A stretch of 64,000 nt of DNA from Burkholderia seminalis DSM 23518 (GTDB lineage: Bacteria > Pseudomonadota > Gammaproteobacteria > Burkholderiales > Burkholderiaceae). Positions 1-64,000 of this stretch are shown here, one piece after another. The stretch is from assembly GCF_902832885.1 (NCBI RefSeq), contig NZ_CADFDK010000007.1, forward strand, positions 62,001 through 126,000, in the 5' to 3' direction. Position numbers and translations under genes: made by a program. The stretch's first letter is position 1. Each line of letters opens with the position of its first letter. A model generated the notes under the pieces. The model had not been told where the DNA came from and searched no databases. It worked only from the letters and a program-made list of their open reading frames with translations.

Positions 1-110
1 AATGCATGGTTGCCCGCGTTGTTGCCCTGGTTGTCCTGCGCGATCGACGGCGCGGTCGCACAGGCCGCGAGCGAGAATGCGGCAGCGGAAAGGATGGAGC
101 GAGTCAGCAT
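1..110 (-). CDS. Secreted protein, N-terminal fragment (partial)
   Basis: Only the first 36 or so codons lie in the window; the gene runs off the left edge. The ATG reads leftward from 110. The translation begins with a classical signal peptide: MLTRS, then a hydrophobic stretch rich in Ala and Leu with one Cys (LAACATAPSIAQ). The Cys follows a LAA triplet, so LAA-C could be a lipobox and the product a lipoprotein; cleavage by signal peptidase I after SIA is the alternative. The mature part starts polar and Asn/Gln/Gly-rich (DNQGNNAGN). The function cannot be told from this fragment. Confidence 0.55.
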   Translation of the reverse strand, partial: MLTRSILSAAAFSLAACATAPSIAQDNQGNNAGNHA

Positions 111-339
111 CGGCGTTCCTTGTTTCGATGATGTTGGGTGAGAACGGCTCTCGGAGACTGCGCGAGGGAGTATAGAACGGGCGTACGCAATGCGGAACCC
201 GACTACGAAACGGCGAACGGTGTTTCGTGCGCATGGACGCGTGTTGCGTGACGGAATGCGCGCGTTCGCCGCCGTATTGCAAACATCAGGAATGCTATCG
301 GGTTGGCCGCCCGTGCGACGCCGGCCGCTGCCCGCCGCG

Positions 340-930
340 CTACACGCGCATCAGCCCCGCAACACCGTAACCGAGCACGACGAGCGCGGCGACCACATGG
401 CTCGCCGCGAGCCACCCGGGCGACTTCACGAAGCGGCCGATCGCGCTGCCGCCGAACGCGAACACGAGCTGCCCCGCGAGGCTGCCCGCGAACACGCACG
501 CGGCACCGGTCAGCCAGTGCCGATGCGCGCCGGCGGCAGCCGTTGCATAGCCGTAGAACAACAGGATCGTCAGCGGGTTCGCGAGCGTGACGACGAACAT
601 CGACATCAACGGGCGGTCGCCCGGCTGCGGCGTATCGCCTTCGAGCGTGCGCCGACGGTCGCGCAGCGCCTGCCACAGCATCCGCATGCCCATCGCGAGC
701 AATACGCCCGCGCCCACGCTACGGAACAACGACAGATGCGCCGCGAGCGTGCTCGCGAGCATCGCGCCGATCGTGAACGCGACGACTGCATGACAGCCGT
801 CCGCCGCGGCAACGCCGATTGCCGCGCGCACGCCGGTCGCCGTGCCGGCGCGCATGCCGTAGTTCGCGATCATCCATGCAACGGGCCCGACCGACAGCGC
901 GATCATCAGCCCGAACAGGAAGTCGTTCAT
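340..930 (-). CDS. LysE/RhtB-family amino-acid exporter
   Basis: A 196-residue inner-membrane protein of the LysE/RhtB superfamily, which exports amino acids or related small metabolites. It begins inside the first membrane segment (FLFGLMIALSVGPVAWMI), and the SVGP turn corresponds to the conserved xxxGP motif at the family N-terminus. About five to six hydrophobic segments follow, with a charged cytoplasmic loop (RDRRRTLEGD) near the middle and a conserved ANP (TLANPLTILLF) in the second half. Length fits the family (about 200 aa). It lies 72 nt downstream of selD on the same strand, so co-transcription is possible, but no functional link is known. The substrate cannot be predicted. Confidence 0.85.
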   Translation of the reverse strand: MNDFLFGLMIALSVGPVAWMIANYGMRAGTATGVRAAIGVAAADGCHAVVAFTIGAMLASTLAAHLSLFRSVGAGVLLAMGMRMLWQALRDRRRTLEGDTPQPGDRPLMSMFVVTLANPLTILLFYGYATAAAGAHRHWLTGAACVFAGSLAGQLVFAFGGSAIGRFVKSPGWLAASHVVAALVVLGYGVAGLMRV

Positions 931-1002
931 CGATCGTCGATGCCTTCGAGGGAAGGCATCGATTCCGGCGACCGCATAAAGAACCCGCGCGGAAAATCCG
1001 CG

Positions 1003-2076
1003 TCAGGCGACGTCGACGCGCGCGGGCCCGTCCACCATCTCGCCGATCACGGCCGCGCGGTCGAAACCGTCGGCACGGAAGCACGCGAGCACGTCGTCGA
1101 CCGCGTCGGGCGCGCACGCGACGAGCAGGCCGCCCGACGTCTGCGGATCGGTCAGCAGCGCCTGCGCGACCGGCGGCAGGCCGTCGGCGAGCCGTACGTC
1201 GGTGCCGTACGCGGCCCAGTTGCGGCCCGACGCGCCGGTGAACACGCCGTCGGCCACGAACGCCTCGACGCCGGCGAGCCACGGCAGCGACGCATAGTGC
1301 ACGCGCGCGGTCAGCTGCGCGCCGCGCGCCAGCTCGAGCGTATGACCGAGCAGCCCGAAGCCCGTGACGTCGGTCAGCGCATGCACGCCCGGCAGCGCGG
1401 CCAGCTCCGTGCCCGGCCGGTTCAGCTTGGTGGTCGTCGCGACCATCTGCGCGTAACCGTCGGCATCGAGCTGGTTCTTCTTCAGCGCGGCCGACAGCAC
1501 GCCGACGCCGAGCGGCTTGCCGAGCACGAGCACGTCACCGGCGCGCGCGGCCGCATTGCGCTTCACGCGCGACGGGTGCACGACGCCGATCGCCGCGAGC
1601 CCGTAGATCGGCTCGACCGAATCGATCGAATGGCCGCCCGCGACCGGAATGCCGGCGTCCGCGCACACCGATTCGCCGCCGCGCAGCACGGCCGCGATCG
1701 TTTCATGCGGCAGCACGTTGATCGGCATGCCGACCAGCGCGAGCGCGAGGATCGGCTTGCCGCCCATCGCATACACGTCGGACAGCGCGTTGGTCGCCGC
1801 GATGCGGCCGAAGTCGAACGGATCGTCGACGATCGGCATGAAGAAATCGGTGGTCGCGACGATCGCCTGCTCGTCGTTGAGCCGGTAGACGGCCGCGTCG
1901 TCGGACGTCTCGGTGCCGACCAGCAGGTCCGGGAACAGCGCGGGCGGCGTCGCGCGCTTCAGCAGTTCGGACAGCACGCCCGGCGCGATCTTGCAGCCGC
2001 AGCCGCCCCCGTGCGACAGGCTCGTGAGGCGCGGAACGGCAGGCTGGGCTTGGGTGGCTTCGGTCATCGTCGGCAT
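1003..2076 (-). CDS. selD: Selenide, water dikinase
   Basis: SelD makes selenophosphate from selenide and ATP, the Se donor for selenocysteine tRNA and for 2-selenouridine in tRNA. The 357-residue product has the family length. The N-terminal GGGCGCK motif puts the catalytic Cys at residue 26 and the Lys at 29, matching Cys17/Lys20 of the E. coli enzyme; the position is Cys, not selenocysteine. AIRS/PurM-type ATP-binding segments follow, including TTDFFMPIVDDPFDFGRIAA and the GFGLLGH motif. A second possible ATG lies at 2067; neither has a strong Shine-Dalgarno sequence. No selA, selB, selC or mnmH/selU is visible here, so the selenium pathway in use cannot be decided from this window. Confidence 0.95.
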   Translation of the reverse strand: MPTMTEATQAQPAVPRLTSLSHGGGCGCKIAPGVLSELLKRATPPALFPDLLVGTETSDDAAVYRLNDEQAIVATTDFFMPIVDDPFDFGRIAATNALSDVYAMGGKPILALALVGMPINVLPHETIAAVLRGGESVCADAGIPVAGGHSIDSVEPIYGLAAIGVVHPSRVKRNAAARAGDVLVLGKPLGVGVLSAALKKNQLDADGYAQMVATTTKLNRPGTELAALPGVHALTDVTGFGLLGHTLELARGAQLTARVHYASLPWLAGVEAFVADGVFTGASGRNWAAYGTDVRLADGLPPVAQALLTDPQTSGGLLVACAPDAVDDVLACFRADGFDRAAVIGEMVDGPARVDVA

Positions 2077-2182
2077 CCGGTGAATAACAACGTTCTATTA
2101 TCGACAATTCCGCGCGAGCGCGCCGGATACCCACATAATTGACGGCGCCGTCCCCCGCCCGCCGCCGCCCGCACCTTCGTTC

Positions 2183-3019
2183 ATGGATCACCTGTTCATC
2201 GGCCTCGTGCTGTGCTCCGCGCTGCTGCACGCCATCTGGAATGCGTTCCTCCACGTCAGCGAAGACCGGCTCGTGCAGCTCGGCACGATGTCGCTGCCGT
2301 ATCTCGCGTTCGGCATCGCCGGCGCCGCGCTGCTGCCGGCGCCGGCGCCCGCCGCGTGGCCGTACATCGTCGCGTCGGCCGCGCTCGAGGTCGCGTACTG
2401 CTTCACGCTCGCGCGCGCGTACCGCAGCGGCGAATTCGGCCAGATCTATCCGATCGCGCGCGGTATCTCGCCGCTGCTCGTGTCGGTGCTGGCGCTCGCG
2501 ATGCTGCACGAGCGGCCGACGCCGTTCGGCTTCGCGGGCATCGCGCTGGTGTCGTTCGGGATCATGTCGCTCGCGTTGCGGCGCGGCTTCCGGTTCTCCG
2601 GCGAAGGCGTGCCGTATGCGCTGCTCACGGGCGTGTTCATCGCCGCGTACTCGATCTGCGACGGGATCGGCTCGCGCCTGTCCGGCAGCGCGCTCGGCTA
2701 CATCGCGTGGGTGTACCTGCAGTGGAGCGTGCCGCAGCTCGTGCTCGTCGGCGTGCTGCGCGGCGGCCCGCGCGCGGTGCTCGCGTCGCGCACGGCACTC
2801 ACGCAGGGCGCGATCGCCGGCACGATCTCGCTCGCCGCATACGGGATCGTGATCCTCGCGTACCGGCACCTGCCGGTCGCGACCGTGTCCGCGCTGCGCG
2901 AAACGAGCTCGATCTTCGCGGTCGCGATCGGCTGGTTCGTGATGCGCGAGCGGCCCGGCGCGCAACGGCTCGCCGCGTGCGCGCTGGTGGTGGCCGGCGC
3001 GGCGCTGATCCGGCTGTAG
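2183..3019 (+). CDS. DMT/EamA-family membrane transporter
   Basis: A 278-residue integral membrane protein of the drug/metabolite transporter superfamily. It has about ten hydrophobic helices arranged as two EamA-like halves; the first half carries YCFTLARAYRSGEFGQIYPIARG and the second ends with ALRETSSIFAVAIGWFVMRE, both typical of the family. It starts 106 nt from selD on the opposite strand, so the two share a divergent promoter region. Family members usually export metabolites or amino acids; the substrate is unknown. It ends at 3019, convergent with the MocR-type regulator. Confidence 0.85.
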   Translation: MDHLFIGLVLCSALLHAIWNAFLHVSEDRLVQLGTMSLPYLAFGIAGAALLPAPAPAAWPYIVASAALEVAYCFTLARAYRSGEFGQIYPIARGISPLLVSVLALAMLHERPTPFGFAGIALVSFGIMSLALRRGFRFSGEGVPYALLTGVFIAAYSICDGIGSRLSGSALGYIAWVYLQWSVPQLVLVGVLRGGPRAVLASRTALTQGAIAGTISLAAYGIVILAYRHLPVATVSALRETSSIFAVAIGWFVMRERPGAQRLAACALVVAGAALIRL

Positions 3020-3084
3020 GCGCGCCCGCGCCGGCCTCGCACCGACCACCGGCGCCGCCCCGCGACGATGCCGCTGCCGCGCCG

Positions 3085-4593
3085 TCAAGCCACCGCGACG
3101 GCCCCGCCGAACGCCCGCTCGTCGATCGCCTCGGCGAGCGTCGCGAACGCGGTCGCGATCTCGTCTTCCGGCACGCACGCATAACCGAGCAGCAACCCCG
3201 ACGCGGCGCGCTCGCGATCCGCGTAGTAACCGGACAGCGGCCGCACGACGATATTGCGTTCGAGCGCGGCCTGCGCGACCGCGCGATCGTCGACCCCTTC
3301 CGGCAGTTGCGTGACCAGATGCAGCCCCGCGTCGCTGCCGAGTGCCTGCAGCGTATCGCCGTAGCGGCGCGCGACCGCCTCGAGCAGCACCTCGCGGCGC
3401 TGCCCGTACAGCGTGCGCATCTTGCGGATATGCGACACGAAGTGCCCTTCCGCGATGAATTCCGCGAGCACCGCCTGCTGCAGCAGTTGCCCTTCGCGGT
3501 ACAGCTCGGCGCTCGCGGTCGCGAAACTTTCCGCGAGCGGTTCCGGCGCGACGAGATACCCGACCCGCAGCCCCGGGAACAGCGTCTTGCCGAAACTGCC
3601 GACGTAGATCACCTGCCCGGCCGTGTCGAGCCCCTGCAGCGACGCGAGCGGCCGGCTGCCGTAGCGGAATTCGCTGTCGTAGTCGTCCTCGATGATCCAG
3701 CAGCCGTGCTGGCGCGCGTATTCGAGCAGCATCCGCCGCCGCGCGAGGCTCATCACCATGCCGAGCGGATACTGGTGCGACGGCGTGACGAGCATCAGCT
3801 TCGGCGGCGCGGCGAGATCGGCGGCCGACGGCGCGATGCCTTCGTCGTCGACCGGAATCGGCCGCGTGGTCAGCCCCGACACGTTCAGCACGCTGCGCAC
3901 GCCCCAGTAGCACGGGTCCTCGGTCCAGATCGCGTCGCCCGGATCGGTCAGCAACCGCACCGCGAGGTCGATCGACTGGTGGATGCCGGTCGTGATCACG
4001 ATCTGCTCGGGCGTGCAGCGCACCGAGCGCGACGTGCGCAGGTAGTCGGCCAGCGCCTCGCGCAGCAGCGCGAGCCCGCCGCCCGGTGCGTACGTCAGCA
4101 GGTCGGGGCGCAGGCGCCGCCAGTACTTGTTGTGCAGCCGCGTCCACACGCGCGCCGGAAATCGCGACACATCGGGCACGCCCGGCATGAACGCGCCGCC
4201 CTGGCGCTTCGACACGCCGGCGCCTTCGACGAGCCGCGTGCCGCGCGCGGACAGCCGCCGCGCGGACGGCATCACGACGGCGGGCCCGGCCGCCGCGTCG
4301 GGCGGCACGCCGACGATCTCGTCCGGCGCGCTGTCGGCGACGAAGGTGCCTCGGCCGGTCGCCGAATTCACATAGCCTTCGAGCGCCAGCTGTTCGTAAA
4401 CCTGCGTGACCGTGTTGCGGGCGATGCCGAGTTCGGCGGCCAGCAGCCGCGACGACGGCACGCGCGTGCCGGCCGGCAGTTCGCGCGACAGGATCGCCTG
4501 TTGCAGCAGCCGGTGAAGCTGCCGGTAGATCGGCTGTGCGCCGCCGCGCACGAGGCGCTGCGCCAGCCAGTCCGACAACACGCTCGCGCGCAT
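3085..4593 (-). CDS. MocR/GabR-type regulator of gabTD (GntR HTH fused to PLP aminotransferase fold)
   Basis: The 502-residue protein has an N-terminal GntR winged helix (about residues 15-80, with IARNTVTQVYEQL as recognition region) and a C-terminal class I aminotransferase-like domain. The PLP lysine is in GSFGKTLFPGLRVGY. MocR proteins use PLP and a ligand to activate or repress. The gene is divergent from gabT, the arrangement of Bacillus GabR, which senses GABA plus PLP and activates gabTD; the same role is inferred here, but PdxR-like or taurine-type MocR regulators look alike. I chose ATG 4593 (MRASVLSDW), since an upstream in-frame ATG at 4641 would lie inside the palindromic operator. 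Confidence 0.87.
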   Translation of the reverse strand: MRASVLSDWLAQRLVRGGAQPIYRQLHRLLQQAILSRELPAGTRVPSSRLLAAELGIARNTVTQVYEQLALEGYVNSATGRGTFVADSAPDEIVGVPPDAAAGPAVVMPSARRLSARGTRLVEGAGVSKRQGGAFMPGVPDVSRFPARVWTRLHNKYWRRLRPDLLTYAPGGGLALLREALADYLRTSRSVRCTPEQIVITTGIHQSIDLAVRLLTDPGDAIWTEDPCYWGVRSVLNVSGLTTRPIPVDDEGIAPSAADLAAPPKLMLVTPSHQYPLGMVMSLARRRMLLEYARQHGCWIIEDDYDSEFRYGSRPLASLQGLDTAGQVIYVGSFGKTLFPGLRVGYLVAPEPLAESFATASAELYREGQLLQQAVLAEFIAEGHFVSHIRKMRTLYGQRREVLLEAVARRYGDTLQALGSDAGLHLVTQLPEGVDDRAVAQAALERNIVVRPLSGYYADRERAASGLLLGYACVPEDEIATAFATLAEAIDERAFGGAVAVA

Positions 4594-4596
4594 GAT

Positions 4597-4640
4597 TGGC
4601 TCCTGAATATTTATTGAAATGGCTCTGATTGCCAGAGCCA
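4597..4640. promoter_or_regulatory. Candidate MocR/GabR operator
   Basis: Between the regulator and gabT lies the perfect inverted repeat TGGCTCTG-N5-CAGAGCCA (4620-4640). A direct copy of its left arm, TGGCTCCTGA, is at 4597-4606. MocR proteins commonly bind direct repeats near the -35 region. The likely gabT -10 element is TATAGT at 4649-4654, preceded by a weak -35, as expected for an activated promoter. Confidence 0.65.
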
Positions 4641-4707
4641 AATGTGATTATAGTCGCCTCCATGGGCTGCCAAGGCGCCCGAATTTCTACTCACCGGAAA
4701 GAACATC

Positions 4708-4722
4708 AAGGAGATGACCGTG
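4708..4722 (+). promoter_or_regulatory. Ribosome binding site that favours a GTG start for gabT
   Basis: AAGGAG at 4708-4713 touches the ATG at 4714, leaving no spacer, but is six bases from the in-frame GTG at 4720. The GTG is therefore the better start for gabT. Confidence 0.7.
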
Positions 4723-6003
4723 AAGAATGCCGATCTGCAGGCCCGCAAGAACGCCGCCACCCCGCGCGGCGTCGGCGTGATGTGCGATTTCTACGCAGCC
4801 CGCGCCGAGAACGCGGAACTGTGGGATGTCGAAGGCCGTCGCTTCATCGATTTCGCCGCCGGCATCGCGGTGCTGAACACGGGCCACCGCCACCCGAAGA
4901 TCGTCAAGGCGATCTCGGATCAACTGAACAGCTTCACGCACACCGCTTACCAGATCGTCCCGTACGCGTCGTACGTCGAGCTGGCCGAGAAGATCAACGA
5001 CCGCGCGCCGGGCGACTTCCCGAAGAAGACCGCATTCTTCACGACCGGCGCCGAAGCCGTCGAGAACGCGATCAAGATCGCGCGGGCCGCGACCGGCCGC
5101 CCGGGCGTCATCGCGTTCTCGGGCGGCTTCCACGGCCGCACGATGATGGGCATGGCGCTGACCGGCAAGGTCGCCCCGTACAAGCTGAACTTCGGCCCGT
5201 TCCCGGGCGACGTGTTCCACGCGCCGTACCCGAACGCGCTGCACGGCGTGACGACCGCCGACTCGATCAAGGCGATCGAGATGCTGTTCAAGGCCGACAT
5301 CGATCCGAAGCGCGTCGCCGCGATCATCTTCGAACCGGTCCAGGGCGAAGGCGGCTTCAACCCGGCACCGGCCGAATTCGTGCGCGCGCTGCGCAAGATC
5401 TGTAACGAACACGGCATCCTGCTGATCGCCGACGAAGTCCAGACGGGCTTCGCACGCACCGGCAAACTGTTCGCGATGCAGCACTACGACGTGCTGGCCG
5501 ACCTGATCACGATGGCGAAGAGCCTCGCGGGCGGCATGCCGCTGTCGGGCGTCGTCGGCCGTGCGGACGTGATGGACGCGGCAGCGCCCGGCGGCCTCGG
5601 CGGCACGTACGCGGGCAACCCGCTGGCCGTCGCCTCGGCGCACGCGGTGCTCGAGATCATCGACGAGGAAAAGCTGTGCGAACGCGCGACGCAGCTCGGC
5701 GACGTGCTGAAGGCGAAGCTGACCTCGCTGCAGGCCGACGTGCCGCAGATCGCCGACGTGCGCGGCCCGGGCGCGATGATCGCGGTCGAGTTCCTGAAGC
5801 CGGGCTCGGGCGAGCCGGATGCCGAATTCACGAAGCGCGTGCAGACGCGTGCGCTCGAGCGCGGCCTGCTGCTGCTCGTGTGCGGCGTGTACTCGAACGT
5901 CGTGCGTTTCCTGTTCCCGCTGACGATCACGCAGCCCGTGTTCGACGAAGCGCTCGCGATCCTCGAGGAAGTGCTGAAGGAAACGGTCGGCGTGCCGGCC
6001 TGA
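4720..6003 (+). CDS. gabT: 4-aminobutyrate aminotransferase
   Basis: GabT is a cytoplasmic PLP enzyme that transfers the amino group of GABA to 2-oxoglutarate, giving succinate semialdehyde and glutamate. With the GTG start the protein has 427 residues, the usual length. It is a class III aminotransferase: TTGAEAVENAIKIAR (cofactor phosphate binding), GGFHGRT, the LIADEVQTGFARTGK segment with the PLP-stacking Asp, and the Schiff-base Lys near residue 267 in TMAKSLAGG. gabD follows after a 100-nt gap that holds an intrinsic-terminator-like hairpin, so gabD may be attenuated relative to gabT. The divergent MocR gene is the likely regulator. Confidence 0.95.
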   Translation: MKNADLQARKNAATPRGVGVMCDFYAARAENAELWDVEGRRFIDFAAGIAVLNTGHRHPKIVKAISDQLNSFTHTAYQIVPYASYVELAEKINDRAPGDFPKKTAFFTTGAEAVENAIKIARAATGRPGVIAFSGGFHGRTMMGMALTGKVAPYKLNFGPFPGDVFHAPYPNALHGVTTADSIKAIEMLFKADIDPKRVAAIIFEPVQGEGGFNPAPAEFVRALRKICNEHGILLIADEVQTGFARTGKLFAMQHYDVLADLITMAKSLAGGMPLSGVVGRADVMDAAAPGGLGGTYAGNPLAVASAHAVLEIIDEEKLCERATQLGDVLKAKLTSLQADVPQIADVRGPGAMIAVEFLKPGSGEPDAEFTKRVQTRALERGLLLLVCGVYSNVVRFLFPLTITQPVFDEALAILEEVLKETVGVPA

Positions 6004-6028
6004 GTGCCCGCCCACTTCAACTGAATGC

Positions 6029-6063
6029 GCCGCCGCCGTCGTGAAGACGGCGGCGGCCGTTTT
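6029..6063 (+). terminator. Intrinsic terminator or attenuator between gabT and gabD
   Basis: A perfect 12-bp G+C-rich stem (6029-6040 with 6046-6057) closes the loop GTGAA and is followed by CG and TTTT. It stands inside an apparent operon, so it may lower gabD expression or give gabT a discrete 3' end. Confidence 0.7.
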
Positions 6064-6103
6064 CATCCGTCCTTACCCGTCCTTTTCAAAGCAGGCGATT
6101 CAT

Positions 6104-7573
6104 ATGAGCACCGTTCAGGAAACCCTGGCACTGAAAGATCCGTCGCTGTTCCGCCAGCAGGCGTACGTCAACGGCGAATGGCAAGGCGCAACGAACGGCG
6201 AGACGTTCGATGTCCGCAACCCGGCGACGGGCGGCCTGCTCGGCACCGTGCCGGCGATGGGCACGGCCGAGACGCGTCACGCGATCGACGCCGCGAACGC
6301 CGCATGGCCGGCGTGGCGCAAGAAGACCGCGAAGGAACGCGCGGTCATCCTGCGCAAGTGGCACGACCTGATGATGGAAAACGCCGACGACCTCGCGCTG
6401 ATCCTCACGACCGAGCAGGGCAAGTCGCTGGCCGAGGCGAAGGGCGAGATCGGCTACGCGGCGTCGTTCCTCGAGTGGTTCGCGGAAGAGGGCAAGCGCG
6501 TGTACGGCGACACGATCCCGACGCCGGCGAGCGACAAGCGCATCGTCGTGACGAAGGAAGCGATCGGCGTGTGCGCGGCGATCACGCCGTGGAACTTCCC
6601 GGCGGCGATGATCACGCGCAAGGTCGGCCCGGCGCTCGCGGCCGGCTGCCCGATCGTCGTGAAGCCGGCCGAGGCCACGCCGTTCTCCGCACTCGCGATG
6701 GCCGTGCTGGCCGAACGCGCGGGCGTGCCGGCCGGCGTGTTCAGCGTCGTCACGGGCGACCCGAAGGCGATCGGCGGCGAAATGACGTCGAACCCGATCG
6801 TGCGCAAGCTGTCGTTCACGGGCTCGACGCCGGTCGGCCGCCTGCTGATGTCGCAATGCGCGGCGACGGTCAAGAAGGTGTCGCTGGAGCTGGGCGGCAA
6901 CGCGCCGTTCATCGTGTTCGACGACGCCGACCTCGATGCGGCCGTGCAGGGCGCGATCGCATCGAAGTACCGCAACAGCGGCCAGACCTGCGTGTGCACG
7001 AACCGCTTCTACGTGCATGAAGCCGTGTACGACTCGTTCGCGCAGAAGCTCGCGGCCGCCGTCGGCCAGCTGAAGGTCGGCCGCGGCACCGAGCCGGGCG
7101 TCACGCAGGGCCCGCTGATCAACGAAGCGGCCGTGCTGAAGGTCGAGGCGCACATCGAGGACGCGCTCGCGAAGGGTGCGACCGTCGTGACGGGCGGCAA
7201 GCGCCACGCGCTCGGCCACGGCTTCTTCGAGCCGACCGTGCTGACGGGCGTCACGCCGGCGATGAAGGTCGCGAAGGAAGAGACGTTCGGGCCGCTCGCG
7301 CCGCTGTTCAAGTTCAGCAGCGACGAGGAAGTGATCGGCCTCGCGAACGATACCGAGTTCGGCCTGGCCGCCTACTTCTACAGCCGCGACATCGGCCGCG
7401 TGTGGAAGGTGGCGGAAGCGCTCGAATACGGGATGGTCGGCGTGAACACGGGCCTGATCTCGAACGAAGTCGCGCCGTTCGGCGGCGTCAAGCAGTCGGG
7501 CCTCGGCCGCGAAGGCTCGCACTACGGCATCGACGACTACGTCGTGATCAAGTACCTCTGCCTCGCCGTCTGA
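6104..7573 (+). CDS. gabD: Succinate-semialdehyde dehydrogenase, NAD(P)-dependent
   Basis: GabD oxidises succinate semialdehyde to succinate, completing the GABA shunt. The 489-residue protein has all the aldehyde dehydrogenase marks: TPWNFPAAMITRK (cofactor binding), FTGSTPVGR, the general-base Glu in LELGGNAPF, and the catalytic Cys near residue 296 in SGQTCVCTNR. The doubly cysteinyl CVC is typical of GabD and can be redox-controlled in E. coli GabD. The C-terminus GVKQSGLGREGSHYGIDDY is diagnostic for this class. I chose ATG 6104 (MSTVQETLAL); an in-frame start upstream would lie in the terminator hairpin. A divergent paralogue lies at 61168-62604. Confidence 0.95.
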   Translation: MSTVQETLALKDPSLFRQQAYVNGEWQGATNGETFDVRNPATGGLLGTVPAMGTAETRHAIDAANAAWPAWRKKTAKERAVILRKWHDLMMENADDLALILTTEQGKSLAEAKGEIGYAASFLEWFAEEGKRVYGDTIPTPASDKRIVVTKEAIGVCAAITPWNFPAAMITRKVGPALAAGCPIVVKPAEATPFSALAMAVLAERAGVPAGVFSVVTGDPKAIGGEMTSNPIVRKLSFTGSTPVGRLLMSQCAATVKKVSLELGGNAPFIVFDDADLDAAVQGAIASKYRNSGQTCVCTNRFYVHEAVYDSFAQKLAAAVGQLKVGRGTEPGVTQGPLINEAAVLKVEAHIEDALAKGATVVTGGKRHALGHGFFEPTVLTGVTPAMKVAKEETFGPLAPLFKFSSDEEVIGLANDTEFGLAAYFYSRDIGRVWKVAEALEYGMVGVNTGLISNEVAPFGGVKQSGLGREGSHYGIDDYVVIKYLCLAV

Positions 7574-7687
7574 CGGCTCGGGGCCTGCCGCTTCGGCGAC
7601 AGGCCCTGACCGCCCGGCCGGAACCGGGCGGTCCGACGCGGGCCGGCGCCCCTCTCCGCCGCGCCCGCGTCACCTTCCCTGCCGCGA

Positions 7688-9232
7688 TCAACGAAACACG
7701 TTCACCGCTTCCACGAGCCGCGCCGCCTGCTGCTTCAGGCTCTCCGACGCCGCCGCACTCTGCTCGACGAGCGCCGCGTTCTGCTGCGTGATGTTGTCCA
7801 GATGCACGACCGCCTGGTCGACCTGCGCGACGCCCGTGCTCTGCTCGGCCGTCGACGAGCTGATCTCCGCGATCAGGTCCGACACGCGCTTCACCTGCGT
7901 GACGATGTCCTCCATCGTCTTGCCCGCGCCGTCGACGATCCGCGCGCCCGATTCCACGCGATCGACGCTCGCGCCGATCAGCGCCTTGATCTCCTTCGCC
8001 GCGTTCGCGCTGCGCTGCGCGAGTGCGCGCACCTCGCCCGCCACCACCGCGAAACCGCGTCCCTGGTCGCCCGCGCGCGCGGCCTCGACCGCGGCGTTCA
8101 GCGCGAGGATATTGGTCTGGAACGCGATGCCGTCGATCACGCCGATGATGTCGGCGATCTTGCGCGAACTGGCGGTGATGTCGTTCATCGTCGTCACGAC
8201 CTCGCTCACCGCCTGCCCGCCGCGCTCGGCCGCATCGCTCGCCGACACCGACAACTGGTTCGCCTGCAGCGCCGTTTCCGCATTGCTCGACACGGTCGCC
8301 GTCATCTCGGCCATCGACGCGGCCGTCTGCTGCACGCTTGTCGAGGCCTGTTCGGTACGTGCGCTCAGGTCGTTGTTGCCCTGTGCGATCTCGTTGCTCG
8401 CGCGCTGCACGTTGTGCACCTGCTCGCTGACGTCGTCGACGAGCCAGCGGAACATCAGCCCGAGCTGGTTGATCGTGCGCAGCGTCATGCCGATCTCGTC
8501 GACGCGGTTCATCCGCACGCTGCTGCGGCTCTCGCCGGTCGCGACGCGCAGCGCCTCGTCGCGCAATTGCCGAAGCGGCTGCACGATCTGCGCATCGAGC
8601 CACCAGCCGGCAACCGCCGTCACGCCCACCGCCGCGCCGGCAAACGCCGCCAGCGCGCCGCCGGTCAGCCCGCAGGCCCAGCCGGCGCCGACGACGGCCG
8701 GCGCCAGCACGCCCAGCGCCGCATGCACGCGCGCGCGCACCGACATCGTCTGGAACAGCGAAACAACGCGCATCACACCCGTGCGGACGATCAACCCCTT
8801 GTGGAAGCGGCGATTGCCGGCCTTGCCTTCGCGGAAATCGCGATACAACGCTTCGGCGGCCGCGATCTCGTCGCGCGTCGCCTTCGTGCGCACCGACATA
8901 TAGCCTTTCGGCTGGCCGTTGCGCATCACCGGAATCGCGTTCGCGCGCACCCAGTAGTGATCGCCGTTCTTGCGGCGATTCTTCACGAGCGCGGTCCACG
9001 GCTCGCCGCCCTTGAGCGTCGCCCACATGTCGGCGAACGCCTCCTTCGGCATGTCCGGATGGCGCACGACGTTGTGCGGCTGACGTTCGATTTCGTCGGG
9101 AGAAAATCCGCTGACCTGGATGAATGCCGCGTTGGCGTACGTGATGTAGCTGTCGGCATCGGTCGTCGACATCAGCGTCGCGTCATCGGGGAAATCGAAT
9201 TCGCGTTGCGTGACGGGCTGGTTGTTGCGCAT
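7688..9232 (-). CDS. PAS-containing methyl-accepting chemotaxis protein (Aer-like), intact copy
   Basis: The 514-residue chemoreceptor has an N-terminal PAS domain (about 20-130; [15 protein letters not shown] and NVVRHPDMP are Aer-like), a hydrophobic region with two membrane helices near 170-215, a HAMP-like linker and a long signalling coiled coil. The conserved tip is [20 protein letters not shown]. Aer-type PAS domains often bind FAD and sense redox or energy state; that ligand is inferred. There is no large periplasmic domain. The product would signal through CheA/CheW. A FliA-like promoter at 9335-9361 suggests expression with the flagellar regulon. The next gene upstream is an almost identical, frameshifted copy. 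Confidence 0.93.
7688..9232. repeat. Tandem duplication, unit 1 (chemoreceptor)
   Basis: This 1.5-kb stretch is repeated in the same orientation at 9644-11186. The two agree almost base for base over most of the signalling domain (for example 7730-8500 against 9690-10460) and differ more in the N-terminal PAS part and in the intergenic DNA. Recombination between the copies could delete or convert one. Confidence 0.85.
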
Positions 9233-9643
9233 GGTGAGGAGCTCCGGATGGCGGATCTTGCGCCCGCTTGTGGATTGATTCGAGACCCGCGCGCATTGCT
9301 GTCGATTCGCATGCGCGTGAGCCGTGCTCCTGCGCTTTCGGCAAATTCCACGAAAACATTACGGTGTATTCGGGAAAATATTCATTAAATTTGCATCATC
9401 TTGTTTTTGCCGAATCGTTTGTTTATGGATGAAACAAAAGCCTTGCCGGACAACGGTTTAACGGGTATTCGTCTGATTATTGATTTCGATTCGGCCAATT
9501 CCATTTAATGCGCCGCCGGAAAAATCGGAATACGAATATTTCTCGTTTATCGAATTTCGATTGAAGCAAAAAAAGCCATGCGCAGGGTGCGCGACATTCG
9601 GAAATCTTCGATCGAATCCGCCCGTCGCGCACGCTTGCGGCCA
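9233..9643. other. 411-nt intergenic region, A+T-rich, between the two chemoreceptor genes
   Basis: The region carries the leader and FliA-like promoter of the downstream chemoreceptor. From about 9350 to 9590 it is distinctly A+T-rich compared with the flanking genes. I see no gene and no terminator with a clear T-run. Confidence 0.6.
9335..9361 (-). promoter_or_regulatory. FliA (sigma-28) promoter of the intact chemoreceptor gene
   Basis: On the minus strand TAATGTTT, an 11-nt spacer and GCCGAAAG resemble the flagellar consensus TAAAGTTT-N11-GCCGATAA (7/8 and 6/8 matches). It lies about 100 nt upstream of the ATG at 9232. The same arrangement stands upstream of the second copy. Confidence 0.7.
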
Positions 9644-11186
9644 TCAGCGGAACACGTTCACCGCATCCACCAGCCGGGTCGCCTGCTGCTTCAGGCTCTC
9701 CGATGCCGCCGTGCTCTGCTCGACGAGCGCCGCGTTCTGCTGCGTGATGTTGTCCAGATGCACGACCGCCTGGTCGACCTGCGCGACGCCCGTGCTCTGC
9801 TCGGCCGTCGACGAGCTGATCTCCGCGATCAGGTCCGACACGCGCTTCACCTGCGTGACGATATCCTCCATCGTCTTGCCCGCGCCGTCGACGATCCGCG
9901 CGCCCGATTCCACGCGCTCGACGCTCGCGCCGATCAGCGTCTTGATCTCCTTCGCCGCGTTCGCGCTGCGCTGCGCGAGCGCGCGCACCTCGCCCGCGAC
10001 CACCGCGAAACCGCGCCCCTGTTCACCGGCCCGCGCGGCCTCGACCGCCGCGTTCAGCGCGAGGATGTTGGTCTGGAATGCAATGCCGTCGATCACGCCG
10101 ATGATGTCGGCGATCTTGCGCGAGCTGTCGGTGATCTCGCTCATCGTCGTCACGACCTCGCTCACCGCCTGCCCGCCGCGCTCGGCCGCGTCGCTCGCCG
10201 ACACCGACAGCTGGTTCGCCTGCAGGGCCGTCTCCGCGTTGCTCGACACGGTCGCCGTCATCTCGGCCATCGACGCGGCCGTCTGCTGCACGCTCGACGC
10301 GGCCTGCTCGGTGCGCGCGCTCAGGTCGTTGTTGCCCTGTGCGATCTCGTTGCTCGCGCGCTGCACGTTGTGCACCTGCTCGCTGACGTCGTCGACGAGC
10401 CAGCGAAACATCAGCCCGAGCTGATTGATCGTGCGCAGCGTCATGCCGATCTCGTCGACGCGGTTCATCCGCACGCCGCGCCGGCTTTCACCGGTCGCGA
10501 CGTTCAGCGCCTGCTCGTGCAACCGCTTCACCGGTTGCACGATCTGCGCGTCGAGCCACCAGCCGGCCGCGGCCGCCACGCCGGCCGTCACCGCGGCGAA
10601 CGCCGCGAGCCCGCCGCCGGTCAGCCCGCAGGCCCAGCCCGTGCCGACGACGACCGGCGTCAGCACGCCCAGCGCCGCATGCACGCGCGCGCACCGACAT
10701 CGTCTGCGGCAGCGACGCGATGCGCAGCAGCCCGGTACGGATCACGAGCCCCTTGTGGAAGCGGCGCTGGCCGGCCTTGCCTTCGCGAAACGCGCGATAC
10801 AGCGCATCGGCGGCCACGGTCTCGTCGCTCGGCGCCTTCGTGCGCACCGACATGTAGCCCTGCGGCTGGCCGTTGCGCATCACCGGAATCGCGTTCGCGC
10901 GCACCCAGTAGTGATCGCCGTTCTTGCGGCGGTTCTTCACGAGCGCGGTCCACGGCTCGCCGCGCTTGAGCGTCGCCCACATGTCGGCGAACGCCTCGCG
11001 CGGCATGTCCGGGTGGCGCACGGCATTGTGCGGCTGGCCGACGAGTTCCTCGTTCGAATAGCCGCTCACCTGCGCGAATGTCGTGTTCGCGTACGTGATG
11101 TAGCTGTCGGCATCGGTCGTCGACATCAGCGTGACGTCGTCGGGAAAATCGAATTCCTGTTGGGTAACGGGCTGGTTGTTGCGCAT
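9644..11186 (-). pseudogene. Second PAS chemoreceptor, frameshifted
   Basis: This paralogue of the 7688-9232 gene starts at ATG 11186 ([14 protein letters not shown]) with an Aer-like PAS domain (YANTTFAQVSGYSNEELVG), but the frame breaks just before the membrane region. The plus-strand tract CGCGCGCGC (10684-10692) has 9 nt where the intact copy has 11 (8728-8738). After MSVRAR the N-terminal frame runs into unrelated sequence. The HAMP and signalling part continues in another frame from a GTG at 10684 and is otherwise perfectly preserved to its stop at 9644. Such preservation suggests a recent break, a phase-variable tract, or a sequencing error. A FliA-like promoter remains upstream. Confidence 0.85.
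9644..11186. repeat. Tandem duplication, unit 2 (chemoreceptor)
   Basis: Direct repeat of 7688-9232. This copy is two bases shorter; the difference is in the CG dinucleotide tract at 10684-10692. Confidence 0.85.
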
Positions 11187-11497
11187 GCAAGGCTCCGAAA
11201 GGCGGATTGGTTGTCCGCGCCGCGCTGAAATCACGCTCAGTAGCCGAAAAACGGTTGATCGCTTTACGACGTTCTCGTCCTTGCTGTCGGCAATTCGGCA
11301 GAAAACCTTAATCCTGCCGCGCATAAAATATGCAATCCAGCCATTACCATGATTTCGATCAAATATTCCGGCGATAATCGCCGCGCACGCGTGTCCGCCG
11401 GTCACAACGCACCGCCCGGCGTGCCAATGCGGGCATCCATTGCGCACGGCGAAACGATATGGCCTATCCTGCTCCATTCCACCGGAATTCGAATTCG
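11187..11497. other. 311-nt divergent intergenic region
   Basis: It separates the frameshifted chemoreceptor (leftward) from the methyltransferase (rightward). It holds the FliA-like promoter at 11284-11310 and an A+T-richer stretch around 11300-11370. I see no further gene. The direct GAATTCGAATTC repeat at 11485-11496 lies just before the methyltransferase start. Confidence 0.6.
11284..11310 (-). promoter_or_regulatory. FliA (sigma-28) promoter of the frameshifted chemoreceptor
   Basis: The minus strand reads TAAGGTTT, 11 nt, GCCGACAG, against the consensus TAAAGTTT-N11-GCCGATAA (7/8 and 6/8). It is about 100 nt from the ATG at 11186, the same distance as in the intact paralogue. Confidence 0.7.
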
Positions 11498-12355
11498 ATG
11501 AAAAAGGCATTGCATGAACTGAATCGGCTGTCCTGGAATACGGCGACGGTCGCCCATAACAGCCATAAAGGCGATCAGGCCGCGTTTTTCCGCGCTGGCG
11601 GCACGACGCTGTTTCCGGAAGAACGAGAGCTGCTCGGCGATCTCGCCGGCCTGCGGCTCCTGCACCTGCAATGCAACGCGGGACAGGACACATTGAGCCT
11701 CGTGCGCGAAGGCGCGGATGCCACCGGCGTCGACATCGCCGACGAGGCGATCGGCTTCGCGCGGCAGCTGTCGGCCGATGCGGGGCTGCCCGCGCGGTTC
11801 GAGCGCGCCGACGTGCTCGACTGGATGCCCGAAGCGGCCGCGCGCGGCGAGCGCTTCGACCGCGTGTTCACGTCGTACGGCGCGATCTGCTGGCTGTCGG
11901 ACCTCACCGTCTGGGCGCGCGGAATCGCCGCGCTGCTCGCGCCGGGCGGCCGCTTCGCGATGGTCGAGTTCCATCCGTTCGCGCTGGTTTTCGATGAACA
12001 CTGGCAGCCGCACTACGACTACTTCCAGCGCGACGCGACCGAGGAGCCGGCAGGCGTCGGCGACTACGTCGCGGTGTCCGGCACCGGGCTCGGCGCGCGG
12101 CACGATCATCCGGGCATCGTCGATTTCACGAATCCGCACCCGAGCTACGAGTTCATGTGGGGCATCGGCGACGTGGTGAACGCGCTCGTGTCGGCCGGCC
12201 TCGCGATCGACCGCCTGAACGAATATCCGTATGCGAACGGCTGGAAGGGCTTCGACGGCATGCGCGAGCGGGCTGGCCGCCGGATGGTGCCGCCCGACGG
12301 CATGCCGCGCCTGCCGCTGATGTACGCGATCGCCGCGCACCGGGTGGCCGCATGA
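11498..12355 (+). CDS. Class I SAM-dependent methyltransferase
   Basis: A 285-residue cytoplasmic enzyme with a Rossmann methyltransferase core. Motif I is LRLLHLQCNAGQDTLSLV; then GVDIADEAIGFAR binds the ribose, and a post-I segment FERADVLDWMPE follows. The rest resembles the UbiE/methyltransf_11-type proteins that often appear unannotated in Burkholderia. I chose ATG 11498 (MKKALHELNRLSWN), because NRLSWNxxTxxHNSHKGDQ is the typical N-terminus of this group. Its stop codon overlaps the start of the acetyltransferase gene (ATGA), so the two are translationally coupled. The methyl acceptor is unknown. Confidence 0.85.
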   Translation: MKKALHELNRLSWNTATVAHNSHKGDQAAFFRAGGTTLFPEERELLGDLAGLRLLHLQCNAGQDTLSLVREGADATGVDIADEAIGFARQLSADAGLPARFERADVLDWMPEAAARGERFDRVFTSYGAICWLSDLTVWARGIAALLAPGGRFAMVEFHPFALVFDEHWQPHYDYFQRDATEEPAGVGDYVAVSGTGLGARHDHPGIVDFTNPHPSYEFMWGIGDVVNALVSAGLAIDRLNEYPYANGWKGFDGMRERAGRRMVPPDGMPRLPLMYAIAAHRVAA

Positions 12356-12912
12356 CGCGCCACACCGCCGCCGACCGCGACGCGCTGTCCGCCCGCCTCC
12401 TTGCACGCGACGACGTGCCGCTCGTGTGGACCATCGACCGGCGCGAGATCATCGAGCACCTGTACGTGCTGCGCGACGGCACGCTGCACCTCGTGCCCGA
12501 GTTCCACGACGTCGCCGGCTGGCCCGACGGCGAAGCCGACCACTACACGCCGATCCTGCTCGACTGCCACGATCGCGGCGGCTGGTTCCTCGGCAGGTTC
12601 GACGGTGCACGGCTCGTCGCGGCGGTGATCGTCGACAGCCGGCCGCTCGGCCCGCAACGCGACATGCTGCAACTGAAGTTCCTGCACGTGAGCCACGACT
12701 GGCGCGGTTGCGGGCTCGGCGAGCAGCTCTACCGCACGGCGCAGGGGCAGGCACGCGCGATGGGCGCGCGCCGCCTGTATGTGTCCGCCACGCCGTCGCG
12801 GAACACGATCGACTTCTACCTGCGGCTCGGCTTCACGATCAGCCCGTCGCCCGACCCCGAGCTTTACGCGCTCGAGCCCGAGGACCTCCATCTGGAAGGA
12901 CCGGCGGCCTGA
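12352..12912 (+). CDS. GNAT-family N-acetyltransferase
   Basis: The 186-residue protein shows the GNAT acetyl-CoA fold: a beta strand LQLKFLHVSHDWRGCGLGEQLYRTA (motif A, with the pyrophosphate-binding R-G-C-G-L-G) and later SATPSRNTIDFYLRLGF (motif B). It overlaps the methyltransferase gene by four bases (ATGA) and lies in the same operon. A small-molecule or protein amine is the usual acceptor; the substrate is unknown. Confidence 0.85.
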   Translation: MTRHTAADRDALSARLLARDDVPLVWTIDRREIIEHLYVLRDGTLHLVPEFHDVAGWPDGEADHYTPILLDCHDRGGWFLGRFDGARLVAAVIVDSRPLGPQRDMLQLKFLHVSHDWRGCGLGEQLYRTAQGQARAMGARRLYVSATPSRNTIDFYLRLGFTISPSPDPELYALEPEDLHLEGPAA

Positions 12913-12997
12913 TGATCCGACGCGCGATGGCACAGGGAATTTCCCCCCTGCAGAAGCGACCAACAGCCGCCATTAACCGCCATGGAGCGCGACATTG

Positions 12998-13516
12998 ATG
13001 CACGACCCGCCACCGCCAGCCGCCCCGAAGATCCTCGTCAGCCTGTGCGTGATCGGCCATCCGGTCCGCTACAACGGCTCGGCGAAGACCGCCGCGCACG
13101 AAGCGCTCGCGCGGTGGCAGCGTGAGGGGCGTCTCGTGCCGGTCTGCCCGGAACTCGCGGGCGGCCTCGGCGTGCCGCGCCCGCCCGCCGAAATCGCCGA
13201 AGGCGGATCGGGGCAGCAGGTTCTGTCGGGTACCGCACGCATCGTCGACGTGAACGGCGCCGACGTGACGGCGCCCTTCGTATCCGGCGCGCGCACCGCG
13301 CTGGCACTCGCGCAGGCGCACGACTGCCGTTTCGCGATCCTCGCCGACGGCAGTCCGTCGTGCGGCAGCACGTTCATTTACGACGGGCATTTCGCGCACC
13401 GGCGGCATGCGGGCGCCGGCGTCACGGCGGCGTTGCTGCGCGCGCACGGCATCGAGGTGTTCGCGGACACCGAGATCGACGCGCTCGACGCGCGCATCAA
13501 ACAGCTCCGCGGTTAA
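12998..13516 (+). CDS. DUF523 family protein
   Basis: The 172-residue protein matches DUF523, with LVSLCVIGHPVRYNG at the N-terminus, VCPELAGGLGVPRPPAEI in the middle and SPSCGSTFIYDG near the end. The conserved Cys residues (LC, VCPE, PSCG) suggest an iron-sulfur or metal site, as in the related DUF1722/DUF523 proteins; that is inference. GGAG at 12984-12987 is about 10 nt from the chosen ATG, and a TTG three bases upstream is less likely. It lies 85 nt after the acetyltransferase gene, probably in the same transcript. The biochemical function is unknown. Confidence 0.85.
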   Translation: MHDPPPPAAPKILVSLCVIGHPVRYNGSAKTAAHEALARWQREGRLVPVCPELAGGLGVPRPPAEIAEGGSGQQVLSGTARIVDVNGADVTAPFVSGARTALALAQAHDCRFAILADGSPSCGSTFIYDGHFAHRRHAGAGVTAALLRAHGIEVFADTEIDALDARIKQLRG

Positions 13517-13518
13517 CG

Positions 13519-13556
13519 ACGATGGGCGGCACGAGCCTCCTCGTGCCGCCCATCGT
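13519..13556. terminator. Strong bidirectional hairpin between convergent genes
   Basis: A perfect 16-bp stem (13520-13535 with 13540-13555), extended by an A-T pair at 13519/13556, closes the loop CCTC. There is no long T-run, but it sits between the ends of the DUF523 and pcaF genes and probably stops or stabilises both transcripts. Confidence 0.6.
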
Positions 13557-13615
13557 TGCGAAGCGGAACGACAGTGACGCGGCGCATGGCCGGCCGCGTC
13601 ACCGCGTCATACCGA

Positions 13616-14818
<1,203 letters not shown>

Positions 14819-14894
14819 CAGTGTCTCCGGTCCCATGAAAGCTGGGAAATGAACAGGGCGCGCCCCTTGCATTGCCCGCCGGGATGCGCTTAAA

Positions 14895-14931
14895 TGTTCT
14901 ATATACGAACATAAGATCGTGTATCGAACGT
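14895..14931. promoter_or_regulatory. Candidate IclR/PcaR operator between pcaF and the regulator
   Basis: The minus strand carries two related elements: GTTCGATACACGAT (about 14917-14930) and GTTCGTATATAGAAC (14896-14910). The second is the centre of a perfect TGTTC-N7-GAACA palindrome (14895-14911). The first resembles the PcaR site GTTCGATAATCGCAC of Pseudomonas putida, known from the literature. Two direct repeats fit IclR dimers or tetramers. Confidence 0.65.
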
Positions 14932-15044
14932 TCAACGCATCATAGGGAGTGCGGGGACGACCTGTCAAGCGCGCGGCCTGCCGCGCGGTTGGCGTGTCAG
15001 GCCCCATGCGCTATCTTCTCGGCTGCACGATATTCCAGGCGCTC

Positions 15045-15833
15045 ATGACAACCGAAGACACCCAGACGAAACCCGGCGACTCCTATGTGCAGTCGTTCGC
15101 GCGCGGCCTCGCGGTCATCCGCGCGTTCGACGCGGCCCGGCCCGAGCAGACGCTCACCGAAGTCGCGTCGGCCACCGGGCTCACGCGTGCAGGCGCGCGC
15201 CGGATCCTGCTCACGCTGCAGACGCTCGGCTATGTCGAGGCCGACGGCCGGCTGTTCCGGCTCACGCCGAAAATCCTCGAGCTCGGCTTCGCGTACCTCA
15301 CGTCGATGCCGTTCTGGAATCTCGCCGATCCGGTGATGGAGCAATTGTCCGCGCAGATCCACGAAAGCTGCTCGGCCGCGGTGCTCGACCGCACCGAGAT
15401 CGTCTACGTGCTGCGCGTGCCGACGCACAAGATCATGACGATCAACCTGTCGATCGGCAGCCGGCTGCCCGCGTACTGCACGTCGATGGGCCGCGTGCTG
15501 CTGTCCGCGCTCGACGACGCGGCGCTCGACGAAACGCTCGCGCAGAGCAGCATCCGCGCGCATACGCCGCGCACGATCACGGATCTCGGCGAACTGAAGG
15601 CAACGATCGCGCAGGTGCGCCAGCAGGGCTGGGCCGTGGTCGACCAGGAACTCGAAGTGGGCCTGATGTCGCTGTCCGCGCCGATCCGCAACCGGCGCGG
15701 GCAGATCATCGCGGCGATGAACATCAGCGGCAACGCGCAGCGGCACACCGCGAAACAGATGGTGAAGGAGTTTCTCGGGCCGCTGCAGCAGGCCGCGCAG
15801 ACGGTATCGGAACTGGTCGCGCGGCGCGGCTGA
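15045..15833 (+). CDS. IclR-family regulator, PcaR/PobR subgroup
   Basis: The 262-residue protein has an N-terminal winged helix (QSFARGLAVIRAF, then TEVASATGLTRAGARRILLTL) and a C-terminal ligand-binding domain of the GAF-like IclR fold (ETVxxxx-type region VLRVPTHKIMTINLSIGSRLPAYCTSMGR). The opening SFARGLAVIRAF is typical of PcaR/PobR/PcaU regulators of the beta-ketoadipate pathway, which respond to beta-ketoadipate or 4-hydroxybenzoate. Its divergence from pcaF and the operator between them support control of pcaF. Start 15045 gives the usual length; an in-frame ATG at 15009 would add 12 residues. Confidence 0.87.
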   Translation: MTTEDTQTKPGDSYVQSFARGLAVIRAFDAARPEQTLTEVASATGLTRAGARRILLTLQTLGYVEADGRLFRLTPKILELGFAYLTSMPFWNLADPVMEQLSAQIHESCSAAVLDRTEIVYVLRVPTHKIMTINLSIGSRLPAYCTSMGRVLLSALDDAALDETLAQSSIRAHTPRTITDLGELKATIAQVRQQGWAVVDQELEVGLMSLSAPIRNRRGQIIAAMNISGNAQRHTAKQMVKEFLGPLQQAAQTVSELVARRG

Positions 15834-15848
15834 GCGGCCGGCCGCGCG

Positions 15849-17360
15849 TCAGCCGTTGCCGGCGAACGCCTTTCCCGTCGGCTTCATGCGGATTCCCGGC
15901 GTCAGCCGGGTCCACGGCAACTCGGCCGGATCGGCCGTCATCGGGCCAGGCGCCGTGGCGACCAGCACCGCCTCGGCGATATCCTGGAAATCGGCGCGGA
16001 AGTGCACCGAGCTCTTGTTGACGAGGATCTTCATCGATTCCGGCTCGACCCCGCCCACGCGATAGAGATTGCGGTCGAGCATCTGCGCCTTGCCGCTGCT
16101 CACCACGATCAGCACGCCGTCGATCCGCAGGCACGCGACCGGGCCGACATCCGCGCGCATGCCGTTCATCATCGGGCCGTCATACCGGCATACCCCGTCG
16201 GACAGGTGCACGACCTCGAAACGCGCGTGGTGCGGCGCGTCGCCGGGCACGCCGGAGACGCCGCCGAGCGCCACGTCGATGAACGCGCCGACACCGGCGC
16301 GATGGGCCGCGGCCGCGGCCGCCGGGTCCCAGATCAAGCCGATCGCGGCATCTTTCGCGCCGTTGCGCAGCAACGCCCGCAGCATGCCCGTCGTGTTCGA
16401 GTCGCCGCCCGCGCCGGGATTGTCCTGCGTATCGGCGATGACGACCGGCTTGCCGGCCCCCTCGGACAGCCGCATGGCCTCGCGCACGGCATCGTCGGGC
16501 GACAGGAACGGCACCTGCCACGCGGCTTCGTCCGCCAGCATCTTGTCGTGGAGCGCCTGCACGGCCGCCTCGGCCGACGCGGCGTCGTCGCCGTAGCCCC
16601 AGATGACCGGGCCGCATTCGGGGAAATCGGCCGCCGGAAAGCCCGGCGCGAACGACAGCGACGCCACGGCCCCGGTCTCCAGCGCCGCGAGCCGCGCATA
16701 CATGCCGCGCGCAGGTTCGAGCAGCGTGCACATGCCGTTGATCGGAATCAGGAACGGCAGCCGGCGCGCGGCGCGATGCAGCGGGCGGCGGCCCGCCCGC
16801 GCGTCGAACAGGCGCTCGAGCAGCGCGGCCGCGCGCGCGCCGGTCTCGGCCATGTCGACGTGCGGATAGGTACGAAAGGCGACCAGCGCATCGGCCTCGC
16901 GCAGCATCCGCGCGGTGACGTTGGCATGCAGGTCGAGCGACGCGACCACCGGCACGTCCGGGCCGACCGCCGCGCGCACGCGCTCGAGCAACGTGCCTTC
17001 GCCGTCGTCGGTATGCTCGGCGACCATCGCGCCGTGCAGGTCGAGGTACACCGCGTCGTAGCCTCCGCGGCGAACCGCCGCGACGATTTCTCCGGCAATG
17101 CGCTCGAACGCGTCCTCGGTCACGTGCGCCGACGGGCTTGCGCCCGCCCAGATGACCGGCAGCAAGGTCCAGCCACGCCGTTCGGCCGCGGCGATGAAGC
17201 CGCCGGCGGGAATATTGACGTCGCGCAGCGCGAGCACGTCCTCGCCGCGCACCATGGCCGGGAAGCCTTCGCCCCGCTCAAAGTTGGCGTATGCGGCTTT
17301 CGACGGTGCAAACGTATTGGTTTCATGCTGGAAACCGGCGATCAGGATGCGCGTGTTCAA
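15849..17360 (-). CDS. M81 family metallopeptidase (MlrC-like)
   Basis: The 503-residue product belongs to the M81/DUF1485 family, named after MlrC, the enzyme that finishes microcystin degradation in Sphingomonas. It starts RILIAGFQHETNTFAPS, with the conserved His-Glu (HETNTF) of the family, and includes YLDLHGAMVAEH with a metal-binding DLHG, and VVASLDLHANVT. The C-terminal VVSSGKAQMLDRNLYRVGG is also typical. In Burkholderia such genes usually sit beside an MFS carrier and a LysR gene, as here, so a peptide or lactam catabolic role is inferred. I chose the TTG at 17360: GGAGAC lies six bases upstream. The MFS gene is upstream in the same operon. Confidence 0.85.
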   Translation of the reverse strand: MNTRILIAGFQHETNTFAPSKAAYANFERGEGFPAMVRGEDVLALRDVNIPAGGFIAAAERRGWTLLPVIWAGASPSAHVTEDAFERIAGEIVAAVRRGGYDAVYLDLHGAMVAEHTDDGEGTLLERVRAAVGPDVPVVASLDLHANVTARMLREADALVAFRTYPHVDMAETGARAAALLERLFDARAGRRPLHRAARRLPFLIPINGMCTLLEPARGMYARLAALETGAVASLSFAPGFPAADFPECGPVIWGYGDDAASAEAAVQALHDKMLADEAAWQVPFLSPDDAVREAMRLSEGAGKPVVIADTQDNPGAGGDSNTTGMLRALLRNGAKDAAIGLIWDPAAAAAAHRAGVGAFIDVALGGVSGVPGDAPHHARFEVVHLSDGVCRYDGPMMNGMRADVGPVACLRIDGVLIVVSSGKAQMLDRNLYRVGGVEPESMKILVNKSSVHFRADFQDIAEAVLVATAPGPMTADPAELPWTRLTPGIRMKPTGKAFAGNG

Positions 17361-17372
17361 AAATGTGTCTCC
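17358..17372 (-). promoter_or_regulatory. Ribosome binding site that selects a TTG start (M81 gene)
   Basis: Minus-strand GGAGAC (17372-17367) stands six bases before TTG (17360-17358), which opens NTRILIAGFQHE. A second in-frame TTG at 17387 has no such site, so 17360 is preferred. Confidence 0.65.
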
Positions 17373-17461
17373 GGAAAAGGCCGTCAAGGCGCCGGCACCC
17401 CGCCGTCAGGGCCGGCGGGCGACGGCGCGCTGGATATTGGAATGCCCGCGGGCCCGTGACG

Positions 17462-18781
17462 TCAGGCTGTCGCCAGCGCGTCGCGGGATGCGGGAAGCCG
17501 GTTCGCCACGAGTACCGCGGCACCGGCGACGAGCAGTGCGACCATGACCAGCAGTCCCGCGGCCATGCTGCCGGTCGCCGAATGGATCGCACCGATGATG
17601 GTCGGGCTCAGGAAGCCGCCGATCAGGCCGATCGTGTTGATCAACGCGATGCCGCCCGCCGCGGCGTCGCCCTTCAGGTATTGCGACGGAATCGCCCAGA
17701 ACACCGTGTACGCGGCCCAGATCATCGACGTGGCGATCGTCATGCCGACCAGCGAGACGGCAAGATTGCCGTTGGCCGTCGTCGCCACGGCCAGCGCGAT
17801 CGCGCCGATCAGGGCCGGCACCGCGCTGTGGAAACGGCGCTCGCCGCGACGGTCCGACCGGCGGCCGATGACGACCATCGCGATCGCGGCGCACACGTAC
17901 GGAATCATCGAGTACAGCCCGATCTGCATCGTGTCGGTCACGCCGTCGGCCTTGATGATCGACGGCAGCCAGAAACTCACCGCGTAGATCCCGCAGATGA
18001 TCGTGAAGTAGGCAAACGCCAGCAGGTACACGCGCGGATCGCGCGCCACCTGCCCGAACGAGTGATGGCCCGCATCGGTGGTGTGCAGCTCGGCGGCGAG
18101 CAGCCGCTTCTCGTCGTCGGTCAGCCATTTCGCATCGGCCGGCCGGTCGGACAGCACCTTGAGCGCGAGCACGCCGAACAGCACGCACGGCAGGCCTTCG
18201 ACGACGAACATCCACTGCCAGCCGGCCAGGCCGTGGGCACCGGACAGCCCGGTCATCAGCCACGCCGACAGCGGCGAGCCGAACGCGCCGCCGATCGGGC
18301 CGGCGAGCATGACGACCGCCATCACGCCGGCCATCCGGCGCTGGCCATACCAGTACGTCAGGTAAAAGATCATTCCCGGCGCGAAGCCGGCCTCGAACAC
18401 GCCGAGCAGGAAGCGCATCGCGTAGAACGTGGTCTCGTCGTGGACGAACATCATGCCGGCCGAGGTCAGGCCCCACAGCACCATGATCCGGCTGATGGTC
18501 TTGCGCGCGCCGATCCGCGGCAGCAGCAGGTTGCTCGGGATCTCGAACAGGACGTAGCCGAGAAAGAAGATGCCCGCGCCCAGTCCGTACACCGCATCGG
18601 AGATACCCAGGTCGCTCTGCATCGCGAGCTTCGCGAACCCGATATTCACGCGATCGAGATACGCGAAGGTGTAGCAGAGCAGCAGGAACGGCAGCAGGCG
18701 CCAGTTCAGCTTGCGGTAGAGGGCCTGATGCGCCGGGCTGCCGGGCGCGACCGGGTCTTGAGGGGATGGAATGGCGGACAT
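17462..18781 (-). CDS. MFS transporter, anion:cation symporter (ACS) type
   Basis: The 439-residue carrier has about twelve membrane helices. Helix 1 is [27 protein letters not shown], the ACS signature seen in tartrate, phthalate and hexuronate importers. Other family features are [29 protein letters not shown] and [25 protein letters not shown]. The ATG at 18781 has AAAGGAG ideally placed, which excludes a longer upstream reading. The gene is divergent from a LysR regulator and 101 nt upstream of the M81 gene, so it probably imports the substrate on which the metallopeptidase acts; an organic acid or small peptide-like anion is a guess from the ACS class. Confidence 0.9.
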
Positions 18782-18889
18782 GCGCTCTCCTTTAGGGCCT
18801 ATTGCTTCGAATCCCGCAACGATGTTCAACGCTGTTCGAATCGTCGAGGAGACGAAAAAGCGGCGCAATAGCAACCTATGCGAGTTATC

Positions 18890-18906
18890 GTTGCTCAACG
18901 AGCAAC
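18890..18906. promoter_or_regulatory. Palindromic operator between the MFS and LysR genes
   Basis: GTTGCTC-AAC-GAGCAAC is a perfect 17-bp inverted repeat 27 nt before the LysR start. A further AGCAAC lies at 18870-18875. The position and T-N11-A layout suit autoregulation by the LysR protein, with activation of the divergent MFS-M81 operon. Confidence 0.6.
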
Positions 18907-18932
18907 ACTTCGAAGGCACACGGACCGACACC

Positions 18933-19919
18933 ATGCGCGAACTGAACCAGCGCCGCCTGCGCTATTTCCACGAAGTCCTGACGCACGGTTCCATCCGTGG
19001 CGCGGCCGACAGCATCAACACGTCGCCGTCCGTCATCACGCGGCAGATCCGCCTGCTCGAGGAAGAAATCGGCGCCCCGCTGTTCGAGCGCCAGCCGCGC
19101 GGCGTGCAGCCGACCGAGGCCGCCGCACACCTGCTCGAATACTGGCGCGGCTGCCGTTCCCAGCAGGAACTCTTCGAAGACCGCCTGCAGGCGCTTCGCG
19201 GGCTGCAGCACGGCCAGATCCGCATCGTGGCCAGCGAAGGCTATATCGACTGCCTGATGGACGAGGTACTCACCGATTTCTGCGCGCGCTATCCGAAGCT
19301 CGACGTCACCGTCGATCTCCTGCCGGTCAGCACGTTGCTGCAGGAAGTCGCCGAAAGCCGCGCGCATATCGGCCTGGCCTACAACCCGCCGGCGCATCCG
19401 GATATCGAGTACGTCGCCACCGCGTCGCAGCCGGTGGTGGCGCTCGTCCATCCCGGGCACCCGCTCGCCGTGCGCGGCCGCCCCGTCGCGGTACGCGAAC
19501 TCGCCGGGTATCCGCTCGCGCTGATGCCGCCCGCGTTCGGTCTCGGACAGGCCGTGCAGATGCTTGCCTACGCGGAGAACATCCACCTCCACCCGACGCT
19601 CACCACCAACTCGCTCGCCGTGCTGCGCCACTTCGTGAAGCGCAACGACGGCGTCACGCTGCTCGCCGCCTTCGCTGCGTATCAGGAACTGGCGGCAGGC
19701 GAGCTCGTCGCCGTGCCCGTCGCGCATCCGTTGCTCGAGGCGGCCAACGCGCGGCTGCTGGTCAAGGCGGGACGGACGCTCGGCGTCGCGGCCGATACGT
19801 TGCTGCGCGGCATCCTGCAGGAGATGAAGATGTTCTCGAACGCGGGCGCGCGCAGCGGCAAGACAATCGCGCGCGGCCGGGCGGGCAAACGTGCCGCCGC
19901 GCATCGCGGCGAGCCGTGA
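18933..19919 (+). CDS. LysR-family regulator of the MFS-M81 operon
   Basis: The 328-residue protein has a LysR helix-turn-helix at the N-terminus ([45 protein letters not shown]) and a periplasmic-binding-protein-like effector domain from about residue 95 ([21 protein letters not shown]). The C-terminal tail is Arg/Ala-rich and longer than usual, extending past the normal domain end by some 20 residues. The start is ATG 18933 ([12 protein letters not shown]). The gene is divergent from the MFS gene; the palindrome at 18890-18906 is its probable site. Its inducer is unknown, most likely the imported substrate or a product of the M81 enzyme. Confidence 0.88.
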
Positions 19920-20004
19920 CCGGCCGCACCGGCCGCGCCGGCCCTCGCCTCGCGGCCGGCCCGGCGCAGGCCGCGATCGAACCGCCGCGCGTCCGGCGCC
20001 GCGC

Positions 20005-21120
20005 TCACGCGCCGAGCAGCATCCCCGTGCGCACCGGCACCGTGCCCGTCACGCGGCCAAGCGGCGCGCCGGCCGTCACGAAGCGGATCGCGCGCCGCAT
20101 GTAGAACACGCCGTCGGTCGCGCTCGAGATCGTCGTGATCGCATCGGTCAGCGGATCGACGATGTCGAACAGCGGCTCGCCCGCGCGGATCGTCGCGCCG
20201 ATCGCCGCACGATGCACGAGGATCCCGCTGACCGGCGCGTAGAACTGTTCGCTGCCCGCGAGCGGCGTGGCGGGCGCGGCCAGCGGCGGCAACGGCGTGC
20301 GTTCGCCGTGCACCGCGCCGCGCCAGACGAGATAGTCGACGAGCGCGTCGGCATCGCGTTGCGCGTATTCGTACGTCACGTCGCGCTGGCCGCGGCACTC
20401 GACCGTCACGGCCACCGTGCCGGCCGCCATCGGCGTGCCTTCCGGCAGATGCTGGCGCAACCCCGCCCACAGCAGGTGATGCGCATCGTCGAACGCCTGT
20501 CCGCCCGAATCCTCGGCGAGCAGCGACGCCTCCGCCCCGAGATAACGCGCCAGCGGCTCGATCTCCGGCCATGCAGTGTCGCTCGTGTACACGTGCATCA
20601 CCGCTTCGAGCGAACAATGCAGGTCGATCACGACCTCGGCGTCGTGCGACAGCTTCAGCAGCGCAAGCTGCAACGCGTCGAATTCGGTACGCGGTTCGAC
20701 GGCGTCGAGCGCCGCGCCGACGCATTCGCGCACGATCGCGCGATTGCGCACGCCGTCGTCGCCGAGGCGGTCGCGCGCTTGCGCGGCGATCTCCGCGAGC
20801 GGCATGAAGCCGCGATTGAAGTTGCGGCCGCTCGCCAGGTCGAACCGGCCGATGAACTGCCCGAGCAGATGATGATTGAGGCCGACCGGGTTCGACACCG
20901 GCACGAGCACGATCTCGGCCGCGAGCCGGCCGTCGGCATCGAGCTGCGCGAGGCGCTGCTTCAGCACGAACGCCGCGAGCATCGCGGGCGTCTCGTCCGC
21001 GTGCAGCGCGGCCTGCAGGTAGATCTTGCGGCCGGTGTCGGCCGGCCCGAAATGAAAGCTCGTCAGCGTGCGCTGCGTGCCGATCGACGGCGACAGGAGC
21101 GGCGTGGTGCGAATCTGCAT
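20005..21120 (-). CDS. Succinylglutamate desuccinylase/aspartoacylase (M14-type deacylase), copy 1
   Basis: The 371-residue enzyme has the AstE/aspartoacylase metal site. HADET near residue 40 gives the HxxE zinc ligands, FNRGF follows, and VVIDLHCSLEAVMH supplies the third ligand His. The C-terminal part (APVSGILVHRAAIGATIRAGEPLFDIVDP) resembles a biotinyl/lipoyl-like barrel common in these peptidases. Known relatives hydrolyse N-acyl-glutamate, -aspartate or ectoine intermediates; here N-acylated amino acids are likely substrates, unproven. It lies 65 nt downstream of the binding-protein gene on the same strand. A paralogue of identical length is at 43897-45012. Confidence 0.85.
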   Translation of the reverse strand: MQIRTTPLLSPSIGTQRTLTSFHFGPADTGRKIYLQAALHADETPAMLAAFVLKQRLAQLDADGRLAAEIVLVPVSNPVGLNHHLLGQFIGRFDLASGRNFNRGFMPLAEIAAQARDRLGDDGVRNRAIVRECVGAALDAVEPRTEFDALQLALLKLSHDAEVVIDLHCSLEAVMHVYTSDTAWPEIEPLARYLGAEASLLAEDSGGQAFDDAHHLLWAGLRQHLPEGTPMAAGTVAVTVECRGQRDVTYEYAQRDADALVDYLVWRGAVHGERTPLPPLAAPATPLAGSEQFYAPVSGILVHRAAIGATIRAGEPLFDIVDPLTDAITTISSATDGVFYMRRAIRFVTAGAPLGRVTGTVPVRTGMLLGA

Positions 21121-21185
21121 CGATGGTCTCGAACGGATGAAAACGGGGGCATCGGAGGGATCGTGGCAACGGGCCTGCGCGGCGC

Positions 21186-21959
21186 TCAGTCGCCGTACGG
21201 GTTGAAATCGAAGTACTGCTTCGCGATCCGGTCGTAGGTGCCGTCCTTCAGCATCGACGCGATCGCGCCGTCGATCGACGCCTTCAGCGCCGTATCGGCT
21301 TGCCGCATGCCGATGCCGACGCCGCGATCGCCCATGTCGAGCGGCGCGCCGACGAACGCGAAGCCCTTGCCGCGCGGCTGGCGCAGGAACCCGTAGTCGG
21401 CCTCCACCGTGCCGAGCAGCGCCGCGTCGAGACGGCCGTTCCCGAGATCGGCGAACACGTCGTCCTGGCTCTTGTACGGCACCACGCTCACGCCGGCCGT
21501 CGCCCAGTGCGCGAGCGCCCACGATTCGAACTGGGTGCCCGACTGCACGCCGACGCGCTTGCCCGCCAGCGACGCGGCCGTGCCGCCGAGCCCGAGGCCC
21601 GGCCGCGCGACGAGCCGCGACTTGAAGCGGAACAGCTTCGACGAGAACAGGATCTGCTTCTCGCGCTTCGCCGTGATCGCCATCGACGACAGGATCGCGT
21701 CGATCTTGCGCGCCTGCAGCGCCGGGATCATCCCGGAGAATTCGAGTTCGACCCACTGGCAGCGCAACTGCGCGCGGCGGCAGATCTCGTTGCCGAGATC
21801 GACGTCGAAGCCCTTCAGGCTGCCGTCGGGCGCCTTCGCATCCATCGGCGGATAGGTCGGATCGATGCCGAGCCGCACGACGTGCGCGTCGAGCGCGGAC
21901 GCGGACGTGGCGGCCAGGCCGACGCACAGGGAAACGAGCGGGACGAGGAAACGTTTCAT
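21186..21959 (-). CDS. Polar amino-acid ABC substrate-binding protein, copy 1
   Basis: The 257-residue periplasmic protein begins with a signal peptide (MKRFLVPLVSLCVGLAATSASA) followed by a type II binding fold: VRLGIDPTYPPMDAKAPDGSLKGFDVDLG, a pattern of the HisJ/ArgT (SBP_bac_3) family. The ligand-contact motif SSMAITAKREKQILFSSK and the final YDRIAKQYFDFNPYGD also fit. No permease or ATPase gene adjoins it, so it would need another ABC system or act as a receptor subunit. It shares a divergent region with a LysR gene and probably an operon with the deacylase. The paralogue is at 42889-43671. Confidence 0.88.
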   Translation of the reverse strand: MKRFLVPLVSLCVGLAATSASALDAHVVRLGIDPTYPPMDAKAPDGSLKGFDVDLGNEICRRAQLRCQWVELEFSGMIPALQARKIDAILSSMAITAKREKQILFSSKLFRFKSRLVARPGLGLGGTAASLAGKRVGVQSGTQFESWALAHWATAGVSVVPYKSQDDVFADLGNGRLDAALLGTVEADYGFLRQPRGKGFAFVGAPLDMGDRGVGIGMRQADTALKASIDGAIASMLKDGTYDRIAKQYFDFNPYGD

Positions 21960-22067
21960 GGTCGACGGAGGGCAGGAAGAGAAACAAGCGAAACAAGCGG
22001 CATCAGCCGGACTGCCTGCGATCGTAGGCGGCACGGGCCGCCGCCGAAACCATCGCCTGCCTTATCA

Positions 22068-22086
22068 TGATCGGTATTTCCGATCA
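22068..22086. promoter_or_regulatory. Palindromic LysR operator (copy 1 cassette)
   Basis: TGATCGG-N5-CCGATCA is a perfect 19-bp inverted repeat, 18 nt upstream of the LysR start at 22105. It also fits the T-N11-A rule. It lies between the divergent LysR and binding-protein genes and probably serves both. Confidence 0.65.
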
Positions 22087-22104
22087 CCGGCCTCGCGCGC
22101 ATCC

Positions 22105-23025
22105 ATGGCGTTCACGCTGTCCCAGCTCCGCATCTTCCAGGCCGTCGTCGAGCACGGCAGCCTGCGCGCCGCCGCACGCGCGCTCGATCTCGCGCAAAGC
22201 GGCGTCACGCAGCAGCTGCAGAGCCTCGAGGCCACGCTCGGCGCGACGCTGTTCACGCGCACCAATCGCGGCATCGTGCCGACGGCCGTCGGCCAGCGCC
22301 TGCTCGCGCGCTCCGGCGCGATCCTCGGTGAATGCGAACAGGTCGAACGGGAAATCCGCCAGTTGAGCGGCGCGTACGAAGGCACCGTCACGCTCGGGCT
22401 CGCGACCGAGCCGCTGATCGACGCGTTCGCGCCGGTGCTGAGCGCGTTTCGCGCGCGCTTCGACAAGGTCGACGTGCACCTGCGCACCGGCACGTCGCGG
22501 ATGATGGTCGGCTGGTTGCGGGAAAGCGCGGTCGATTTCGCGATCGCGCTGGTCGCGAAGCAGACCGACACGACCGATCTCGCGGTGACGCCGCTGCGTG
22601 CGTCGGCGCCGGTGGTCGTCTGCCGCCGCGGGCATCCGGCGATGCACGCGCAATCGCTCGCCGAGCTGGCCGGCTACCCGTGGGTGTCCACGCGCTCGCC
22701 GAACCTGAGCGCCGACCCGGTCGTGAACCGCCTGCTCGCGTACTTCGACGCGCACGGCCAGCCGCCGCCGAAGGTGCTCGCCACCGTCGAAGGGATGTTC
22801 GAGACGCTGCAGATCGTCACGCAGACCGACTCCCTCGCGCTCGAAACCGAAGCGATCACGCGGCACGGGCCGTTCGCCGGCGCGCTCGCGAAAGTGCCCG
22901 TGCGCGAGCAGGCCGAAGCGCAGGACATCTGCCTGCTGCAGCGCGCGGCCGTGCCGCTGACGCCGGCCGCGCAGGAACTCGCGGCGATGCTCGCGTCGTA
23001 CCTGAGGATGGTGCGCGGGCGGTAA
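22105..23025 (+). CDS. LysR-family regulator beside the binding-protein/deacylase genes
   Basis: The 306-residue protein has a LysR DNA-binding domain (LSQLRIFQAVVEHGSLRAAARALDLAQSGVTQQLQSLEATLGATLF) and an effector domain starting near residue 92 (GTVTLGLATEPLIDAFAPV). A perfect palindrome just upstream suggests autoregulation. By position it should control the divergent binding-protein/deacylase operon and perhaps the convergent MHS transporter. ATG 22105 (MAFTLSQL) gives a compact N-terminus typical of the family. Confidence 0.88.
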   Translation: MAFTLSQLRIFQAVVEHGSLRAAARALDLAQSGVTQQLQSLEATLGATLFTRTNRGIVPTAVGQRLLARSGAILGECEQVEREIRQLSGAYEGTVTLGLATEPLIDAFAPVLSAFRARFDKVDVHLRTGTSRMMVGWLRESAVDFAIALVAKQTDTTDLAVTPLRASAPVVVCRRGHPAMHAQSLAELAGYPWVSTRSPNLSADPVVNRLLAYFDAHGQPPPKVLATVEGMFETLQIVTQTDSLALETEAITRHGPFAGALAKVPVREQAEAQDICLLQRAAVPLTPAAQELAAMLASYLRMVRGR

Positions 23026-23059
23026 GCGCGCGGCACCGCCCCGCCGCCCGCGTCGCGCG

Positions 23060-24391
23060 TCAGTCCAGCGACTCCCCGGCCGTCTCGCGCAGCATCGCGA
23101 CCGCGATCAGCGACAGCACCACGCACGCGGCCACGTAGCCGGCCGGCGCGAGCTTGCTGCCGGTCGTCTTCACGAGCCAGGTCGCGATCAGCTGCGCGGT
23201 GCCGCCGAAGATCGTCACCGCGAGCGCATACGCGATCGAGATGCCGGTCGCGCGCACGTGGCGCGGCAGCGATTCGCACATCAAGGCCATTTCCGACGCC
23301 GAGCCAAGCGAATAGAACAGCAGCATCAGCGCGGTCAGCGGCAGGATCACCGACAGCGTCGGGTGATGGTTCATCAGCCAGAACGCCGGGAACAGCAGCA
23401 CGACCAGCACGCCGCGGCCGACGAAGATCGGCAGGCGCCGGCTGCCGAGCCGGTCCGACAGCCAGCCGAACAGCGGGCACGTGACCAGCATCACGCAGCC
23501 CGACGCGACGCCGACGAACATCGACAGCTTCATCGGCAGGCCGAGCGTGTGGATCGCGTAGGTCGGCATGTAGAACGTCAGGATGTAGGTCGACACCGTG
23601 CCGCCCATCACCGTGAGCATCAGCAGCAGCACGGTGCGCGCGTGCTTCGAGAACAGCGCGTGCAGCACGCCGCGCTCGATTCCGTGATGACGGTCGCCGG
23701 GCGCGTCGTCCGCGAGCCGGCGGCGCAGGTACATGCCGACCGGCGCGATCAGCACGCCGACGAGGAACGGCAGCCGCCAGCCCCAGCTTTCCAGCGCGTC
23801 CTTCGTCATCGTGTTCGACAGCAGCGCCGCGAAGCCCGAGCCCATCAGCGCGGCGCCGCCCTGCGTCGCCAGCTGCCAGCTCGCGCGGAACGCTCGGCGC
23901 GACGTGCCGCCGTGTTCGAGCAGCGTCGTGGTCGCCGCGCCGAATTCGCCGCCCTGCGAGAAGCCCTGCAGCAGCCGCGCGAACACGACGAGCAGCGGCG
24001 CGGCCACGCCGACCTGCGCATAGGTCGGCGCGATCGCGATCAGGCCGGTGCCGAGCGCCATCAGCATGATCGTCAGGTTCAGCGCCGCCTTGCGCCCCTT
24101 GCGGTCCGCATGGATGCCGAGCACGATGCTGCCGAGCGGCCGCGTGAAGAAGCCGGCCGCGAACGTCGCGACCGACAGCAGTAGCGACGTGGTCGAGTCG
24201 CTCGACGGGAAGAACAGCTTGCCGATCAGCACCGCGAAGAAGCCGTACACGGTGAAATCGAAGAACTCCAGCCAGTTGCCGATCACGGCCGCGGCGATCG
24301 CGCCGCGCCGCGCGACGGCACGCGCGCCGGGCATGCCGGTTTCGGCGGTCCCCGCCGATGCGGGGTGCAGCGCGAGATGGTCTTTCTGCAT
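23060..24391 (-). CDS. MFS transporter, metabolite:H+ symporter (MHS) family
   Basis: The 443-residue carrier has the MHS signature AAVIGNWLEFFDFTVYGFFA in its first helix, FFTRPLGSIVLGIHADRKGRKAAL in the first loop, and FARLLQGFSQGGEFGAATTTLLEH. Family members import proline/betaine (ProP), shikimate, citrate, 2-oxoglutarate or related compounds. It lies downstream of an M20 amidohydrolase (53 nt after it, same strand), so it may import the N-acylated or aromatic amide that the hydrolase cleaves. Confidence 0.9.
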   Translation of the reverse strand: MQKDHLALHPASAGTAETGMPGARAVARRGAIAAAVIGNWLEFFDFTVYGFFAVLIGKLFFPSSDSTTSLLLSVATFAAGFFTRPLGSIVLGIHADRKGRKAALNLTIMLMALGTGLIAIAPTYAQVGVAAPLLVVFARLLQGFSQGGEFGAATTTLLEHGGTSRRAFRASWQLATQGGAALMGSGFAALLSNTMTKDALESWGWRLPFLVGVLIAPVGMYLRRRLADDAPGDRHHGIERGVLHALFSKHARTVLLLMLTVMGGTVSTYILTFYMPTYAIHTLGLPMKLSMFVGVASGCVMLVTCPLFGWLSDRLGSRRLPIFVGRGVLVVLLFPAFWLMNHHPTLSVILPLTALMLLFYSLGSASEMALMCESLPRHVRATGISIAYALAVTIFGGTAQLIATWLVKTTGSKLAPAGYVAACVVLSLIAVAMLRETAGESLD

Positions 24392-24444
24392 CGTTGTCGC
24401 CTCTTCTCAATGCGGCCGGAAGCGCCGGCCGCGCGCCGCTGCGA

Positions 24445-25635
24445 TCACTGCCCGAGGTAACGCTCGACGAGACGCGTCCAGTACGCCGCACCGATCGGCA
24501 GGTTCCGGTCGTTGAAGTCGTACTTCGGGTTGTGCACCATGCAGCCGTCCTCGCCTTCGCCGTTGCCGAGCCGCACGAACGAGCCCGGCCGCCGCTGCAG
24601 CATGAACGCGAAATCCTCGCTGCCCATCAGCAGGTCGGTCTGCTCGACCACCTGCGCGTCACCGACCAGTTCGCGCGCGACTCGCGCGGCGAAATCCGTT
24701 TCGGCATCCGTATTGACGACGACCGGGTAGCCTTCGATGTACTCGACATTGGCCGTCGCGCCGTAGCTCGCGGCCTGCGTTTCGGCCAGCTCGGTGATGC
24801 GGCGCTTGAGCAGCGCGCGGACATCGGGGCTGAACGAGCGCACGCTGAGTTCGAGGCGCGCGCCGTTCGGGATCACGTTGTTCGCAGTGCCGGCGTGCAT
24901 CGAGCCGACCGTGACGACCGCCGGCTGCGCCGGGTCGACGTTGCGCGCGACGATCGTCTGCAGCGCCATCACGATGCTCGCCGCGACGACCACCGGGTCG
25001 ACCGTCAGGTGCGGCCGCGCCGCGTGGCCGCCGACGCCCTCGATCGTGATGATCGCCTTGTCGCCGGCCGACATGAACGGGCCGCGCCGCGTGAGGAACA
25101 CGCCGGGCGCCGCGCCCGGATGGTTGTGCATGCCGAACACGGCGTCGCACGGGAAGCGCTCGAACAGGCCGTCGTCGATCATCTTCTTCGCGCCGCTGTC
25201 GACGCCGTGCTCTTCCGCCGGCTGGAAATACAGGTGCACGGTGCCCGAGAAGTTGCGCGTCTTCGCGAGATGCTGCGCGGCGCCGAGCAGCATCGTCGTG
25301 TGGCCGTCGTGGCCGCAGGCGTGCATCTTGCCGTGCGTGCCGCTCGCATACGGCAGGCCGGTCGCCTCGACGATCGGCAGCGCATCCATGTCGGCGCGAA
25401 TGCCGATGCTGCGCGTCCCGTCGCCCACGCGCAGCGTGCCGACCACCCCCGTCTTGCCGACTCCGCGCGTCACCTGCCAGCCCCATTGCTCGAGCTTGTC
25501 CGCGACGAGCGCGGCGGTGTCGTGCTCTTCGTACGCGAGTTCGGGATGGTGATGGATGTGGTGACGGATCTCGCGCAGCCCGCCGGCGGCGGGCATCAGA
25601 TCCTCGATTTCGGTGAATCGGGTATCGGTGGTCAT
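24445..25635 (-). CDS. M20-family amidohydrolase (hippurate hydrolase-like)
   Basis: The 396-residue zinc enzyme shows the M20D layout: HHHPELAYEE, RADMDALPI, GTHGKMHACGHDGHTTMLLGAA (metal ligands Cys-Gly-His-Asp) and FQPAEEHGVDSGAKKM with the catalytic Glu pair. The dimerisation domain begins around GVGGHAARPHLTVDPV, and the last ligand region is MGSEDFAF. Family members hydrolyse hippurate, N-acetyl amino acids or IAA conjugates. ATG 25635 is preferred over the TTG three bases upstream because GGAG stands eight bases away. It is the first gene of an apparent operon with the MHS importer. Confidence 0.9.
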   Translation of the reverse strand: MTTDTRFTEIEDLMPAAGGLREIRHHIHHHPELAYEEHDTAALVADKLEQWGWQVTRGVGKTGVVGTLRVGDGTRSIGIRADMDALPIVEATGLPYASGTHGKMHACGHDGHTTMLLGAAQHLAKTRNFSGTVHLYFQPAEEHGVDSGAKKMIDDGLFERFPCDAVFGMHNHPGAAPGVFLTRRGPFMSAGDKAIITIEGVGGHAARPHLTVDPVVVAASIVMALQTIVARNVDPAQPAVVTVGSMHAGTANNVIPNGARLELSVRSFSPDVRALLKRRITELAETQAASYGATANVEYIEGYPVVVNTDAETDFAARVARELVGDAQVVEQTDLLMGSEDFAFMLQRRPGSFVRLGNGEGEDGCMVHNPKYDFNDRNLPIGAAYWTRLVERYLGQ

Positions 25636-25704
25636 CAAGAGGGCTCCTGCTGATGTCAGCGTGTCAGCCGCATGCGGGGGCCGCGTGCGGGAAAGCGAGC
25701 CACT

Positions 25705-25719
25705 ATATCGAGCCGATAT
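25705..25719. promoter_or_regulatory. Short palindrome upstream of the amidohydrolase gene
   Basis: ATATCG-AGC-CGATAT, about 70 nt before the amidohydrolase start, is a perfect 15-bp inverted repeat in the only sizeable gap upstream of that gene. It may be an operator; the regulator is unknown. Confidence 0.4.
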
Positions 25720-25869
25720 CGATTCAATAAGATGCGGAATTTTTCACCGCGATAAGATTTGTTGATCAGGGTTAATACGGGCATGGGCCCGGCCGTCCTC
25801 TCCCCCCGTCACCGGCACAACCTCCATGCCGCACGATGCGAACAGCCGTGCAGCCCCCCGCGGCATCGC

Positions 25870-26745
25870 TCAGTCGACCGCCTTCAGCGCATCGAGCCCG
25901 TCGGGCAGCCTGGCATCCGGAAACATCGTCGACAGCGTCGCATCGCGCCACCGCGCCGCCTCTTCCGCGCGCTGCGTTTCCGCCTGCTCGCACACGTACA
26001 GCGCATCGCCGCCGAGCAGCAGACGCAGCGGCACATCGTCGCGGCGCGACAACTCGACGATCAGCGCCGCGATCCGCGCGGGGTCGCCGACCTCGTGGCC
26101 GCCATACGTGCCGAGCAGCTCGAGAATCTTCCCGACCGACGGCTGGTAATCGGGCAGCAGCTCGTCGATGTCGCGCTTCGCCTGCGCGGCCCATTCGGTA
26201 CGCATCCCGCCCGGTTCGAGCGTGCACACGCGCACGCCGAACGGCGCGACTTCCTTCGCGAGCACGTCGCTGAACCCGCCGACCGCCCACTTCGCGGCCT
26301 GGTACGCGGACAACCCGGGCGTCGACGTGCGCCCGCCGACCGACGACACCTGGAAGATGTGCCCCGCACGCTGCGCACGCAGCGTCGGCAGCACGACGCG
26401 CGTCAGGTTGATCACGCCGAACAGGTTCGTTTCGATCTGATCGCGGAAGTCGTCGGTGCCCATCTGCTCGAATGGCGCCGTATGGCCGTAACCCGCGTTG
26501 TTCACCAGCACGTCGATACGGCCGAACGCCGCCTGTGCGGCCGCGACGGCCTGCGCGGCCGCCGCTTCGTCGGTGACGTCGAGTGCGACCGTCAGCAGCC
26601 GGTCGCCGTACCGCTCGGCCAGATCGGCCAGCCGCGCCGGATCGCGGGCGCCGGCCACCAGCCGGTCGCCCGCCGCGAGCACCGCTTCCGAAATCGCTCG
26701 CCCCAGGCCGCGCGCGGCCCCCGTTACCAACCAGACTTTCGACAT
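25870..26745 (-). CDS. Short-chain dehydrogenase/reductase
   Basis: The 291-residue SDR has the classical cofactor motif TGAARGLGRAI at residues 8-18, LDVTDEAAAAQAV, NNAGYG, a catalytic Ser in QVSSVGGRT and the YQAAK motif (Tyr and Lys). These features place it with the NAD(P)-binding SDRs commonly annotated oxidoreductase or SDR family; the substrate is unknown. A TetR regulator lies immediately upstream on the same strand, and the SDR promoter carries a near copy of the TetR gene's own palindrome, so a de-repressed detoxification enzyme is plausible. Confidence 0.9.
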   Translation of the reverse strand: MSKVWLVTGAARGLGRAISEAVLAAGDRLVAGARDPARLADLAERYGDRLLTVALDVTDEAAAAQAVAAAQAAFGRIDVLVNNAGYGHTAPFEQMGTDDFRDQIETNLFGVINLTRVVLPTLRAQRAGHIFQVSSVGGRTSTPGLSAYQAAKWAVGGFSDVLAKEVAPFGVRVCTLEPGGMRTEWAAQAKRDIDELLPDYQPSVGKILELLGTYGGHEVGDPARIAALIVELSRRDDVPLRLLLGGDALYVCEQAETQRAEEAARWRDATLSTMFPDARLPDGLDALKAVD

Positions 26746-26781
26746 GTTCCACTCCTTGATCGTGGTGAAATCACAAAAATG

Positions 26782-26799
26782 AATGATTACTCACTCATT
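26782..26799. promoter_or_regulatory. TetR operator at the SDR promoter
   Basis: The minus strand reads TGAGTGAGTAATCA (26797-26784), matching the sequence TGAGTGAGCACTCA upstream of the tetR gene at 12 of 14 positions. It extends to AATGA/TCATT arms. The SDR gene starts 37 nt away, so bound TetR would block it. Confidence 0.7.
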
Positions 26800-26913
26800 A
26801 ATAAGGGCGACGATTCGGTCCTTCATGACCTGCATCACCCTGCCCGAAACGCACCGCCGGCCGCCGCCGCGACACGCGCAACCGCACGCGCCGCCACGAC
26901 GGCAATCCTTCAC

Positions 26914-27492
26914 TCACACCGCGTGCAGCACGGCCCACAACGCACGAAACCCGGCTTCCCGATAGGCATCCGCCCGTGCCGGATCGCGCGCGATCGACTC
27001 CATCGCCGTTTCCGCGATCGACGTAAACAATGCCGCGCAGAACGCATGCGCTTCGTCGCGGTTCAGCGCGCCCGACGCGGCAACCTGCTCGCGCAGCAGC
27101 GTGCTGATCCCGCCGAAGCCTTCGGCGCCGGCCGCGCGATGCGCGTCGTCGATGCGCCCGCTCACGCCGAGCTGCTGCAGCGCGCGCCGCCCGTCCGGAT
27201 TCGCGACGCCCCACGACACATAGCCGTTCCACGCATGCCGCACGGCCTGCTCGACCGGCGCGTGTTCCGGAAATCCGGTCATCATCGCTTCGCGCATGTC
27301 GGCCTTCAGGCTCAGGTACAGCGCGTTCAGCAACGCATCCTTGGTCTCGAAGTACGTGAACACCGTGCCTTCCGCCACGCCGGCGAGCCGCGCGATGCGC
27401 GCGGTGGTCGCAGTGGCGCCGTCCTCGGCGAGCGCGCGGGCGGCGGCGGCGAGGATGGCTTCGTGCTTGTCGGGACTGCGCGGTCGAGCCAC
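26914..27492 (-). CDS. TetR-family repressor
   Basis: The 192-residue repressor has a typical TetR HTH: ILAAAARALAEDGATATTARIARLAGVAEGTVFTYFETKDALLNAL (about residues 13-60). The rest is the helical ligand-binding domain. I chose the GTG at 27492 (MARPRSPDKHEAIL) because AAAGGAA stands six bases upstream; an in-frame ATG at 27522 would be inside the palindrome. It lies upstream of the SDR gene in the same direction, and a shared 14-bp operator stands before both genes, so auto-repression and repression of the SDR are expected. The inducer is unknown. Confidence 0.9.
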   Translation of the reverse strand: MARPRSPDKHEAILAAAARALAEDGATATTARIARLAGVAEGTVFTYFETKDALLNALYLSLKADMREAMMTGFPEHAPVEQAVRHAWNGYVSWGVANPDGRRALQQLGVSGRIDDAHRAAGAEGFGGISTLLREQVAASGALNRDEAHAFCAALFTSIAETAMESIARDPARADAYREAGFRALWAVLHAV

Positions 27493-27507
27493 GTTCGATT
27501 CCTTTAA

Positions 27508-27521
27508 TGAGTGAGCACTCA
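27508..27521. promoter_or_regulatory. TetR operator at the tetR promoter
   Basis: TGAGTG-AG-CACTCA is a 14-bp palindrome 16 nt upstream of the GTG start. It is nearly identical to the element at 26784-26797, which marks the SDR promoter as a second target. Confidence 0.72.
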
Positions 27522-27679
27522 ATCATAATCAAGCCTTCATCCGGAACGCAAGCGCTGTTACATCCGGGCGAACGCACACGCGATCCATCAAAACCGTGCA
27601 CTATTAGGGTTTTGCCGTGCCGGCGCCCGGCGCCCTCGACGTTCGTTTCACGTTCACCGCTTCAAACCGCGAACCTCCC

Positions 27680-29155
27680 ATGACGAATCAGCCTACCCAG
27701 ACCGCGGCCGACCGGCCCGTCGACATGATCATCTTCGGCGGCGGTGGCGACCTGGCCGCCCGCAAGCTGTTGCCCGCGCTGTACATGGCGCACCTGCACT
27801 GCAATCTTCCGCCCGAGACGCGCATCATCGCCGTCGGCCGCCGCGACTGGGGCATCGACGGCTATCGCAAGTTCATGGACGAGCAGTCGCGCCCGTTCAT
27901 CGACGCGAAGGCGTTCGACGCCGACGCGTGGAGCCGCTTCCTCGATCTCTTCAAGTACGTGCTGATCGACGTGAACGCGCCCGACGACTACCAGCGCCTC
28001 GCCGAAGCGGCGCGCGGCGAGGCGATCCGCGTGTTCTACCTGTCGACGTCGCCGGAGCTGTTCACGACGATCTGCGACAACCTGTCGGCCGCGCACCTGG
28101 TCGACGCGCGCTCGCGCGTCGTCCTCGAAAAACCGCTGGGCCACGATCTTGCGTCCGCGAAGGCGATCAACAATGCGGTCGGCAAGCACTTCGAGGAATC
28201 GCAGATCTATCGGATCGACCACTATCTCGGCAAGGAAACCGTGCAGAACCTGATGGTCCTGCGCTTCGGCAACCCGATCTTCGGGCCGCTGTGGCAGGCG
28301 CCGAACATCCGCAGCGTGCAGATCACGGTGGCGGAGACGGTCGGCGTCGGCAGCCGCGCGGGCTTCTACGACCATACGGGCGCGCTGCGCGACATGGTGC
28401 AGAACCACCTGCTGCAGCTGCTGTGCATCGTCGCGATGGAGCCGCCCGTGTCGCTCGACCCGGACGCGGTGCGCGACGAGAAGCTGAAGGTACTGCGCTC
28501 GCTGCGGCCGATGTCGCTGTCGGACGTCGCGCGCGACACGGTGCGCGGCCAGTACACGGCCGGCGCGGTCGACGGCCAGCCGGTGAAGGGTTACCTCGAG
28601 GAAGACAACGTGCCGGCGGACAGCCGCGCGGAAACCTTCGTCGCGCTGCGCGCGCACATCAACAACTGGCGCTGGGCGAACGTGCCGTTCTTCCTGCGCA
28701 CCGGCAAGCGGCTGCAGCGCCGCCAGTCGGAAATCGTGGTCGAGTTCGCCGACATGCCGTTCTCGATCATCCCGAACGGCCCGCGCCATTACGGTAACCG
28801 CCTCGTGATCCAGCTCCAGCCGGAAGAGTCGATCCAGCTGCAGATGCTCGCGAAGGAACCGGGCAGCGGGATGAACATGGTGCCGGTCAACCTGAACCTC
28901 GACCTGCAGCAGGCGATTCCGGAGCGGCGCGCGGAAGCGTACGAACGGCTGCTGATCGACGTGATCCGCGGCCGCCTCACGCACTTCATGCGTCGCGACG
29001 AGCTCGAAGCCGCGTGGACGTGGGTCGAGCCGATTCTCGACGGCTGGAAGCAGCTCGGCGACCGGCCGCGCCTCTATACGGCCGGCACGTTCGGTCCGGC
29101 CGCTTCGTCGGCGCTGCTCGCGCGCGACGGGATGTCCTGGGCCGAAGAGGCGTAA
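27680..29155 (+). CDS. zwf: Glucose-6-phosphate 1-dehydrogenase
   Basis: Zwf oxidises glucose-6-phosphate to 6-phosphogluconolactone with NAD(P), feeding the Entner-Doudoroff and pentose phosphate routes. The 491-residue enzyme has a nucleotide-binding GGGGDLAARKLLPALY (here GGGGDLA rather than the more common GASGDLA), the substrate motif RIDHYLGKE near residue 178, and FFLRTGKRL later. Start ATG 27680 has only a weak Shine-Dalgarno (CCTCC-poor leader). No pgl, glk or hexR gene adjoins it, unlike the usual zwf-pgl-glk arrangement in other Burkholderia; an additional isolated zwf copy is likely. Confidence 0.95.
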   Translation: MTNQPTQTAADRPVDMIIFGGGGDLAARKLLPALYMAHLHCNLPPETRIIAVGRRDWGIDGYRKFMDEQSRPFIDAKAFDADAWSRFLDLFKYVLIDVNAPDDYQRLAEAARGEAIRVFYLSTSPELFTTICDNLSAAHLVDARSRVVLEKPLGHDLASAKAINNAVGKHFEESQIYRIDHYLGKETVQNLMVLRFGNPIFGPLWQAPNIRSVQITVAETVGVGSRAGFYDHTGALRDMVQNHLLQLLCIVAMEPPVSLDPDAVRDEKLKVLRSLRPMSLSDVARDTVRGQYTAGAVDGQPVKGYLEEDNVPADSRAETFVALRAHINNWRWANVPFFLRTGKRLQRRQSEIVVEFADMPFSIIPNGPRHYGNRLVIQLQPEESIQLQMLAKEPGSGMNMVPVNLNLDLQQAIPERRAEAYERLLIDVIRGRLTHFMRRDELEAAWTWVEPILDGWKQLGDRPRLYTAGTFGPAASSALLARDGMSWAEEA

Positions 29156-29238
29156 CGGCCGCATGACGGCGTGCCGCCCGCGCGGCTCGCCGGATCAACG
29201 GGGGCGGCGCCCGCCGTCTTCCCGTCCGCGAGGCGCCG

Positions 29239-30183
29239 CTACTGCGGCTCCAGCCACGCGGCCTTGCGCCGCGTCGGCGTCCCGCCGCCGCCGTTGCTGC
29301 CGCCCAGCACCTCGATCATGTAGTCGACGAACGACGCAATCCGCGACGAGATCGCGGTATTGCGGTAATACACCGCATGGATCGGCTGCTCGACCTCGAG
29401 CGTCTGACGCGCGAGCACCTGCACGAGCCGCCCCGCCTCGCGATCCTGCGCGGTCATGAAATCCGACAGGCAGACGACGCCCGCGCCCTCCAGCGCGAGC
29501 TGCCGCAGCGTCTCGCCGCTCGACGAACTGACGTCCGGCTCGATGCGGCACGCTTCGCCGTCGGCGCCGAGGATCGGCCACACGTTCAACGACTCGGGCT
29601 GCGTGAAGCCGAGCAGCGCGTGCCTGGCGAGCTCCTCGACCTTGCGCGGCTGGCCGTGCGCTTCGATATAGGCGGGGCTCGCCAGAATGCGCAGCCGGCT
29701 GTTGCCGATGCGCCGGCTGTGCAGCGTCGAATCCTTCAACCGGCCGATCCGGATCGCGACGTCGGTACGCCGCTCCAGCAGGTCGATGATGCCCTCGTTG
29801 CTGTTCAGCTCCAGCTCGACCTTCGGGAAGCGTGCGCGGTAGCCGCGCACGAGCGGCACGATCACGTGCAGCATGAACGGCGTCGCGGCGTCGACGCGCA
29901 GGCGCCCGGACGGCATCTCGCGCCGCGCGAGCATCTGCTCCTCCGCATTCTCGACCGATTCGATGATCGCGCGCGCATCCTGCAGGAACGCACGCCCCTC
30001 CTCGGTCAGTTCGAGCCGGCGCGTGGTCCGGCGCAGCAGCGTGGTCTTCAGCTTCTCCTCGAGCCGCGCGAGCGTGCGGCTCGTCGCCGACACGGTGAGG
30101 TCGAGCTGCCGGGACGCGGCGGTGATCGAGCCGGTGTCGACCACGGCGGCAAAGGCCTGGAGTTCGTCGAGCGTGATCTTCAT
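29239..30183 (-). CDS. LysR-family regulator of the adjoining redox cluster
   Basis: The 314-residue protein has a CrgA/DmlR-like N-terminus (MKITLDELQAFAAVVDTGSITAASRQLDLTVSATSRTLARLEEKL) and the effector domain from about residue 90, followed by a short Gly-rich tail (GGSNGGGGTPTRRK). It is divergent from an MFS gene that opens the six-gene redox cluster. The 15-bp site TTGATCTGAAATCAA directly upstream of its start recurs, with three changes, before the aldo/keto reductase gene, so this LysR protein probably governs both transcripts. Confidence 0.9.
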   Translation of the reverse strand: MKITLDELQAFAAVVDTGSITAASRQLDLTVSATSRTLARLEEKLKTTLLRRTTRRLELTEEGRAFLQDARAIIESVENAEEQMLARREMPSGRLRVDAATPFMLHVIVPLVRGYRARFPKVELELNSNEGIIDLLERRTDVAIRIGRLKDSTLHSRRIGNSRLRILASPAYIEAHGQPRKVEELARHALLGFTQPESLNVWPILGADGEACRIEPDVSSSSGETLRQLALEGAGVVCLSDFMTAQDREAGRLVQVLARQTLEVEQPIHAVYYRNTAISSRIASFVDYMIEVLGGSNGGGGTPTRRKAAWLEPQ

Positions 30184-30185
30184 TG

Positions 30186-30200
30186 TTGATCTGAAATCAA
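30186..30200. promoter_or_regulatory. LysR box 1 of the redox cluster
   Basis: TTGAT-N5-ATCAA (TTGATCTGAAATCAA) obeys the T-N11-A rule and lies three bases from the LysR start. It and the bases after it (up to about 30217) are echoed at 32845-32879. Confidence 0.72.
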
Positions 30201-30283
30201 AACAATTTGGTTTATAGACCAGTTTTTCCGCAAAAGTAAAGTCGGCACACTGCGATCCATCCTTACCGGAACCAGGATCCACC

Positions 30284-31486
30284 ATGCCACTCGCCCTGCT
30301 TGCGCTGACCATCAGCGCGTTTGCCATCGGCACGACCGAGTTCGTGATCGTCGGGCTGATCCCGACGATCGGCGCCGATCTCGGCGTCAGCCTGCCGTCG
30401 GCCGGCCTGCTCGTCAGCCTCTATGCCCTGAGCGTCGCCATCGGCGCGCCGCTGCTCACCGCGCTCACCGGCCGCGTGCCGCGCAAGACGCTGCTCGCCG
30501 GGCTGATGGCCCTCTTCACCGTCGGCAACCTCGTCGCCTGGCAGGCACCGGGCTACGAATCGCTGATCGTCGCGCGCGTCCTCACCGGCCTCGCGCACGG
30601 CGTGTTCTTCTCGGTCGGCTCGATCATCGCGACGACGCTCGTGCCGAAGGACAAGGCCGCGAGCGCGATCGCGACGATGTTCAGCGGGATGACCGTCGCG
30701 TTCGTCGCCGGTATTCCGCTCGGCACCTTCATCGGCCAGCACTTCGGCTGGCGCGCGACGTTCCTGATCGTCGCGCTGTTCGGCCTCGTCGCGTTCCTCG
30801 GCGCAGTCGCCTTCGTGCCGCGCGGGCTGCCGCGGACGCCGCCGGCGCCGCTCGCCCGCCAGCTGCGCGTGCTGGCCCAGCCGCGCCTGCTGCTCGTCTT
30901 CGCGATGACGGCCGTCGGCTACGGCGGCTCGCTGATCGCGTTCACGTACATGGCGCCGCTGCTCGAACAGATCGCCGGCTTCACGCCGTCGCAGGTCAGC
31001 CTCGTGCTCGTCGGCTACGGCGTGTCGGTCGCGTTCGGCAACGTGTGGGGCGGCAAGCTCGCGGATGCCGTCGGCCCCGTGAAGGCGCTCAAGCGGATCT
31101 TCCTGCTGCTCGCGATCGTGCTGCTCGCGCTGACCTTCACGATCCACGTGAAATGGCTCGCGGTGCTGACGATGCTCGCCTGGGGGGCGGTCGCGTTCGG
31201 CAACGTGCCGGGGCTGCAGGTGTACGTCGTCAAGCAGGCGCGCCACTTCGCGCCGGACGCCGCCGACGTCGCCTCGGGCTTCAACATCGCCGCGCTCAAC
31301 CTCGGCGTGGCCGGCGGCTCGTCGCTCGGCGGCCTGATCGTCGCGAACGTCGGCCTCGGCCACACGCCGTGGATCGCCGCCGTCGTCACGCTCGGCGCAT
31401 TCGCGCTCACCGCGCTGAGCGGCCGCCTCGACCGTCGCCACGGGCTGCCGGAACGCACGGCGGAACCCGTCGAACTCGCCCACTGA
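30284..31486 (+). CDS. MFS efflux transporter, DHA1/AraJ type
   Basis: The 400-residue carrier has twelve predicted helices and the AraJ/DHA1 opening LALTISAFAIGTTEFVIVGLIPTIGADLGVSLPSAGLLVSLYALSVAIGAP. The RVLTGLAHGVFFSVGSIIATTLVP segment is typical of the sugar-efflux/chloramphenicol group. Its position behind a divergent LysR gene and ahead of reductases suggests export of an electrophile, drug or its reduced product. Thirty bases separate it from the MoaF-like gene, so it likely leads an operon. Confidence 0.9.
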   Translation: MPLALLALTISAFAIGTTEFVIVGLIPTIGADLGVSLPSAGLLVSLYALSVAIGAPLLTALTGRVPRKTLLAGLMALFTVGNLVAWQAPGYESLIVARVLTGLAHGVFFSVGSIIATTLVPKDKAASAIATMFSGMTVAFVAGIPLGTFIGQHFGWRATFLIVALFGLVAFLGAVAFVPRGLPRTPPAPLARQLRVLAQPRLLLVFAMTAVGYGGSLIAFTYMAPLLEQIAGFTPSQVSLVLVGYGVSVAFGNVWGGKLADAVGPVKALKRIFLLLAIVLLALTFTIHVKWLAVLTMLAWGAVAFGNVPGLQVYVVKQARHFAPDAADVASGFNIAALNLGVAGGSSLGGLIVANVGLGHTPWIAAVVTLGAFALTALSGRLDRRHGLPERTAEPVELAH

Positions 31487-31515
31487 ACGTCACTTTTTTG
31501 CAGGAGTTCACCCGC

Positions 31516-31839
31516 ATGAACGCATCGACCCGACGTCCGCCGTTCGCCGGCAAGACTTTCGAAGTCCGTTACGACGGCCTCACCGCGCTCAACGCGTACG
31601 ACGAGGACGGCCTCCACATGCGCTACGAGATCACCGAAGGCCCGTACGCGGGCGCGAAGGGGGAAGTCGAATACGCGTGGCAGCCCGTCGCCGGCGAGAC
31701 CTATGCGATCGCGTGGCAGGAAGCCGACCGCGCGACGGTCGTGCACATCGACGATTTCGCCGCCGGCACGTCGCGCGCGTTCTTCACCGCGCCGTCGCTC
31801 GATTTCCACCGCCTCGCAGGCAGCCTGCGCGCGGTCTGA
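31516..31839 (+). CDS. MoaF-related domain protein
   Basis: A 107-residue protein resembling the MoaF-type beta-barrel (MoaF_C/MoaF-like) that is frequent beside oxidoreductases in proteobacteria. The visible pattern is alternating beta strands: FAGKTFEVRYDGLTALNAY, MRYEITEGPYAGAKGEVEYAWQPV and YAIAWQEADRATVVHIDDFAAG. No metal or cofactor motif can be claimed. It has AGGAG upstream and sits between the MFS and LLM genes in one operon. A lipocalin-like ligand-binding or accessory role is inferred only from the fold. Confidence 0.65.
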   Translation: MNASTRRPPFAGKTFEVRYDGLTALNAYDEDGLHMRYEITEGPYAGAKGEVEYAWQPVAGETYAIAWQEADRATVVHIDDFAAGTSRAFFTAPSLDFHRLAGSLRAV

Positions 31840-31852
31840 ACGGAGCCCGACC

Positions 31853-32803
31853 ATGTCCACCTCACTCGAGAAACTCGCCGACGGCGGCTTCAGCGTCGGC
31901 ATCGAACTGCCGCTCGACAACGACTGGTCGCCGGCCGGCGACGCGAAGCGCCAGCACCAGGGCCGCCGCCCCGGCGTGCCCGACCTGGAGATCCACGCGG
32001 AGCTCGCGCAACTGGCCGACACGCTCGGCTTCCGCGCGCTCTGGGTACGCGACGTGCCGGTATACGACCCGTCGTTCGGCGACGCCGCGCAGGTGTTCGA
32101 AACGTTCTCGTATCTCGGCTACCTCGCCGGCATCACGAACGACATCCTGCTCGGCACGGCAGCCGTCGTGCTGCCGCTGCGCGAGCCGCTGCTGACGCTG
32201 AAATCGGCCGCGACGATCCAGGAACTGAGCGGCGGCCGCCTGATGCTCGGCGTCGCGAGCGGCGACCGGCCGGTCGAATATCCGCTGTTCGGCCGCGATT
32301 TCGCGTCGCGCGGCGCGAATTTCCGCGACCAGATCGCGCTGCTGCGCGACGGCGCGCGCGGCCACCTGCCGCCCGGCCTCGACGTGCTGCCGGTCGCCCG
32401 TTCGCCGGTGCCGCTGCTCGTCGCGGGCCTTGCGCAGCAGACGCCCGCGTGGATCGGCGAGCGCATGGACGGCTGCCTCGCGTATCCGGGCACGCCGGCC
32501 GACCACGCGCAGCGCGCCGCGAACTGGCGCGCGGTGGCCGGCGACAAGCCGTACGTGAGCTTCATCCATCTCGACCTCGCGGACGATCCGCACGAGCCGC
32601 TGCAGCGGCACCGCTTCGGCGCCCGCGCGGGCCGCATCGCGCTGACGGAAGAACTGGCGGCGATGCGCGACGCGGGCGTGCGGCACATCGGCCTGCATTT
32701 CCGCCGCAACCGCCGCCCGCTCGACGAGACGATGGCCGAGATCGCATCGGACGTGCTGCCCGTCTTTCATCCGGCGACGAACGTGCAGACGCGCGCCGCA
32801 TAA
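31853..32803 (+). CDS. LLM-class (luciferase-like) oxidoreductase
   Basis: The 316-residue enzyme belongs to the luciferase-like monooxygenase superfamily, whose TIM barrel binds FMN or F420. Visible features are LGFRALWVRDVPVYDPSFGDAAQVFETFSYLGYL, ITNDILLGTAAVVLPLREPLLTLKSAATIQELSGGRLMLGVASGD and PLLVAGLAQQTPAWI. The start is 13 nt after the MoaF-like stop, with GGAG nearby, so the genes are co-translated. The substrate is unknown; flavin-dependent oxidation of a hydrophobic or aldehyde compound would suit the cluster. Confidence 0.88.
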   Translation: MSTSLEKLADGGFSVGIELPLDNDWSPAGDAKRQHQGRRPGVPDLEIHAELAQLADTLGFRALWVRDVPVYDPSFGDAAQVFETFSYLGYLAGITNDILLGTAAVVLPLREPLLTLKSAATIQELSGGRLMLGVASGDRPVEYPLFGRDFASRGANFRDQIALLRDGARGHLPPGLDVLPVARSPVPLLVAGLAQQTPAWIGERMDGCLAYPGTPADHAQRAANWRAVAGDKPYVSFIHLDLADDPHEPLQRHRFGARAGRIALTEELAAMRDAGVRHIGLHFRRNRRPLDETMAEIASDVLPVFHPATNVQTRAA

Positions 32804-32840
32804 GGCCGGCAACGGCCTGCGGCGGGCCAGCCGCAGGACT

Positions 32841-32863
32841 TATATTTGATTTCAAGTCAAATA
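32841..32863. promoter_or_regulatory. LysR box 2 of the redox cluster
   Basis: ATATTTGA-N7-TCAAATAT is a perfect 23-bp palindrome. Its core TTGATTTCAAGTCAA (32845-32859) matches box 1 at 30186 in 12 of 15 positions. The following TTGG(C/T)TT...ATAG is also shared with box 1, with one indel. It lies about 90 nt upstream of the aldo/keto reductase. Confidence 0.72.
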
Positions 32864-32953
32864 TCATTGGCTTCTATAGGCGTTTATTTCATCAGTCCAA
32901 GACGCCAGAATGACGCCTGACCCGTAATCGTTTCACCCTCCCTGGAGCACGTG

Positions 32954-33760
32954 ATGAGCAAGATTCCCGCATTCGGCCTCGGTACCTTCCGCCTGCAAGG
33001 CCAGGTTGTCATCGACTCGGTCCGCAACGGCCTCGAAGTCGGCTACCGCGCGGTCGACACCGCGCAGATCTACGGCAACGAAGCCGAAGTCGGCGAAGCG
33101 ATCGCCGCCTCGGGCGTGCGCCGCGAAGACCTGTTCCTGACCACGAAGATCTGGGTCGACAACTACGCGCCGGAAAAGCTGGGCGCAAGCCTGGAAGATA
33201 GCCTGCGCAAGCTGCGCACCGACCATGTCGACCTGACGCTGATCCACTGGCCGGCCCCGGGCAACGGCGTATCGATCCAGGCGTTCATGACCGCACTCGC
33301 CGACGCCAAGGCGAAAGGCCTCACGCGCCAGATCGGCATCTCGAACTTCAACATCGAACTGACGAAGGAAGCGATCGCGGCCGTCGGCAAGGAGGCGATC
33401 GCCACGAACCAGATCGAACTGAGCCCGTACCTGCAGAACCGCAAGCTCGTCGAGTTCCTGAACGGCGAAGGCATCCACGTGACGTCGTACATGACGCTCG
33501 CGTACGGCAAGGTGCTCGGCGACCCGGTGCTCGGCGCGATCGCCCGCCGTCACGACGCGACGCCCGCCCAGGTCGCGCTTGCGTGGGCGCTGCGGCTCGG
33601 CTACTCGGTGATTCCGTCGTCGACGAAGCGCGAAAACCTCGCAAGCAACCTGCTCGCGCAGACGCTGCGCCTCACCGACGAAGACATGGCGCAGATCGCC
33701 GCGCTCGAGCGCAACGGCCGCGAAGTCGACCCGGCCGGCCTCGCGCCGCAGTGGGACTAA
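32954..33760 (+). CDS. dkgB: Aldo/keto reductase, 2,5-diketo-D-gluconate reductase B-like
   Basis: The 268-residue NADPH-dependent reductase has the AKR catalytic tetrad: Asp and Tyr in [13 protein letters not shown], Lys in FLTTKIW and His in LTLIHWP. The length and opening ([20 protein letters not shown]) match DkgB, which reduces 2,5-diketogluconate and also methylglyoxal and other aldehydes. GGAG is six bases before ATG 32954, against three bases before GTG 32951, so the ATG is preferred. The LysR box upstream makes this a second transcript of the cluster, probably shared with the old yellow enzyme gene. Confidence 0.87.
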
Positions 33761-33825
33761 GCGCGCCGCCCCGCCTCATCGACCCGTCCGCGGCCGGCCG
33801 GCCGCGGCATCCACAGGACACCACC

Positions 33826-34941
33826 ATGACCCAGGACCCGCTTTTTCAACCGCTGCAACTCGGCGCGCTGACGCTGCCGAACCGCATCGTGATGCCGCCG
33901 ATGACGCGCTCGCGCGCGAGCCAGCCCGGCGACGAAGCCAACGACCTGATGGCCGCGTATTACGCGCAGCGCGCGAGTGCGGGCCTGATCGTCAGCGAAG
34001 GCACCTATATCGCGCCGCTCGGCAAGGGCTACGCGTGGACGCCCGGCATTCACACGCCGTCGCAGGTCGCCGGCTGGCGCAAGGTGACCGACGCCGTGCA
34101 TGCCGCGCACGGCCGCATCTTCGCGCAGCTGTGGCACGTCGGCCGGTTGAGCCATACGAGCCTGCTCGGCGGCGCGCAACCCGTATCGTCGTCGCCGATC
34201 CAGGCGAAGGGCGTAAACGTGTTCATCGCCGGTGAAGACGGCAGCACGCCGGGCTTCGTGCAGGCATCCGAGCCGCGCGCGCTGTCGATCGACGAGATCC
34301 GCGAGATCGTCGACCAGTACCGCGCCGCCGCGCGCCACGCGATCGAGGCCGGCTTCGACGGCGTCGAGCTGCACGGCGCGAACGGCTACCTCGTGAACCA
34401 GTTCATCGATTCGAACGCCAACACGCGCACCGACGCATACGGCGGCTCGCTCGACAACCGGCTGCGCTTCCTGCGCGAAGTCACGCAGGCGCTGATCGAC
34501 GGCACCGGCGACGCCGCGCGCGTCGGCATCCGCCTCGCGCCGCTGACCACGCTGAACGGTTGCGTCGACGACGATCCGGAAACGACCTATCTCGCGGCCG
34601 CGAAGCTGCTCGGCGAACTCGGCGTCGGCTACCTGCACGTCGCGGAAGCCGACTGGGACGACGCGCCGCTGATGCCGGTCGCCTTCAAGCAGCAACTGCG
34701 TGCCGCCTACCCGGGCGTGCTGATCTACGCCGGCGCGTACACCGCCGAGCGCGCACGCGAGGCGATCGCCGCCGGCTGGGCCGACCTCATTGCGTTCGGC
34801 CGCCCGTTCGTCGCGAACCCCGACCTGCCCGAACGCCTGCGCACCGGCGCCGCGCTCGCGCCGCACGACCGCAACACGCTGTTCGGCGGCGGCGCCCGGG
34901 GCCTGACCGACTATCCGACGCTCGCGCAAGCCGCGGCCTGA
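33826..34941 (+). CDS. nemA: Old yellow enzyme (alkene reductase, NemA-type)
   Basis: The 371-residue FMN flavoprotein has the OYE signatures: [23 protein letters not shown] at the N-terminus, [26 protein letters not shown] with the His-Asn pair that holds the activated alkene or nitro group, and [15 protein letters not shown] at the end. NemA reduces N-ethylmaleimide, quinones and nitro compounds with NADPH. It starts 65 nt after dkgB and is therefore probably in the same transcript. The role in electrophile detoxification follows from the family, not from direct evidence. Confidence 0.9.
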
Positions 34942-35011
34942 CCGCCGTCCTCCACGCAGGTCGACATCGACCCGGTCGCGATCCGCTGATCGCGCCTGCG
35001 CTCCCCCGACG

Positions 35012-35034
35012 ATCGCGGCCGCTATCGCCGCGAT
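35012..35034 (+). terminator. Weak hairpin after the old yellow enzyme gene
   Basis: ATCGCGGC (35012-35019) pairs with GCCGCGAT (35027-35034), followed by TGTCATTT. The stem is solid but the T-run poor, so termination is uncertain. Confidence 0.4.
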
Positions 35035-35128
35035 TGTCATTTCCGAATGGCAGCCTGTGCATTCGGCGTCTAACGTTGACAGGATCCCCTCCGCACGACC
35101 GCCACCCGACCTGAAAGGACGCTCCGCC

Positions 35129-35647
35129 ATGCCAAGCCGTTCCCCGACACGCGACATGCTGCTGGCCCTGGCGGCCGGTCTTTCCCTGGCGGCCTTCGCC
35201 GCACCGGCGCGGGCCGACGACGCTGCCGGCCTCGCGCCGCCGGCGCCGGCCGCGCCGGTACTGTCGACCACCGCGACCGGCGTGCAGATCTATTCGTGCG
35301 AATACGATGCCGACCATCGGCTCGCGTGGGCCTTCCAGCGTCCGGAGGCGACGCTGTTCGACGGCGGCGGCACGCTCGTCGTGCGGCATGGCGCGGGGCC
35401 GTCGTGGGAGGCGCTCGACGGCAGCCGCATCACCGGCAAGAAACTCGCTGAAGCGCCGAGCGCGAGCCCCGCCAGCATTCCGCAACTGCTGCTCGCGGCC
35501 GCCCCGGCGGCCACCGGCACGCTCGCCGGCGTGCGCTTCGTGCAGCGGCTGGACACGACGGGCGGCACACCGCCGGCCGCGTCGTGCACGACCGAGCACG
35601 CGGTCGGGCGCTTCCCGTACTTCGCGCGATACGTGTTCCTGAAGTGA
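35129..35647 (+). CDS. DUF3455 exported protein
   Basis: The 172-residue product starts with a signal peptide ([29 protein letters not shown]) and resembles DUF3455 in the pattern [44 protein letters not shown] and [12 protein letters not shown], ending YFARYVFLK. Two Cys (about residues 57 and 161) could form a disulfide. ATG 35129 follows AAAGGAC, better than an ATG 24 codons upstream. DUF3455 proteins are exported and of unknown function. Confidence 0.8.
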
Positions 35648-35770
35648 TGCGCGCGGCGGCGCGGGCACCGGGCATCCCCCCGGTACCGTTCACCCCCGCG
35701 ACCAGTTAATCAGTTTTCCTATCTTTCAGGCCCGGATGCGTGAAACCGCCGGCATCTTCGTTCCGGCTGC

Positions 35771-36436
35771 TCATCCGATCCGCATCGACAACTCGACGTC
35801 GCCGCCGAACGGCACCGACAGATAGCCGTTTTCCGGCGCGCGCACGTACGCGAGGTAGTCGGGGCTGTATTCCGCGTTGTCGGCCACGACGAACGCCCCC
35901 GTTCTGAGGTGCGGCTCGACCCGCGCCAGGATTTCCGGATACAGCGCCTTCGCGCCGTCGAGCAGCAACAGGTCGACCGCATCCGGCAGATCGACGGCCA
36001 GCGTGCGCAGCGCGTCGCCCTCGCGAATCTCGACGAGATCGGCGAGCCCGGCCGCGGCCAGGTTCGCTTGTGCGCGCACGACCTTCGACGGCTCGAACTC
36101 GCTCGTGATCAACCGGCCGCCGCCGTTGTCGCGCAATGCGGCCGCGAGATGCAGCGCCGAGATGCCGAACGACGTGCCGAATTCGACGATCGCCCGCGCG
36201 CCGCTGCTGCGCGCGAGCATGTACAGCAGCGAGCCCGTCTCGCGCGACACGGCCAGCGGATAGTCCTTCAGGCGCGCATACAGATCGGCGTAGTCCGTCT
36301 TGCTGCGCATCAGCCGCGCTTGCTCGTCGCGCGACACGCCGGCGAAGCCGGGGCTCGTCGCGGGCGACGACGCCTCGGCTTCGTCGAACAGGCGCGCGAG
36401 CAGCGACGCCAGCGGGTCGTGAATCAGGGTGGTCAT
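35771..36436 (-). CDS. O-methyltransferase (class I SAM-dependent)
   Basis: The 221-residue protein has motif I ARAIVEFGTSFGISALHLAAAL, then RLITSEFEPSKVVRAQANL and VDLLLLDGAKALYPEILARVEPHLRTG, typical of the catechol/caffeoyl-CoA O-methyltransferase type family (methyltransf_24). The acidic DNAEY near 185 follows. It is divergent from a TetR gene with a palindrome between them, so methylation of a phenolic or toxic compound under TetR control is plausible. The acceptor is unknown. Confidence 0.85.
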   Translation of the reverse strand: MTTLIHDPLASLLARLFDEAEASSPATSPGFAGVSRDEQARLMRSKTDYADLYARLKDYPLAVSRETGSLLYMLARSSGARAIVEFGTSFGISALHLAAALRDNGGGRLITSEFEPSKVVRAQANLAAAGLADLVEIREGDALRTLAVDLPDAVDLLLLDGAKALYPEILARVEPHLRTGAFVVADNAEYSPDYLAYVRAPENGYLSVPFGGDVELSMRIG

Positions 36437-36480
36437 GCGGTTCTCCAGTGTCAGGTTGAGTGCGTCAGTGCGCCCGACTA

Positions 36481-36498
36481 GAATATGACGAACTATTC
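36481..36498. promoter_or_regulatory. Palindromic operator between O-methyltransferase and TetR genes
   Basis: GAATA-N8-TATTC is an 18-bp inverted repeat, 32 nt upstream of the chosen tetR start and 45 nt from the methyltransferase start. It is a likely TetR site covering both promoters. Confidence 0.55.
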
Positions 36499-36529
36499 AT
36501 GTTTTACTATTCGCATTGGCCAACCGCCC

Positions 36530-37162
36530 ATGACCGACCGCCGCAACGCCCCGATCGCCACGCGCAGGCTGCCTCGGCAGGCGCGCTCGACCCGTCTCGT
36601 CGAAGACGTTCTCCAGGCCGCTATTCAGGTTTTGGCCGCCGAAGGCGCGCAGCGCTTCACGATGGCGCGCGTCGCCGAGCGCGCCGGCGTGAGCGTCGGC
36701 TCGCTGTACCAGTACTTCCCGAACAAGGCGTCCGTGCTGTTCCGGCTGCAGCACGACGAATGGCGGCAGACGTCCGACATGCTGTGCCGGATACTGCAGG
36801 ACACGCGAAAAACGCCGCCCGAGCGGCTGCGCACGGCCGTCCATGCGTTCATCCGCTCGGAATGCGACGAGGCGGGCATGCGCATCGCACTCGACGACGC
36901 CGCGCCGCTCTATCGCGACGCCCCCGAGGCGCAGGCAGTGCGGACGGAGGGCCACCGGGTCTTCAACGCGTTCATGCGCGAAGCGCTGCCCGGCGTGCCC
37001 GACGCCACGCATGCGCTCGCCTGCGAACTGGTCATGACGACGCTCACGTCGGGCGGCAAGACCTTCTCCGAAACCGCGCGCACGCCGGCGGAAATCGACG
37101 CCTATTCGGCCGCGATGGCCGACATGTTCTGCGCGTACCTCGCGCATCTCGCGCGCGCCTGA
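36530..37162 (+). CDS. TetR-family regulator
   Basis: The 210-residue protein has the TetR HTH: VEDVLQAAIQVLAAEGAQRFTMARVAERAGVSVGSLYQYFPNKASVLFRL. The remaining helical domain (TetR_C) runs to the C-terminus. ATG 36530 (MTDRRNAP) avoids the palindrome that an earlier in-frame ATG at 36485 would overlap. It is divergent from the O-methyltransferase gene and presumably represses it together with itself. The ligand is unknown. Confidence 0.88.
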   Translation: MTDRRNAPIATRRLPRQARSTRLVEDVLQAAIQVLAAEGAQRFTMARVAERAGVSVGSLYQYFPNKASVLFRLQHDEWRQTSDMLCRILQDTRKTPPERLRTAVHAFIRSECDEAGMRIALDDAAPLYRDAPEAQAVRTEGHRVFNAFMREALPGVPDATHALACELVMTTLTSGGKTFSETARTPAEIDAYSAAMADMFCAYLAHLARA

Positions 37163-37693
37163 CACGACGAGCGCCGAAAGGCGTGCGCGCAAGCCGCGCG
37201 CGGCACCGGTATCATCCGGCTGCCGCTGGCGCATGGCCGCACGTCGCGCCGCCCGCCGCCATTCGCTTGCGCAGCCCCGATGAAAGATACTCGTAATATT
37301 CGATACCTCAACCGCTTCCGCCAGGCCCGTCGACCCCGCATTCAAATAGTCGCCTTAACGGATTCGAACTAGGCGTATACACGCGTGTCGCCGCATCGAA
37401 GCCCCGTTGCACGCCGATATAAGCGCTGCGACATGCGCTGCATGCTCTTCCCCCGATGGGACGTGATGGGCCGCTCGCCTAACCTTCGCTACGGCAAAGC
37501 ACACGTGACGGGATCGCCCTCACCACGCGTCGTCCGGCGCGACACCCTCGCGATCGTTTCGATTCGCGCGTAACGACACGCATCACGCGTCATTCGTCCC
37601 CACGACGTTGCCGAACAATCCCAACTAGATACGAGACACCCTGACGACGGTTCGCGACGAGCCGTTTCAGCATGCTGATAAAGGAGCAAGCTC
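37163..37693. other. Long 5' region of the purine permease gene (531 nt)
   Basis: No gene is visible in this stretch. Its last part contains two small hairpins directly before the ribosome binding site. It also holds several T-rich stretches and the palindromic GTATAC near 37374. Purine, guanidine or other known riboswitch sequence consensus could not be recognised by eye. Confidence 0.55.
37649..37693 (+). promoter_or_regulatory. Tandem hairpins and Shine-Dalgarno of the purine permease
   Basis: ACGGTTC pairs with GAGCCGT (37647-37653 and 37659-37665, one G-U pair). TCAGCATGCTGA (37667-37678) is a self-complementary 12-mer. AAGGAG (37681-37686) follows, seven bases before ATG. The arrangement could control ribosome access. 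Confidence 0.5.
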
Positions 37694-39082
37694 ATGAGTG
37701 ATACCCCGGTGCAGCCGACGGTCGACGTCGGCGCGGCAGAAACGGACTTTGGCACCCCGGGAGTCATCGACCGGTACTTCGGCATTTCGTCGCGCGGCAG
37801 CACGCAGCGCCGCGAGATCATTGCCGGCGTCACCACCTTCCTCGCGATGGTCTATTCCGTGTTCGTCGTGCCCGGCATGTTCGGCAAGGCCGGCTTCGAC
37901 ACGAGCGCCGTGTTCGTCGCGGTCTGCCTCACCACCGCGTTCGGCTCGCTGCTGATGGGCCTGTGGGCGAAACTGCCGATCGCGATCGGCTGCGCGATCT
38001 CGCTGACCGCGTTCACCGCGTTCGGCCTCGTGCTCGGCAAGGGCCTGCATCCGACGGTCGCGCTCGGCGCGGTGTTCCTGATGGGCCTCGTGTTCACCGG
38101 CATCTCGGTCACCGGCGTGCGTTCGTGGATCCTGCGCAACCTGCCCGCGGGCGTCGCGCACGGCACGGGCATCGGCATCGGCCTGTTCCTGCTGCTGATC
38201 GCGTCGAACGACGTCGGCCTCGTGATCAAGAACCCGGGCGCCGGCCTGCCGGTCTCGCTCGGCCAGATCACCGCACTTCCGGTCATCATGTCGATCGTCG
38301 GCCTCGCCGCGATCTTCGGCCTCGAGAAGCGCCGCGTGCCGGGCGGCATCCTGCTCGTCGTGATCGCGATCTCGATCTTCGGCCTGATCTTCGATCCGGC
38401 CGTGAAGTACCACGGCATCTTCGCGCTGCCGTCGCTGAGCGCACCGGGGCACGAATCGCTGATCGGCGCGATGGACATCAAGGGCGCGCTGTCGATGGCC
38501 GTGCTGCCGAGCGTGCTGGCACTCGTGATGACCGCCGTGTTCGACGCGACCGGCACGATCCGCGCGGTCGCCGGGCAGGCCGGCCAGCTCGACGAGAACG
38601 GCCGCATCATCAACGGCGGCCGCGCGCTGACGGCCGACTCGATCAGCTCGATCTTCTCCGGTTTCCTCGGCGGCGCGCCGGCGGCGGCCTACATCGAGTC
38701 GAGCGTCGGCGTGGCCGCCGGCGCGAAGACGGGCCTGGCAGCCGCCGTGGTCGGCCTGCTGTTCCTCGTCGTGATGTTCTTTTCGCCGCTCGCGGGCCTG
38801 GTGCCGTCGTACGCCACCGCACCCGCGCTGATGTACGTCGGCCTGCTGATGCTCGGCAGCGTGAGCAAGCTGCACATGGACGACATGGTCGATGCGATGT
38901 CGGGCCTCGTGTGCGCGGTGTTCATCGTGCTGACCGCGAACATCGTGACAGGCATCATGCTCGGCTTCTCGACGCTCGTGATCGGCCGCATCGCGAGCGG
39001 CGAATTCCGCAAGCTCAACGTCGGCACCGTGCTCATCGCGGCCGTGCTCGTCGCCTTCTATCTCGGCGGCTGGGCCATCTGA
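37694..39082 (+). CDS. NCS2 purine permease, AzgA (adenine/guanine/hypoxanthine) type
   Basis: The 462-residue protein has about twelve to fourteen membrane helices and matches AzgA-type NCS2 permeases: [30 protein letters not shown] near the start, then [28 protein letters not shown] and [22 protein letters not shown] in the middle. The segment [35 protein letters not shown] holds the conserved purine-binding region. The family imports hypoxanthine, adenine or guanine with H+. It stands alone with a long leader and a strong terminator behind it. Confidence 0.9.
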
Positions 39083-39171
39083 CCGCGACACATGCGCGAC
39101 GTCGCCTGCAGAAGGGCGGCGCGCATCGGGACGACGACGTCTCCTCCACCATCATCGTTGATGGTCTCCAG

Positions 39172-39202
39172 GCCTGGGAACGCGAGTTTCCAGGCTTTTT
39201 TT
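39172..39202 (+). terminator. Intrinsic terminator after the purine permease
   Basis: GCCTGGGAA pairs with TTTCCAGGC (one G-U) around the loop CGCGAG, followed by seven Ts. It is a textbook intrinsic terminator. Confidence 0.9.
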
Positions 39203-39306
39203 GCCGGTGCGCGCGACGCGGCGAAGCGCCGCATCGCCGCCGCCCTGCCGCCGCGCTGCGAATCCGCCGCCGGTGCTACGATCGCGTTTTGTGTTCCGGA
39301 GCAGAC

Positions 39307-39900
39307 ATGAACGCGCTCGGCATCGTCTCCGAATCGGACAGCAGGACCTCGGCGCGCAAGCCGCCGTTCATCCCGTCGTTCGGCTTTTACGAAATACACG
39401 AATCGAAGCCGATCGATGCCGATCCGGCGCGCATCATCGATGCGGTCTCCGCGATCGACATGCGCACGGATCCGGTCGTCGATACGCTGCTCAGCCTCCG
39501 CGAATTCCCGGCCGCGCTTGCCGCCTCGCTGTGCCGCGGCACCACGCGACGCGAACGCGAACGCTTCGGCCTCCATGCATTCACGCCGCTGCATCGCGAC
39601 GACACGTCGCTGTCGCTCGGCCTCGTCGGCCGCTTCTGGCGTCCCGCGCCCGACGTGCGCGCCATCGCCGATGCCGCCGCCTTCGTCCGGCACGACGACC
39701 CGCGCGATGCGAAGCTGGTGCTCCGGTTCGAGGTCGTCGGGCTCGCCTCGGGCGCGCACATGCTGCGCACGGAAACGTTCATCCACTGCCCGAGCGAGCG
39801 CACGCGCTGGCTGCTCACGCCGTACTGGCTCGCGATCCGGCTGGGGAGCGGCTGGATCCGGCGCCGCACGCTCGCGGCGGTGGAGACGGCGCTGGCCTGA
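39307..39900 (+). CDS. Uncharacterised protein, possibly DUF2867/SRPBCC-like
   Basis: I do not recognise this 197-residue protein with confidence. It has no signal peptide or membrane segment. The segment RTETFIHCPSERTRWLLTPYWLAIRLGSGWIRRRTL at the C-terminus resembles the end of DUF2867/SRPBCC-type proteins, where a similar pattern of a Cys-rich strand and a Trp/Gly turn is found. The rest contains EIHESKPIDADPARIIDAV, suggesting a bind-and-fold (START-like) scaffold. It stands alone between a terminator and the convergent CopD-like gene. Confidence 0.6.
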   Translation: MNALGIVSESDSRTSARKPPFIPSFGFYEIHESKPIDADPARIIDAVSAIDMRTDPVVDTLLSLREFPAALAASLCRGTTRRERERFGLHAFTPLHRDDTSLSLGLVGRFWRPAPDVRAIADAAAFVRHDDPRDAKLVLRFEVVGLASGAHMLRTETFIHCPSERTRWLLTPYWLAIRLGSGWIRRRTLAAVETALA

Positions 39901-39909
39901 GCCGGCCGG

Positions 39910-40311
39910 TCAGAACGGCTTGATCACGACCAGCCCGACGACGATCGCAGCCGCGGCGACGACCGCGCCCGCCGCCTGCCCGAGCCACGCCGCCGGTGCG
40001 ACGGCGAGATCGTCGCGCGCCATGCGCCGCAGCGTGCCGGCCAGCATGCCGTGCAGCGCCGACAGCGCGACGACGACGGCAAGCTTCGCCGACAGCCACG
40101 CCGCGCCGAACCAGTGACCGCTCAGCGCGATCGCGATCCCCGTGACCCAGACGATCGCGAGGGCCGGCGCCGTCACCGTGCGATCCCAGCGCCGCACCGC
40201 GCGATGCACGGCGAGGTTCGCGATCCGGACACCGACGGACAACATCAGCAGCCCGCCGACGAACGTGACGACAGCCGCCACATGCACGGCCTTCAGCACC
40301 AGGTAGATCAT
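39910..40311 (-). CDS. CopD-like/DUF2269-type membrane protein
   Basis: The 133-residue protein has four membrane helices: LVLKAVHVAAVVTFVGGLLML, TVTAPALAIVWVTGIAIAL, WLSAKLAVVVALSALHGML and LGQAAGAVVAAAAIVVGLVVI. The His in KAVHVA and HGML are positioned as haem or copper ligands in CopD/HemJ-like proteins. Start ATG 40311 overlaps the stop of the DUF3817 gene (ATGA). A role in copper, haem or respiratory assembly is inferred only from the family. Confidence 0.65.
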   Translation of the reverse strand: MIYLVLKAVHVAAVVTFVGGLLMLSVGVRIANLAVHRAVRRWDRTVTAPALAIVWVTGIAIALSGHWFGAAWLSAKLAVVVALSALHGMLAGTLRRMARDDLAVAPAAWLGQAAGAVVAAAAIVVGLVVIKPF

Positions 40312-40616
40312 CGCGCGTGCCGCCGGCGCGCGATCCATCCCGCACTCGCCAGCCCCGCGAACGGCACGACGGCCGACAACACGAGTCGCGCGACCTCGCG
40401 CCCGCTCCACAGCCCGCTCGAGGCGGTGCCGGCGAGCGCCCACACGTACATCGCGAACGCGATGCCATGCACCGGCCCCATGATCGATACCGCGGCCGGA
40501 TAACCGGCCAGATGCTTGAGCGGCACGGCGACGCACACCAGCACGACGAGCGTGGCCGCCTCCAGCAACGACAGGTACTGCAGGTTCCGCAACGCGTTGC
40601 GATCGTCTTGTGTCAT
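40308..40616 (-). CDS. DUF3817 small membrane protein
   Basis: A 102-residue protein with three membrane helices of the DUF3817 type: SLLEAATLVVLVCVAVPLKHLAG, VSIMGPVHGIAFAMYVWALAG and RLVLSAVVPFAGLASAGWI. The sequence LPLKHLAG, GPVHG (here GPVHGIAF) and PFAG are typical of this family, sometimes linked to Rhodocyclales/actinobacterial integral membrane proteins. It overlaps the CopD-like gene and is transcribed with it, divergent from the GlxA-type regulator. Function unknown. Confidence 0.75.
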   Translation of the reverse strand: MTQDDRNALRNLQYLSLLEAATLVVLVCVAVPLKHLAGYPAAVSIMGPVHGIAFAMYVWALAGTASSGLWSGREVARLVLSAVVPFAGLASAGWIARRRHAR

Positions 40617-40726
40617 CGGCCGGCTCCATCCAGGTTGATCCGCCGCGATTGTCGCGTGTGGTGCGGGTTCCGGCCATTGGCTAGAATGACATCTTTCAAC
40701 GGATTCCGGCCACGGCCGCGAACGCC

Positions 40727-41674
40727 ATGCACACGGTCGCCGTTCTCGCCTTGCCCGATGTCGTCCCGTTCGACCTGGGCATCGCGTGCGACACGTTCGC
40801 GCGCGTGCGGTTGCCCGACGGCGCGCCCGCCTACCGCGTGCGCGTGTGCAGCGAGCAGCCGCGCGTCGCCGGCGACCTGTTCGAGCTGCGCCCGCCGTTT
40901 CGTCTCGACGCGCTGGCCGACGCCGATACGATCATGGTCCCCGGCACGTCCGTGCCGCTCGCGCCGACGCCGCGCCGCGTGCTCGCCGCACTCCGCGAAG
41001 CGGCCGCGCGCGGCAGCCGGATCGCGTCGATCTGCAGCGGCGCGTTCGTGCTCGCGGAAGCCGGGCTGCTCGACGGCCTGCGCGCGACGACGCACTGGCT
41101 CGCGGCCGCCGAACTCGCACGCCGCCATCCGCACGTCGACGTCGATCCGAACGTGCTGTTCGTCGACAACGGACAGATCCTGACGTCGGCCGGCGCGGCG
41201 GCCGGCCTCGACCTGTGCCTGCACATGATCCAGGCCGACTACGGCGCGGCGGTGGCCGTCGACGCCGCACGCAGTGCGGTGGCGCCGCGCGTGCGCGAAG
41301 GCGGGCAGGCGCAGTTCATCGCGCCGGAATGGCCTGCCGGCGGCGACGGGCTGCAAGACCTGATGGACTGGCTGCAGGCGAACCTGCGCAAGCCGCTCAC
41401 GCTCGATGCGATGGCCCGCAAGGCGTCGACGAGCGTACGCACGCTGACGCGGCGCTTCCAGGCGCAGACGGGCACGTCGCCGCGCCAATGGCTGCAGACC
41501 GCTCGCGTCCGGCACGCGCAGCAGTTGCTGGAGGTGACGGAGCTGTCGATCGAACAGGTCGCGACGGAAGCCGGGTTCGGTTCGGTCACCGCGTTTCGCG
41601 AACGGTTCGCGCGCATCGTCGGCACGTCGCCGCAACGCTATCGCCAGACGTTCCGCGCACGCGCCGGCGCATGA
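40727..41674 (+). CDS. GlxA-family transcriptional regulator (DJ-1/PfpI domain plus AraC HTH)
   Basis: The 315-residue protein combines an N-terminal DJ-1/PfpI-like domain (residues about 1-170, IASICSGAFVLAEAGLLDG with the nucleophile-elbow Cys, TTHWLAAAELARRHP) with a C-terminal AraC-type double HTH (MARKASTSVRTLTRRFQAQTGTSPRQWLQTARVRHAQQLLE and VATEAGFGSVTAFRERF). GlxA-type regulators govern catabolism of betaine, arginine or carnitine; the ligand is unknown here. It is divergent from the DUF3817/CopD-like pair. Confidence 0.9.
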   Translation: MHTVAVLALPDVVPFDLGIACDTFARVRLPDGAPAYRVRVCSEQPRVAGDLFELRPPFRLDALADADTIMVPGTSVPLAPTPRRVLAALREAAARGSRIASICSGAFVLAEAGLLDGLRATTHWLAAAELARRHPHVDVDPNVLFVDNGQILTSAGAAAGLDLCLHMIQADYGAAVAVDAARSAVAPRVREGGQAQFIAPEWPAGGDGLQDLMDWLQANLRKPLTLDAMARKASTSVRTLTRRFQAQTGTSPRQWLQTARVRHAQQLLEVTELSIEQVATEAGFGSVTAFRERFARIVGTSPQRYRQTFRARAGA

Positions 41675-41741
41675 CGTTCCCCAGGACCGCCATCCGAAGC
41701 ATGAAACCGTCGCCCCCTTTCGCGCCAACCGGACCCGACCG

Positions 41742-42662
41742 ATGACCCGCATCCGCAACCCGCTGAACATCGCGCAGCTCCAGGCGTTCGTCTCCGCCGC
41801 GCACCTCAAGAGCCTGCGCGCCGCCGCGCGCGAACTCGGCGTCACGCAGCCCGCGATCACGCACACGATCCGCGAACTCGAAACGGCGCTCAACGCGGAG
41901 TTGCTCGCGCGCAGCGTGCGCGGCGTCGAGCTGACCGCATGCGGCCACGCGCTGCTGCCGCGCGCCGAGCAGCTGCTCGGCGACATCCGCCGCACGGTCG
42001 AGGCCGTCGAGCAGGTGAAAGGCGAGATGTCGGGGCGCGTCGCGGTCGGCACGATGCCGTCGATCGCGCTGACCGCGCTGCCGCACGCGGTGACGGCGTT
42101 CCGCCGGTCGATGCCGAACGTGAGCCTCCATCTGGAGGAAGTGACGGTACCCGACGCGCTCGCGCAGCTGCGCAACGGCACGCTCGACATCGCTGCGATG
42201 CACCATGTGCCCGCGCTCGACCGCGATTTCACGCAATCGCCGCTGCTGTCGACCGAATTCACGATCGTGATGCGCGACGGCCACCCGCTCGCGCATGCGC
42301 GCCGTTTAGAGGAACTGCTCGATGCCGAGTGGATCGTCACCGTCGGCGCCGAGCAGTTTCCGCACAGCGTGATGGTCGGGATGTTCGAGAAGCACGGGCT
42401 GCCGCTGCCGAAACGCCTGCTGCGCTCGCCGATGTCGTTCGCGGTGACGCTCGGGCTCGTCGCGCGCTCCGACGTGATCGGCTGCTTCACGCGCCCGCTG
42501 GCCGCGATGGTCGCGCCGCTCGGCATCCGCACGGCCGAACTCGACGAAAGCATGCCGCGCTTCGACCTGTCTATCATCGCGCGGCGCGACCTGCTGCCCA
42601 CGCCCGCCGTGTCGCAATTCGTCACGTGCCTGCGGCGCGCGGTCAACGAAACGCTCGGCTGA
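41742..42662 (+). CDS. LysR-family regulator beside binding-protein copy 2
   Basis: The 306-residue protein has a TdcA/CbbR-like N-terminus (LNIAQLQAFVSAAHLKSLRAAARELGVTQPAITHTIRELETALNAELL) and a substrate-binding effector domain from about residue 92. It stands 226 nt upstream of an orphan amino-acid binding protein in the same direction, next to a deacylase: the same gene types as at 20-23 kb, although this LysR is only distantly similar to that one. No long palindrome was found in the 226-nt gap. Confidence 0.85.
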   Translation: MTRIRNPLNIAQLQAFVSAAHLKSLRAAARELGVTQPAITHTIRELETALNAELLARSVRGVELTACGHALLPRAEQLLGDIRRTVEAVEQVKGEMSGRVAVGTMPSIALTALPHAVTAFRRSMPNVSLHLEEVTVPDALAQLRNGTLDIAAMHHVPALDRDFTQSPLLSTEFTIVMRDGHPLAHARRLEELLDAEWIVTVGAEQFPHSVMVGMFEKHGLPLPKRLLRSPMSFAVTLGLVARSDVIGCFTRPLAAMVAPLGIRTAELDESMPRFDLSIIARRDLLPTPAVSQFVTCLRRAVNETLG

Positions 42663-42888
42663 ATCGTTCCTGTGTCTGAAACGGCGGCGCCCGCAACGCG
42701 CCGCCGCCGGGCCCGGTATCGGGGCTTGTCCTAGGCGCCCTGCCGGTATTTTGTCTTGATAATCTTGCGCACGTCGCGCACCCGCATCGGGTGGGCGAAA
42801 CGGACTGTCCGACGCGAAGCCGCGGCGGACCGAAGGCTTACGGCGCGGCACAACCGCGCACCCATCGAACAAAACGAGGAGTCACCGA

Positions 42889-43671
42889 GTGAAAAAGATT
42901 CTTGCGGCTGTGACCGTTGCCCTGCTCGCCGTATCGGCAGGCAGCGCGTACGCGAAGGACTGGTCGACCGTGCGGTTCGGCGTCGACGCCAGCTACCCGC
43001 CTTTCGAATCGAAAGGCGCCGACGGCAAGGTTGTCGGTTTCGACGTCGATCTCGGCAACGAAATCTGCCGCCGCATCCACGCGAAGTGCGTGTGGATCGA
43101 AAACGACTTCGACGGGATGATCCCGGCGCTGAAGGCCCGCAAGTTCGACGGCGTGCTGTCGTCGATGTCGATGACGCCGGCGCGTCAGGAACAGATCGCC
43201 TTCTCGGCGAAGCTGTTCAACACGCCGACGCGCCTCGTCACGAAGAAGGGCACGGGCCTGATGCCGACGGCCGAATCGCTGAAGGGCAAGTCGGTCGGCG
43301 TCGAGCAGGGCACGATCCAGGAAACCTACGCGAAGACGTACTGGGCGTCGAAGGGCGTGAACGTCGTGCCTTACCAGAACCAGGACCAGGTCTACGCCGA
43401 CCTGATCTCCGGCCGTCTGGACGGCGCGCTGCAAGACGCGGTGCAAGCCGAGATCGGCTTCCTGAAGACGCCGCGCGGCGCGAACTTCGACTTCGCCGGC
43501 AAGGACATCGACGATCCGAAGACGCTCGGCAACGGCGCCGGTATCGGTCTGCGCAAGGAAGACACCGACCTGAAGGCGAAGATCGACGGCGCGATCGCCG
43601 GCATGCGCAAGGACGGTACGTACGACAAGATCGCGAAGAAGTACTTCGATTTCGACGTCTACGGCAAGTAA
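42889..43671 (+). CDS. Polar amino-acid ABC substrate-binding protein, copy 2 (ArgT-like)
   Basis: The 260-residue periplasmic protein has the signal peptide MKKILAAVTVALLAVSAGSAYA and a type II binding fold (VRFGVDASYPPFESKGADGKVVGFDVDLGNEICRR; SSMSMTPARQEQIAFSAKLF). It matches lysine/arginine/ornithine receptors such as ArgT/HisJ and is clearly paralogous to 21186-21959. The start is GTG 42889, seven bases after GAGGAG. No permease or ATPase gene adjoins it. A strong terminator follows, so it is a single-gene transcript. Confidence 0.9.
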   Translation: MKKILAAVTVALLAVSAGSAYAKDWSTVRFGVDASYPPFESKGADGKVVGFDVDLGNEICRRIHAKCVWIENDFDGMIPALKARKFDGVLSSMSMTPARQEQIAFSAKLFNTPTRLVTKKGTGLMPTAESLKGKSVGVEQGTIQETYAKTYWASKGVNVVPYQNQDQVYADLISGRLDGALQDAVQAEIGFLKTPRGANFDFAGKDIDDPKTLGNGAGIGLRKEDTDLKAKIDGAIAGMRKDGTYDKIAKKYFDFDVYGK

Positions 43672-43705
43672 TACGGCCAGCCGGCGCGCCGCGCGCCGCG
43701 ATGAA

Positions 43706-43734
43706 ACGGGCTCCGCGAGGAGCCCGTTTTTTTT
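43706..43734 (+). terminator. Intrinsic terminator after binding-protein copy 2
   Basis: ACGGGCTCC pairs perfectly with GGAGCCCGT around GCGA and is followed by eight Ts. Confidence 0.92.
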
Positions 43735-43815
43735 GCGCGCGCGGGTTGGGCGACGTTATTTTTTCCGTACCAAACCGATGATTCGCAAGGAAAATCCGCG
43801 CGTTCCGGTACCGGT

Positions 43816-43845
43816 TTGATGGCGACGACGCAGGCAACGTACAAT
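43816..43845 (+). promoter_or_regulatory. Sigma-70 promoter of deacylase copy 2
   Basis: TTGATG (43816-43821), an 18-nt spacer and TACAAT (43840-43845). It places transcription start near 43852, downstream of the ATG at 43816, which argues for the 43897 start of the deacylase. Confidence 0.6.
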
Positions 43846-43896
43846 CGTCCTTCCACGCACACCGGATCCTTCGCGGCTGCGCCGCACTCCCCCATC

Positions 43897-45012
43897 ATGC
43901 AAACGCAGACCCATCCGCTGATTTCCCCCGCCGTCGGCACCGAACGCCAGATCACGAGCTTCCACTACGGCCCGCGCGGCGGCAAGAAGGTCTACATCCA
44001 GTCGTCGCTGCATGCGGACGAACTGCCCGGCATGCTGGTCGCCACGCTGCTGCGCCGCAAGATCGCCGCGCTCGAGACGGCCGGCAAGCTGCGCGGCGAA
44101 ATCGTGGTCGTGCCCGTGCCGAACCCGATCGGCCTGTCGCAGCACGTGTTCGGCGATCACCTCGGCCGTTTCGAGCTCGGCTCGATGCAGAACTTCAACC
44201 GCAATTTCTACGATCTCGCGGCACTGGTGCTGCCGCGCGTCGAACACCATCTCACGAACGACGCGCAGCGCAACCTCGTCGCCGTGCGCGCCGCGATGCG
44301 CGAAGCGCTCGACGAGCAGAAGCCGCGCACCGAACTCGACTCGCAGCGCCTCGCGCTGCAGAAGCTGTCGTTCGACGCCGATATCGTGCTCGACCTGCAC
44401 TGCGACAGCGATGCGGTGATGCACCTCTACACGAATCCCGACCTCTGGCCGGACGTCGAGCCGCTGTCGCGCTATCTCGACGCGCAGGCGTCGCTGCTCG
44501 CGCTGAATTCGGTCGGCAACCCGTTCGACGAAATCCACAGCTTCTGCTGGTCGGATCTGCGCAGCCGTTTCGGCGACCGCTTCCCGATCCCGAACGGCGC
44601 GATTTCCGTCACGGTGGAACTGCGCAGCGAACGCGACGTGTCGTACGAACTCGCCGAAAAGGACGCACAGGCCATCGTCGAGTACCTGACCGAGCGCGGC
44701 ATCGTCGACGGCACGCCGGCGCCGCTGCCGCCGCTCGCGCATCCGGCCACGCCGCTCGCGGGCACCGATCCGCTTGTCGCGCCGGTATCGGGCGTGATCG
44801 TGTTCCGCACGCCGGTCGGCGCGATGATCGAGGCGGGCCAGGCCGTGGCCGACATCGTCGATCCGCTGACCGATCGCGTCGTCACGCTGAAGAGCAGCGT
44901 ATCGGGCGTGCTGTACGCGCGCCAGATCGTGCGCTTCGCGACGGCCGGCATGGAAGTCGCGCGCGTCGCCGGCGCGACCGCGATCCGCACGGGTTCGCTG
45001 CTGTCGGCCTGA
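43897..45012 (+). CDS. Succinylglutamate desuccinylase/aspartoacylase (M14-type deacylase), copy 2
   Basis: The 371-residue enzyme has the same length and motifs as the 20005-21120 copy: SLHADELPGML with the HxxE ligands, FNRNFYDL, DIVLDLHCDSDAVMHLY with the third zinc ligand, and a C-terminal barrel PVSGVIVFRTPVGAMIEAGQ. It carries its own promoter (43816-43845), 225 nt after the binding-protein gene. Relation to the amino-acid binding protein suggests cleavage of N-acylated basic or acidic amino acids, unproven. Chosen start ATG 43897 (MQTQTHPLISPAVG) aligns with the other copy. Confidence 0.85.
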   Translation: MQTQTHPLISPAVGTERQITSFHYGPRGGKKVYIQSSLHADELPGMLVATLLRRKIAALETAGKLRGEIVVVPVPNPIGLSQHVFGDHLGRFELGSMQNFNRNFYDLAALVLPRVEHHLTNDAQRNLVAVRAAMREALDEQKPRTELDSQRLALQKLSFDADIVLDLHCDSDAVMHLYTNPDLWPDVEPLSRYLDAQASLLALNSVGNPFDEIHSFCWSDLRSRFGDRFPIPNGAISVTVELRSERDVSYELAEKDAQAIVEYLTERGIVDGTPAPLPPLAHPATPLAGTDPLVAPVSGVIVFRTPVGAMIEAGQAVADIVDPLTDRVVTLKSSVSGVLYARQIVRFATAGMEVARVAGATAIRTGSLLSA

Positions 45013-45061
45013 GCGCGCGGCCCGCGCGCCGGGCCACGGCGCGCAGCGCACGCACCAACGA

Positions 45062-45085
45062 AATCGCCCGCTTGCGCGGGCGATT
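45062..45085. terminator. Bidirectional hairpin between convergent genes
   Basis: AATCGCCCGC and GCGGGCGATT form a perfect 10-bp stem around TTGC. It lies between the deacylase and the convergent metQ-like gene and could end both transcripts; the flanking T-runs are short. Confidence 0.55.
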
Positions 45086-45147
45086 GGCTTTCCGGAGGGC
45101 ACGTCGGCGGCCGGCGACGGCCGCCGGCCGTTCGGCATGAAGACCGT

Positions 45148-45954
45148 TCAGAATGCCGGCACGATCGCGCCGCCGAACTTCTGGTCGATGAACTTGCGCA
45201 CGTCGTCCGATTCATAGGCCGCGACGAGCTTCTTCACCCACGGCTTGTCCTTGTCCTGCGCACGCACCGCGATCAGGTTCGCGTACGGCCCGCGCAGGTC
45301 CTCGATCGCGATCGCGTCCTTCACCGGCGTCAGCCCGGCCTTCACCGCGTAGTCGGTATTGATCGACGCGGCATCGACGTCGGGCAGCGCGCGCGGCAAC
45401 TGCGCGGCGTCGAGTTCGACGATCTTGATCTTCTTCGGGTTCTCGGCGACGTCGAGCGGCGTCGCGTTCACGCCGTTCGTGCCGACGCCCGGCTTCAGCT
45501 TGATCACGCCGTACTTCTGCAGCAGCAGCAGCGCGCGATTGCCGTTCGACGGGTCGTTCTGGATGCCGACCTTCGCCCCCACCGGCAAGTCCTTCAGGGA
45601 CTTGAGCTTCTTCGAGTAGAAACCCATCGGCGCCGTGTAGGTGAGTCCGACGTTCACGATCCTGTAACCGCGCTGCTTGATCTGGCTGTCGAGGAACGGC
45701 TGGTGCTGGAAGCCGTTCGCGTCGAGGTCGCCCGAATCGAGCGCCGCGTTCGGCTGCACGTAATCGTTGAATTCGATGACCTTGATCGCGAGCCCTTCGC
45801 GCGCGGCGACCTTCGTCACTTCGGTCCAGATCTGCGCGTCGGGGCCGCTCATCGTGCCGATCTTCAGCGTTTGCGGATCGGCGTGCGCGCCGGGCGCCGC
45901 GAATGCCAGCGCGGCGGCGAGTGCGCCGAGGCCGGTCAGGATCGAACGTCGCAT
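45148..45954 (-). CDS. metQ: MetQ/NlpA-family substrate-binding protein
   Basis: The 268-residue protein is a D-methionine/L-methionine binding protein of the NlpA family (TLKIGTMSGPDAQIWTEV; QHQPFLDSQIKQRGY; VGIQNDPSNGNRALLLLQKYGVIKLKPG). The signal peptide ends AHA-DP without the usual lipobox Cys, so it would be a soluble periplasmic protein rather than the normal lipoprotein. There is no metN or metI next to it, so it is orphaned from its transporter in this window. AGAGGAC precedes the start. Confidence 0.87.
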   Translation of the reverse strand: MRRSILTGLGALAAALAFAAPGAHADPQTLKIGTMSGPDAQIWTEVTKVAAREGLAIKVIEFNDYVQPNAALDSGDLDANGFQHQPFLDSQIKQRGYRIVNVGLTYTAPMGFYSKKLKSLKDLPVGAKVGIQNDPSNGNRALLLLQKYGVIKLKPGVGTNGVNATPLDVAENPKKIKIVELDAAQLPRALPDVDAASINTDYAVKAGLTPVKDAIAIEDLRGPYANLIAVRAQDKDKPWVKKLVAAYESDDVRKFIDQKFGGAIVPAF

Positions 45955-46262
45955 GGTGTCCTCTTGTCCCGTGTCGTTTGTTGGAGCACGGATCGTGACA
46001 CGGGGCCCGAACGCGACAAACCAAGCTTATTTCATGTGCATATTCCGGATCGGGATCGATTCTCTGCCGAAATCGGTATAACCCCCGCTGGCCAACCCGG
46101 GCAGAATTCGGTGTCGCATCGGCGCCACACATTCTTCATATGACAGTCGCTGTCATATTCATTACGTGCCCCGCCGATAAAGTTGCGGCCGGTCCGTGAA
46201 AGCGCCCAGAGAGAGCGCCGGAACCGCAACTGGACACGCCATTTATTCGCTCGGAGAATCCT
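45955..46262. other. 308-nt intergenic region between metQ and porin genes
   Basis: Apart from the two divergent promoter zones, the main feature is the palindrome at 46138-46158. The middle is A+T-richer. I see no gene in it. Confidence 0.6.
46138..46158. promoter_or_regulatory. Perfect 21-bp palindrome between metQ and porin
   Basis: ATATGACAG-TCG-CTGTCATAT. The arms are nine bases and perfect. It lies about 180 nt from the metQ start and about 105 nt from the porin start. It has the look of an operator for a dimeric repressor; I cannot assign the family. Confidence 0.65.
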
Positions 46263-47420
46263 TTGAACAAGAAACTGTTGACCATCGCCGCCCTGGCAGC
46301 AACGGCCGGCACGGCGCACGCACAAAGCAGCGTGACGCTGTACGGCGTCATCGATGCCGGTATCAGCTACGTGAACCACAGCAAGACCGCCAACGGCGGC
46401 ACGGGCAAGCTGTTCAAGTACGACGACGGCGTTGCCCAGGGCAGCCGTTGGGGCCTGCGCGGCACCGAAGACCTCGGTGGCGGCCTGAAGGCGATCTTCG
46501 TGCTCGAAAACGGCTTCAACAGCGGCAACGGCACGATCGGCCAGGGTGGCGCGATCTTCGGCCGCCAGGCTTACGTCGGCCTGAGCCAGTCGCAGTACGG
46601 CACGGTCACGTTCGGCCGCCAGTACTCGTTCTCGACCGACATCCTCGGTTCGAACTACTCGACGGGCGGCAACACGGTCGCGGGCAACTACGCGTACCAC
46701 GTGAACGACATCGACCAGCTCACGTCGAGCCGCATCAACAACGCCGTGAAGTTCCAGAGCGCGAACTACTCGGGCTTCACGTTCGGCGCGTTGTACGGCT
46801 TCTCGAACTCGACGGACTTCGCGGGCGCACCGGCCACGACGTCGGGCACGACGACGACGGCAGGCTCGTCGCGCGCATACAGCTTCGGCCTGAACTACGC
46901 GAACGGCCCGATCTCGGTCGGCGCCGCCTACACGGACATCCGCTACCCGAGCCAGTCGTCGCCGGCCTTCTCGACGACGATCGCGAACCTGAGCACGGGC
47001 AACGTCCGCGACCTGCGCACGTACGGCGTCGGCGGCCGCTACGTCTGGGGTCCGGCAACGGCATGGCTGCTGTGGACGCGTACGCAGTTCTCGACCGTTT
47101 CGGGCGCGGGCGGCACGTTCTACAACGCATACGAAGCAGGCGCGAAGTACGCGTTCACGCCGGCCCTGTCGGGCGGCCTCGGCTACACGTACACGAACGC
47201 GACGCAGAACGGCAATTCGTGGCACTGGAACCAGGTCAACGGTATCGCCGACTACGCACTCAGCAAGCGGACGGACGTGTACGGCCTGGTCGTGTACCAG
47301 CAGGCTTCGGGCAAGGGCGTGCAAGCGCAGATCGGCTCGAGCACGAGCTACTTCAACACGTCGGGCACGGGTTCGAAGAACCAGATCGCCGCTCGTATCG
47401 GTATCCGTCACAAGTTCTAA
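46263..47420 (+). CDS. General porin, OmpC/Burkholderia type
   Basis: The 385-residue outer-membrane protein has a signal peptide (MNKKLLTIAALAATAGTAHA) and then SSVTLYGVIDAGISYVNH, the usual start of Burkholderia trimeric porins. Later GSRWGLRGTEDLGGGLKAIFVLENGF and FGRQAYVGLSQSQYGTVTFGRQYS are typical, and the last residue is Phe (IGIRHKF) as needed for BAM recognition. It is a 16-strand beta barrel by family. The start is TTG at 46263, with GGAG six bases upstream. It allows diffusion of small solutes and is a candidate for antibiotic entry. Confidence 0.92.
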   Translation: MNKKLLTIAALAATAGTAHAQSSVTLYGVIDAGISYVNHSKTANGGTGKLFKYDDGVAQGSRWGLRGTEDLGGGLKAIFVLENGFNSGNGTIGQGGAIFGRQAYVGLSQSQYGTVTFGRQYSFSTDILGSNYSTGGNTVAGNYAYHVNDIDQLTSSRINNAVKFQSANYSGFTFGALYGFSNSTDFAGAPATTSGTTTTAGSSRAYSFGLNYANGPISVGAAYTDIRYPSQSSPAFSTTIANLSTGNVRDLRTYGVGGRYVWGPATAWLLWTRTQFSTVSGAGGTFYNAYEAGAKYAFTPALSGGLGYTYTNATQNGNSWHWNQVNGIADYALSKRTDVYGLVVYQQASGKGVQAQIGSSTSYFNTSGTGSKNQIAARIGIRHKF

Positions 47421-47454
47421 AGCGTCCGCTTAACTCGCGGATCACGACGGCAAG

Positions 47455-47485
47455 AAGCGCCCCGCTCCACGCGGGGCGCTTTTTT
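47455..47485 (+). terminator. Intrinsic terminator of the porin gene
   Basis: AAGCGCCCCGC pairs with GCGGGGCGCTT around TCCAC, followed by TTTTT. Perfect 11-bp stem. Confidence 0.92.
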
Positions 47486-47499
47486 ATGGGCTTTTAAGT

Positions 47500-47573
47500 T
47501 TCGCTTAATTCTGGGCTGAGACGATGCTCTCACCCCCCCTGTTGGCCGCCTGAGCATCGGCGGCTTTTTTTTT
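47500..47573 (+). ncRNA. Possible small RNA with C-rich loop between two terminators
   Basis: After the porin terminator comes a second intrinsic terminator (GCCGCC/GGCGGC, 47545-47550 and 47559-47564, nine Ts). Between them GATGCTC (47523-47529) can pair with GAGCATC (47552-47558) as a competing stem, leaving a C-rich CACCCCCC single-stranded. C-rich loops that match Shine-Dalgarno sequences are common in bacterial sRNAs. There is no ORF in this stretch. The promoter is uncertain. Confidence 0.4.
47545..47573 (+). terminator. Second intrinsic terminator, downstream of the porin
   Basis: GCCGCC (47545-47550) pairs with GGCGGC (47559-47564), followed by nine Ts. It would end the putative sRNA. 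Confidence 0.8.
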
Positions 47574-47626
47574 AAATGCCGACGGCGCCGCCATCGATTG
47601 CCCACAAGACAGGATCGGAGGCCATG

Positions 47627-47887
47627 ATGATCGAAGATACCGTTTTCAGCCATCTGCACGCGATTCTGACGTGCCAACACTCGCTGCCGGTCCAGAGTTG
47701 CCGCGTCTCGGTCGAAATGCAGCGCCCGTGGGGCCGACCGTATCGGCTCGTCGAATGGACGATGCATCTCGACGCCCCCGCACGGCGCCAGATCGTGCCG
47801 GCCGAATCGACCGACGAAGAGATCGCCGAGGTCGTCGCCTCGCACGTGCCGGGCCGCCTTTACGGCGACGGCCGGCTGCAGTTCTGA
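47627..47887 (+). CDS. Small uncharacterised protein
   Basis: An 86-residue protein (MIEDTVFSHLHAIL, then CQHSLPVQSCRVSVEM, RPYRLVEWTMHLD, ending PGRLYGDGRLQF) without signal peptide or membrane helix. I do not recognise it. The Shine-Dalgarno GGAGG is five bases before ATG 47627, two from the adjacent ATG at 47624, so 47627 is preferred. Alternating strands suggest a small beta-rich protein. Confidence 0.6.
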   Translation: MIEDTVFSHLHAILTCQHSLPVQSCRVSVEMQRPWGRPYRLVEWTMHLDAPARRQIVPAESTDEEIAEVVASHVPGRLYGDGRLQF

Positions 47888-48011
47888 CCGCGCTCCCGCG
47901 CCACCCGCGTCCCGCCTGTCGGCCGCGCCGCACGCATCGTGCGGCAGTCGGTCTCGTTTGACGCGGCAACGAAACCTGCTACGCTGCGCGTTTTCGTCCA
48001 CGCAACACACG

Positions 48012-48404
48012 ATGGAAAACGCATTCAACGAACGTGGCGTCATGGTCACGCGCAACGGCCTGTCGGCCGCCGGGCAGGTATTCGCACTGCGTGACATCCG
48101 TCACGTCGATGTCGTCAAGATTCCCAAGAACCGCCTCGTTCCGTCGCTGATCTCGCTGATCGGCGCGGCCATCGCCGTCGCAGGCGGCATCGGCGCATCG
48201 AGCGCCGCGCTCGTCGTCGGCGTGATGCTCGTCGTCGTCGGCTACCTCGCCTGGGCCACGCAGGACATCACGTACCGGCTGATGGTCGAGATGCCCGACG
48301 GCAAGCGCGAAGCGCTGTCGAGCACCGACGCCGCGTTCGTCGAACGCGTCGCGCAGGTCGTGCGCGATGCACAGGCCGCCAGGACCGCCACTCCCGCCAA
48401 CTGA
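48012..48404 (+). CDS. DUF6232-type small membrane protein
   Basis: A 130-residue protein with an N-terminal beta-rich part (MVTRNGLSAAGQVFALRDIRHVDVVKIPKN), two adjacent membrane helices (VPSLISLIGAAIAVAGGIGASS and ALVVGVMLVVVGYLAWATQ) and a C-terminal beta part (ITYRLMVEMPDGKREALSSTDAAFVERVAQVVRDA). That pattern, in which a strand-rich region brackets two helices, matches DUF6232. Function unknown. Confidence 0.7.
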   Translation: MENAFNERGVMVTRNGLSAAGQVFALRDIRHVDVVKIPKNRLVPSLISLIGAAIAVAGGIGASSAALVVGVMLVVVGYLAWATQDITYRLMVEMPDGKREALSSTDAAFVERVAQVVRDAQAARTATPAN

Positions 48405-48590
48405 TCCCCTTCACGCGGCTGCACGCTTCGATTCACGGTTGCCGGACGCACGCGGTGCGTGCCGGCACGTGCGGCTGCCTCGGCGAACCGTATTCCCGCA
48501 CGTCATCGCCCGCCCCGCGCCTGCGCCGCGCGCGCCGACCGCCTAGTATGGAAGGAGCGGCGCGCCGCCGCATCGTCCGAGGAGGCCAGC

Positions 48591-48818
48591 ATGAACGTCC
48601 AGTCGCTGTCCGGCACGCTTCGCGCGCAGGAATTGCTGATCGTGTCGATGATCCGCGCGCTGCCCCCTGACGCACGCCGCGCGCTCGTCGACCTCTACAC
48701 CGAACAGATCGTCTTCGCCGAACAGGCCGGCCTCGACGTCCACAGCGATCGCGCGACGCACGAAGCGTTCATCGCGCACGCGCGCAACCTGCTGATCCGC
48801 ATCGAAGCGCTGGCCTGA
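48591..48818 (+). CDS. Small uncharacterised protein
   Basis: A 75-residue protein with GAGGAGG just upstream of the start. It is helical by composition (LSGTLRAQELLIVSMIRALPPDARRALVDLYTEQIVFAEQAG; HEAFIAHARNLLIRIEALA), without membrane helix or signal. I do not recognise the family. It stands immediately upstream of the Fur-regulated haem locus but has its own site and a spacing of 92 nt from the Fur box. Confidence 0.6.
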   Translation: MNVQSLSGTLRAQELLIVSMIRALPPDARRALVDLYTEQIVFAEQAGLDVHSDRATHEAFIAHARNLLIRIEALA

Positions 48819-48902
48819 CCGGCGCGCGCACGGCTCCCGAAAGGGCTGCCGCGGCGCGTGCGAGCCGCGCACGCGAGCGCTCACTCACGCCGCCTTTCGT
48901 CC

Positions 48903-48931
48903 TTGTATTGATAATAATTCTCATTTACACT
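48903..48931 (+). promoter_or_regulatory. Sigma-70 promoter and Fur box of the haem operon
   Basis: TTGTAT (48903-48908), 17 nt, TACACT (48926-48931). Between them GATAATAATTCTCATTTAC (48910-48928) matches the classical Fur box GATAATGATAATCATTATC at 14 of 19 positions. Iron-loaded Fur would block the promoter directly. Confidence 0.87.
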
Positions 48932-49053
48932 GGTAAAGTTGTCAGTTGCCTTTCAATTCGCCGTTTGCCGCCTGCCGCGCGCAAACGGGCCAGCCAGGTG
49001 AACGCGTCACCCAGCCAGCCTTCGGGCTTGTTATCGTCAATGGGAGACCACCT

Positions 49054-51324
49054 GTGCATTGTTATTCGCTGGCGCGGCGGCCGATCTGTGCCGCGCTGTT
49101 CGGCGCGTTCGGCCTGTCCGCCGCCACGGCTCACGCCGATTCGTCGCCGCAAGGCGCCAACCCGCCTTCCGCCGTCCTCGTCGCCGCGTCCGCGCGCGGC
49201 GACGCGGCGCTGCTCGACCCCGTCACCGTCACGGCCACCCGCACCGCCACCGCCGCGAGCCGCACGGCGGCATCCGTGTCGGTGATCACCGACGAGGATC
49301 TCGAGGAACAGCAGGCCACCAACATCAAGGATGCACTGCGCTACGAGCCCGGCATCACGGTGCGCCGCACCGCGTACCGGCCGGGCAGCGCCGCGCTCGG
49401 CGGCGGCCGCGACGGCGATTCGAGCATCAACATCCGCGGCCTCGAGGGCAACCGCGTGCTGCTGATGGAAGACGGCATCCGCCTGCCGAACGCGTTCTCG
49501 TTCGGCCCGCTCGAAGCGGGGCGCGGCGACTACGCCGACCTCGACACGCTCAAGCGCATCGAGATCCTGCGCGGGCCGGCATCGGCGCTGTACGGCAGCG
49601 ACGGCCTGACCGGCGCGGTGAACTTCATCACGAAGGACCCGCGCGACCTGCTGTCGATCTACGACAAGCCGTACTACTTCTCGTTCCGGCCAAGCTACGA
49701 CTCGGCCGACCGCAGCATCGGCGCGACCGTGTCGGCCGCGGGCGGCAACGACCGCATCCAGGGGATGATCATCGCCGACGGCCGGCGCGGCCACGAAGTC
49801 GATACGCGCGGCAGCAACCATTCGGCGAGCACGCTGCGCACGACGTCGAACCCGCAGGACGTCTATTCGGAATCGCTGCTCGGCAAGCTCGTGCTGACGC
49901 CCACCACGCGCGACACCTTCAAGTTCACCGCGGAAACGGTGCAGCGGCGCGTGAGCACCGACGTGCTGTCGGCGATCAACCCGCCGACCACGCTCGGCCT
50001 CACGACCCACGACCGGCTCGAGCGCAACCGCTTCAGCGTCGACTACGACTTCCGCGACGACGCGTTCCGCTGGTTCCAGACCGCGCACCTGCAGTTCTAC
50101 TACCAGGACGCGAAGCAGGACCAGTACGCGTTCGAGACGCGCGGCGCGCCGCTGAAATCGCGTTCGCGCGACAACCAGTACCGGGAACGCACGTTCGGCG
50201 GCTCCGCGTTCGCCGAAAGCGGCTTCGCGACCGGCCCGTTCGCGCACAAGCTGCTGTATGGCGTCGACGGCAGCCTGTCGCGCGTGACGAACCTGCGCGA
50301 CGGCACGGTGCCGGGCGTCGGCGAAGCGTTCCCGAACAAGGCGTTCCCCGACACCGACTACACGTTGTTCGGCGCGTTCGTGCAGGACCAGATCGGCTAC
50401 GGCCGCCTGCTCGTCACCCCGGGCCTGCGCTTCGACACGTACCGGCTGAGCCCGACCGAAAACGATCCGCTGTTCACCGGCAAGGCCGTGTCGACGAGTG
50501 CGAACGAACTGTCGCCGCGCGTCGCCGTGCTCTACGAGATCACGCCGGCCGTCATTCCGTACGTGCAGTACGCGCACGGCTTCCGCGCGCCGACGCCCGA
50601 CCAGGTGAACAGCAGCTTCTCGAACCCCGTGTACGGCTACACGTCGATCGGCAATCCGAACCTGAAGCCCGAGACGAGCGACACGTTCGAAGCCGGCCTG
50701 CGCGGCAAGGCCGGCACCGGCTACGGCGTCGTGCGCTACAGCGCGGCCGCGTTCACGGGCCGCTACCGCAACTTCATCTCGCGCACGACGATCGCCGGCG
50801 CCGGCCGGCCGTCGGACCCGTTCGTGTTCCAGTACGTGAACTTCGCCGACGCGCGCATCCACGGCCTCGAAGGCCGCGCCGAATGGGTGATGCCGAACGG
50901 CATCACGCTGAAGACGGCGATGGCGTTCACGAAGGGCTCGACGCAGAACGACGGCGCGGCCAGCCAGCCGCTGAACACCGTCAACCCTTTCTCCGCCGTG
51001 TTCGGCGTGCGTTATGAGCCGAGCGAGCGCTGGTTCGTGCAGACCGACCTGCTGTTCCAGGCCGCGAAACGCGACAAGGACGTCGACAAGTCCGATTGCT
51101 CGAACAAGGCGTGCTTCACGCCGCCGTCGTCGTTGGTCGTCGACCTGCGCGGCGGCTACCGCTTCAACAAGCACGTGAGCGCGACGATCGGCATCCGCAA
51201 CCTGTTCGACCGCAAGTACTGGAACTGGTCGGACGTGCGCGGCATCGCGGCCGATTCGCAGGTGCTCGACGCGTATTCGTCGCCCGGCCGCACGGTCGCC
51301 GTCAGCATGAAAGTGGATTTCTGA
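49054..51324 (+). CDS. hmuR: TonB-dependent haem receptor
   Basis: The 756-residue outer-membrane receptor has a signal peptide, a TonB-box-like DPVTVTATRT, a plug domain (INIRGLEGNRVLLMEDGIRLPNAF; ALYGSDGLTGAVNFIT) and a 22-strand barrel. Two haem-receptor hallmarks are visible: the FRAP box (YAHGFRAPTPDQV) and the NPNLKPE box. It ends with Phe (VSMKVDF). I chose the GTG at 49054: GGGAG lies seven bases upstream. It is the first gene of a Fur-regulated operon and imports haem or haemoprotein-derived haem using TonB energy. Confidence 0.93.
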   Translation: MHCYSLARRPICAALFGAFGLSAATAHADSSPQGANPPSAVLVAASARGDAALLDPVTVTATRTATAASRTAASVSVITDEDLEEQQATNIKDALRYEPGITVRRTAYRPGSAALGGGRDGDSSINIRGLEGNRVLLMEDGIRLPNAFSFGPLEAGRGDYADLDTLKRIEILRGPASALYGSDGLTGAVNFITKDPRDLLSIYDKPYYFSFRPSYDSADRSIGATVSAAGGNDRIQGMIIADGRRGHEVDTRGSNHSASTLRTTSNPQDVYSESLLGKLVLTPTTRDTFKFTAETVQRRVSTDVLSAINPPTTLGLTTHDRLERNRFSVDYDFRDDAFRWFQTAHLQFYYQDAKQDQYAFETRGAPLKSRSRDNQYRERTFGGSAFAESGFATGPFAHKLLYGVDGSLSRVTNLRDGTVPGVGEAFPNKAFPDTDYTLFGAFVQDQIGYGRLLVTPGLRFDTYRLSPTENDPLFTGKAVSTSANELSPRVAVLYEITPAVIPYVQYAHGFRAPTPDQVNSSFSNPVYGYTSIGNPNLKPETSDTFEAGLRGKAGTGYGVVRYSAAAFTGRYRNFISRTTIAGAGRPSDPFVFQYVNFADARIHGLEGRAEWVMPNGITLKTAMAFTKGSTQNDGAASQPLNTVNPFSAVFGVRYEPSERWFVQTDLLFQAAKRDKDVDKSDCSNKACFTPPSSLVVDLRGGYRFNKHVSATIGIRNLFDRKYWNWSDVRGIAADSQVLDAYSSPGRTVAVSMKVDF

Positions 51325-51373
51325 TGCGCATCGCCCGCGCACCCACCCCAACCGCTACTTGAAGGAGTCCGAC

Positions 51374-52465
51374 ATGATGCAATCCGCCCTTCCCGGTCAA
51401 TCGGCCGGCCCGGCCCGTGCGGCCGCCGCGCTGCGCGACGCATTCATCAAGCTCAAGACCGAGCGTCAGCTGCGCAACCGCGACGTCGCCCAGGCGCTCG
51501 GCGTCAGCGAAGGCGAGGCGCTTGCCGCGTTCGTCGGCGAGCACGTCGTGCGGCTCGACGCGCGCTTCCCGGCGATGTTCGAGGAAATGCCGCGCCTCGG
51601 CCGCGTGATGGCGCTCACGCGCAACGACACGGCCGTCCACGAGAAGGACGGCGAATATGCGCAGATGAGCCACGACGGCCCGGTCGGCCTCGCGCTCGGC
51701 GACATCGACCTGCGCATCTTCTATCGTCACTGGGTGTCGGCGTTCGCGGTGCGCGACGAAACCGCGCACGGCCCGCTGAAGAGCCTGCAGTTCTTCGACG
51801 CGCAAGGCCATGCGATCCACAAGGTGTACCTGCGCGCGCACAGCGACCACGCCGCGTACGACGCGTTCGTCGAACGCTGGCGTGCGCCGTCGCAGGAGCC
51901 GGGCCTCGACGTCGCGCCCGCCGCACCGAAAACACCCGAGCGTGCCGACACCGAGATCGACGTCGCGGGCTTCCGCGCCGCGTGGGAAGCGATGACCGAC
52001 ACGCACCAGTTCTTCGGCATCACGCAGCGCTTCGGCGTGAGCCGCATGCAGGCGCTGCGTCTCGCCGAGCCGCACCATGCATATCCGGTCGAAACCGCGC
52101 ACGCGCTGCGCCACGTGCTTCAGCGGGCGGCACAAAGCGGCCAGCCGATCATGGTGTTTGTCGGCAACGCGGGGATGATCCAGATCCACACGGGTCCCGT
52201 CGCGAACGTGCGCGAGGTCGGCGCATGGATCAACGTGCTCGACCCCGGCTTCAACCTGCATGTCCGCGAAGACCTGATCGCCGCCGCCTGGGTCGTGAAG
52301 AAACCGACGAGCGACGGCATCGTCACGTCGCTCGAACTGTTCGACCGGCAGGGCGACCACGTCGCGCTGCTGTTCGGCGAACGCAAGCCGGGCAAGGTCG
52401 AACGCGACGACTGGCGTGCGCTCGTCGCGACGCTGCCGGCGGCCGCACGCGGGGGCGCGCGGTGA
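51374..52465 (+). CDS. hmuS: Haem-handling/degrading protein HmuS (HemS family)
   Basis: The 363-residue cytoplasmic protein has the two-fold repeat of HemS/HmuS/ChuS: LRDAFIKLKTERQLRNRDVAQALGVSEGEALAAFVG and later EAMTDTHQFFGITQRFGVSRMQALRLA, each followed by a haem-binding beta-rich part. HmuS/ChuS accept haem inside the cell, and some family members cleave it with ascorbate or NADPH-linked partners. Start ATG 51374 follows AAGGAG. It overlaps the hmuT start (its stop sits inside GTGA). Confidence 0.92.
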   Translation: MMQSALPGQSAGPARAAAALRDAFIKLKTERQLRNRDVAQALGVSEGEALAAFVGEHVVRLDARFPAMFEEMPRLGRVMALTRNDTAVHEKDGEYAQMSHDGPVGLALGDIDLRIFYRHWVSAFAVRDETAHGPLKSLQFFDAQGHAIHKVYLRAHSDHAAYDAFVERWRAPSQEPGLDVAPAAPKTPERADTEIDVAGFRAAWEAMTDTHQFFGITQRFGVSRMQALRLAEPHHAYPVETAHALRHVLQRAAQSGQPIMVFVGNAGMIQIHTGPVANVREVGAWINVLDPGFNLHVREDLIAAAWVVKKPTSDGIVTSLELFDRQGDHVALLFGERKPGKVERDDWRALVATLPAAARGGAR

Positions 52466-53379
52466 GCGCGCGGCCGTTCGATCCGCGCCGCCGCGCCGTG
52501 CTCGCGGGCGCGGCGGCCGGCGCGCTCGCGGGCGTGCTGCCCGGCAGCGTGCTCGCCCAGGCTGCGCAGGCCGCCCCGAAGCGCGTGGTCGTGATCGGCG
52601 GCGCGCTCGCGGAAACCGCGTTCGCGCTCGGCGGTGCCGAGACGCCACGCTACCGGCTCGTCGGCGCCGACACGACCTGCACGTATCCCGACGCCGCGAA
52701 GCGTTTGCCGAAAGTGGGCTACCAGCGCGCGCTGTCGGCCGAAGGGCTGCTGTCGCTGCGCCCCGATCTCGTGCTCGCGTCGGCGGAAGCCGGCCCGCCC
52801 ACCGCGATCGCGCAGGTGAAAAGCGCCGGCGTCACGATCACGACGTTCGACGAACGCCACGACGTCGAATCGGTGCGCGCGAAGATCACGGGCATCGCGC
52901 AGGCGCTCGACGTGCGCGAGGCCGGCACCGCGTTGCTGCAACGTTTCGAGCGCGACTGGCAGGCCGCGCGTGACGCGGTCGCCGCGCGCGCGCCTGCCGG
53001 CGTGCAACCGCCGCGCGTGCTGTTCGTGCTGAACCATACCGGCAACCAGGCGCTCGTCGCCGGCCAGCGCACGGCCGCCGACGCAATGATCCGCTATGCG
53101 GGCGCGCGCAACGCGATGCAGGGCTTCGATCACTACAAGCCGCTGACGACCGAGGCACTCGCGGCCGCCGCGCCCGACGTCGTGCTGATCTCCGACGAAG
53201 GGCTGGCCGCCGTCGGCGGTCGCGCCGCGCTACTGGCAACGCCGGGTTTCGGTGCGACGCCGGCCGGCCGCGCGCGGCGCGTGGTGTCGCTCGACGCGCT
53301 GTTGCTGCTCGGCTTCGGCCCGCGCCTGCCGCTCGCCGTCACGACCCTGCACCGACGCCTGTCGGATGCGCTCGCCTGA
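52462..53379 (+). CDS. hmuT: Haem ABC transporter periplasmic binding protein
   Basis: The 305-residue product is a class III binding protein of the HmuT/ChuT family (RVVVIGGALAETAFALGG; VGYQRALSAEGLLSLRPDLVLAS; NHTGNQALVAGQRTAADAMIRYAGARNAMQGF). The N-terminus has PRRRAVLAGAAAGAL, a twin-arginine-like motif, instead of a plain Sec signal, which suggests export after folding by Tat; experimental support is lacking. GTG 52462 overlaps the stop of hmuS by the GTGA arrangement, so the two are translationally coupled. Confidence 0.9.
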   Translation: MSARPFDPRRRAVLAGAAAGALAGVLPGSVLAQAAQAAPKRVVVIGGALAETAFALGGAETPRYRLVGADTTCTYPDAAKRLPKVGYQRALSAEGLLSLRPDLVLASAEAGPPTAIAQVKSAGVTITTFDERHDVESVRAKITGIAQALDVREAGTALLQRFERDWQAARDAVAARAPAGVQPPRVLFVLNHTGNQALVAGQRTAADAMIRYAGARNAMQGFDHYKPLTTEALAAAAPDVVLISDEGLAAVGGRAALLATPGFGATPAGRARRVVSLDALLLLGFGPRLPLAVTTLHRRLSDALA

Positions 53380-53394
53380 TTCCGGATCATCTCG

Positions 53395-54483
53395 ATGCCC
53401 GCTCACGCTTCGCCCTTCTCCGCGCCGTCGCCCGCCTCGCGCGCCGGCGCCGCGCGCGTCGGCACGTCGCGCCGCCTGGCGCCGTTCACCCTCGCCGCGC
53501 TCGCCGTGCTCGTGTGCGCGATGTCCGTCGTCGCGCTGTGCGTCGGCGCGTATCGCATTCCGCTCGCGGAGGCCTGGGCCGCCCTGAGCGGCGATGCCGC
53601 CGCGCAGCAGGCGCGCGCGGTGCTGCTCGACATCCGCGCGCCGCGCGTCGCGCTCGCGCTGCTGGTCGGCGGCGGCTTCGGCGCGACCGGTGCCGCGATG
53701 CAGGCGCTGTTCCGCAATCCGCTCGCCGATCCGGGCCTCGTCGGCGTGTCGAGCGGCGCCGCGCTCGGCGCGACGACGATGATCGTGCTCGGCCCCGCGC
53801 TCTTTGCCGCGCACGTGAGCGCGGCCGCGCTGCCCGTCGCCGCGTTCGTGGGCGCGCTCGCGGTCGCCGCGCTCGTTTATCGGCTCGCCGCGTCGCGCGG
53901 CCGGCTCGCGCTGCCGCTGCTGCTGCTCGCCGGCATCGCGATCAACGCGCTGGCCGGCGCGGCGATCGGCCTGCTCACGTTCGTCGCCGACGACGCGCAG
54001 TTGCGCTCGCTGACCTTCTGGAGCCTCGGCAGCCTCGGCGGCGCGCAATGGCCCGCGCTGGCGGCCGTCGTGCCATGCGTTGCGATCGGCTGCGTGCTGC
54101 TCGCGCGCGAACGCGACGCGCTGAACGCACTGCAGCTCGGCGAAACCGAGGCATTGCATCTCGGCGTGCCCGTGCAGCGGCTGAAGCGGCGTGTGCTCGT
54201 CGCGGTCGCGCTCGCGGTCGGCGCGCTCGTCTCGTGCGCGGGCATCATCGGCTTCATCGGGCTCGTCGCGCCGCATTGCGTGCGGCTCGCGTGCGGCCCC
54301 GACCAGCGCATCGTGCTGCCCGGCGCCGCCCTGCTCGGCGCGTTGCTGACGCTCGCCGCCGATCTCGCCGCGCGCACCGTCGCCGCGCCGGCCGACATTC
54401 CGCTCGGCGTGCTGACCGCGCTGCTCGGCGCACCGTTCTTCCTCGCGCTGCTGTGGAAGAGCCGCGGCGCGCTCGGCGGGTAA
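53395..54483 (+). CDS. hmuU: Haem ABC transporter permease
   Basis: The 362-residue FecCD-family permease has about nine to ten membrane helices. Conserved segments include [61 protein letters not shown] and [31 protein letters not shown]. It forms the membrane channel with HmuV and HmuT. It begins 16 nt after hmuT. Confidence 0.92.
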
Positions 54484-54502
54484 TCCCTTCCTCACGACGA
54501 CC

Positions 54503-55324
54503 ATGCTGACCGCCCACCACCTCGACGTCGCCCGCCGGCACCACGCGATCCTGCGCGACCTGTCGCTGTCGATCGAACCCGGCCGCGTGACCGCGCTGCT
54601 CGGCCGCAACGGCGCGGGCAAGAGCACGCTGCTGAAAACCTTCGCCGGCGAACTGACCGGCAGCATCGCGCCGAACGGCGTGCGCGTGACGGGCGACGTC
54701 ACGCTGAACGGCGAGCCGCTCCAATGCATCGACGCGCCGCGGCTCGCGTGCCTGCGCGCGGTGCTGCCGCAGGCCGCGCAGCCGGCGTTCCCGTTCAGCG
54801 TCGACGAAATCGTGCTGCTCGGCCGCTATCCGCATGCGCGACGCAGCGGCGCGACGTCGCACCGCGATCGCGACATCGCGTGGCATGCGCTCGAACGCGC
54901 GGGCGCCGATGCGCTCGTCGGCCGCGACGTGACGACGCTGTCGGGCGGCGAGCTCGCACGCGTGCAGTTCGCCCGCGTACTCGCGCAGCTGTGGCCGGAC
55001 GACGACGCAGCGGAACGCGGCCCGCGCTACCTGCTGCTCGACGAGCCGACCGCCGCGCTCGATCTCGCGCACCAGCATCGCCTGCTCGACACCGTGCGCG
55101 CGGTTGCACGCGAATGGCAGCTCGGCGTGCTCGCGATCGTTCACGATCCGAACCTCGCCGCGCGGCACGCGGATACGATCGCGATGCTCGCCGACGGCAC
55201 GATCGTCGCGCACGGCGCACCGCGCGACGTGATGACGCCCGCGCATATCGCGCAATGCTATGGATTCGCGGTAAAGATGGTGGACACCGGCGACGGTGCG
55301 CCGCCGGTGATGGTGCCCGCGTAG
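54503..55324 (+). CDS. hmuV: Haem ABC transporter ATPase
   Basis: The 273-residue ATPase has Walker [10 protein letters not shown] (residues 34-42), signature [14 protein letters not shown], Walker [13 protein letters not shown] and a switch His in [15 protein letters not shown]. It drives haem passage through HmuU. It starts 20 nt after hmuU and is the last gene of hmuRSTUV. Confidence 0.93.
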
Positions 55325-55408
55325 CGCCGGGCGCCGCACGGCTCGATGCCCCGCCATCGTCCGCCGCTTTCATTCGAGATCGTTTGCCCCTTTCCTTCGA
55401 GGCGCCCC

Positions 55409-55792
55409 ATGCCCGTTCCGATGACTCGCATCATCCTGTACGTCCACGACGTCGCGTTGCTGAAAGCGTTCTACCGGCGGTATTTCGCGTTGCCCGTCAT
55501 CGAGGAGATCGACGGCGAATGGGTCGTGCTCGACGCCGGTGCGGTCGAACTCGCGCTGCATCGGGCCGGCCCGGCGTTCCGCCACGCGGCCGTGCCCGCG
55601 CACGCGAACGCCGGCACCCGTCACGTCAAGCTCGTCTTCCGGATCGATGCCGATATCGACGCGCATCGCGACCGGCTCGCCCGCGACGGCGTGGCCGTGC
55701 GCGATCTCAAGCGCTACGACGGCTTCCCGTACCGGATGGTCGACGGCATCGATCCGGAAGGAAACGTCTTTCAGATGATGCAGCCCGACTGA
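55409..55792 (+). CDS. VOC (glyoxalase/bleomycin resistance) domain protein
   Basis: The 127-residue protein has one VOC fold (RIILYVHDVALLKAFYRRYFALPVIEEIDGEWVVLDAG; DGIDPEGNVFQMMQ). Two such domains make an active glyoxalase-like metal site, so a homodimer is expected. Relatives include glyoxalase I, extradiol dioxygenases and resistance proteins; no activity can be assigned. It lies 85 nt after hmuV on the same strand with GAGG before the ATG. Confidence 0.75.
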   Translation: MPVPMTRIILYVHDVALLKAFYRRYFALPVIEEIDGEWVVLDAGAVELALHRAGPAFRHAAVPAHANAGTRHVKLVFRIDADIDAHRDRLARDGVAVRDLKRYDGFPYRMVDGIDPEGNVFQMMQPD

Positions 55793-55823
55793 ACGCCGTC
55801 CCGGCCGGCGCGGCCGCGAGCGC

Positions 55824-56435
55824 TCAGTGCTCCAGGTCCGCCGCGCCGAACGTCCGCATCTTCCAGCCGAGCCGCACGGCGAGCATCCGCATCGAGAACC
55901 CGGCCGCGAGCGCGACGATCGTCGCGACATCCGCGTCGATGCCGAGATGTGGCATGCCGACGTACAGCGCACCGGTGACGAACGCGACGCTTGCATAGAG
56001 CTCCTCGCGCAGGATCAGCGGCATCTCGTTGCACAGCAGGTCGCGCAGCATCCCGCCGCACACGCCCGTGATCGCGCCGGCCAGCACGACGATGATCGGC
56101 GCGATGCCGGTCGACGCGCCGACGTCGCAGCCGATGATCGTGAACGCCGCGAGGCCGATCGCATCGACGGTGACGAACAGCGTCTTCATCCGCGCGACGT
56201 GCCGCGCGGCCCACGACGCGACGGTCGCCGCGACCAGCGTGATCACCAGATACTCCGGATGCGCGATCCAGCCGAGCGGATAGTGGCCGAGCAGCACGTC
56301 GCGCACGGTGCCGCCGCCGAGCGCCGTCACCGCGCCGACGAGCGCGAGCCCGAAACGGTCCATCCCGCGGCGCATGCCCATCAGCGCCCCCGACATCGCT
56401 TCCGCGACGATCGCAATCAGATAAAGCGTATGCAT
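55824..56435 (-). CDS. TRIC-type cation channel (UPF0126, YadS/YicG family)
   Basis: The 203-residue protein has about seven helices and the two internal repeats of the TRIC/UPF0126 family, each with the glycine-rich hinge: GGGTVRDVLLG in the first half and GGMLRDLL in the second. Bacterial members form homotrimeric cation (K+) channels. It lies just downstream of the penicillin-binding-protein gene (9 nt gap, same strand), so the two are probably co-transcribed; no functional link is known. Confidence 0.85.
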   Translation of the reverse strand: MHTLYLIAIVAEAMSGALMGMRRGMDRFGLALVGAVTALGGGTVRDVLLGHYPLGWIAHPEYLVITLVAATVASWAARHVARMKTLFVTVDAIGLAAFTIIGCDVGASTGIAPIIVVLAGAITGVCGGMLRDLLCNEMPLILREELYASVAFVTGALYVGMPHLGIDADVATIVALAAGFSMRMLAVRLGWKMRTFGAADLEH

Positions 56436-56443
56436 GGCGCGCG

Positions 56444-58564
56444 TCAGTCGTCGGTCCGGAACAGGTCGAGCACACGTTCGCGCTCGGCCGCATCGACAGC
56501 CGCGGGCATCGGCTCGTCGGGCTTGCCGCTGTCGCCCGGCGCGTCGGGCTTGTCGGTTGCCGGCGCGCCGCCGCACGCGAAGCGGCTGCGAATATACGCC
56601 GGCACGTCGGCCGTGCAGGCACCGTGCGCGTATTCGGCGTAGACGAAGTCGCCATCGACGAGCGCGACGTCCTGCGGCGGCGTCGCGTCGACCGACGTGC
56701 GCCCGTCGACGGCCGTCTTCATGTAGTCGAGCCAGACCGGCAGCGCGAGCGTCGCGCCGGTCGCGCGCCCCATCGGGCGCGGCGTGTCGTAGCCGAGCCA
56801 CGCGACCGCGACGATGCCCGACGAGTAGCCGGCGAACCATACGTCCTTCGACCCGTTCGACGTGCCCGTCTTGCCGGCCGCGTCGTCGCGGCGCAGCGCG
56901 AGCGCGCCGCGCGCGGTGCCGGCGCGCACGACGTCGCGCAGCATGCTGTCCATCACGAACGCGTTGCGCGCCGAGACGACGCGCTCGCCCGACGGCGCGG
57001 TCGCCTCGTACATCGCGCCGCCGTGACGCTGTTTCACCGACAGGATCAAGCGCGGCTCCATCCGCGTGCCGCCGTTCGCGAACACGCTGTAGGCGCTCGC
57101 GAGTTCGAGCGGCGTCACGGCGCCCGCGCCGAGCGCGAGCGGCAGCGACGCCGGATTGCGCTGCGCGTCGAAACCGAAACGCACCGCATGCTGCTGCACG
57201 TAACGCGCGTCGGTGGCCTGCATCAGGCTGACCGCGACCAGGTTCTTCGAGCGCACGAGCCCCCGCCGCACCGGGATGAAGCCCTCGTAGCGGTTGCCGA
57301 AATTGCGTGGCCGCCACGGCTGCGCTCCGGTTTCCGCGCGCGTGAGCGTGCGCTGCGTGTCGTCGACCAGCACGCCCGGGAAGTAGCCCTTCTCCAACGC
57401 CGCCGAATAGACGAACGGCTTGAAGCTCGAGCCCGGCTGGCGATACGCCTGCAGCGCATGGTCGAACACGTTGCGATTGAAATTCGCGCCGCCGACCAGT
57501 GCCAGCATGTCGCCGGTTGCCGCATCGAGCGACACGAGCGCGCCCTCGAGCCCATTGCGCGCATCGCGCTTCGCGCGCGGCTGCCGGTTCAGCGTGCGCT
57601 CGAGCGCCGCTTCGGCCGCGCGCTGGTCGCGCATCGAGATCGTCGTCGTCACGTCGAGGCCGAGCGTGTAAGCGTCGTCGTGAAACCGCTCGACCATCAT
57701 CCGGCGTGCGCGCTCGGCGACGTACGGCGCCGCGACGATCCCCGGCGGCGGCGTGGTCGCCAGCACGATCGGCGCATCGACGGCCGCGCGATACGTCGCG
57801 TCGTCGAGCTGGCCGAGCGCATGCATGCGGCCGAGCACGTAGTCGCGCCGCGCGGTCGCGCGCGCCGGGTTGACGACCGGGTTGAACGCGGAGGGCGCCT
57901 TCGGCAGCCCCGCGAGCACGGCCGCTTCGCCCGCGCTCAGCGCGTCGAGCGGCTTGCCGAAATACACGTTCGCGGCGGCCGCGAAACCGTACGCGCGCTC
58001 GCCCAGGTAGATCTCGTTCATGTACAGCTCGAGCAACTTGTCCTTGCTGTACTCGCGCTCGAGCTTGGCGGCCATCAGGATCTCGGCGAGCTTGCGGCTC
58101 AGCACCTTGTCGCGCGTCAGGTAGAAGTTGCGCGCGACCTGCATCGTGATCGTGCTGCCGCCCTGCCCGGGCTGCCCCGTCACGACGTTCGCGAACGTCG
58201 CGCGCGCGAGGCCGCCGACATCGACCGCGCCGTGCGCGTAGAACTTCGCGTCCTCGGCCGCGAGCAGCGCGTGCCGCATCAGCGGCGGGATGCGTTCGAG
58301 CGGCACGAACTCGCGCCGCTCGACGCCGTATTCGGCCAGCAGGTCGCCGTCGCGCGAGAAAATCCGCAGCGGCAGCGCGGGACGATAGACGGCCAGATGC
58401 TCGACGGACGGCAGTTGCGTCCAGATGCGATTGATCGTCCAAACGACGATGCCCGCGCACGCAAGCGTCAGGCCCAGCAGCACGCCCGCGAGCGTGCGCC
58501 ACACGCGTCCGCGGCGCGGCGGCGGGGCGGGTGGCGGTGGCGGGTTGGCGGTGTGGTCGGTCAT
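56444..58564 (-). CDS. Class A penicillin-binding protein (PBP1-type glycosyltransferase/transpeptidase)
   Basis: The 706-residue bifunctional enzyme has a Pro-rich N-terminus (PPPPPAPPPRRG), one membrane helix, a GT51 glycosyltransferase domain (LLAAEDAKFYAHGAVD; GGSTITMQVARNFYL) and a transpeptidase domain with SSFK (near residue 380), SKN and GKTGTSNG (near residue 562). It polymerises and cross-links peptidoglycan, and its transpeptidase is a beta-lactam target. The chosen ATG 58564 has AAGGAG upstream. It is similar to PBP1A/PBP1C-like enzymes; the exact class cannot be fixed. Confidence 0.92.
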   Translation of the reverse strand: MTDHTANPPPPPAPPPRRGRVWRTLAGVLLGLTLACAGIVVWTINRIWTQLPSVEHLAVYRPALPLRIFSRDGDLLAEYGVERREFVPLERIPPLMRHALLAAEDAKFYAHGAVDVGGLARATFANVVTGQPGQGGSTITMQVARNFYLTRDKVLSRKLAEILMAAKLEREYSKDKLLELYMNEIYLGERAYGFAAAANVYFGKPLDALSAGEAAVLAGLPKAPSAFNPVVNPARATARRDYVLGRMHALGQLDDATYRAAVDAPIVLATTPPPGIVAAPYVAERARRMMVERFHDDAYTLGLDVTTTISMRDQRAAEAALERTLNRQPRAKRDARNGLEGALVSLDAATGDMLALVGGANFNRNVFDHALQAYRQPGSSFKPFVYSAALEKGYFPGVLVDDTQRTLTRAETGAQPWRPRNFGNRYEGFIPVRRGLVRSKNLVAVSLMQATDARYVQQHAVRFGFDAQRNPASLPLALGAGAVTPLELASAYSVFANGGTRMEPRLILSVKQRHGGAMYEATAPSGERVVSARNAFVMDSMLRDVVRAGTARGALALRRDDAAGKTGTSNGSKDVWFAGYSSGIVAVAWLGYDTPRPMGRATGATLALPVWLDYMKTAVDGRTSVDATPPQDVALVDGDFVYAEYAHGACTADVPAYIRSRFACGGAPATDKPDAPGDSGKPDEPMPAAVDAAERERVLDLFRTDD

Positions 58565-58807
58565 GTCGGGCTCCTTCTTCAGTGCCCGCGACGGCCGGCG
58601 CGAGAGGAGCGTCGACCGTTCACGGAAGGCGCGCATTGTCGAAGGGATCACCCGAAACCGGAACATTCTTTAGCCAAAGTTTGGCAGGCTAAATTTTATT
58701 CAGGAAAGCGCGCCGGAAGCCTTCCGCGCGGCATGTGCGGGCCTGCGGCGTATCGTCGCCGCAGCGCGCACGCGGCACGCGCTCCGGTTCGCTTGTACCA
58801 TCGTGTG

Positions 58808-59608
58808 ATGTTCGATCGATACCTTGGCCTGTGGGGCCTCGTTCCCGACGGCGGCGCGATCCTGACCGCGAGCGGCGGCCTGCTGCCCGTGGTCTGGCAG
58901 GGCCGGCCCGCGATGCTGAAGGTCGCCACCTGCGACGAGGAGCGGCGCGGCAATGCACTGATGGCCTGGTGGCACGGGCAAGGCGCCGCCCGCGTGTGGC
59001 TGCACGACGGCGACGCGATCCTGCTCGAACGCGCGCAGCCGGCGCCGACGCTCACCGCGTTGTCGGCAGCGGGCCACGACGACGACACGATACGCATCGC
59101 CTGCAACGTCGTCGCGCGGCTGCACGCGCATCGTGCGCCGCGGTTGCCGCCGGTCGTGCCGCTGCACGAGTGGTTCCATGCATGGCTGTCGCGTGACGCG
59201 GGCGACGACGTGCTGCGCCGCTCGGCCGCGGTCGCACGCCAGCTGCTGACCGAAACCGCCCCGACCGTCGACGAAGTCGTCCTGCACGGCGACATCCATC
59301 ACGGCAACCTCCTGCATTTCGGCGATCGCGGCTGGCTCGCGATCGACCCGAAGGGGCTGCGCGGCGAGCGCACGTTCGACTACGCGAACCTGTTCTGCAA
59401 TCCCGCGCACGACATCGCGGTCGATCCCGCGCGTTTCGAGCGGCGCGTCGCGCTCGTGACCGACGCCGCGCAACTCGACCGGCAGCGGCTGCTGCAATGG
59501 ATTCTCGCGTGGTCGGGCCTGTCGGCCGTATGGTTGATGGAAGACGGCCTGCCGCCCGATACGCGGCTGCAGGTTGCGCAACTCGCGGCAATCGCGCTCG
59601 GCCTGTAG
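58808..59608 (+). CDS. APH(6)/hydroxyurea phosphotransferase-family kinase
   Basis: The 266-residue protein belongs to the aminoglycoside/hydroxyurea antibiotic resistance kinase family (PF04655 by pattern). It has ATP-site features and the catalytic VVLHGDIHHGNLLHFGDRGWLAIDPKGLRGERTFDYANL, in which the HGD Asp is the base and IDP the metal site; this matches streptomycin 6-phosphotransferase (APH(6)). Resistance to streptomycin is possible, but many chromosomal members phosphorylate unknown alcohols. It is divergent from the penicillin-binding-protein gene. Confidence 0.83.
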   Translation: MFDRYLGLWGLVPDGGAILTASGGLLPVVWQGRPAMLKVATCDEERRGNALMAWWHGQGAARVWLHDGDAILLERAQPAPTLTALSAAGHDDDTIRIACNVVARLHAHRAPRLPPVVPLHEWFHAWLSRDAGDDVLRRSAAVARQLLTETAPTVDEVVLHGDIHHGNLLHFGDRGWLAIDPKGLRGERTFDYANLFCNPAHDIAVDPARFERRVALVTDAAQLDRQRLLQWILAWSGLSAVWLMEDGLPPDTRLQVAQLAAIALGL

Positions 59609-59785
59609 CAATACGCCCCGACCGTGAAGAGCGGGTCCATACCGGATTTCCAAGGGAAAGCGGCGAGGACAACCGGTATCCGGCCGGAAGCGGTCGCTCG
59701 CGCTGGTTGCGCCGAGGGGCCGCTTCGCTCCACGCAACTGCCGGACGGCTTCATGCGCCGGCATGCGACGTGAACAAGCGTCACG

Positions 59786-60781
59786 TCAGCTGTTTTCGTT
59801 CATCGTCAGGATGATCTTGCCCACGTTCACGGCCGACTCCATCCGTCGATGAGCGGCCGCGGCATCGGCGAGCGGAAACACGCTGTCGACGACCGGCTCC
59901 AGGCCTGCCCCGCCCGCGAAGCGGTCCAGCCAATGTTCGCGAAACCGCCGCACCATCGCGTGTTTCTCGCGCGGGTCGCGCGACTTCATCACCGTGCCGA
60001 TGATTTGCAGATGACGGTACAGGATCTGTTCGAGACCCACGCTCACGTCACCGCCGCCGCCGAGTATGCCGACCTGCACCAGCCGGCCGCCGTTTGCCAA
60101 TGACGCGACATTCCGGGAAAAATACGGCGCGCCCACGAAATCGATCACGACATCGACACCGCGTTTGTCCGTCCTGCTGGCTACGACTTCCGAAAAATCC
60201 TGCGTCTTGTAGTCGATCGCATGGTCCACACCCAGTTGAACGATCCGTTCCAGCTTCGAAGCTTCGGCAGTCGCGAATATCGTCGCACCGGTTGCATAGG
60301 CCAACTGGACCGCCGCGGAACCGACCCCGCCCGCCGCGGCATGAATGAGCACCGAGTCGCCGCGCTGCAAGCGGCCAAGATGCAACAACGCTTCGTGCGC
60401 GGTGACGAAGACTTCCGGTATGGCAGCCGCATGCACGTAGTCGATCGTCGCCGGAATGGGCATCGCCATTCTCCAGTCGATGCGCGCCAGTTCCGCATAG
60501 GCCCCGCCGCCCACGACGCCCATGACACGATCGCCGACCTTGTAACCCTGCACGGCAGGTCCGGTCTCGATCACCTCGCCGGCGATTTCGAGCCCCATGA
60601 TCGTCGAGTCGCCGAAGTTCGGCCGGCCGTATCCGCCTCGCCGATGCGTCAGATCCGCGCGATTCACGCCCGCGGCATGGACGCGTACCAGCAGATCGTC
60701 GGGACGAACCTCGGGTGCCTGGACCTCGGCGAGCTGGAGAACCTCGGCCTCGCCGAATTCGTTGAATGTGATGGCTTTCAT
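59786..60781 (-). CDS. PIG3-type NAD(P)H quinone oxidoreductase (MDR superfamily)
   Basis: The 331-residue zinc-free medium-chain reductase has the PIG3 pattern: MKAITFNEFGEAEVLQLAEV, VHAAGVNRADLTHRRGGY, GLEIAGEVIETG, IPEVFVTAHEALLHLGRLQRGDSVLIHAAAGGVGSAAVQLA (Rossmann dinucleotide-binding) and the C-terminal REHWLDRF. No zinc ligands are seen. The family reduces quinones and electrophilic alkenes by one or two electrons. Start ATG 60781 overlaps the stop of the upstream decarboxylase-like gene (ATGA). The first gene of the operon is a SSADH-like dehydrogenase. Confidence 0.87.
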   Translation of the reverse strand: MKAITFNEFGEAEVLQLAEVQAPEVRPDDLLVRVHAAGVNRADLTHRRGGYGRPNFGDSTIMGLEIAGEVIETGPAVQGYKVGDRVMGVVGGGAYAELARIDWRMAMPIPATIDYVHAAAIPEVFVTAHEALLHLGRLQRGDSVLIHAAAGGVGSAAVQLAYATGATIFATAEASKLERIVQLGVDHAIDYKTQDFSEVVASRTDKRGVDVVIDFVGAPYFSRNVASLANGGRLVQVGILGGGGDVSVGLEQILYRHLQIIGTVMKSRDPREKHAMVRRFREHWLDRFAGGAGLEPVVDSVFPLADAAAAHRRMESAVNVGKIILTMNENS

Positions 60782-61155
60782 TTCGAACCTTCCTGCGTCG
60801 TGGATGAATGGCCGGCGAAATCGTCGGACCGGGTTGGTGCGCCAAGCGTCGCCTGCGCCGCGGCGGATGCCGAGATCGCCGCGGGGAACCCCGCATAGAA
60901 CGCGAGGTGAGTGATCGCCGCGGCGAGTTCTTCGCGCGTTACGCCGTTCGTCAACGCGCGGCGCAGGTGCGCCGGCAACTCGTCGAGATGGCCCCCCGCG
61001 ATCAGCGCGGCGACGGTCACGAGGCTGCGGTCGCGCGGCGAGAGCGCCGGATCGCTCCAGATCCGCGGATAGAGCGTGTCGTCGACGAATGCCGAGAGCG
61101 TCGGCGTAAAGGCGCGTGCGGCTTCCCGCGGGCTGCCGAAATCTGCGTGAGACAT
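60778..61155 (-). CDS. Carboxymuconolactone decarboxylase family protein
   Basis: The 125-residue protein has the CMD pattern PRIWSDPALSPRDRSLVTVAALIAGGHLDELPAHLRRALTNGVTREELAAAITHLAFYAGFPAAISA. It lacks the CxxC of AhpD, so it belongs to the decarboxylase-like, not the peroxidase, branch. The last His-xxx-Tyr-xxx-Pro (HLAFYAGFPAA) is typical. It overlaps the PIG3-type gene (ATGA) and is 12 nt after the SSADH-like gene, making a three-gene operon. The substrate is unknown. Confidence 0.85.
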   Translation of the reverse strand: MSHADFGSPREAARAFTPTLSAFVDDTLYPRIWSDPALSPRDRSLVTVAALIAGGHLDELPAHLRRALTNGVTREELAAAITHLAFYAGFPAAISASAAAQATLGAPTRSDDFAGHSSTTQEGSK

Positions 61156-61167
61156 GGCGATTCCCCT

Positions 61168-62604
61168 TCAAGCCTGGCTGACGAACTTGTGCGTGAGGTA
61201 GTACTCGATGCCCTCGGCACCGCCTTCCGAGCCGTGGCCGCTTTCCTTCATGCCGCCAAACGGCAGTTCGGTCGAAACGATGCGGTACTGGTTGATGCCG
61301 ATCATGCCGGCCTCGAGACCGTCCGCGACATCGATGGCCATGCGCGCACTGCTCGTGAACGCATAGGCGGAGAGCCCGTACGGCAACCGGTTCGCTTCGG
61401 CGAGCCCGTCGGCGAGGCCATCGAAGCGCATCAGCACCGCGATCGGGCCGAACGGTTCTTCTTGCATCACGCGCGCGTCCTTCGGCACGTCGGCGAGGAC
61501 CGTGGGCTCGAAGAAGTACCCTTCGCCCTCGATACGCTTTCCGCCGGCGAGAACCGTTGCGCCACGTTCCACCGCGTCGGCGACGAGTTCCTCCATCTTG
61601 GCAAGCTGGCGCGGATTCGCCAGCGGCCCGACCTGCGTGCCGGCCTCCATGCCGTTCCCGACCTTGAGCGCGTTGGCCGCACGCACGAAGTGACCGGCGA
61701 ACGCGTCGTAGACGTCGCGCTGGATCAGGAAGCGCGTCGACGAGATGCAGATCTGGCCCGTGCCGCGAAAGCGATTCGCCGCGCCTTCGACCGCGGCCTT
61801 TTCCACATCCGCATCGTTGAATACGAGGACGGGCCCGTGGCCGCCCAGTTCCAGCGTGATGGGCTTGACGCCTTCGGCCGCGCGCGCCGACAGCAGACGG
61901 CCGATCGGCACCGAGCCCGTGAACGTCACCTTCCGGATGACCGGGGACGCGATCAGGTGCTTCGACACCTGGTCGGGCACGCCGAATACGACTTGAAGCA
62001 CGCCCTTCGGCAAACCGGCGTCATCCAGTGCGCGCGCCAGCGCGAGCGCCGTGGCGGGGCTTTCCTCGCCGGGTTTGATGATGACGCTGCATCCGGCGGC
62101 GAGTGCGGCCGAGAGCTTGCGCGCCGGGGTGATCGCCGGAAAATTCCACGGCGTGAATGCGGCGACCGGCCCGATCGCCTGTTTCTTCACGATCTGTTGC
62201 ACACCCGGGCGGTTGGACGGCACGACGCGGCCGTCGATGCGGCGCGCCTCTTCGGCGAACCATTCGAAGTAGTCGGCCGCACGCAGGACTTCGTCGCGGC
62301 TTTCCGCCAGCGGTTTGCCTTCCTCGAGCGTCATGACGGTAGCGATGTGCTCGGCACGCTCGCGCATCAGTTCCGCGCCGCGCTTGAGAATGCGCGCGCG
62401 TGCGGCCGGCACGGTGCGGCGCCAGACGTCGAACGCCTGGGCGGCGACTTGCAGGGCGCGATCCAGATCGGCTGCCGTCGCCAGCGGGACGCGTCCGATC
62501 TCGATTTGCGTGGCGGGATTGATCACCGGCGCCGTTTCGCGTCCGCCCGCGTCGATCCATTCGCCGTTGATGAAAAGATGAAGTGCGTCGTACGTGATGT
62601 CCAT
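61168..62604 (-). CDS. NAD-dependent succinate-semialdehyde dehydrogenase-like enzyme (GabD paralogue)
   Basis: The 478-residue aldehyde dehydrogenase has FTPWNFPAITPARK, FTGSVPIGRLLS, LELGGHGPVLVF (general-base Glu) and the catalytic Cys in GTGQICISSTR. The C-terminal FGGMKESGHGSEGGAEGIEYYLTHKFV is the pattern of NAD-dependent SSADHs. Compared with gabD at 6104-7573 it has a different active-site context (GQICI instead of GQTCVC), so the substrate may be another semialdehyde. It leads the three-gene operon, divergent from the LysR gene 377 nt away. Confidence 0.87.
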   Translation of the reverse strand: MDITYDALHLFINGEWIDAGGRETAPVINPATQIEIGRVPLATAADLDRALQVAAQAFDVWRRTVPAARARILKRGAELMRERAEHIATVMTLEEGKPLAESRDEVLRAADYFEWFAEEARRIDGRVVPSNRPGVQQIVKKQAIGPVAAFTPWNFPAITPARKLSAALAAGCSVIIKPGEESPATALALARALDDAGLPKGVLQVVFGVPDQVSKHLIASPVIRKVTFTGSVPIGRLLSARAAEGVKPITLELGGHGPVLVFNDADVEKAAVEGAANRFRGTGQICISSTRFLIQRDVYDAFAGHFVRAANALKVGNGMEAGTQVGPLANPRQLAKMEELVADAVERGATVLAGGKRIEGEGYFFEPTVLADVPKDARVMQEEPFGPIAVLMRFDGLADGLAEANRLPYGLSAYAFTSSARMAIDVADGLEAGMIGINQYRIVSTELPFGGMKESGHGSEGGAEGIEYYLTHKFVSQA

Positions 62605-62981
62605 GGCATTGACCTCTATGATTAGGATTACGATTCAATTTAAGTTCGCGGCGAGCCGGACAGGAGAACCCACGCCACGCCGTGTCGGGATGATCCGCCG
62701 CATCGGGCTGGGCCCGGGTTCGAAACGTCGGTGCTCCGACTGCCTGACTTCGGGACTCAGTCTAGGCGTGAAGCGGGCGGCAACTTAGAGGGGCCGGAAA
62801 GAATGAATCTTGTCTGTGGAGAGAAAATCGCCCCGTCGGCACGAAGGCATATTGAAAGGATGCATAAAAACGACACGGGATTTCACGCTGACGGCACGAA
62901 ACAGGCACGGGCCCTATCATCACAGGCTCGCGCGGGCCGGAACGCGGCGATTCGACGAAAAATTCAAAGCCAGGGTGCGTA
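62605..62981. other. 377-nt divergent intergenic region
   Basis: It holds the promoters of the SSADH-like operon and the LysR gene. Three hexamer direct repeats (GATTAG, GATTAC, GATTCA, 62620-62637) lie 16 nt upstream of the SSADH-like start. I see no gene in it. Confidence 0.6.
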
Positions 62982-63917
62982 ATGGACAAGGTTCACACCA
63001 TGTCGGTGTTTGCGAAAGTGGTCGAGATGGGCAGTTTCACGGCTGTCGCGAACCACCTCGATACGACTGTCGGCAACATTTCCCGAGCGGTATCGGTACT
63101 TGAGGACAATCTCAACACGCGGTTGCTGCAGCGCTCGACGCGACGGCTCGTGGTGACCGATGCGGGGCGGCGTTTTTACGAGCGCAGCGTTGCGATCCTC
63201 TCGGACATCGAACGAGCGGAAGCGGAAGCCCGCGATGCGCTGCTGGAGCCGCGTGGTGTATTGCGCGTGCATGCGGTTCCGGGATTGGGCCGCCAACTTG
63301 TTGCGCAAGCCGTGCTGGCCTATCGGAGCGCCTACCCGGAGGTATCGGTCGATCTCATGCTGTCGCAGCGGATGCCGAATCTGCTCGAAGAGCAGCTCGA
63401 CGTGGCGGTCGTGATTGCCCGCACGCTGCCGGACTCGGCGTACGTGAGCCAGAAGATCGGCGCAAGCCACTGCATTCTGGCGGCGTCGCCCGATTATCTG
63501 GCGCGGCATCCGGCGCCCGAGTGCGTGGAAGATCTCGCCGATCACACGTGCGTGCGCCTCAGCACGGTCGATTACGCACCGGACGAATGGCATCTGCAAG
63601 GCAAGGCCGGCGAGGCCGTGTATCGTCCGTCGGGATCGCACTTCAGTATCAACGACATGGATGCGATGTCCACGGTACTGCAGGAGGGCGCGGGGATCGG
63701 ACTGATCGCCGCCTTCTCGGCGATCGACGATTTGCGCAAAGGATCGCTCGTTCGCGTCCTGCCCGAATTCCACACCGCCCAGCGCAACGTGTATGCGGTG
63801 TATTCGTCCCGTCAGTTCGTCGACGCGAAGATCAAACGGTTCATCGATGTCCTGAAGGTGCGGGTCGGTGACCGCTTGAATGCGTATGCGGAGGAACTCG
63901 CCATCGCGGTCGCATGA
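62982..63917 (+). CDS. LysR-family regulator of the SSADH-like operon
   Basis: The 311-residue protein has the CrgA-type LysR N-terminus (MDKVHTMSVFAKVVEMGSFTAVANHLDTTVGNISRAVSVLEDNLNTRLL) and an effector domain from about residue 92 (LRVHAVPGLGRQLVAQAVLAYRSAYPEVSVDLML). It is divergent from the three-gene SSADH/CMD/PIG3-type operon, which it probably controls. The inducer is unknown; an aldehyde or quinone would fit. ATG 62982 is the first codon of the family-typical start MDKVHTMSVF. Confidence 0.88.
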   Translation: MDKVHTMSVFAKVVEMGSFTAVANHLDTTVGNISRAVSVLEDNLNTRLLQRSTRRLVVTDAGRRFYERSVAILSDIERAEAEARDALLEPRGVLRVHAVPGLGRQLVAQAVLAYRSAYPEVSVDLMLSQRMPNLLEEQLDVAVVIARTLPDSAYVSQKIGASHCILAASPDYLARHPAPECVEDLADHTCVRLSTVDYAPDEWHLQGKAGEAVYRPSGSHFSINDMDAMSTVLQEGAGIGLIAAFSAIDDLRKGSLVRVLPEFHTAQRNVYAVYSSRQFVDAKIKRFIDVLKVRVGDRLNAYAEELAIAVA

Positions 63918-63976
63918 CCGGCTTCACGGTCGGCGTGGTCGGGGCCGCGCCGGACACTCGCGGAAACCCATGAAGA

Positions 63977-64000
63977 AAAGCCCGCCGGCTTGCACCGGCG
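63977..64000 (+). terminator. Partial terminator hairpin at the window end
   Basis: CGCCGG (63982-63987) pairs with CCGGCG (63995-64000) around CTTGCA; the preceding AAAAGCC suggests the stem continues as GGCTTTT just outside the window. It would end the LysR gene transcript. Confidence 0.6.

Follow-up and report, generated by a model that had tools for sequence, protein, structure and literature searches.

Conserved pairs of a permease-less LAO-type binding protein and a CphZ-related M14 enzyme in Burkholderia suggest uptake and hydrolysis of N-alpha-substituted arginine and lysine

Two related loci were found in the 64-kb window, i.e., the whole stretch of Burkholderia seminalis DSM 23518 DNA that was analyzed. 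Their genes and a candidate regulatory site are as follows.

20005-21120, minus strand: deacylase 1 (dea1), 371 aa, M14 enzyme of the AstE/AspA type (PF24827, 50 bits; PDB 8ein, E 2.2e-61; included in the trees)
21186-21959, minus strand: BP1, orphan LAO-type binding protein, 257 aa (PF00497, 120 bits; PDB LAO, E 6.3e-72)
22062-22086, minus strand: candidate LysR1 operator between BP1 and LysR1, palindrome TGATCGG-N5-CCGATCA with adjoining ATGATAA
22105-23025, plus strand: LysR1, 306 aa (HTH_1 and LysR_substrate), divergent from BP1
41742-42662, plus strand: LysR2, 306 aa (HTH_1 and LysR_substrate), upstream of BP2 and co-directional
42889-43671, plus strand: BP2, orphan LAO/HisJ-type binding protein, 260 aa (TIGR01096, 277.4 bits), with a canonical pocket
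43897-45012, plus strand: deacylase 2 (dea2), 371 aa, M14 enzyme (PF24827, 47.9 bits; PDB 8ein, E 6.8e-72; included in the trees)

At both loci the binding protein gene is followed on the same strand by the deacylase gene, with gaps of 65 bp (pair 1) and 225 bp (pair 2), and the two diverged copies of this pair lie ~19 kb apart. The initial annotation of the window had described a trio of LysR, binding protein, and deacylase genes that occurs twice in differing order. The paralogy of the binding proteins and of the deacylases was borne out by identities of 55% and 51%, respectively. The two LysR proteins share 29% identity, as ordinary distant members of their family, and are therefore no part of the duplicated unit, so that the repeat is one of the pair; likewise, the order differs only in the position of the LysR gene. 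In a tblastn search of the window with queries from the same genome, Paraburkholderia (HisM), and E. coli, no HisQ-, HisM-, or HisP-like permease was retrieved and the single ABC ATPase match (25-30% identity) was at 54.5 kb, which agrees with the claim that neither locus has a permease or ATPase of its own. By eye, BP1 has a signal peptide and dea1 and dea2 have none; the substrate of the enzymes must therefore reach the cytoplasm.

The pairing of binding protein and deacylase is more than a chance arrangement, given its conservation throughout the genus. Pair 2 was present in all 41 Burkholderia genomes compared, with its genes directly adjacent in 36, and BP1 adjoins 34 of the 35 deacylase-1-type Burkholderia genes examined. 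The pairing is thus not confined to this genome and, together with the wider association in other genomes, this supports the earlier proposal that both proteins form a unit. In two genomes, a gene for a LysO lysine exporter sits between BP2 and dea2. Of the 80 named loci, 9 (L073-L081) have LysR2 next to pair 2 and the other 71 do not; in the dea1 clade, L195 and L196 each have a LysR gene and no LAO-type SBP. In 18 of the 80 named loci, ABC ATPase matches with <45% identity were taken to belong to unrelated transporters. The trees draw separate origins for the two pairs; AU tests, conducted after removal of long-branch rows, were not significant (p-AU 0.098 and 0.487), and the claim of independent origins was dropped. 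One SBP with a doubtful start (L203_12509) was excluded from the tree and from the cluster count given below. No description of the Burkholderia pairs was found in the literature searched, as judged by titles and abstract starts.

The initial annotation had taken dea1 and dea2 for AstE-like M14 deacylases. Their M14 membership was sustained, since both exceed the cut-off of PF24827, the AstE/AspA-type M14 catalytic domain, which they share with the succinylglutamate desuccinylase AstE. An AstE function was ruled out, because neither matched any NCBIfam family and their identities to the genome's own AstE, encoded in the ast locus elsewhere, are only 22% (dea1) and 21% (dea2). The closest solved chain to both enzymes in a PDB search was 8EIN (34% identity to dea1 and 40% to dea2 over aligned residues), which, with 8EIP, we take to be the cyanophycin dipeptide hydrolase CphZ. 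The residues His40, Glu43, His168, and Glu241 (dea1 numbering), presumably the metal ligands and the catalytic Glu, are aligned with 8EIN and invariant in 36 aligned relatives. In a quick tree, several branches of which are long, dea1, dea2, 8EIN, the Pseudomonas aeruginosa aot-operon enzyme (AotO), and other aot-type M14 enzymes formed one group (SH-aLRT 94) apart from AstE. Within this group, dea2 is sister (support 90) to aot-type M14 enzymes of other Pseudomonas, dea1 occupies a separate branch, and AotO, 40-42% identical to dea1 and dea2, has no firm inner position; the nesting of the window enzymes in one clade with AotO was dropped once AotO had been added to the tree. AotO has reportedly been assayed; our literature searches gave no relevant title for aotO and one paper that names CphZ. 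On these sequence grounds, dea1 and dea2 are relatives of CphZ and the aot-operon M14 enzymes and not AstE. Cyanophycin genes were not found in their genome: no cyanophycin synthetase scored above the cut-off, cyanophycinase had no match, and the best CphA-like matches (C5:502-512 kb) lie, by eye, within an apparent cell-division/murein cluster. An own cyanophycin metabolism was therefore ruled out, and the substrate must come from outside.

The two binding proteins differ in their pockets. (i) BP2 is above the TIGR01096 cut-off of 256.35 bits, is 83% identical to the genome's HisJ, and agrees with this housekeeping protein of the HisJQMP operon at all 13 pocket residues compared; its pocket thus fits free Arg, Lys, and His as well. 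(ii) BP1 scores below this cut-off (228.8 bits) and has a remodelled alpha-amine pocket. It keeps Asp11, Tyr14, Phe52, and Arg77 of LAO and carries the changes S72A, L117Q, Q122F, and D161G. In LAO, Ser72 and Asp161 hold the alpha-amine, OccJ and NocT use Gln at position 117 to bind the side chain of Arg, and LAO Q122A gains octopine binding, as reported in PMC5740067 and PMC4192606. Both anchors are present in BP2, whereas they are lost, with Gln117 gained, in all 34 distinct sequences of the BP1 type, predicting an N-alpha-substituted Arg or Lys ligand for BP1. The suggestion of N-acylated or opine-like ligands was thus a close guess for BP1, and it does not extend to BP2 with its ordinary HisJ pocket. 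The P. aeruginosa aot SBP has Ala122. The idea that a change at positions 122/161 marks M14 linkage in general was rejected, since such a change occurred in 9 of 19 linked and 5 of 9 unlinked 60%-identity clusters (Fisher p = 1; SBPs <220 aa left out).

In many relatives, the same two genes are part of a complete SBP-Q-M-M14-P operon. In 27 further genomes from the order to which the window belongs, 33 M14 genes were examined, and 21 of them are located together with genes for an SBP and Q/M permeases. In an annotated P. aeruginosa record, the order is SBP-permease-permease-M14-aotP-argR-(hypothetical)-aruC-aruF. A Paraburkholderia locus (L131) has an SBP-M14 pair ~3 kb from an SBP-Q-M-P-M14 set, and in the dea1 clade, one plasmid gene has a divergent SBP-ATPase-permease-permease set next to it. 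The Pseudomonas aot operon, with argR and aru/ast genes, resembles our loci in that a LAO-type SBP and an M14 enzyme of the same group occur in one arginine-catabolism gene string; here, however, there is no Q, M, or P, the SBP directly precedes the enzyme, a LysR gene is beside the pair, and two diverged copies exist. The B. seminalis ast locus contains Q-M-P and an ArgR-like gene without a CphZ/aot-type enzyme. Seen with the full operon of the relatives, each of the two pairs looks like one half of an operon for arginine-dipeptide uptake, displaced from the other half. SBP sharing should show as a lack of an own permease nearby together with an intact translocator of the family elsewhere, and both were found: an HisJQMP operon is present near C2:654 kb, and QMP sets are present on C18 and near C1:1260 kb. 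In 41 Burkholderia genomes, the median was 10 LAO-type SBPs versus 5 HisQ-like permeases, and SBPs outnumbered permeases in 40. A shared distant permease, as put forward in the initial annotation, is the best explanation because so many relatives keep the two genes in the full operon, and the pairs are presumably served by resident HisQMP.

We favour, with slightly better than even confidence, a system that takes up and hydrolyzes beta-aspartyl isopeptides of basic amino acids or closely similar N-alpha-substituted Arg/Lys, with each pair supplying its ligand-specific half. In chemical terms, beta-aspartyl-Arg/Lys dipeptides are N-alpha-acylated forms of Arg/Lys. Dipeptides such as beta-Asp-Arg and beta-Asp-Lys, which other organisms release from cyanophycin, would be captured in the periplasm by the binding protein, which would dock on an HisQMP-type translocator encoded by one of the distant sets, and the M14 metalloenzyme would cleave the imported dipeptide in the cytoplasm into Arg or Lys and Asp. 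It is rather doubtful that the same architecture and shared permease serve another N-alpha-substituted basic amino acid, such as N-acyl-Arg/Lys or an opine, with the M14 enzyme as an amide hydrolase whose specificity has shifted. M14 amide hydrolases are not expected to split opines, which are secondary amines, although dea1 is on a branch apart from dea2 and other orphan SBPs of the genome lie beside an M20 amidohydrolase and an opine-oxidase-like DAO/Pyr_redox pair. BP1 resembles the opine binders NocT and OccJ as a LAO-type SBP with a lost alpha-amine anchor and Gln117, sharing with NocT also a small residue at 72 and the loss of Asp161; however, NocT has its own permeases, and BP1 (A72 S92 Q121 F122 G161) lacks the keto-acid signatures for nopaline and octopine, given as G/M/S/H/S for NocT and S/N/T/A/N for OccJ (PMC5740067, PMC4192606). 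For pair 2, it is unlikely that BP2 imports free Arg/Lys/His while the enzyme cuts isoaspartyl dipeptides that arise as the cell turns over its own proteins, with the genes adjacent because of common regulation and not of one substrate; the HisJ-like pocket and the M14 genes without an SBP within reach (13 of the 80 named loci and 8 of the 33 genes of the order) would fit this, but the retention of pair 2 throughout the genus, even with an inserted gene, and the frequency of M14 genes in transport operons argue against it. The sensing role raised in the initial annotation, in which ligand-loaded binding proteins would activate a membrane receptor and LysR or the enzyme would respond, is very improbable, since no sensor kinase or chemoreceptor was seen by eye beside either pair, LysR proteins are cytoplasmic, the substrate must enter the cytoplasm, and the SBPs tested in PMC11113362 did not interact with neighbouring kinases, even though no permease is nearby and some SBPs are reported there to activate sensor kinases.

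Beyond the uptake of aspartyl dipeptides by the two pairs, we tentatively propose, at a little under even confidence, a hub-and-plug organization in Burkholderia, in which few HisQMP hubs would serve many portable cassettes without a permease, each of one retuned LAO-type SBP and the first catabolic enzyme for its ligand, often with a private regulator, and BP1 would be dedicated to N-alpha-aspartylated Arg/Lys and pass over free arginine. Of the 12 LAO-type binding proteins encoded in this genome, 8 lack an HisQ/M-type permease within 8 kb, and seven of these eight have a catabolic enzyme gene next to them: two M14 enzymes, an M20 enzyme, a pair of FAD oxidase genes, a PhyH dioxygenase, DAO with ornithine cyclodeaminase, and an aminotransferase with an FAD oxidase. 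Comparable gene sets were seen on Enterobacter, Klebsiella, Pantoea, and B. ambifaria plasmids. The architecture has precedents. In enterobacteria, HisJ and ArgT (LAO), of the same SBP and transporter family, use one HisQMP translocator (PMC5708682), but there the SBP genes adjoin QMP (E. coli genes) and no enzyme is bundled. In P. aeruginosa, CaiX is described as an SBP without its own permease that heads a catabolic operon including hydrolysis, the core transporter, CbcWV, being encoded elsewhere (PMC5806209); the permease-less SBP with a hydrolytic enzyme is common to both cases, whereas carnitine and another transporter are concerned there and sharing would be by analogy here. The interest would lie in what seems to be the generality of such plug-in cassettes. 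If correct, (i) it would be explained why Burkholderia has LAO-type binding proteins in excess, (ii) the enzyme encoded next to each orphan SBP would hint at the ligand of that SBP, (iii) scavenging of cyanophycin-type dipeptides would extend to more bacteria that neither synthesize nor degrade the polymer, and (iv) BP1 should bind N-alpha-aspartyl arginine and not free arginine.

As to regulation, LysR1 probably acts at the candidate palindrome between its gene and BP1. No sigma-70 promoters or terminators were found at 19.8-23.1 kb. The palindrome has a single site genome-wide at <=3 mismatches; co-regulation of an HisQMP operon through it was therefore rejected. Its 7-nt arms are fully complementary, and its core, GATCATGATAA, is invariant in all 11 aligned upstream regions.

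The two pairs of binding protein and deacylase lie in an 8.0-Mb genome, each with a LysR gene, as follows (positions in the window, which is 64 kb long and spans 62001-126000 of contig C7).

20005-21120, minus strand, deacylase 1
21186-21959, minus strand, binding protein BP1
22105-23025, plus strand, LysR1
41742-42662, plus strand, LysR2
42889-43671, plus strand, binding protein BP2
43897-45012, plus strand, deacylase 2

LysR1 is divergent from the two minus-strand genes of locus 1, and all three genes of locus 2 are on the plus strand. Between the loci, the deacylases are 51%, the binding proteins 55%, and the LysRs 29% identical. By eye, both binding proteins start with a signal peptide and neither enzyme does. 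A search of the window found no HisQ, HisM, or HisP relatives (Q, M, and P) near the pairs, and the single ATPase match in the window, at 54.5 kb, has 25 to 30% identity. Locus 1 is flanked (15849-19919 and 23060-25638) by two further transporter-plus-hydrolase sets, one consisting of an M81/MlrC-type gene, a transporter-like gene (named by eye), and a LysR gene and the other of an MFS symporter and an M20 amidohydrolase. Pair 2 (BP2 and deacylase 2) is followed by a MetQ/NlpA-type binding protein gene (45148-45954, minus strand), beside which no MetN or MetI gene was seen, and then by a porin gene (46263-47420, plus strand). By eye, the same two genes also come after the pair in the neighborhoods L110, L131, L282-L286, L288, and L289; the MetQ gene was not called after the pair in L287.

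The simplest reading is that the binding protein (a LAO/HisJ-type SBP) and the enzyme (an M14 metalloenzyme) split off from a transporter still needed by both, since relatives hold full or side-by-side operons. An M14 relative at E values up to 1e-60 was present in 28 of 200 genomes of the order, including the present one. The other 27 genomes contain 33 of these genes, all of which were examined: 21 were found alongside SBP and Q/M genes, usually in the order SBP-Q-M-M14-P; 3 belonged to SBP-M14 pairs, 1 to a Q-M-P set with no SBP in reach, and 8 to neither. Variants of the operon are M14-SBP-Q-M (L262) and one with two M14 genes (L249). Downstream of the seven full operons with neighbors listed, we named by eye ArgR-like (5/7) and astC-like (4/7) genes, and an annotated P. 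aeruginosa record has the same SBP-Q-M-M14-P order, with aotP, argR, aruC, and aruF named. The M14-SBP link is already known from the aot operon. In Paraburkholderia (L131), an SBP-M14 pair is followed about 3 kb on by SBP-Q-M-P-M14; L110 has both SBP-M14 and SBP-Q-M-P; and a Caballeronia plasmid gene of the deacylase 1 clade adjoins a divergent SBP-ATPase-permease-permease set. By eye, the ast locus of the genome studied (contig C1) reads Q-M-P-ArgR-like-astC-aruF-aruG-astD-(astB not called)-astE-SBP; none of the genome's four M14 genes is inside its QMP set. The trees draw the two pairs on separate lineages, and approximately unbiased (AU) tests did not reject a single origin (p-AU, 0.098 for the enzymes and 0.487 for the binding proteins).

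Deacylase 1 copies of at least 88% identity were found by sequence search in 35 of 61 Burkholderia genomes. We examined 34 of these (G060 was left out) plus the G010 copy (63%), and BP1 was directly upstream in 34 of the 35 genes (39 of 40 when five genes seen in two stretches count twice). The exception is G020 (L213), where deacylase 1 matches in two pieces and the binding protein is absent; in G011 and G055, the enzyme is present only as short end fragments (82% and 92%), and the pair seems to be undergoing decay in some species. No Q, M, or P match was found around the deacylase 1 genes (stretches of 4.1 kb for 30 genes and ten stretches of 14.5 to 17 kb). Two members lying further out in the clade (L195 and L196) have a LysR gene and no SBP. 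For pair 2, listed positions were matched by eye in 41 shared Burkholderia genomes, and the BP2-type gene was on the enzyme's contig, within about 4 kb, in all 41. The two genes are directly adjacent in 36 and separated by one gene in 4, namely, a LysO lysine exporter (G030 and G033) or an acyltransferase-like gene on the opposite strand (G006 and G034; named by eye); in G014, both are fragmentary at assembly gaps. The position of LysO between BP2 and the enzyme points to lysine release by the pathway. This gene is located at L282:6823-7746 (PF03956, 1.6e-42, Pfam search of L282) and at the corresponding position in L283, the two genomes being among the smallest.

The best 80 of 581 deacylase 2 relatives were surveyed as named loci, the closest being those of B. 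catarinensis, B. paludis, and B. puraquae (97%). Sixty of these 80 had SBP-M14 and lacked Q/M within 4 kb; SBP-Q-M-M14-P was seen in 6, every one from Pseudomonas; 1 had an SBP at a distance, and 13 had none. Twelve loci with no LAO-type SBP in reach (L135-L140, L142-L146, and L152) carry Pseudomonas names, presumably of the P. putida group, except that L143 is labeled Pantoea. In a Paraburkholderia locus (L091:2022-7878), three LAO-type SBP genes occur within 6 kb, the last alone directly before M14.

Both deacylases match PF24827, and neither matches an NCBIfam family. Their best solved relatives are 8ein/8eip (E values of 6.8e-72 for deacylase 2 and 2.2e-61 for deacylase 1), deposited as "succinylglutamate desuccinylase." We take these structures to be CphZ, from a study (Sharon et al., PNAS 2023) in which AotO of P. 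aeruginosa is said to have been reported as a CphZ. In the tree, a single group (SH-aLRT, 94) holds the two window enzymes together with 8EIN, the P. aeruginosa enzyme, and the M14 genes of aot type. Within it, deacylase 2 has as its sister (90) the M14 genes from other Pseudomonas, of which some lie in full aot-type operons and some do not; the P. aeruginosa enzyme and 8EIN branch elsewhere in this group, at places that the tree does not resolve. Deacylases 1 and 2 are 40% and 42% identical to the P. aeruginosa enzyme, 34% and 40% to 8EIN, and 22% and 21% to the genome's own AstE. The predicted model of deacylase 1 has a mean pLDDT of 81. CphZ is named as an isoaspartyl dipeptidase in the accessible part of PMC12661447.

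We compared the binding pockets at the positions tabulated for LAO, OccJ, and NocT in the accessible part of PMC5740067. Aligned to these, BP1 retains Asp11, Tyr14, Phe52, Ser69, Ser70, and Arg77, the set given there as surrounding the Arg moiety at its side chain and carboxylate. Ser72 and Asp161, whose two side chains are described as anchoring the alpha-amine in LAO (PMC5740067 and PMC4192606, as far as accessible), are Ala and Gly in BP1. Position 117 is Gln, shared with OccJ and NocT, and position 122 is Phe; LAO Q122A is reported as gaining octopine binding (same part of PMC5740067). A72/F122/G161 occurs in all 41 entries of the BP1 cluster (34 distinct sequences), among them copies at 62 to 69% identity from a second genus in the family and from a plasmid. 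The SBP of L262, which has its own permeases and lies beside M14, likewise has Q117, F122, and G161, and position 122 in the P. aeruginosa aot SBP is Ala. Changes at 122/161 were no commoner beside M14 (9/19) than elsewhere (5/9) among 28 clusters at 60% identity, which cautions against over-reading a BP1-type pocket change. At the 13 compared residues, BP2 does not differ from HisJ as encoded in the genome's HisJQMP operon (83% identity overall); therefore, judged from these residues, a dipeptide ligand for pair 2 would not be claimed with confidence.

The BP1-LysR1 intergenic region contains a candidate operator, TGATCGG-N5-CCGATCA, after which ATGATAA comes next on the BP1 strand. The palindrome includes ATC-N9-GAT, which we take to be a LysR-box form, and its stretch GATCATGATAA is invariant across 11 of 11 aligned upstream regions. 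At up to 3 mismatches, the genome has one site (reversed control, 0), and no permease operon with the palindrome was found. Because it occurs once, LysR1 looks private to locus 1. LysR2 was present beside pair 2 in L073-L081 and in no other of the 80 named loci (the best 80 of 581 relatives).

The accessible part of PMC5806209 describes CaiX with CbcWV as a permease-less SBP, encoded first in a catabolic operon, with a distant core transporter; this architecture is already known. HisQMP is common to HisJ and LAO (PMC5708682, accessible part). By titles and abstract starts, we found in the literature searched no description of (i) the reduced SBP-M14 pair, (ii) its doubling in Burkholderia, (iii) the remodeled BP1 pocket, or (iv) the wider set of SBP-enzyme cassettes.

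The genome studied encodes 12 LAO-type SBPs at E values up to 1e-60, of which 3 are beside Q/M genes (C2:654 kb, C18, and C3:750 kb), 1 is at the distal end of the ast locus, and 8 have no TIGR01726 permease within 8 kb. Across 41 genomes, the median was 10 SBPs versus 5 HisQ-like permeases counted at a more permissive threshold (1e-30); SBPs outnumbered the permeases in 40 genomes and matched them in 1. A catabolic enzyme gene was beside seven of the eight orphan SBPs, an association that is suggestive only. The few plasmid records examined included sets of similar design: SBP-DUF2817-2OG oxygenase-LysR (Pantoea and Klebsiella), ornithine cyclodeaminase-aminotransferase-SBP-M14 (Enterobacter), aminotransferase-SBP with cyclodeaminase-M14-M14 (B. 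ambifaria), GntR with SBP-SIS-kinase (Enterobacter), and an SBP beside dauRAB (P. aeruginosa). As counter-examples, M14 genes on alphaproteobacterial plasmids come with complete ABC sets, and one M14 gene has no SBP. Other orphan SBPs of the genome (L156, L157, L159, L160, and L161) have as neighbors DAO/Pyr_redox oxidases, PhyH, M20, DAO together with ornithine cyclodeaminase, and an FAD oxidase together with an aminotransferase. Five loci (L201, L202, L203, L278, and L280) hold distant M14 relatives, arranged in tandem in four of them, next to an aminotransferase gene and an orphan SBP gene; those on plasmids of B. ambifaria and Enterobacter also have an ornithine cyclodeaminase. The GntR, orphan LAO-type SBP, SIS-domain, and ribokinase-like genes of an Enterobacter conjugative plasmid (L277:6995-9584) presumably resemble an Amadori-compound catabolic set.
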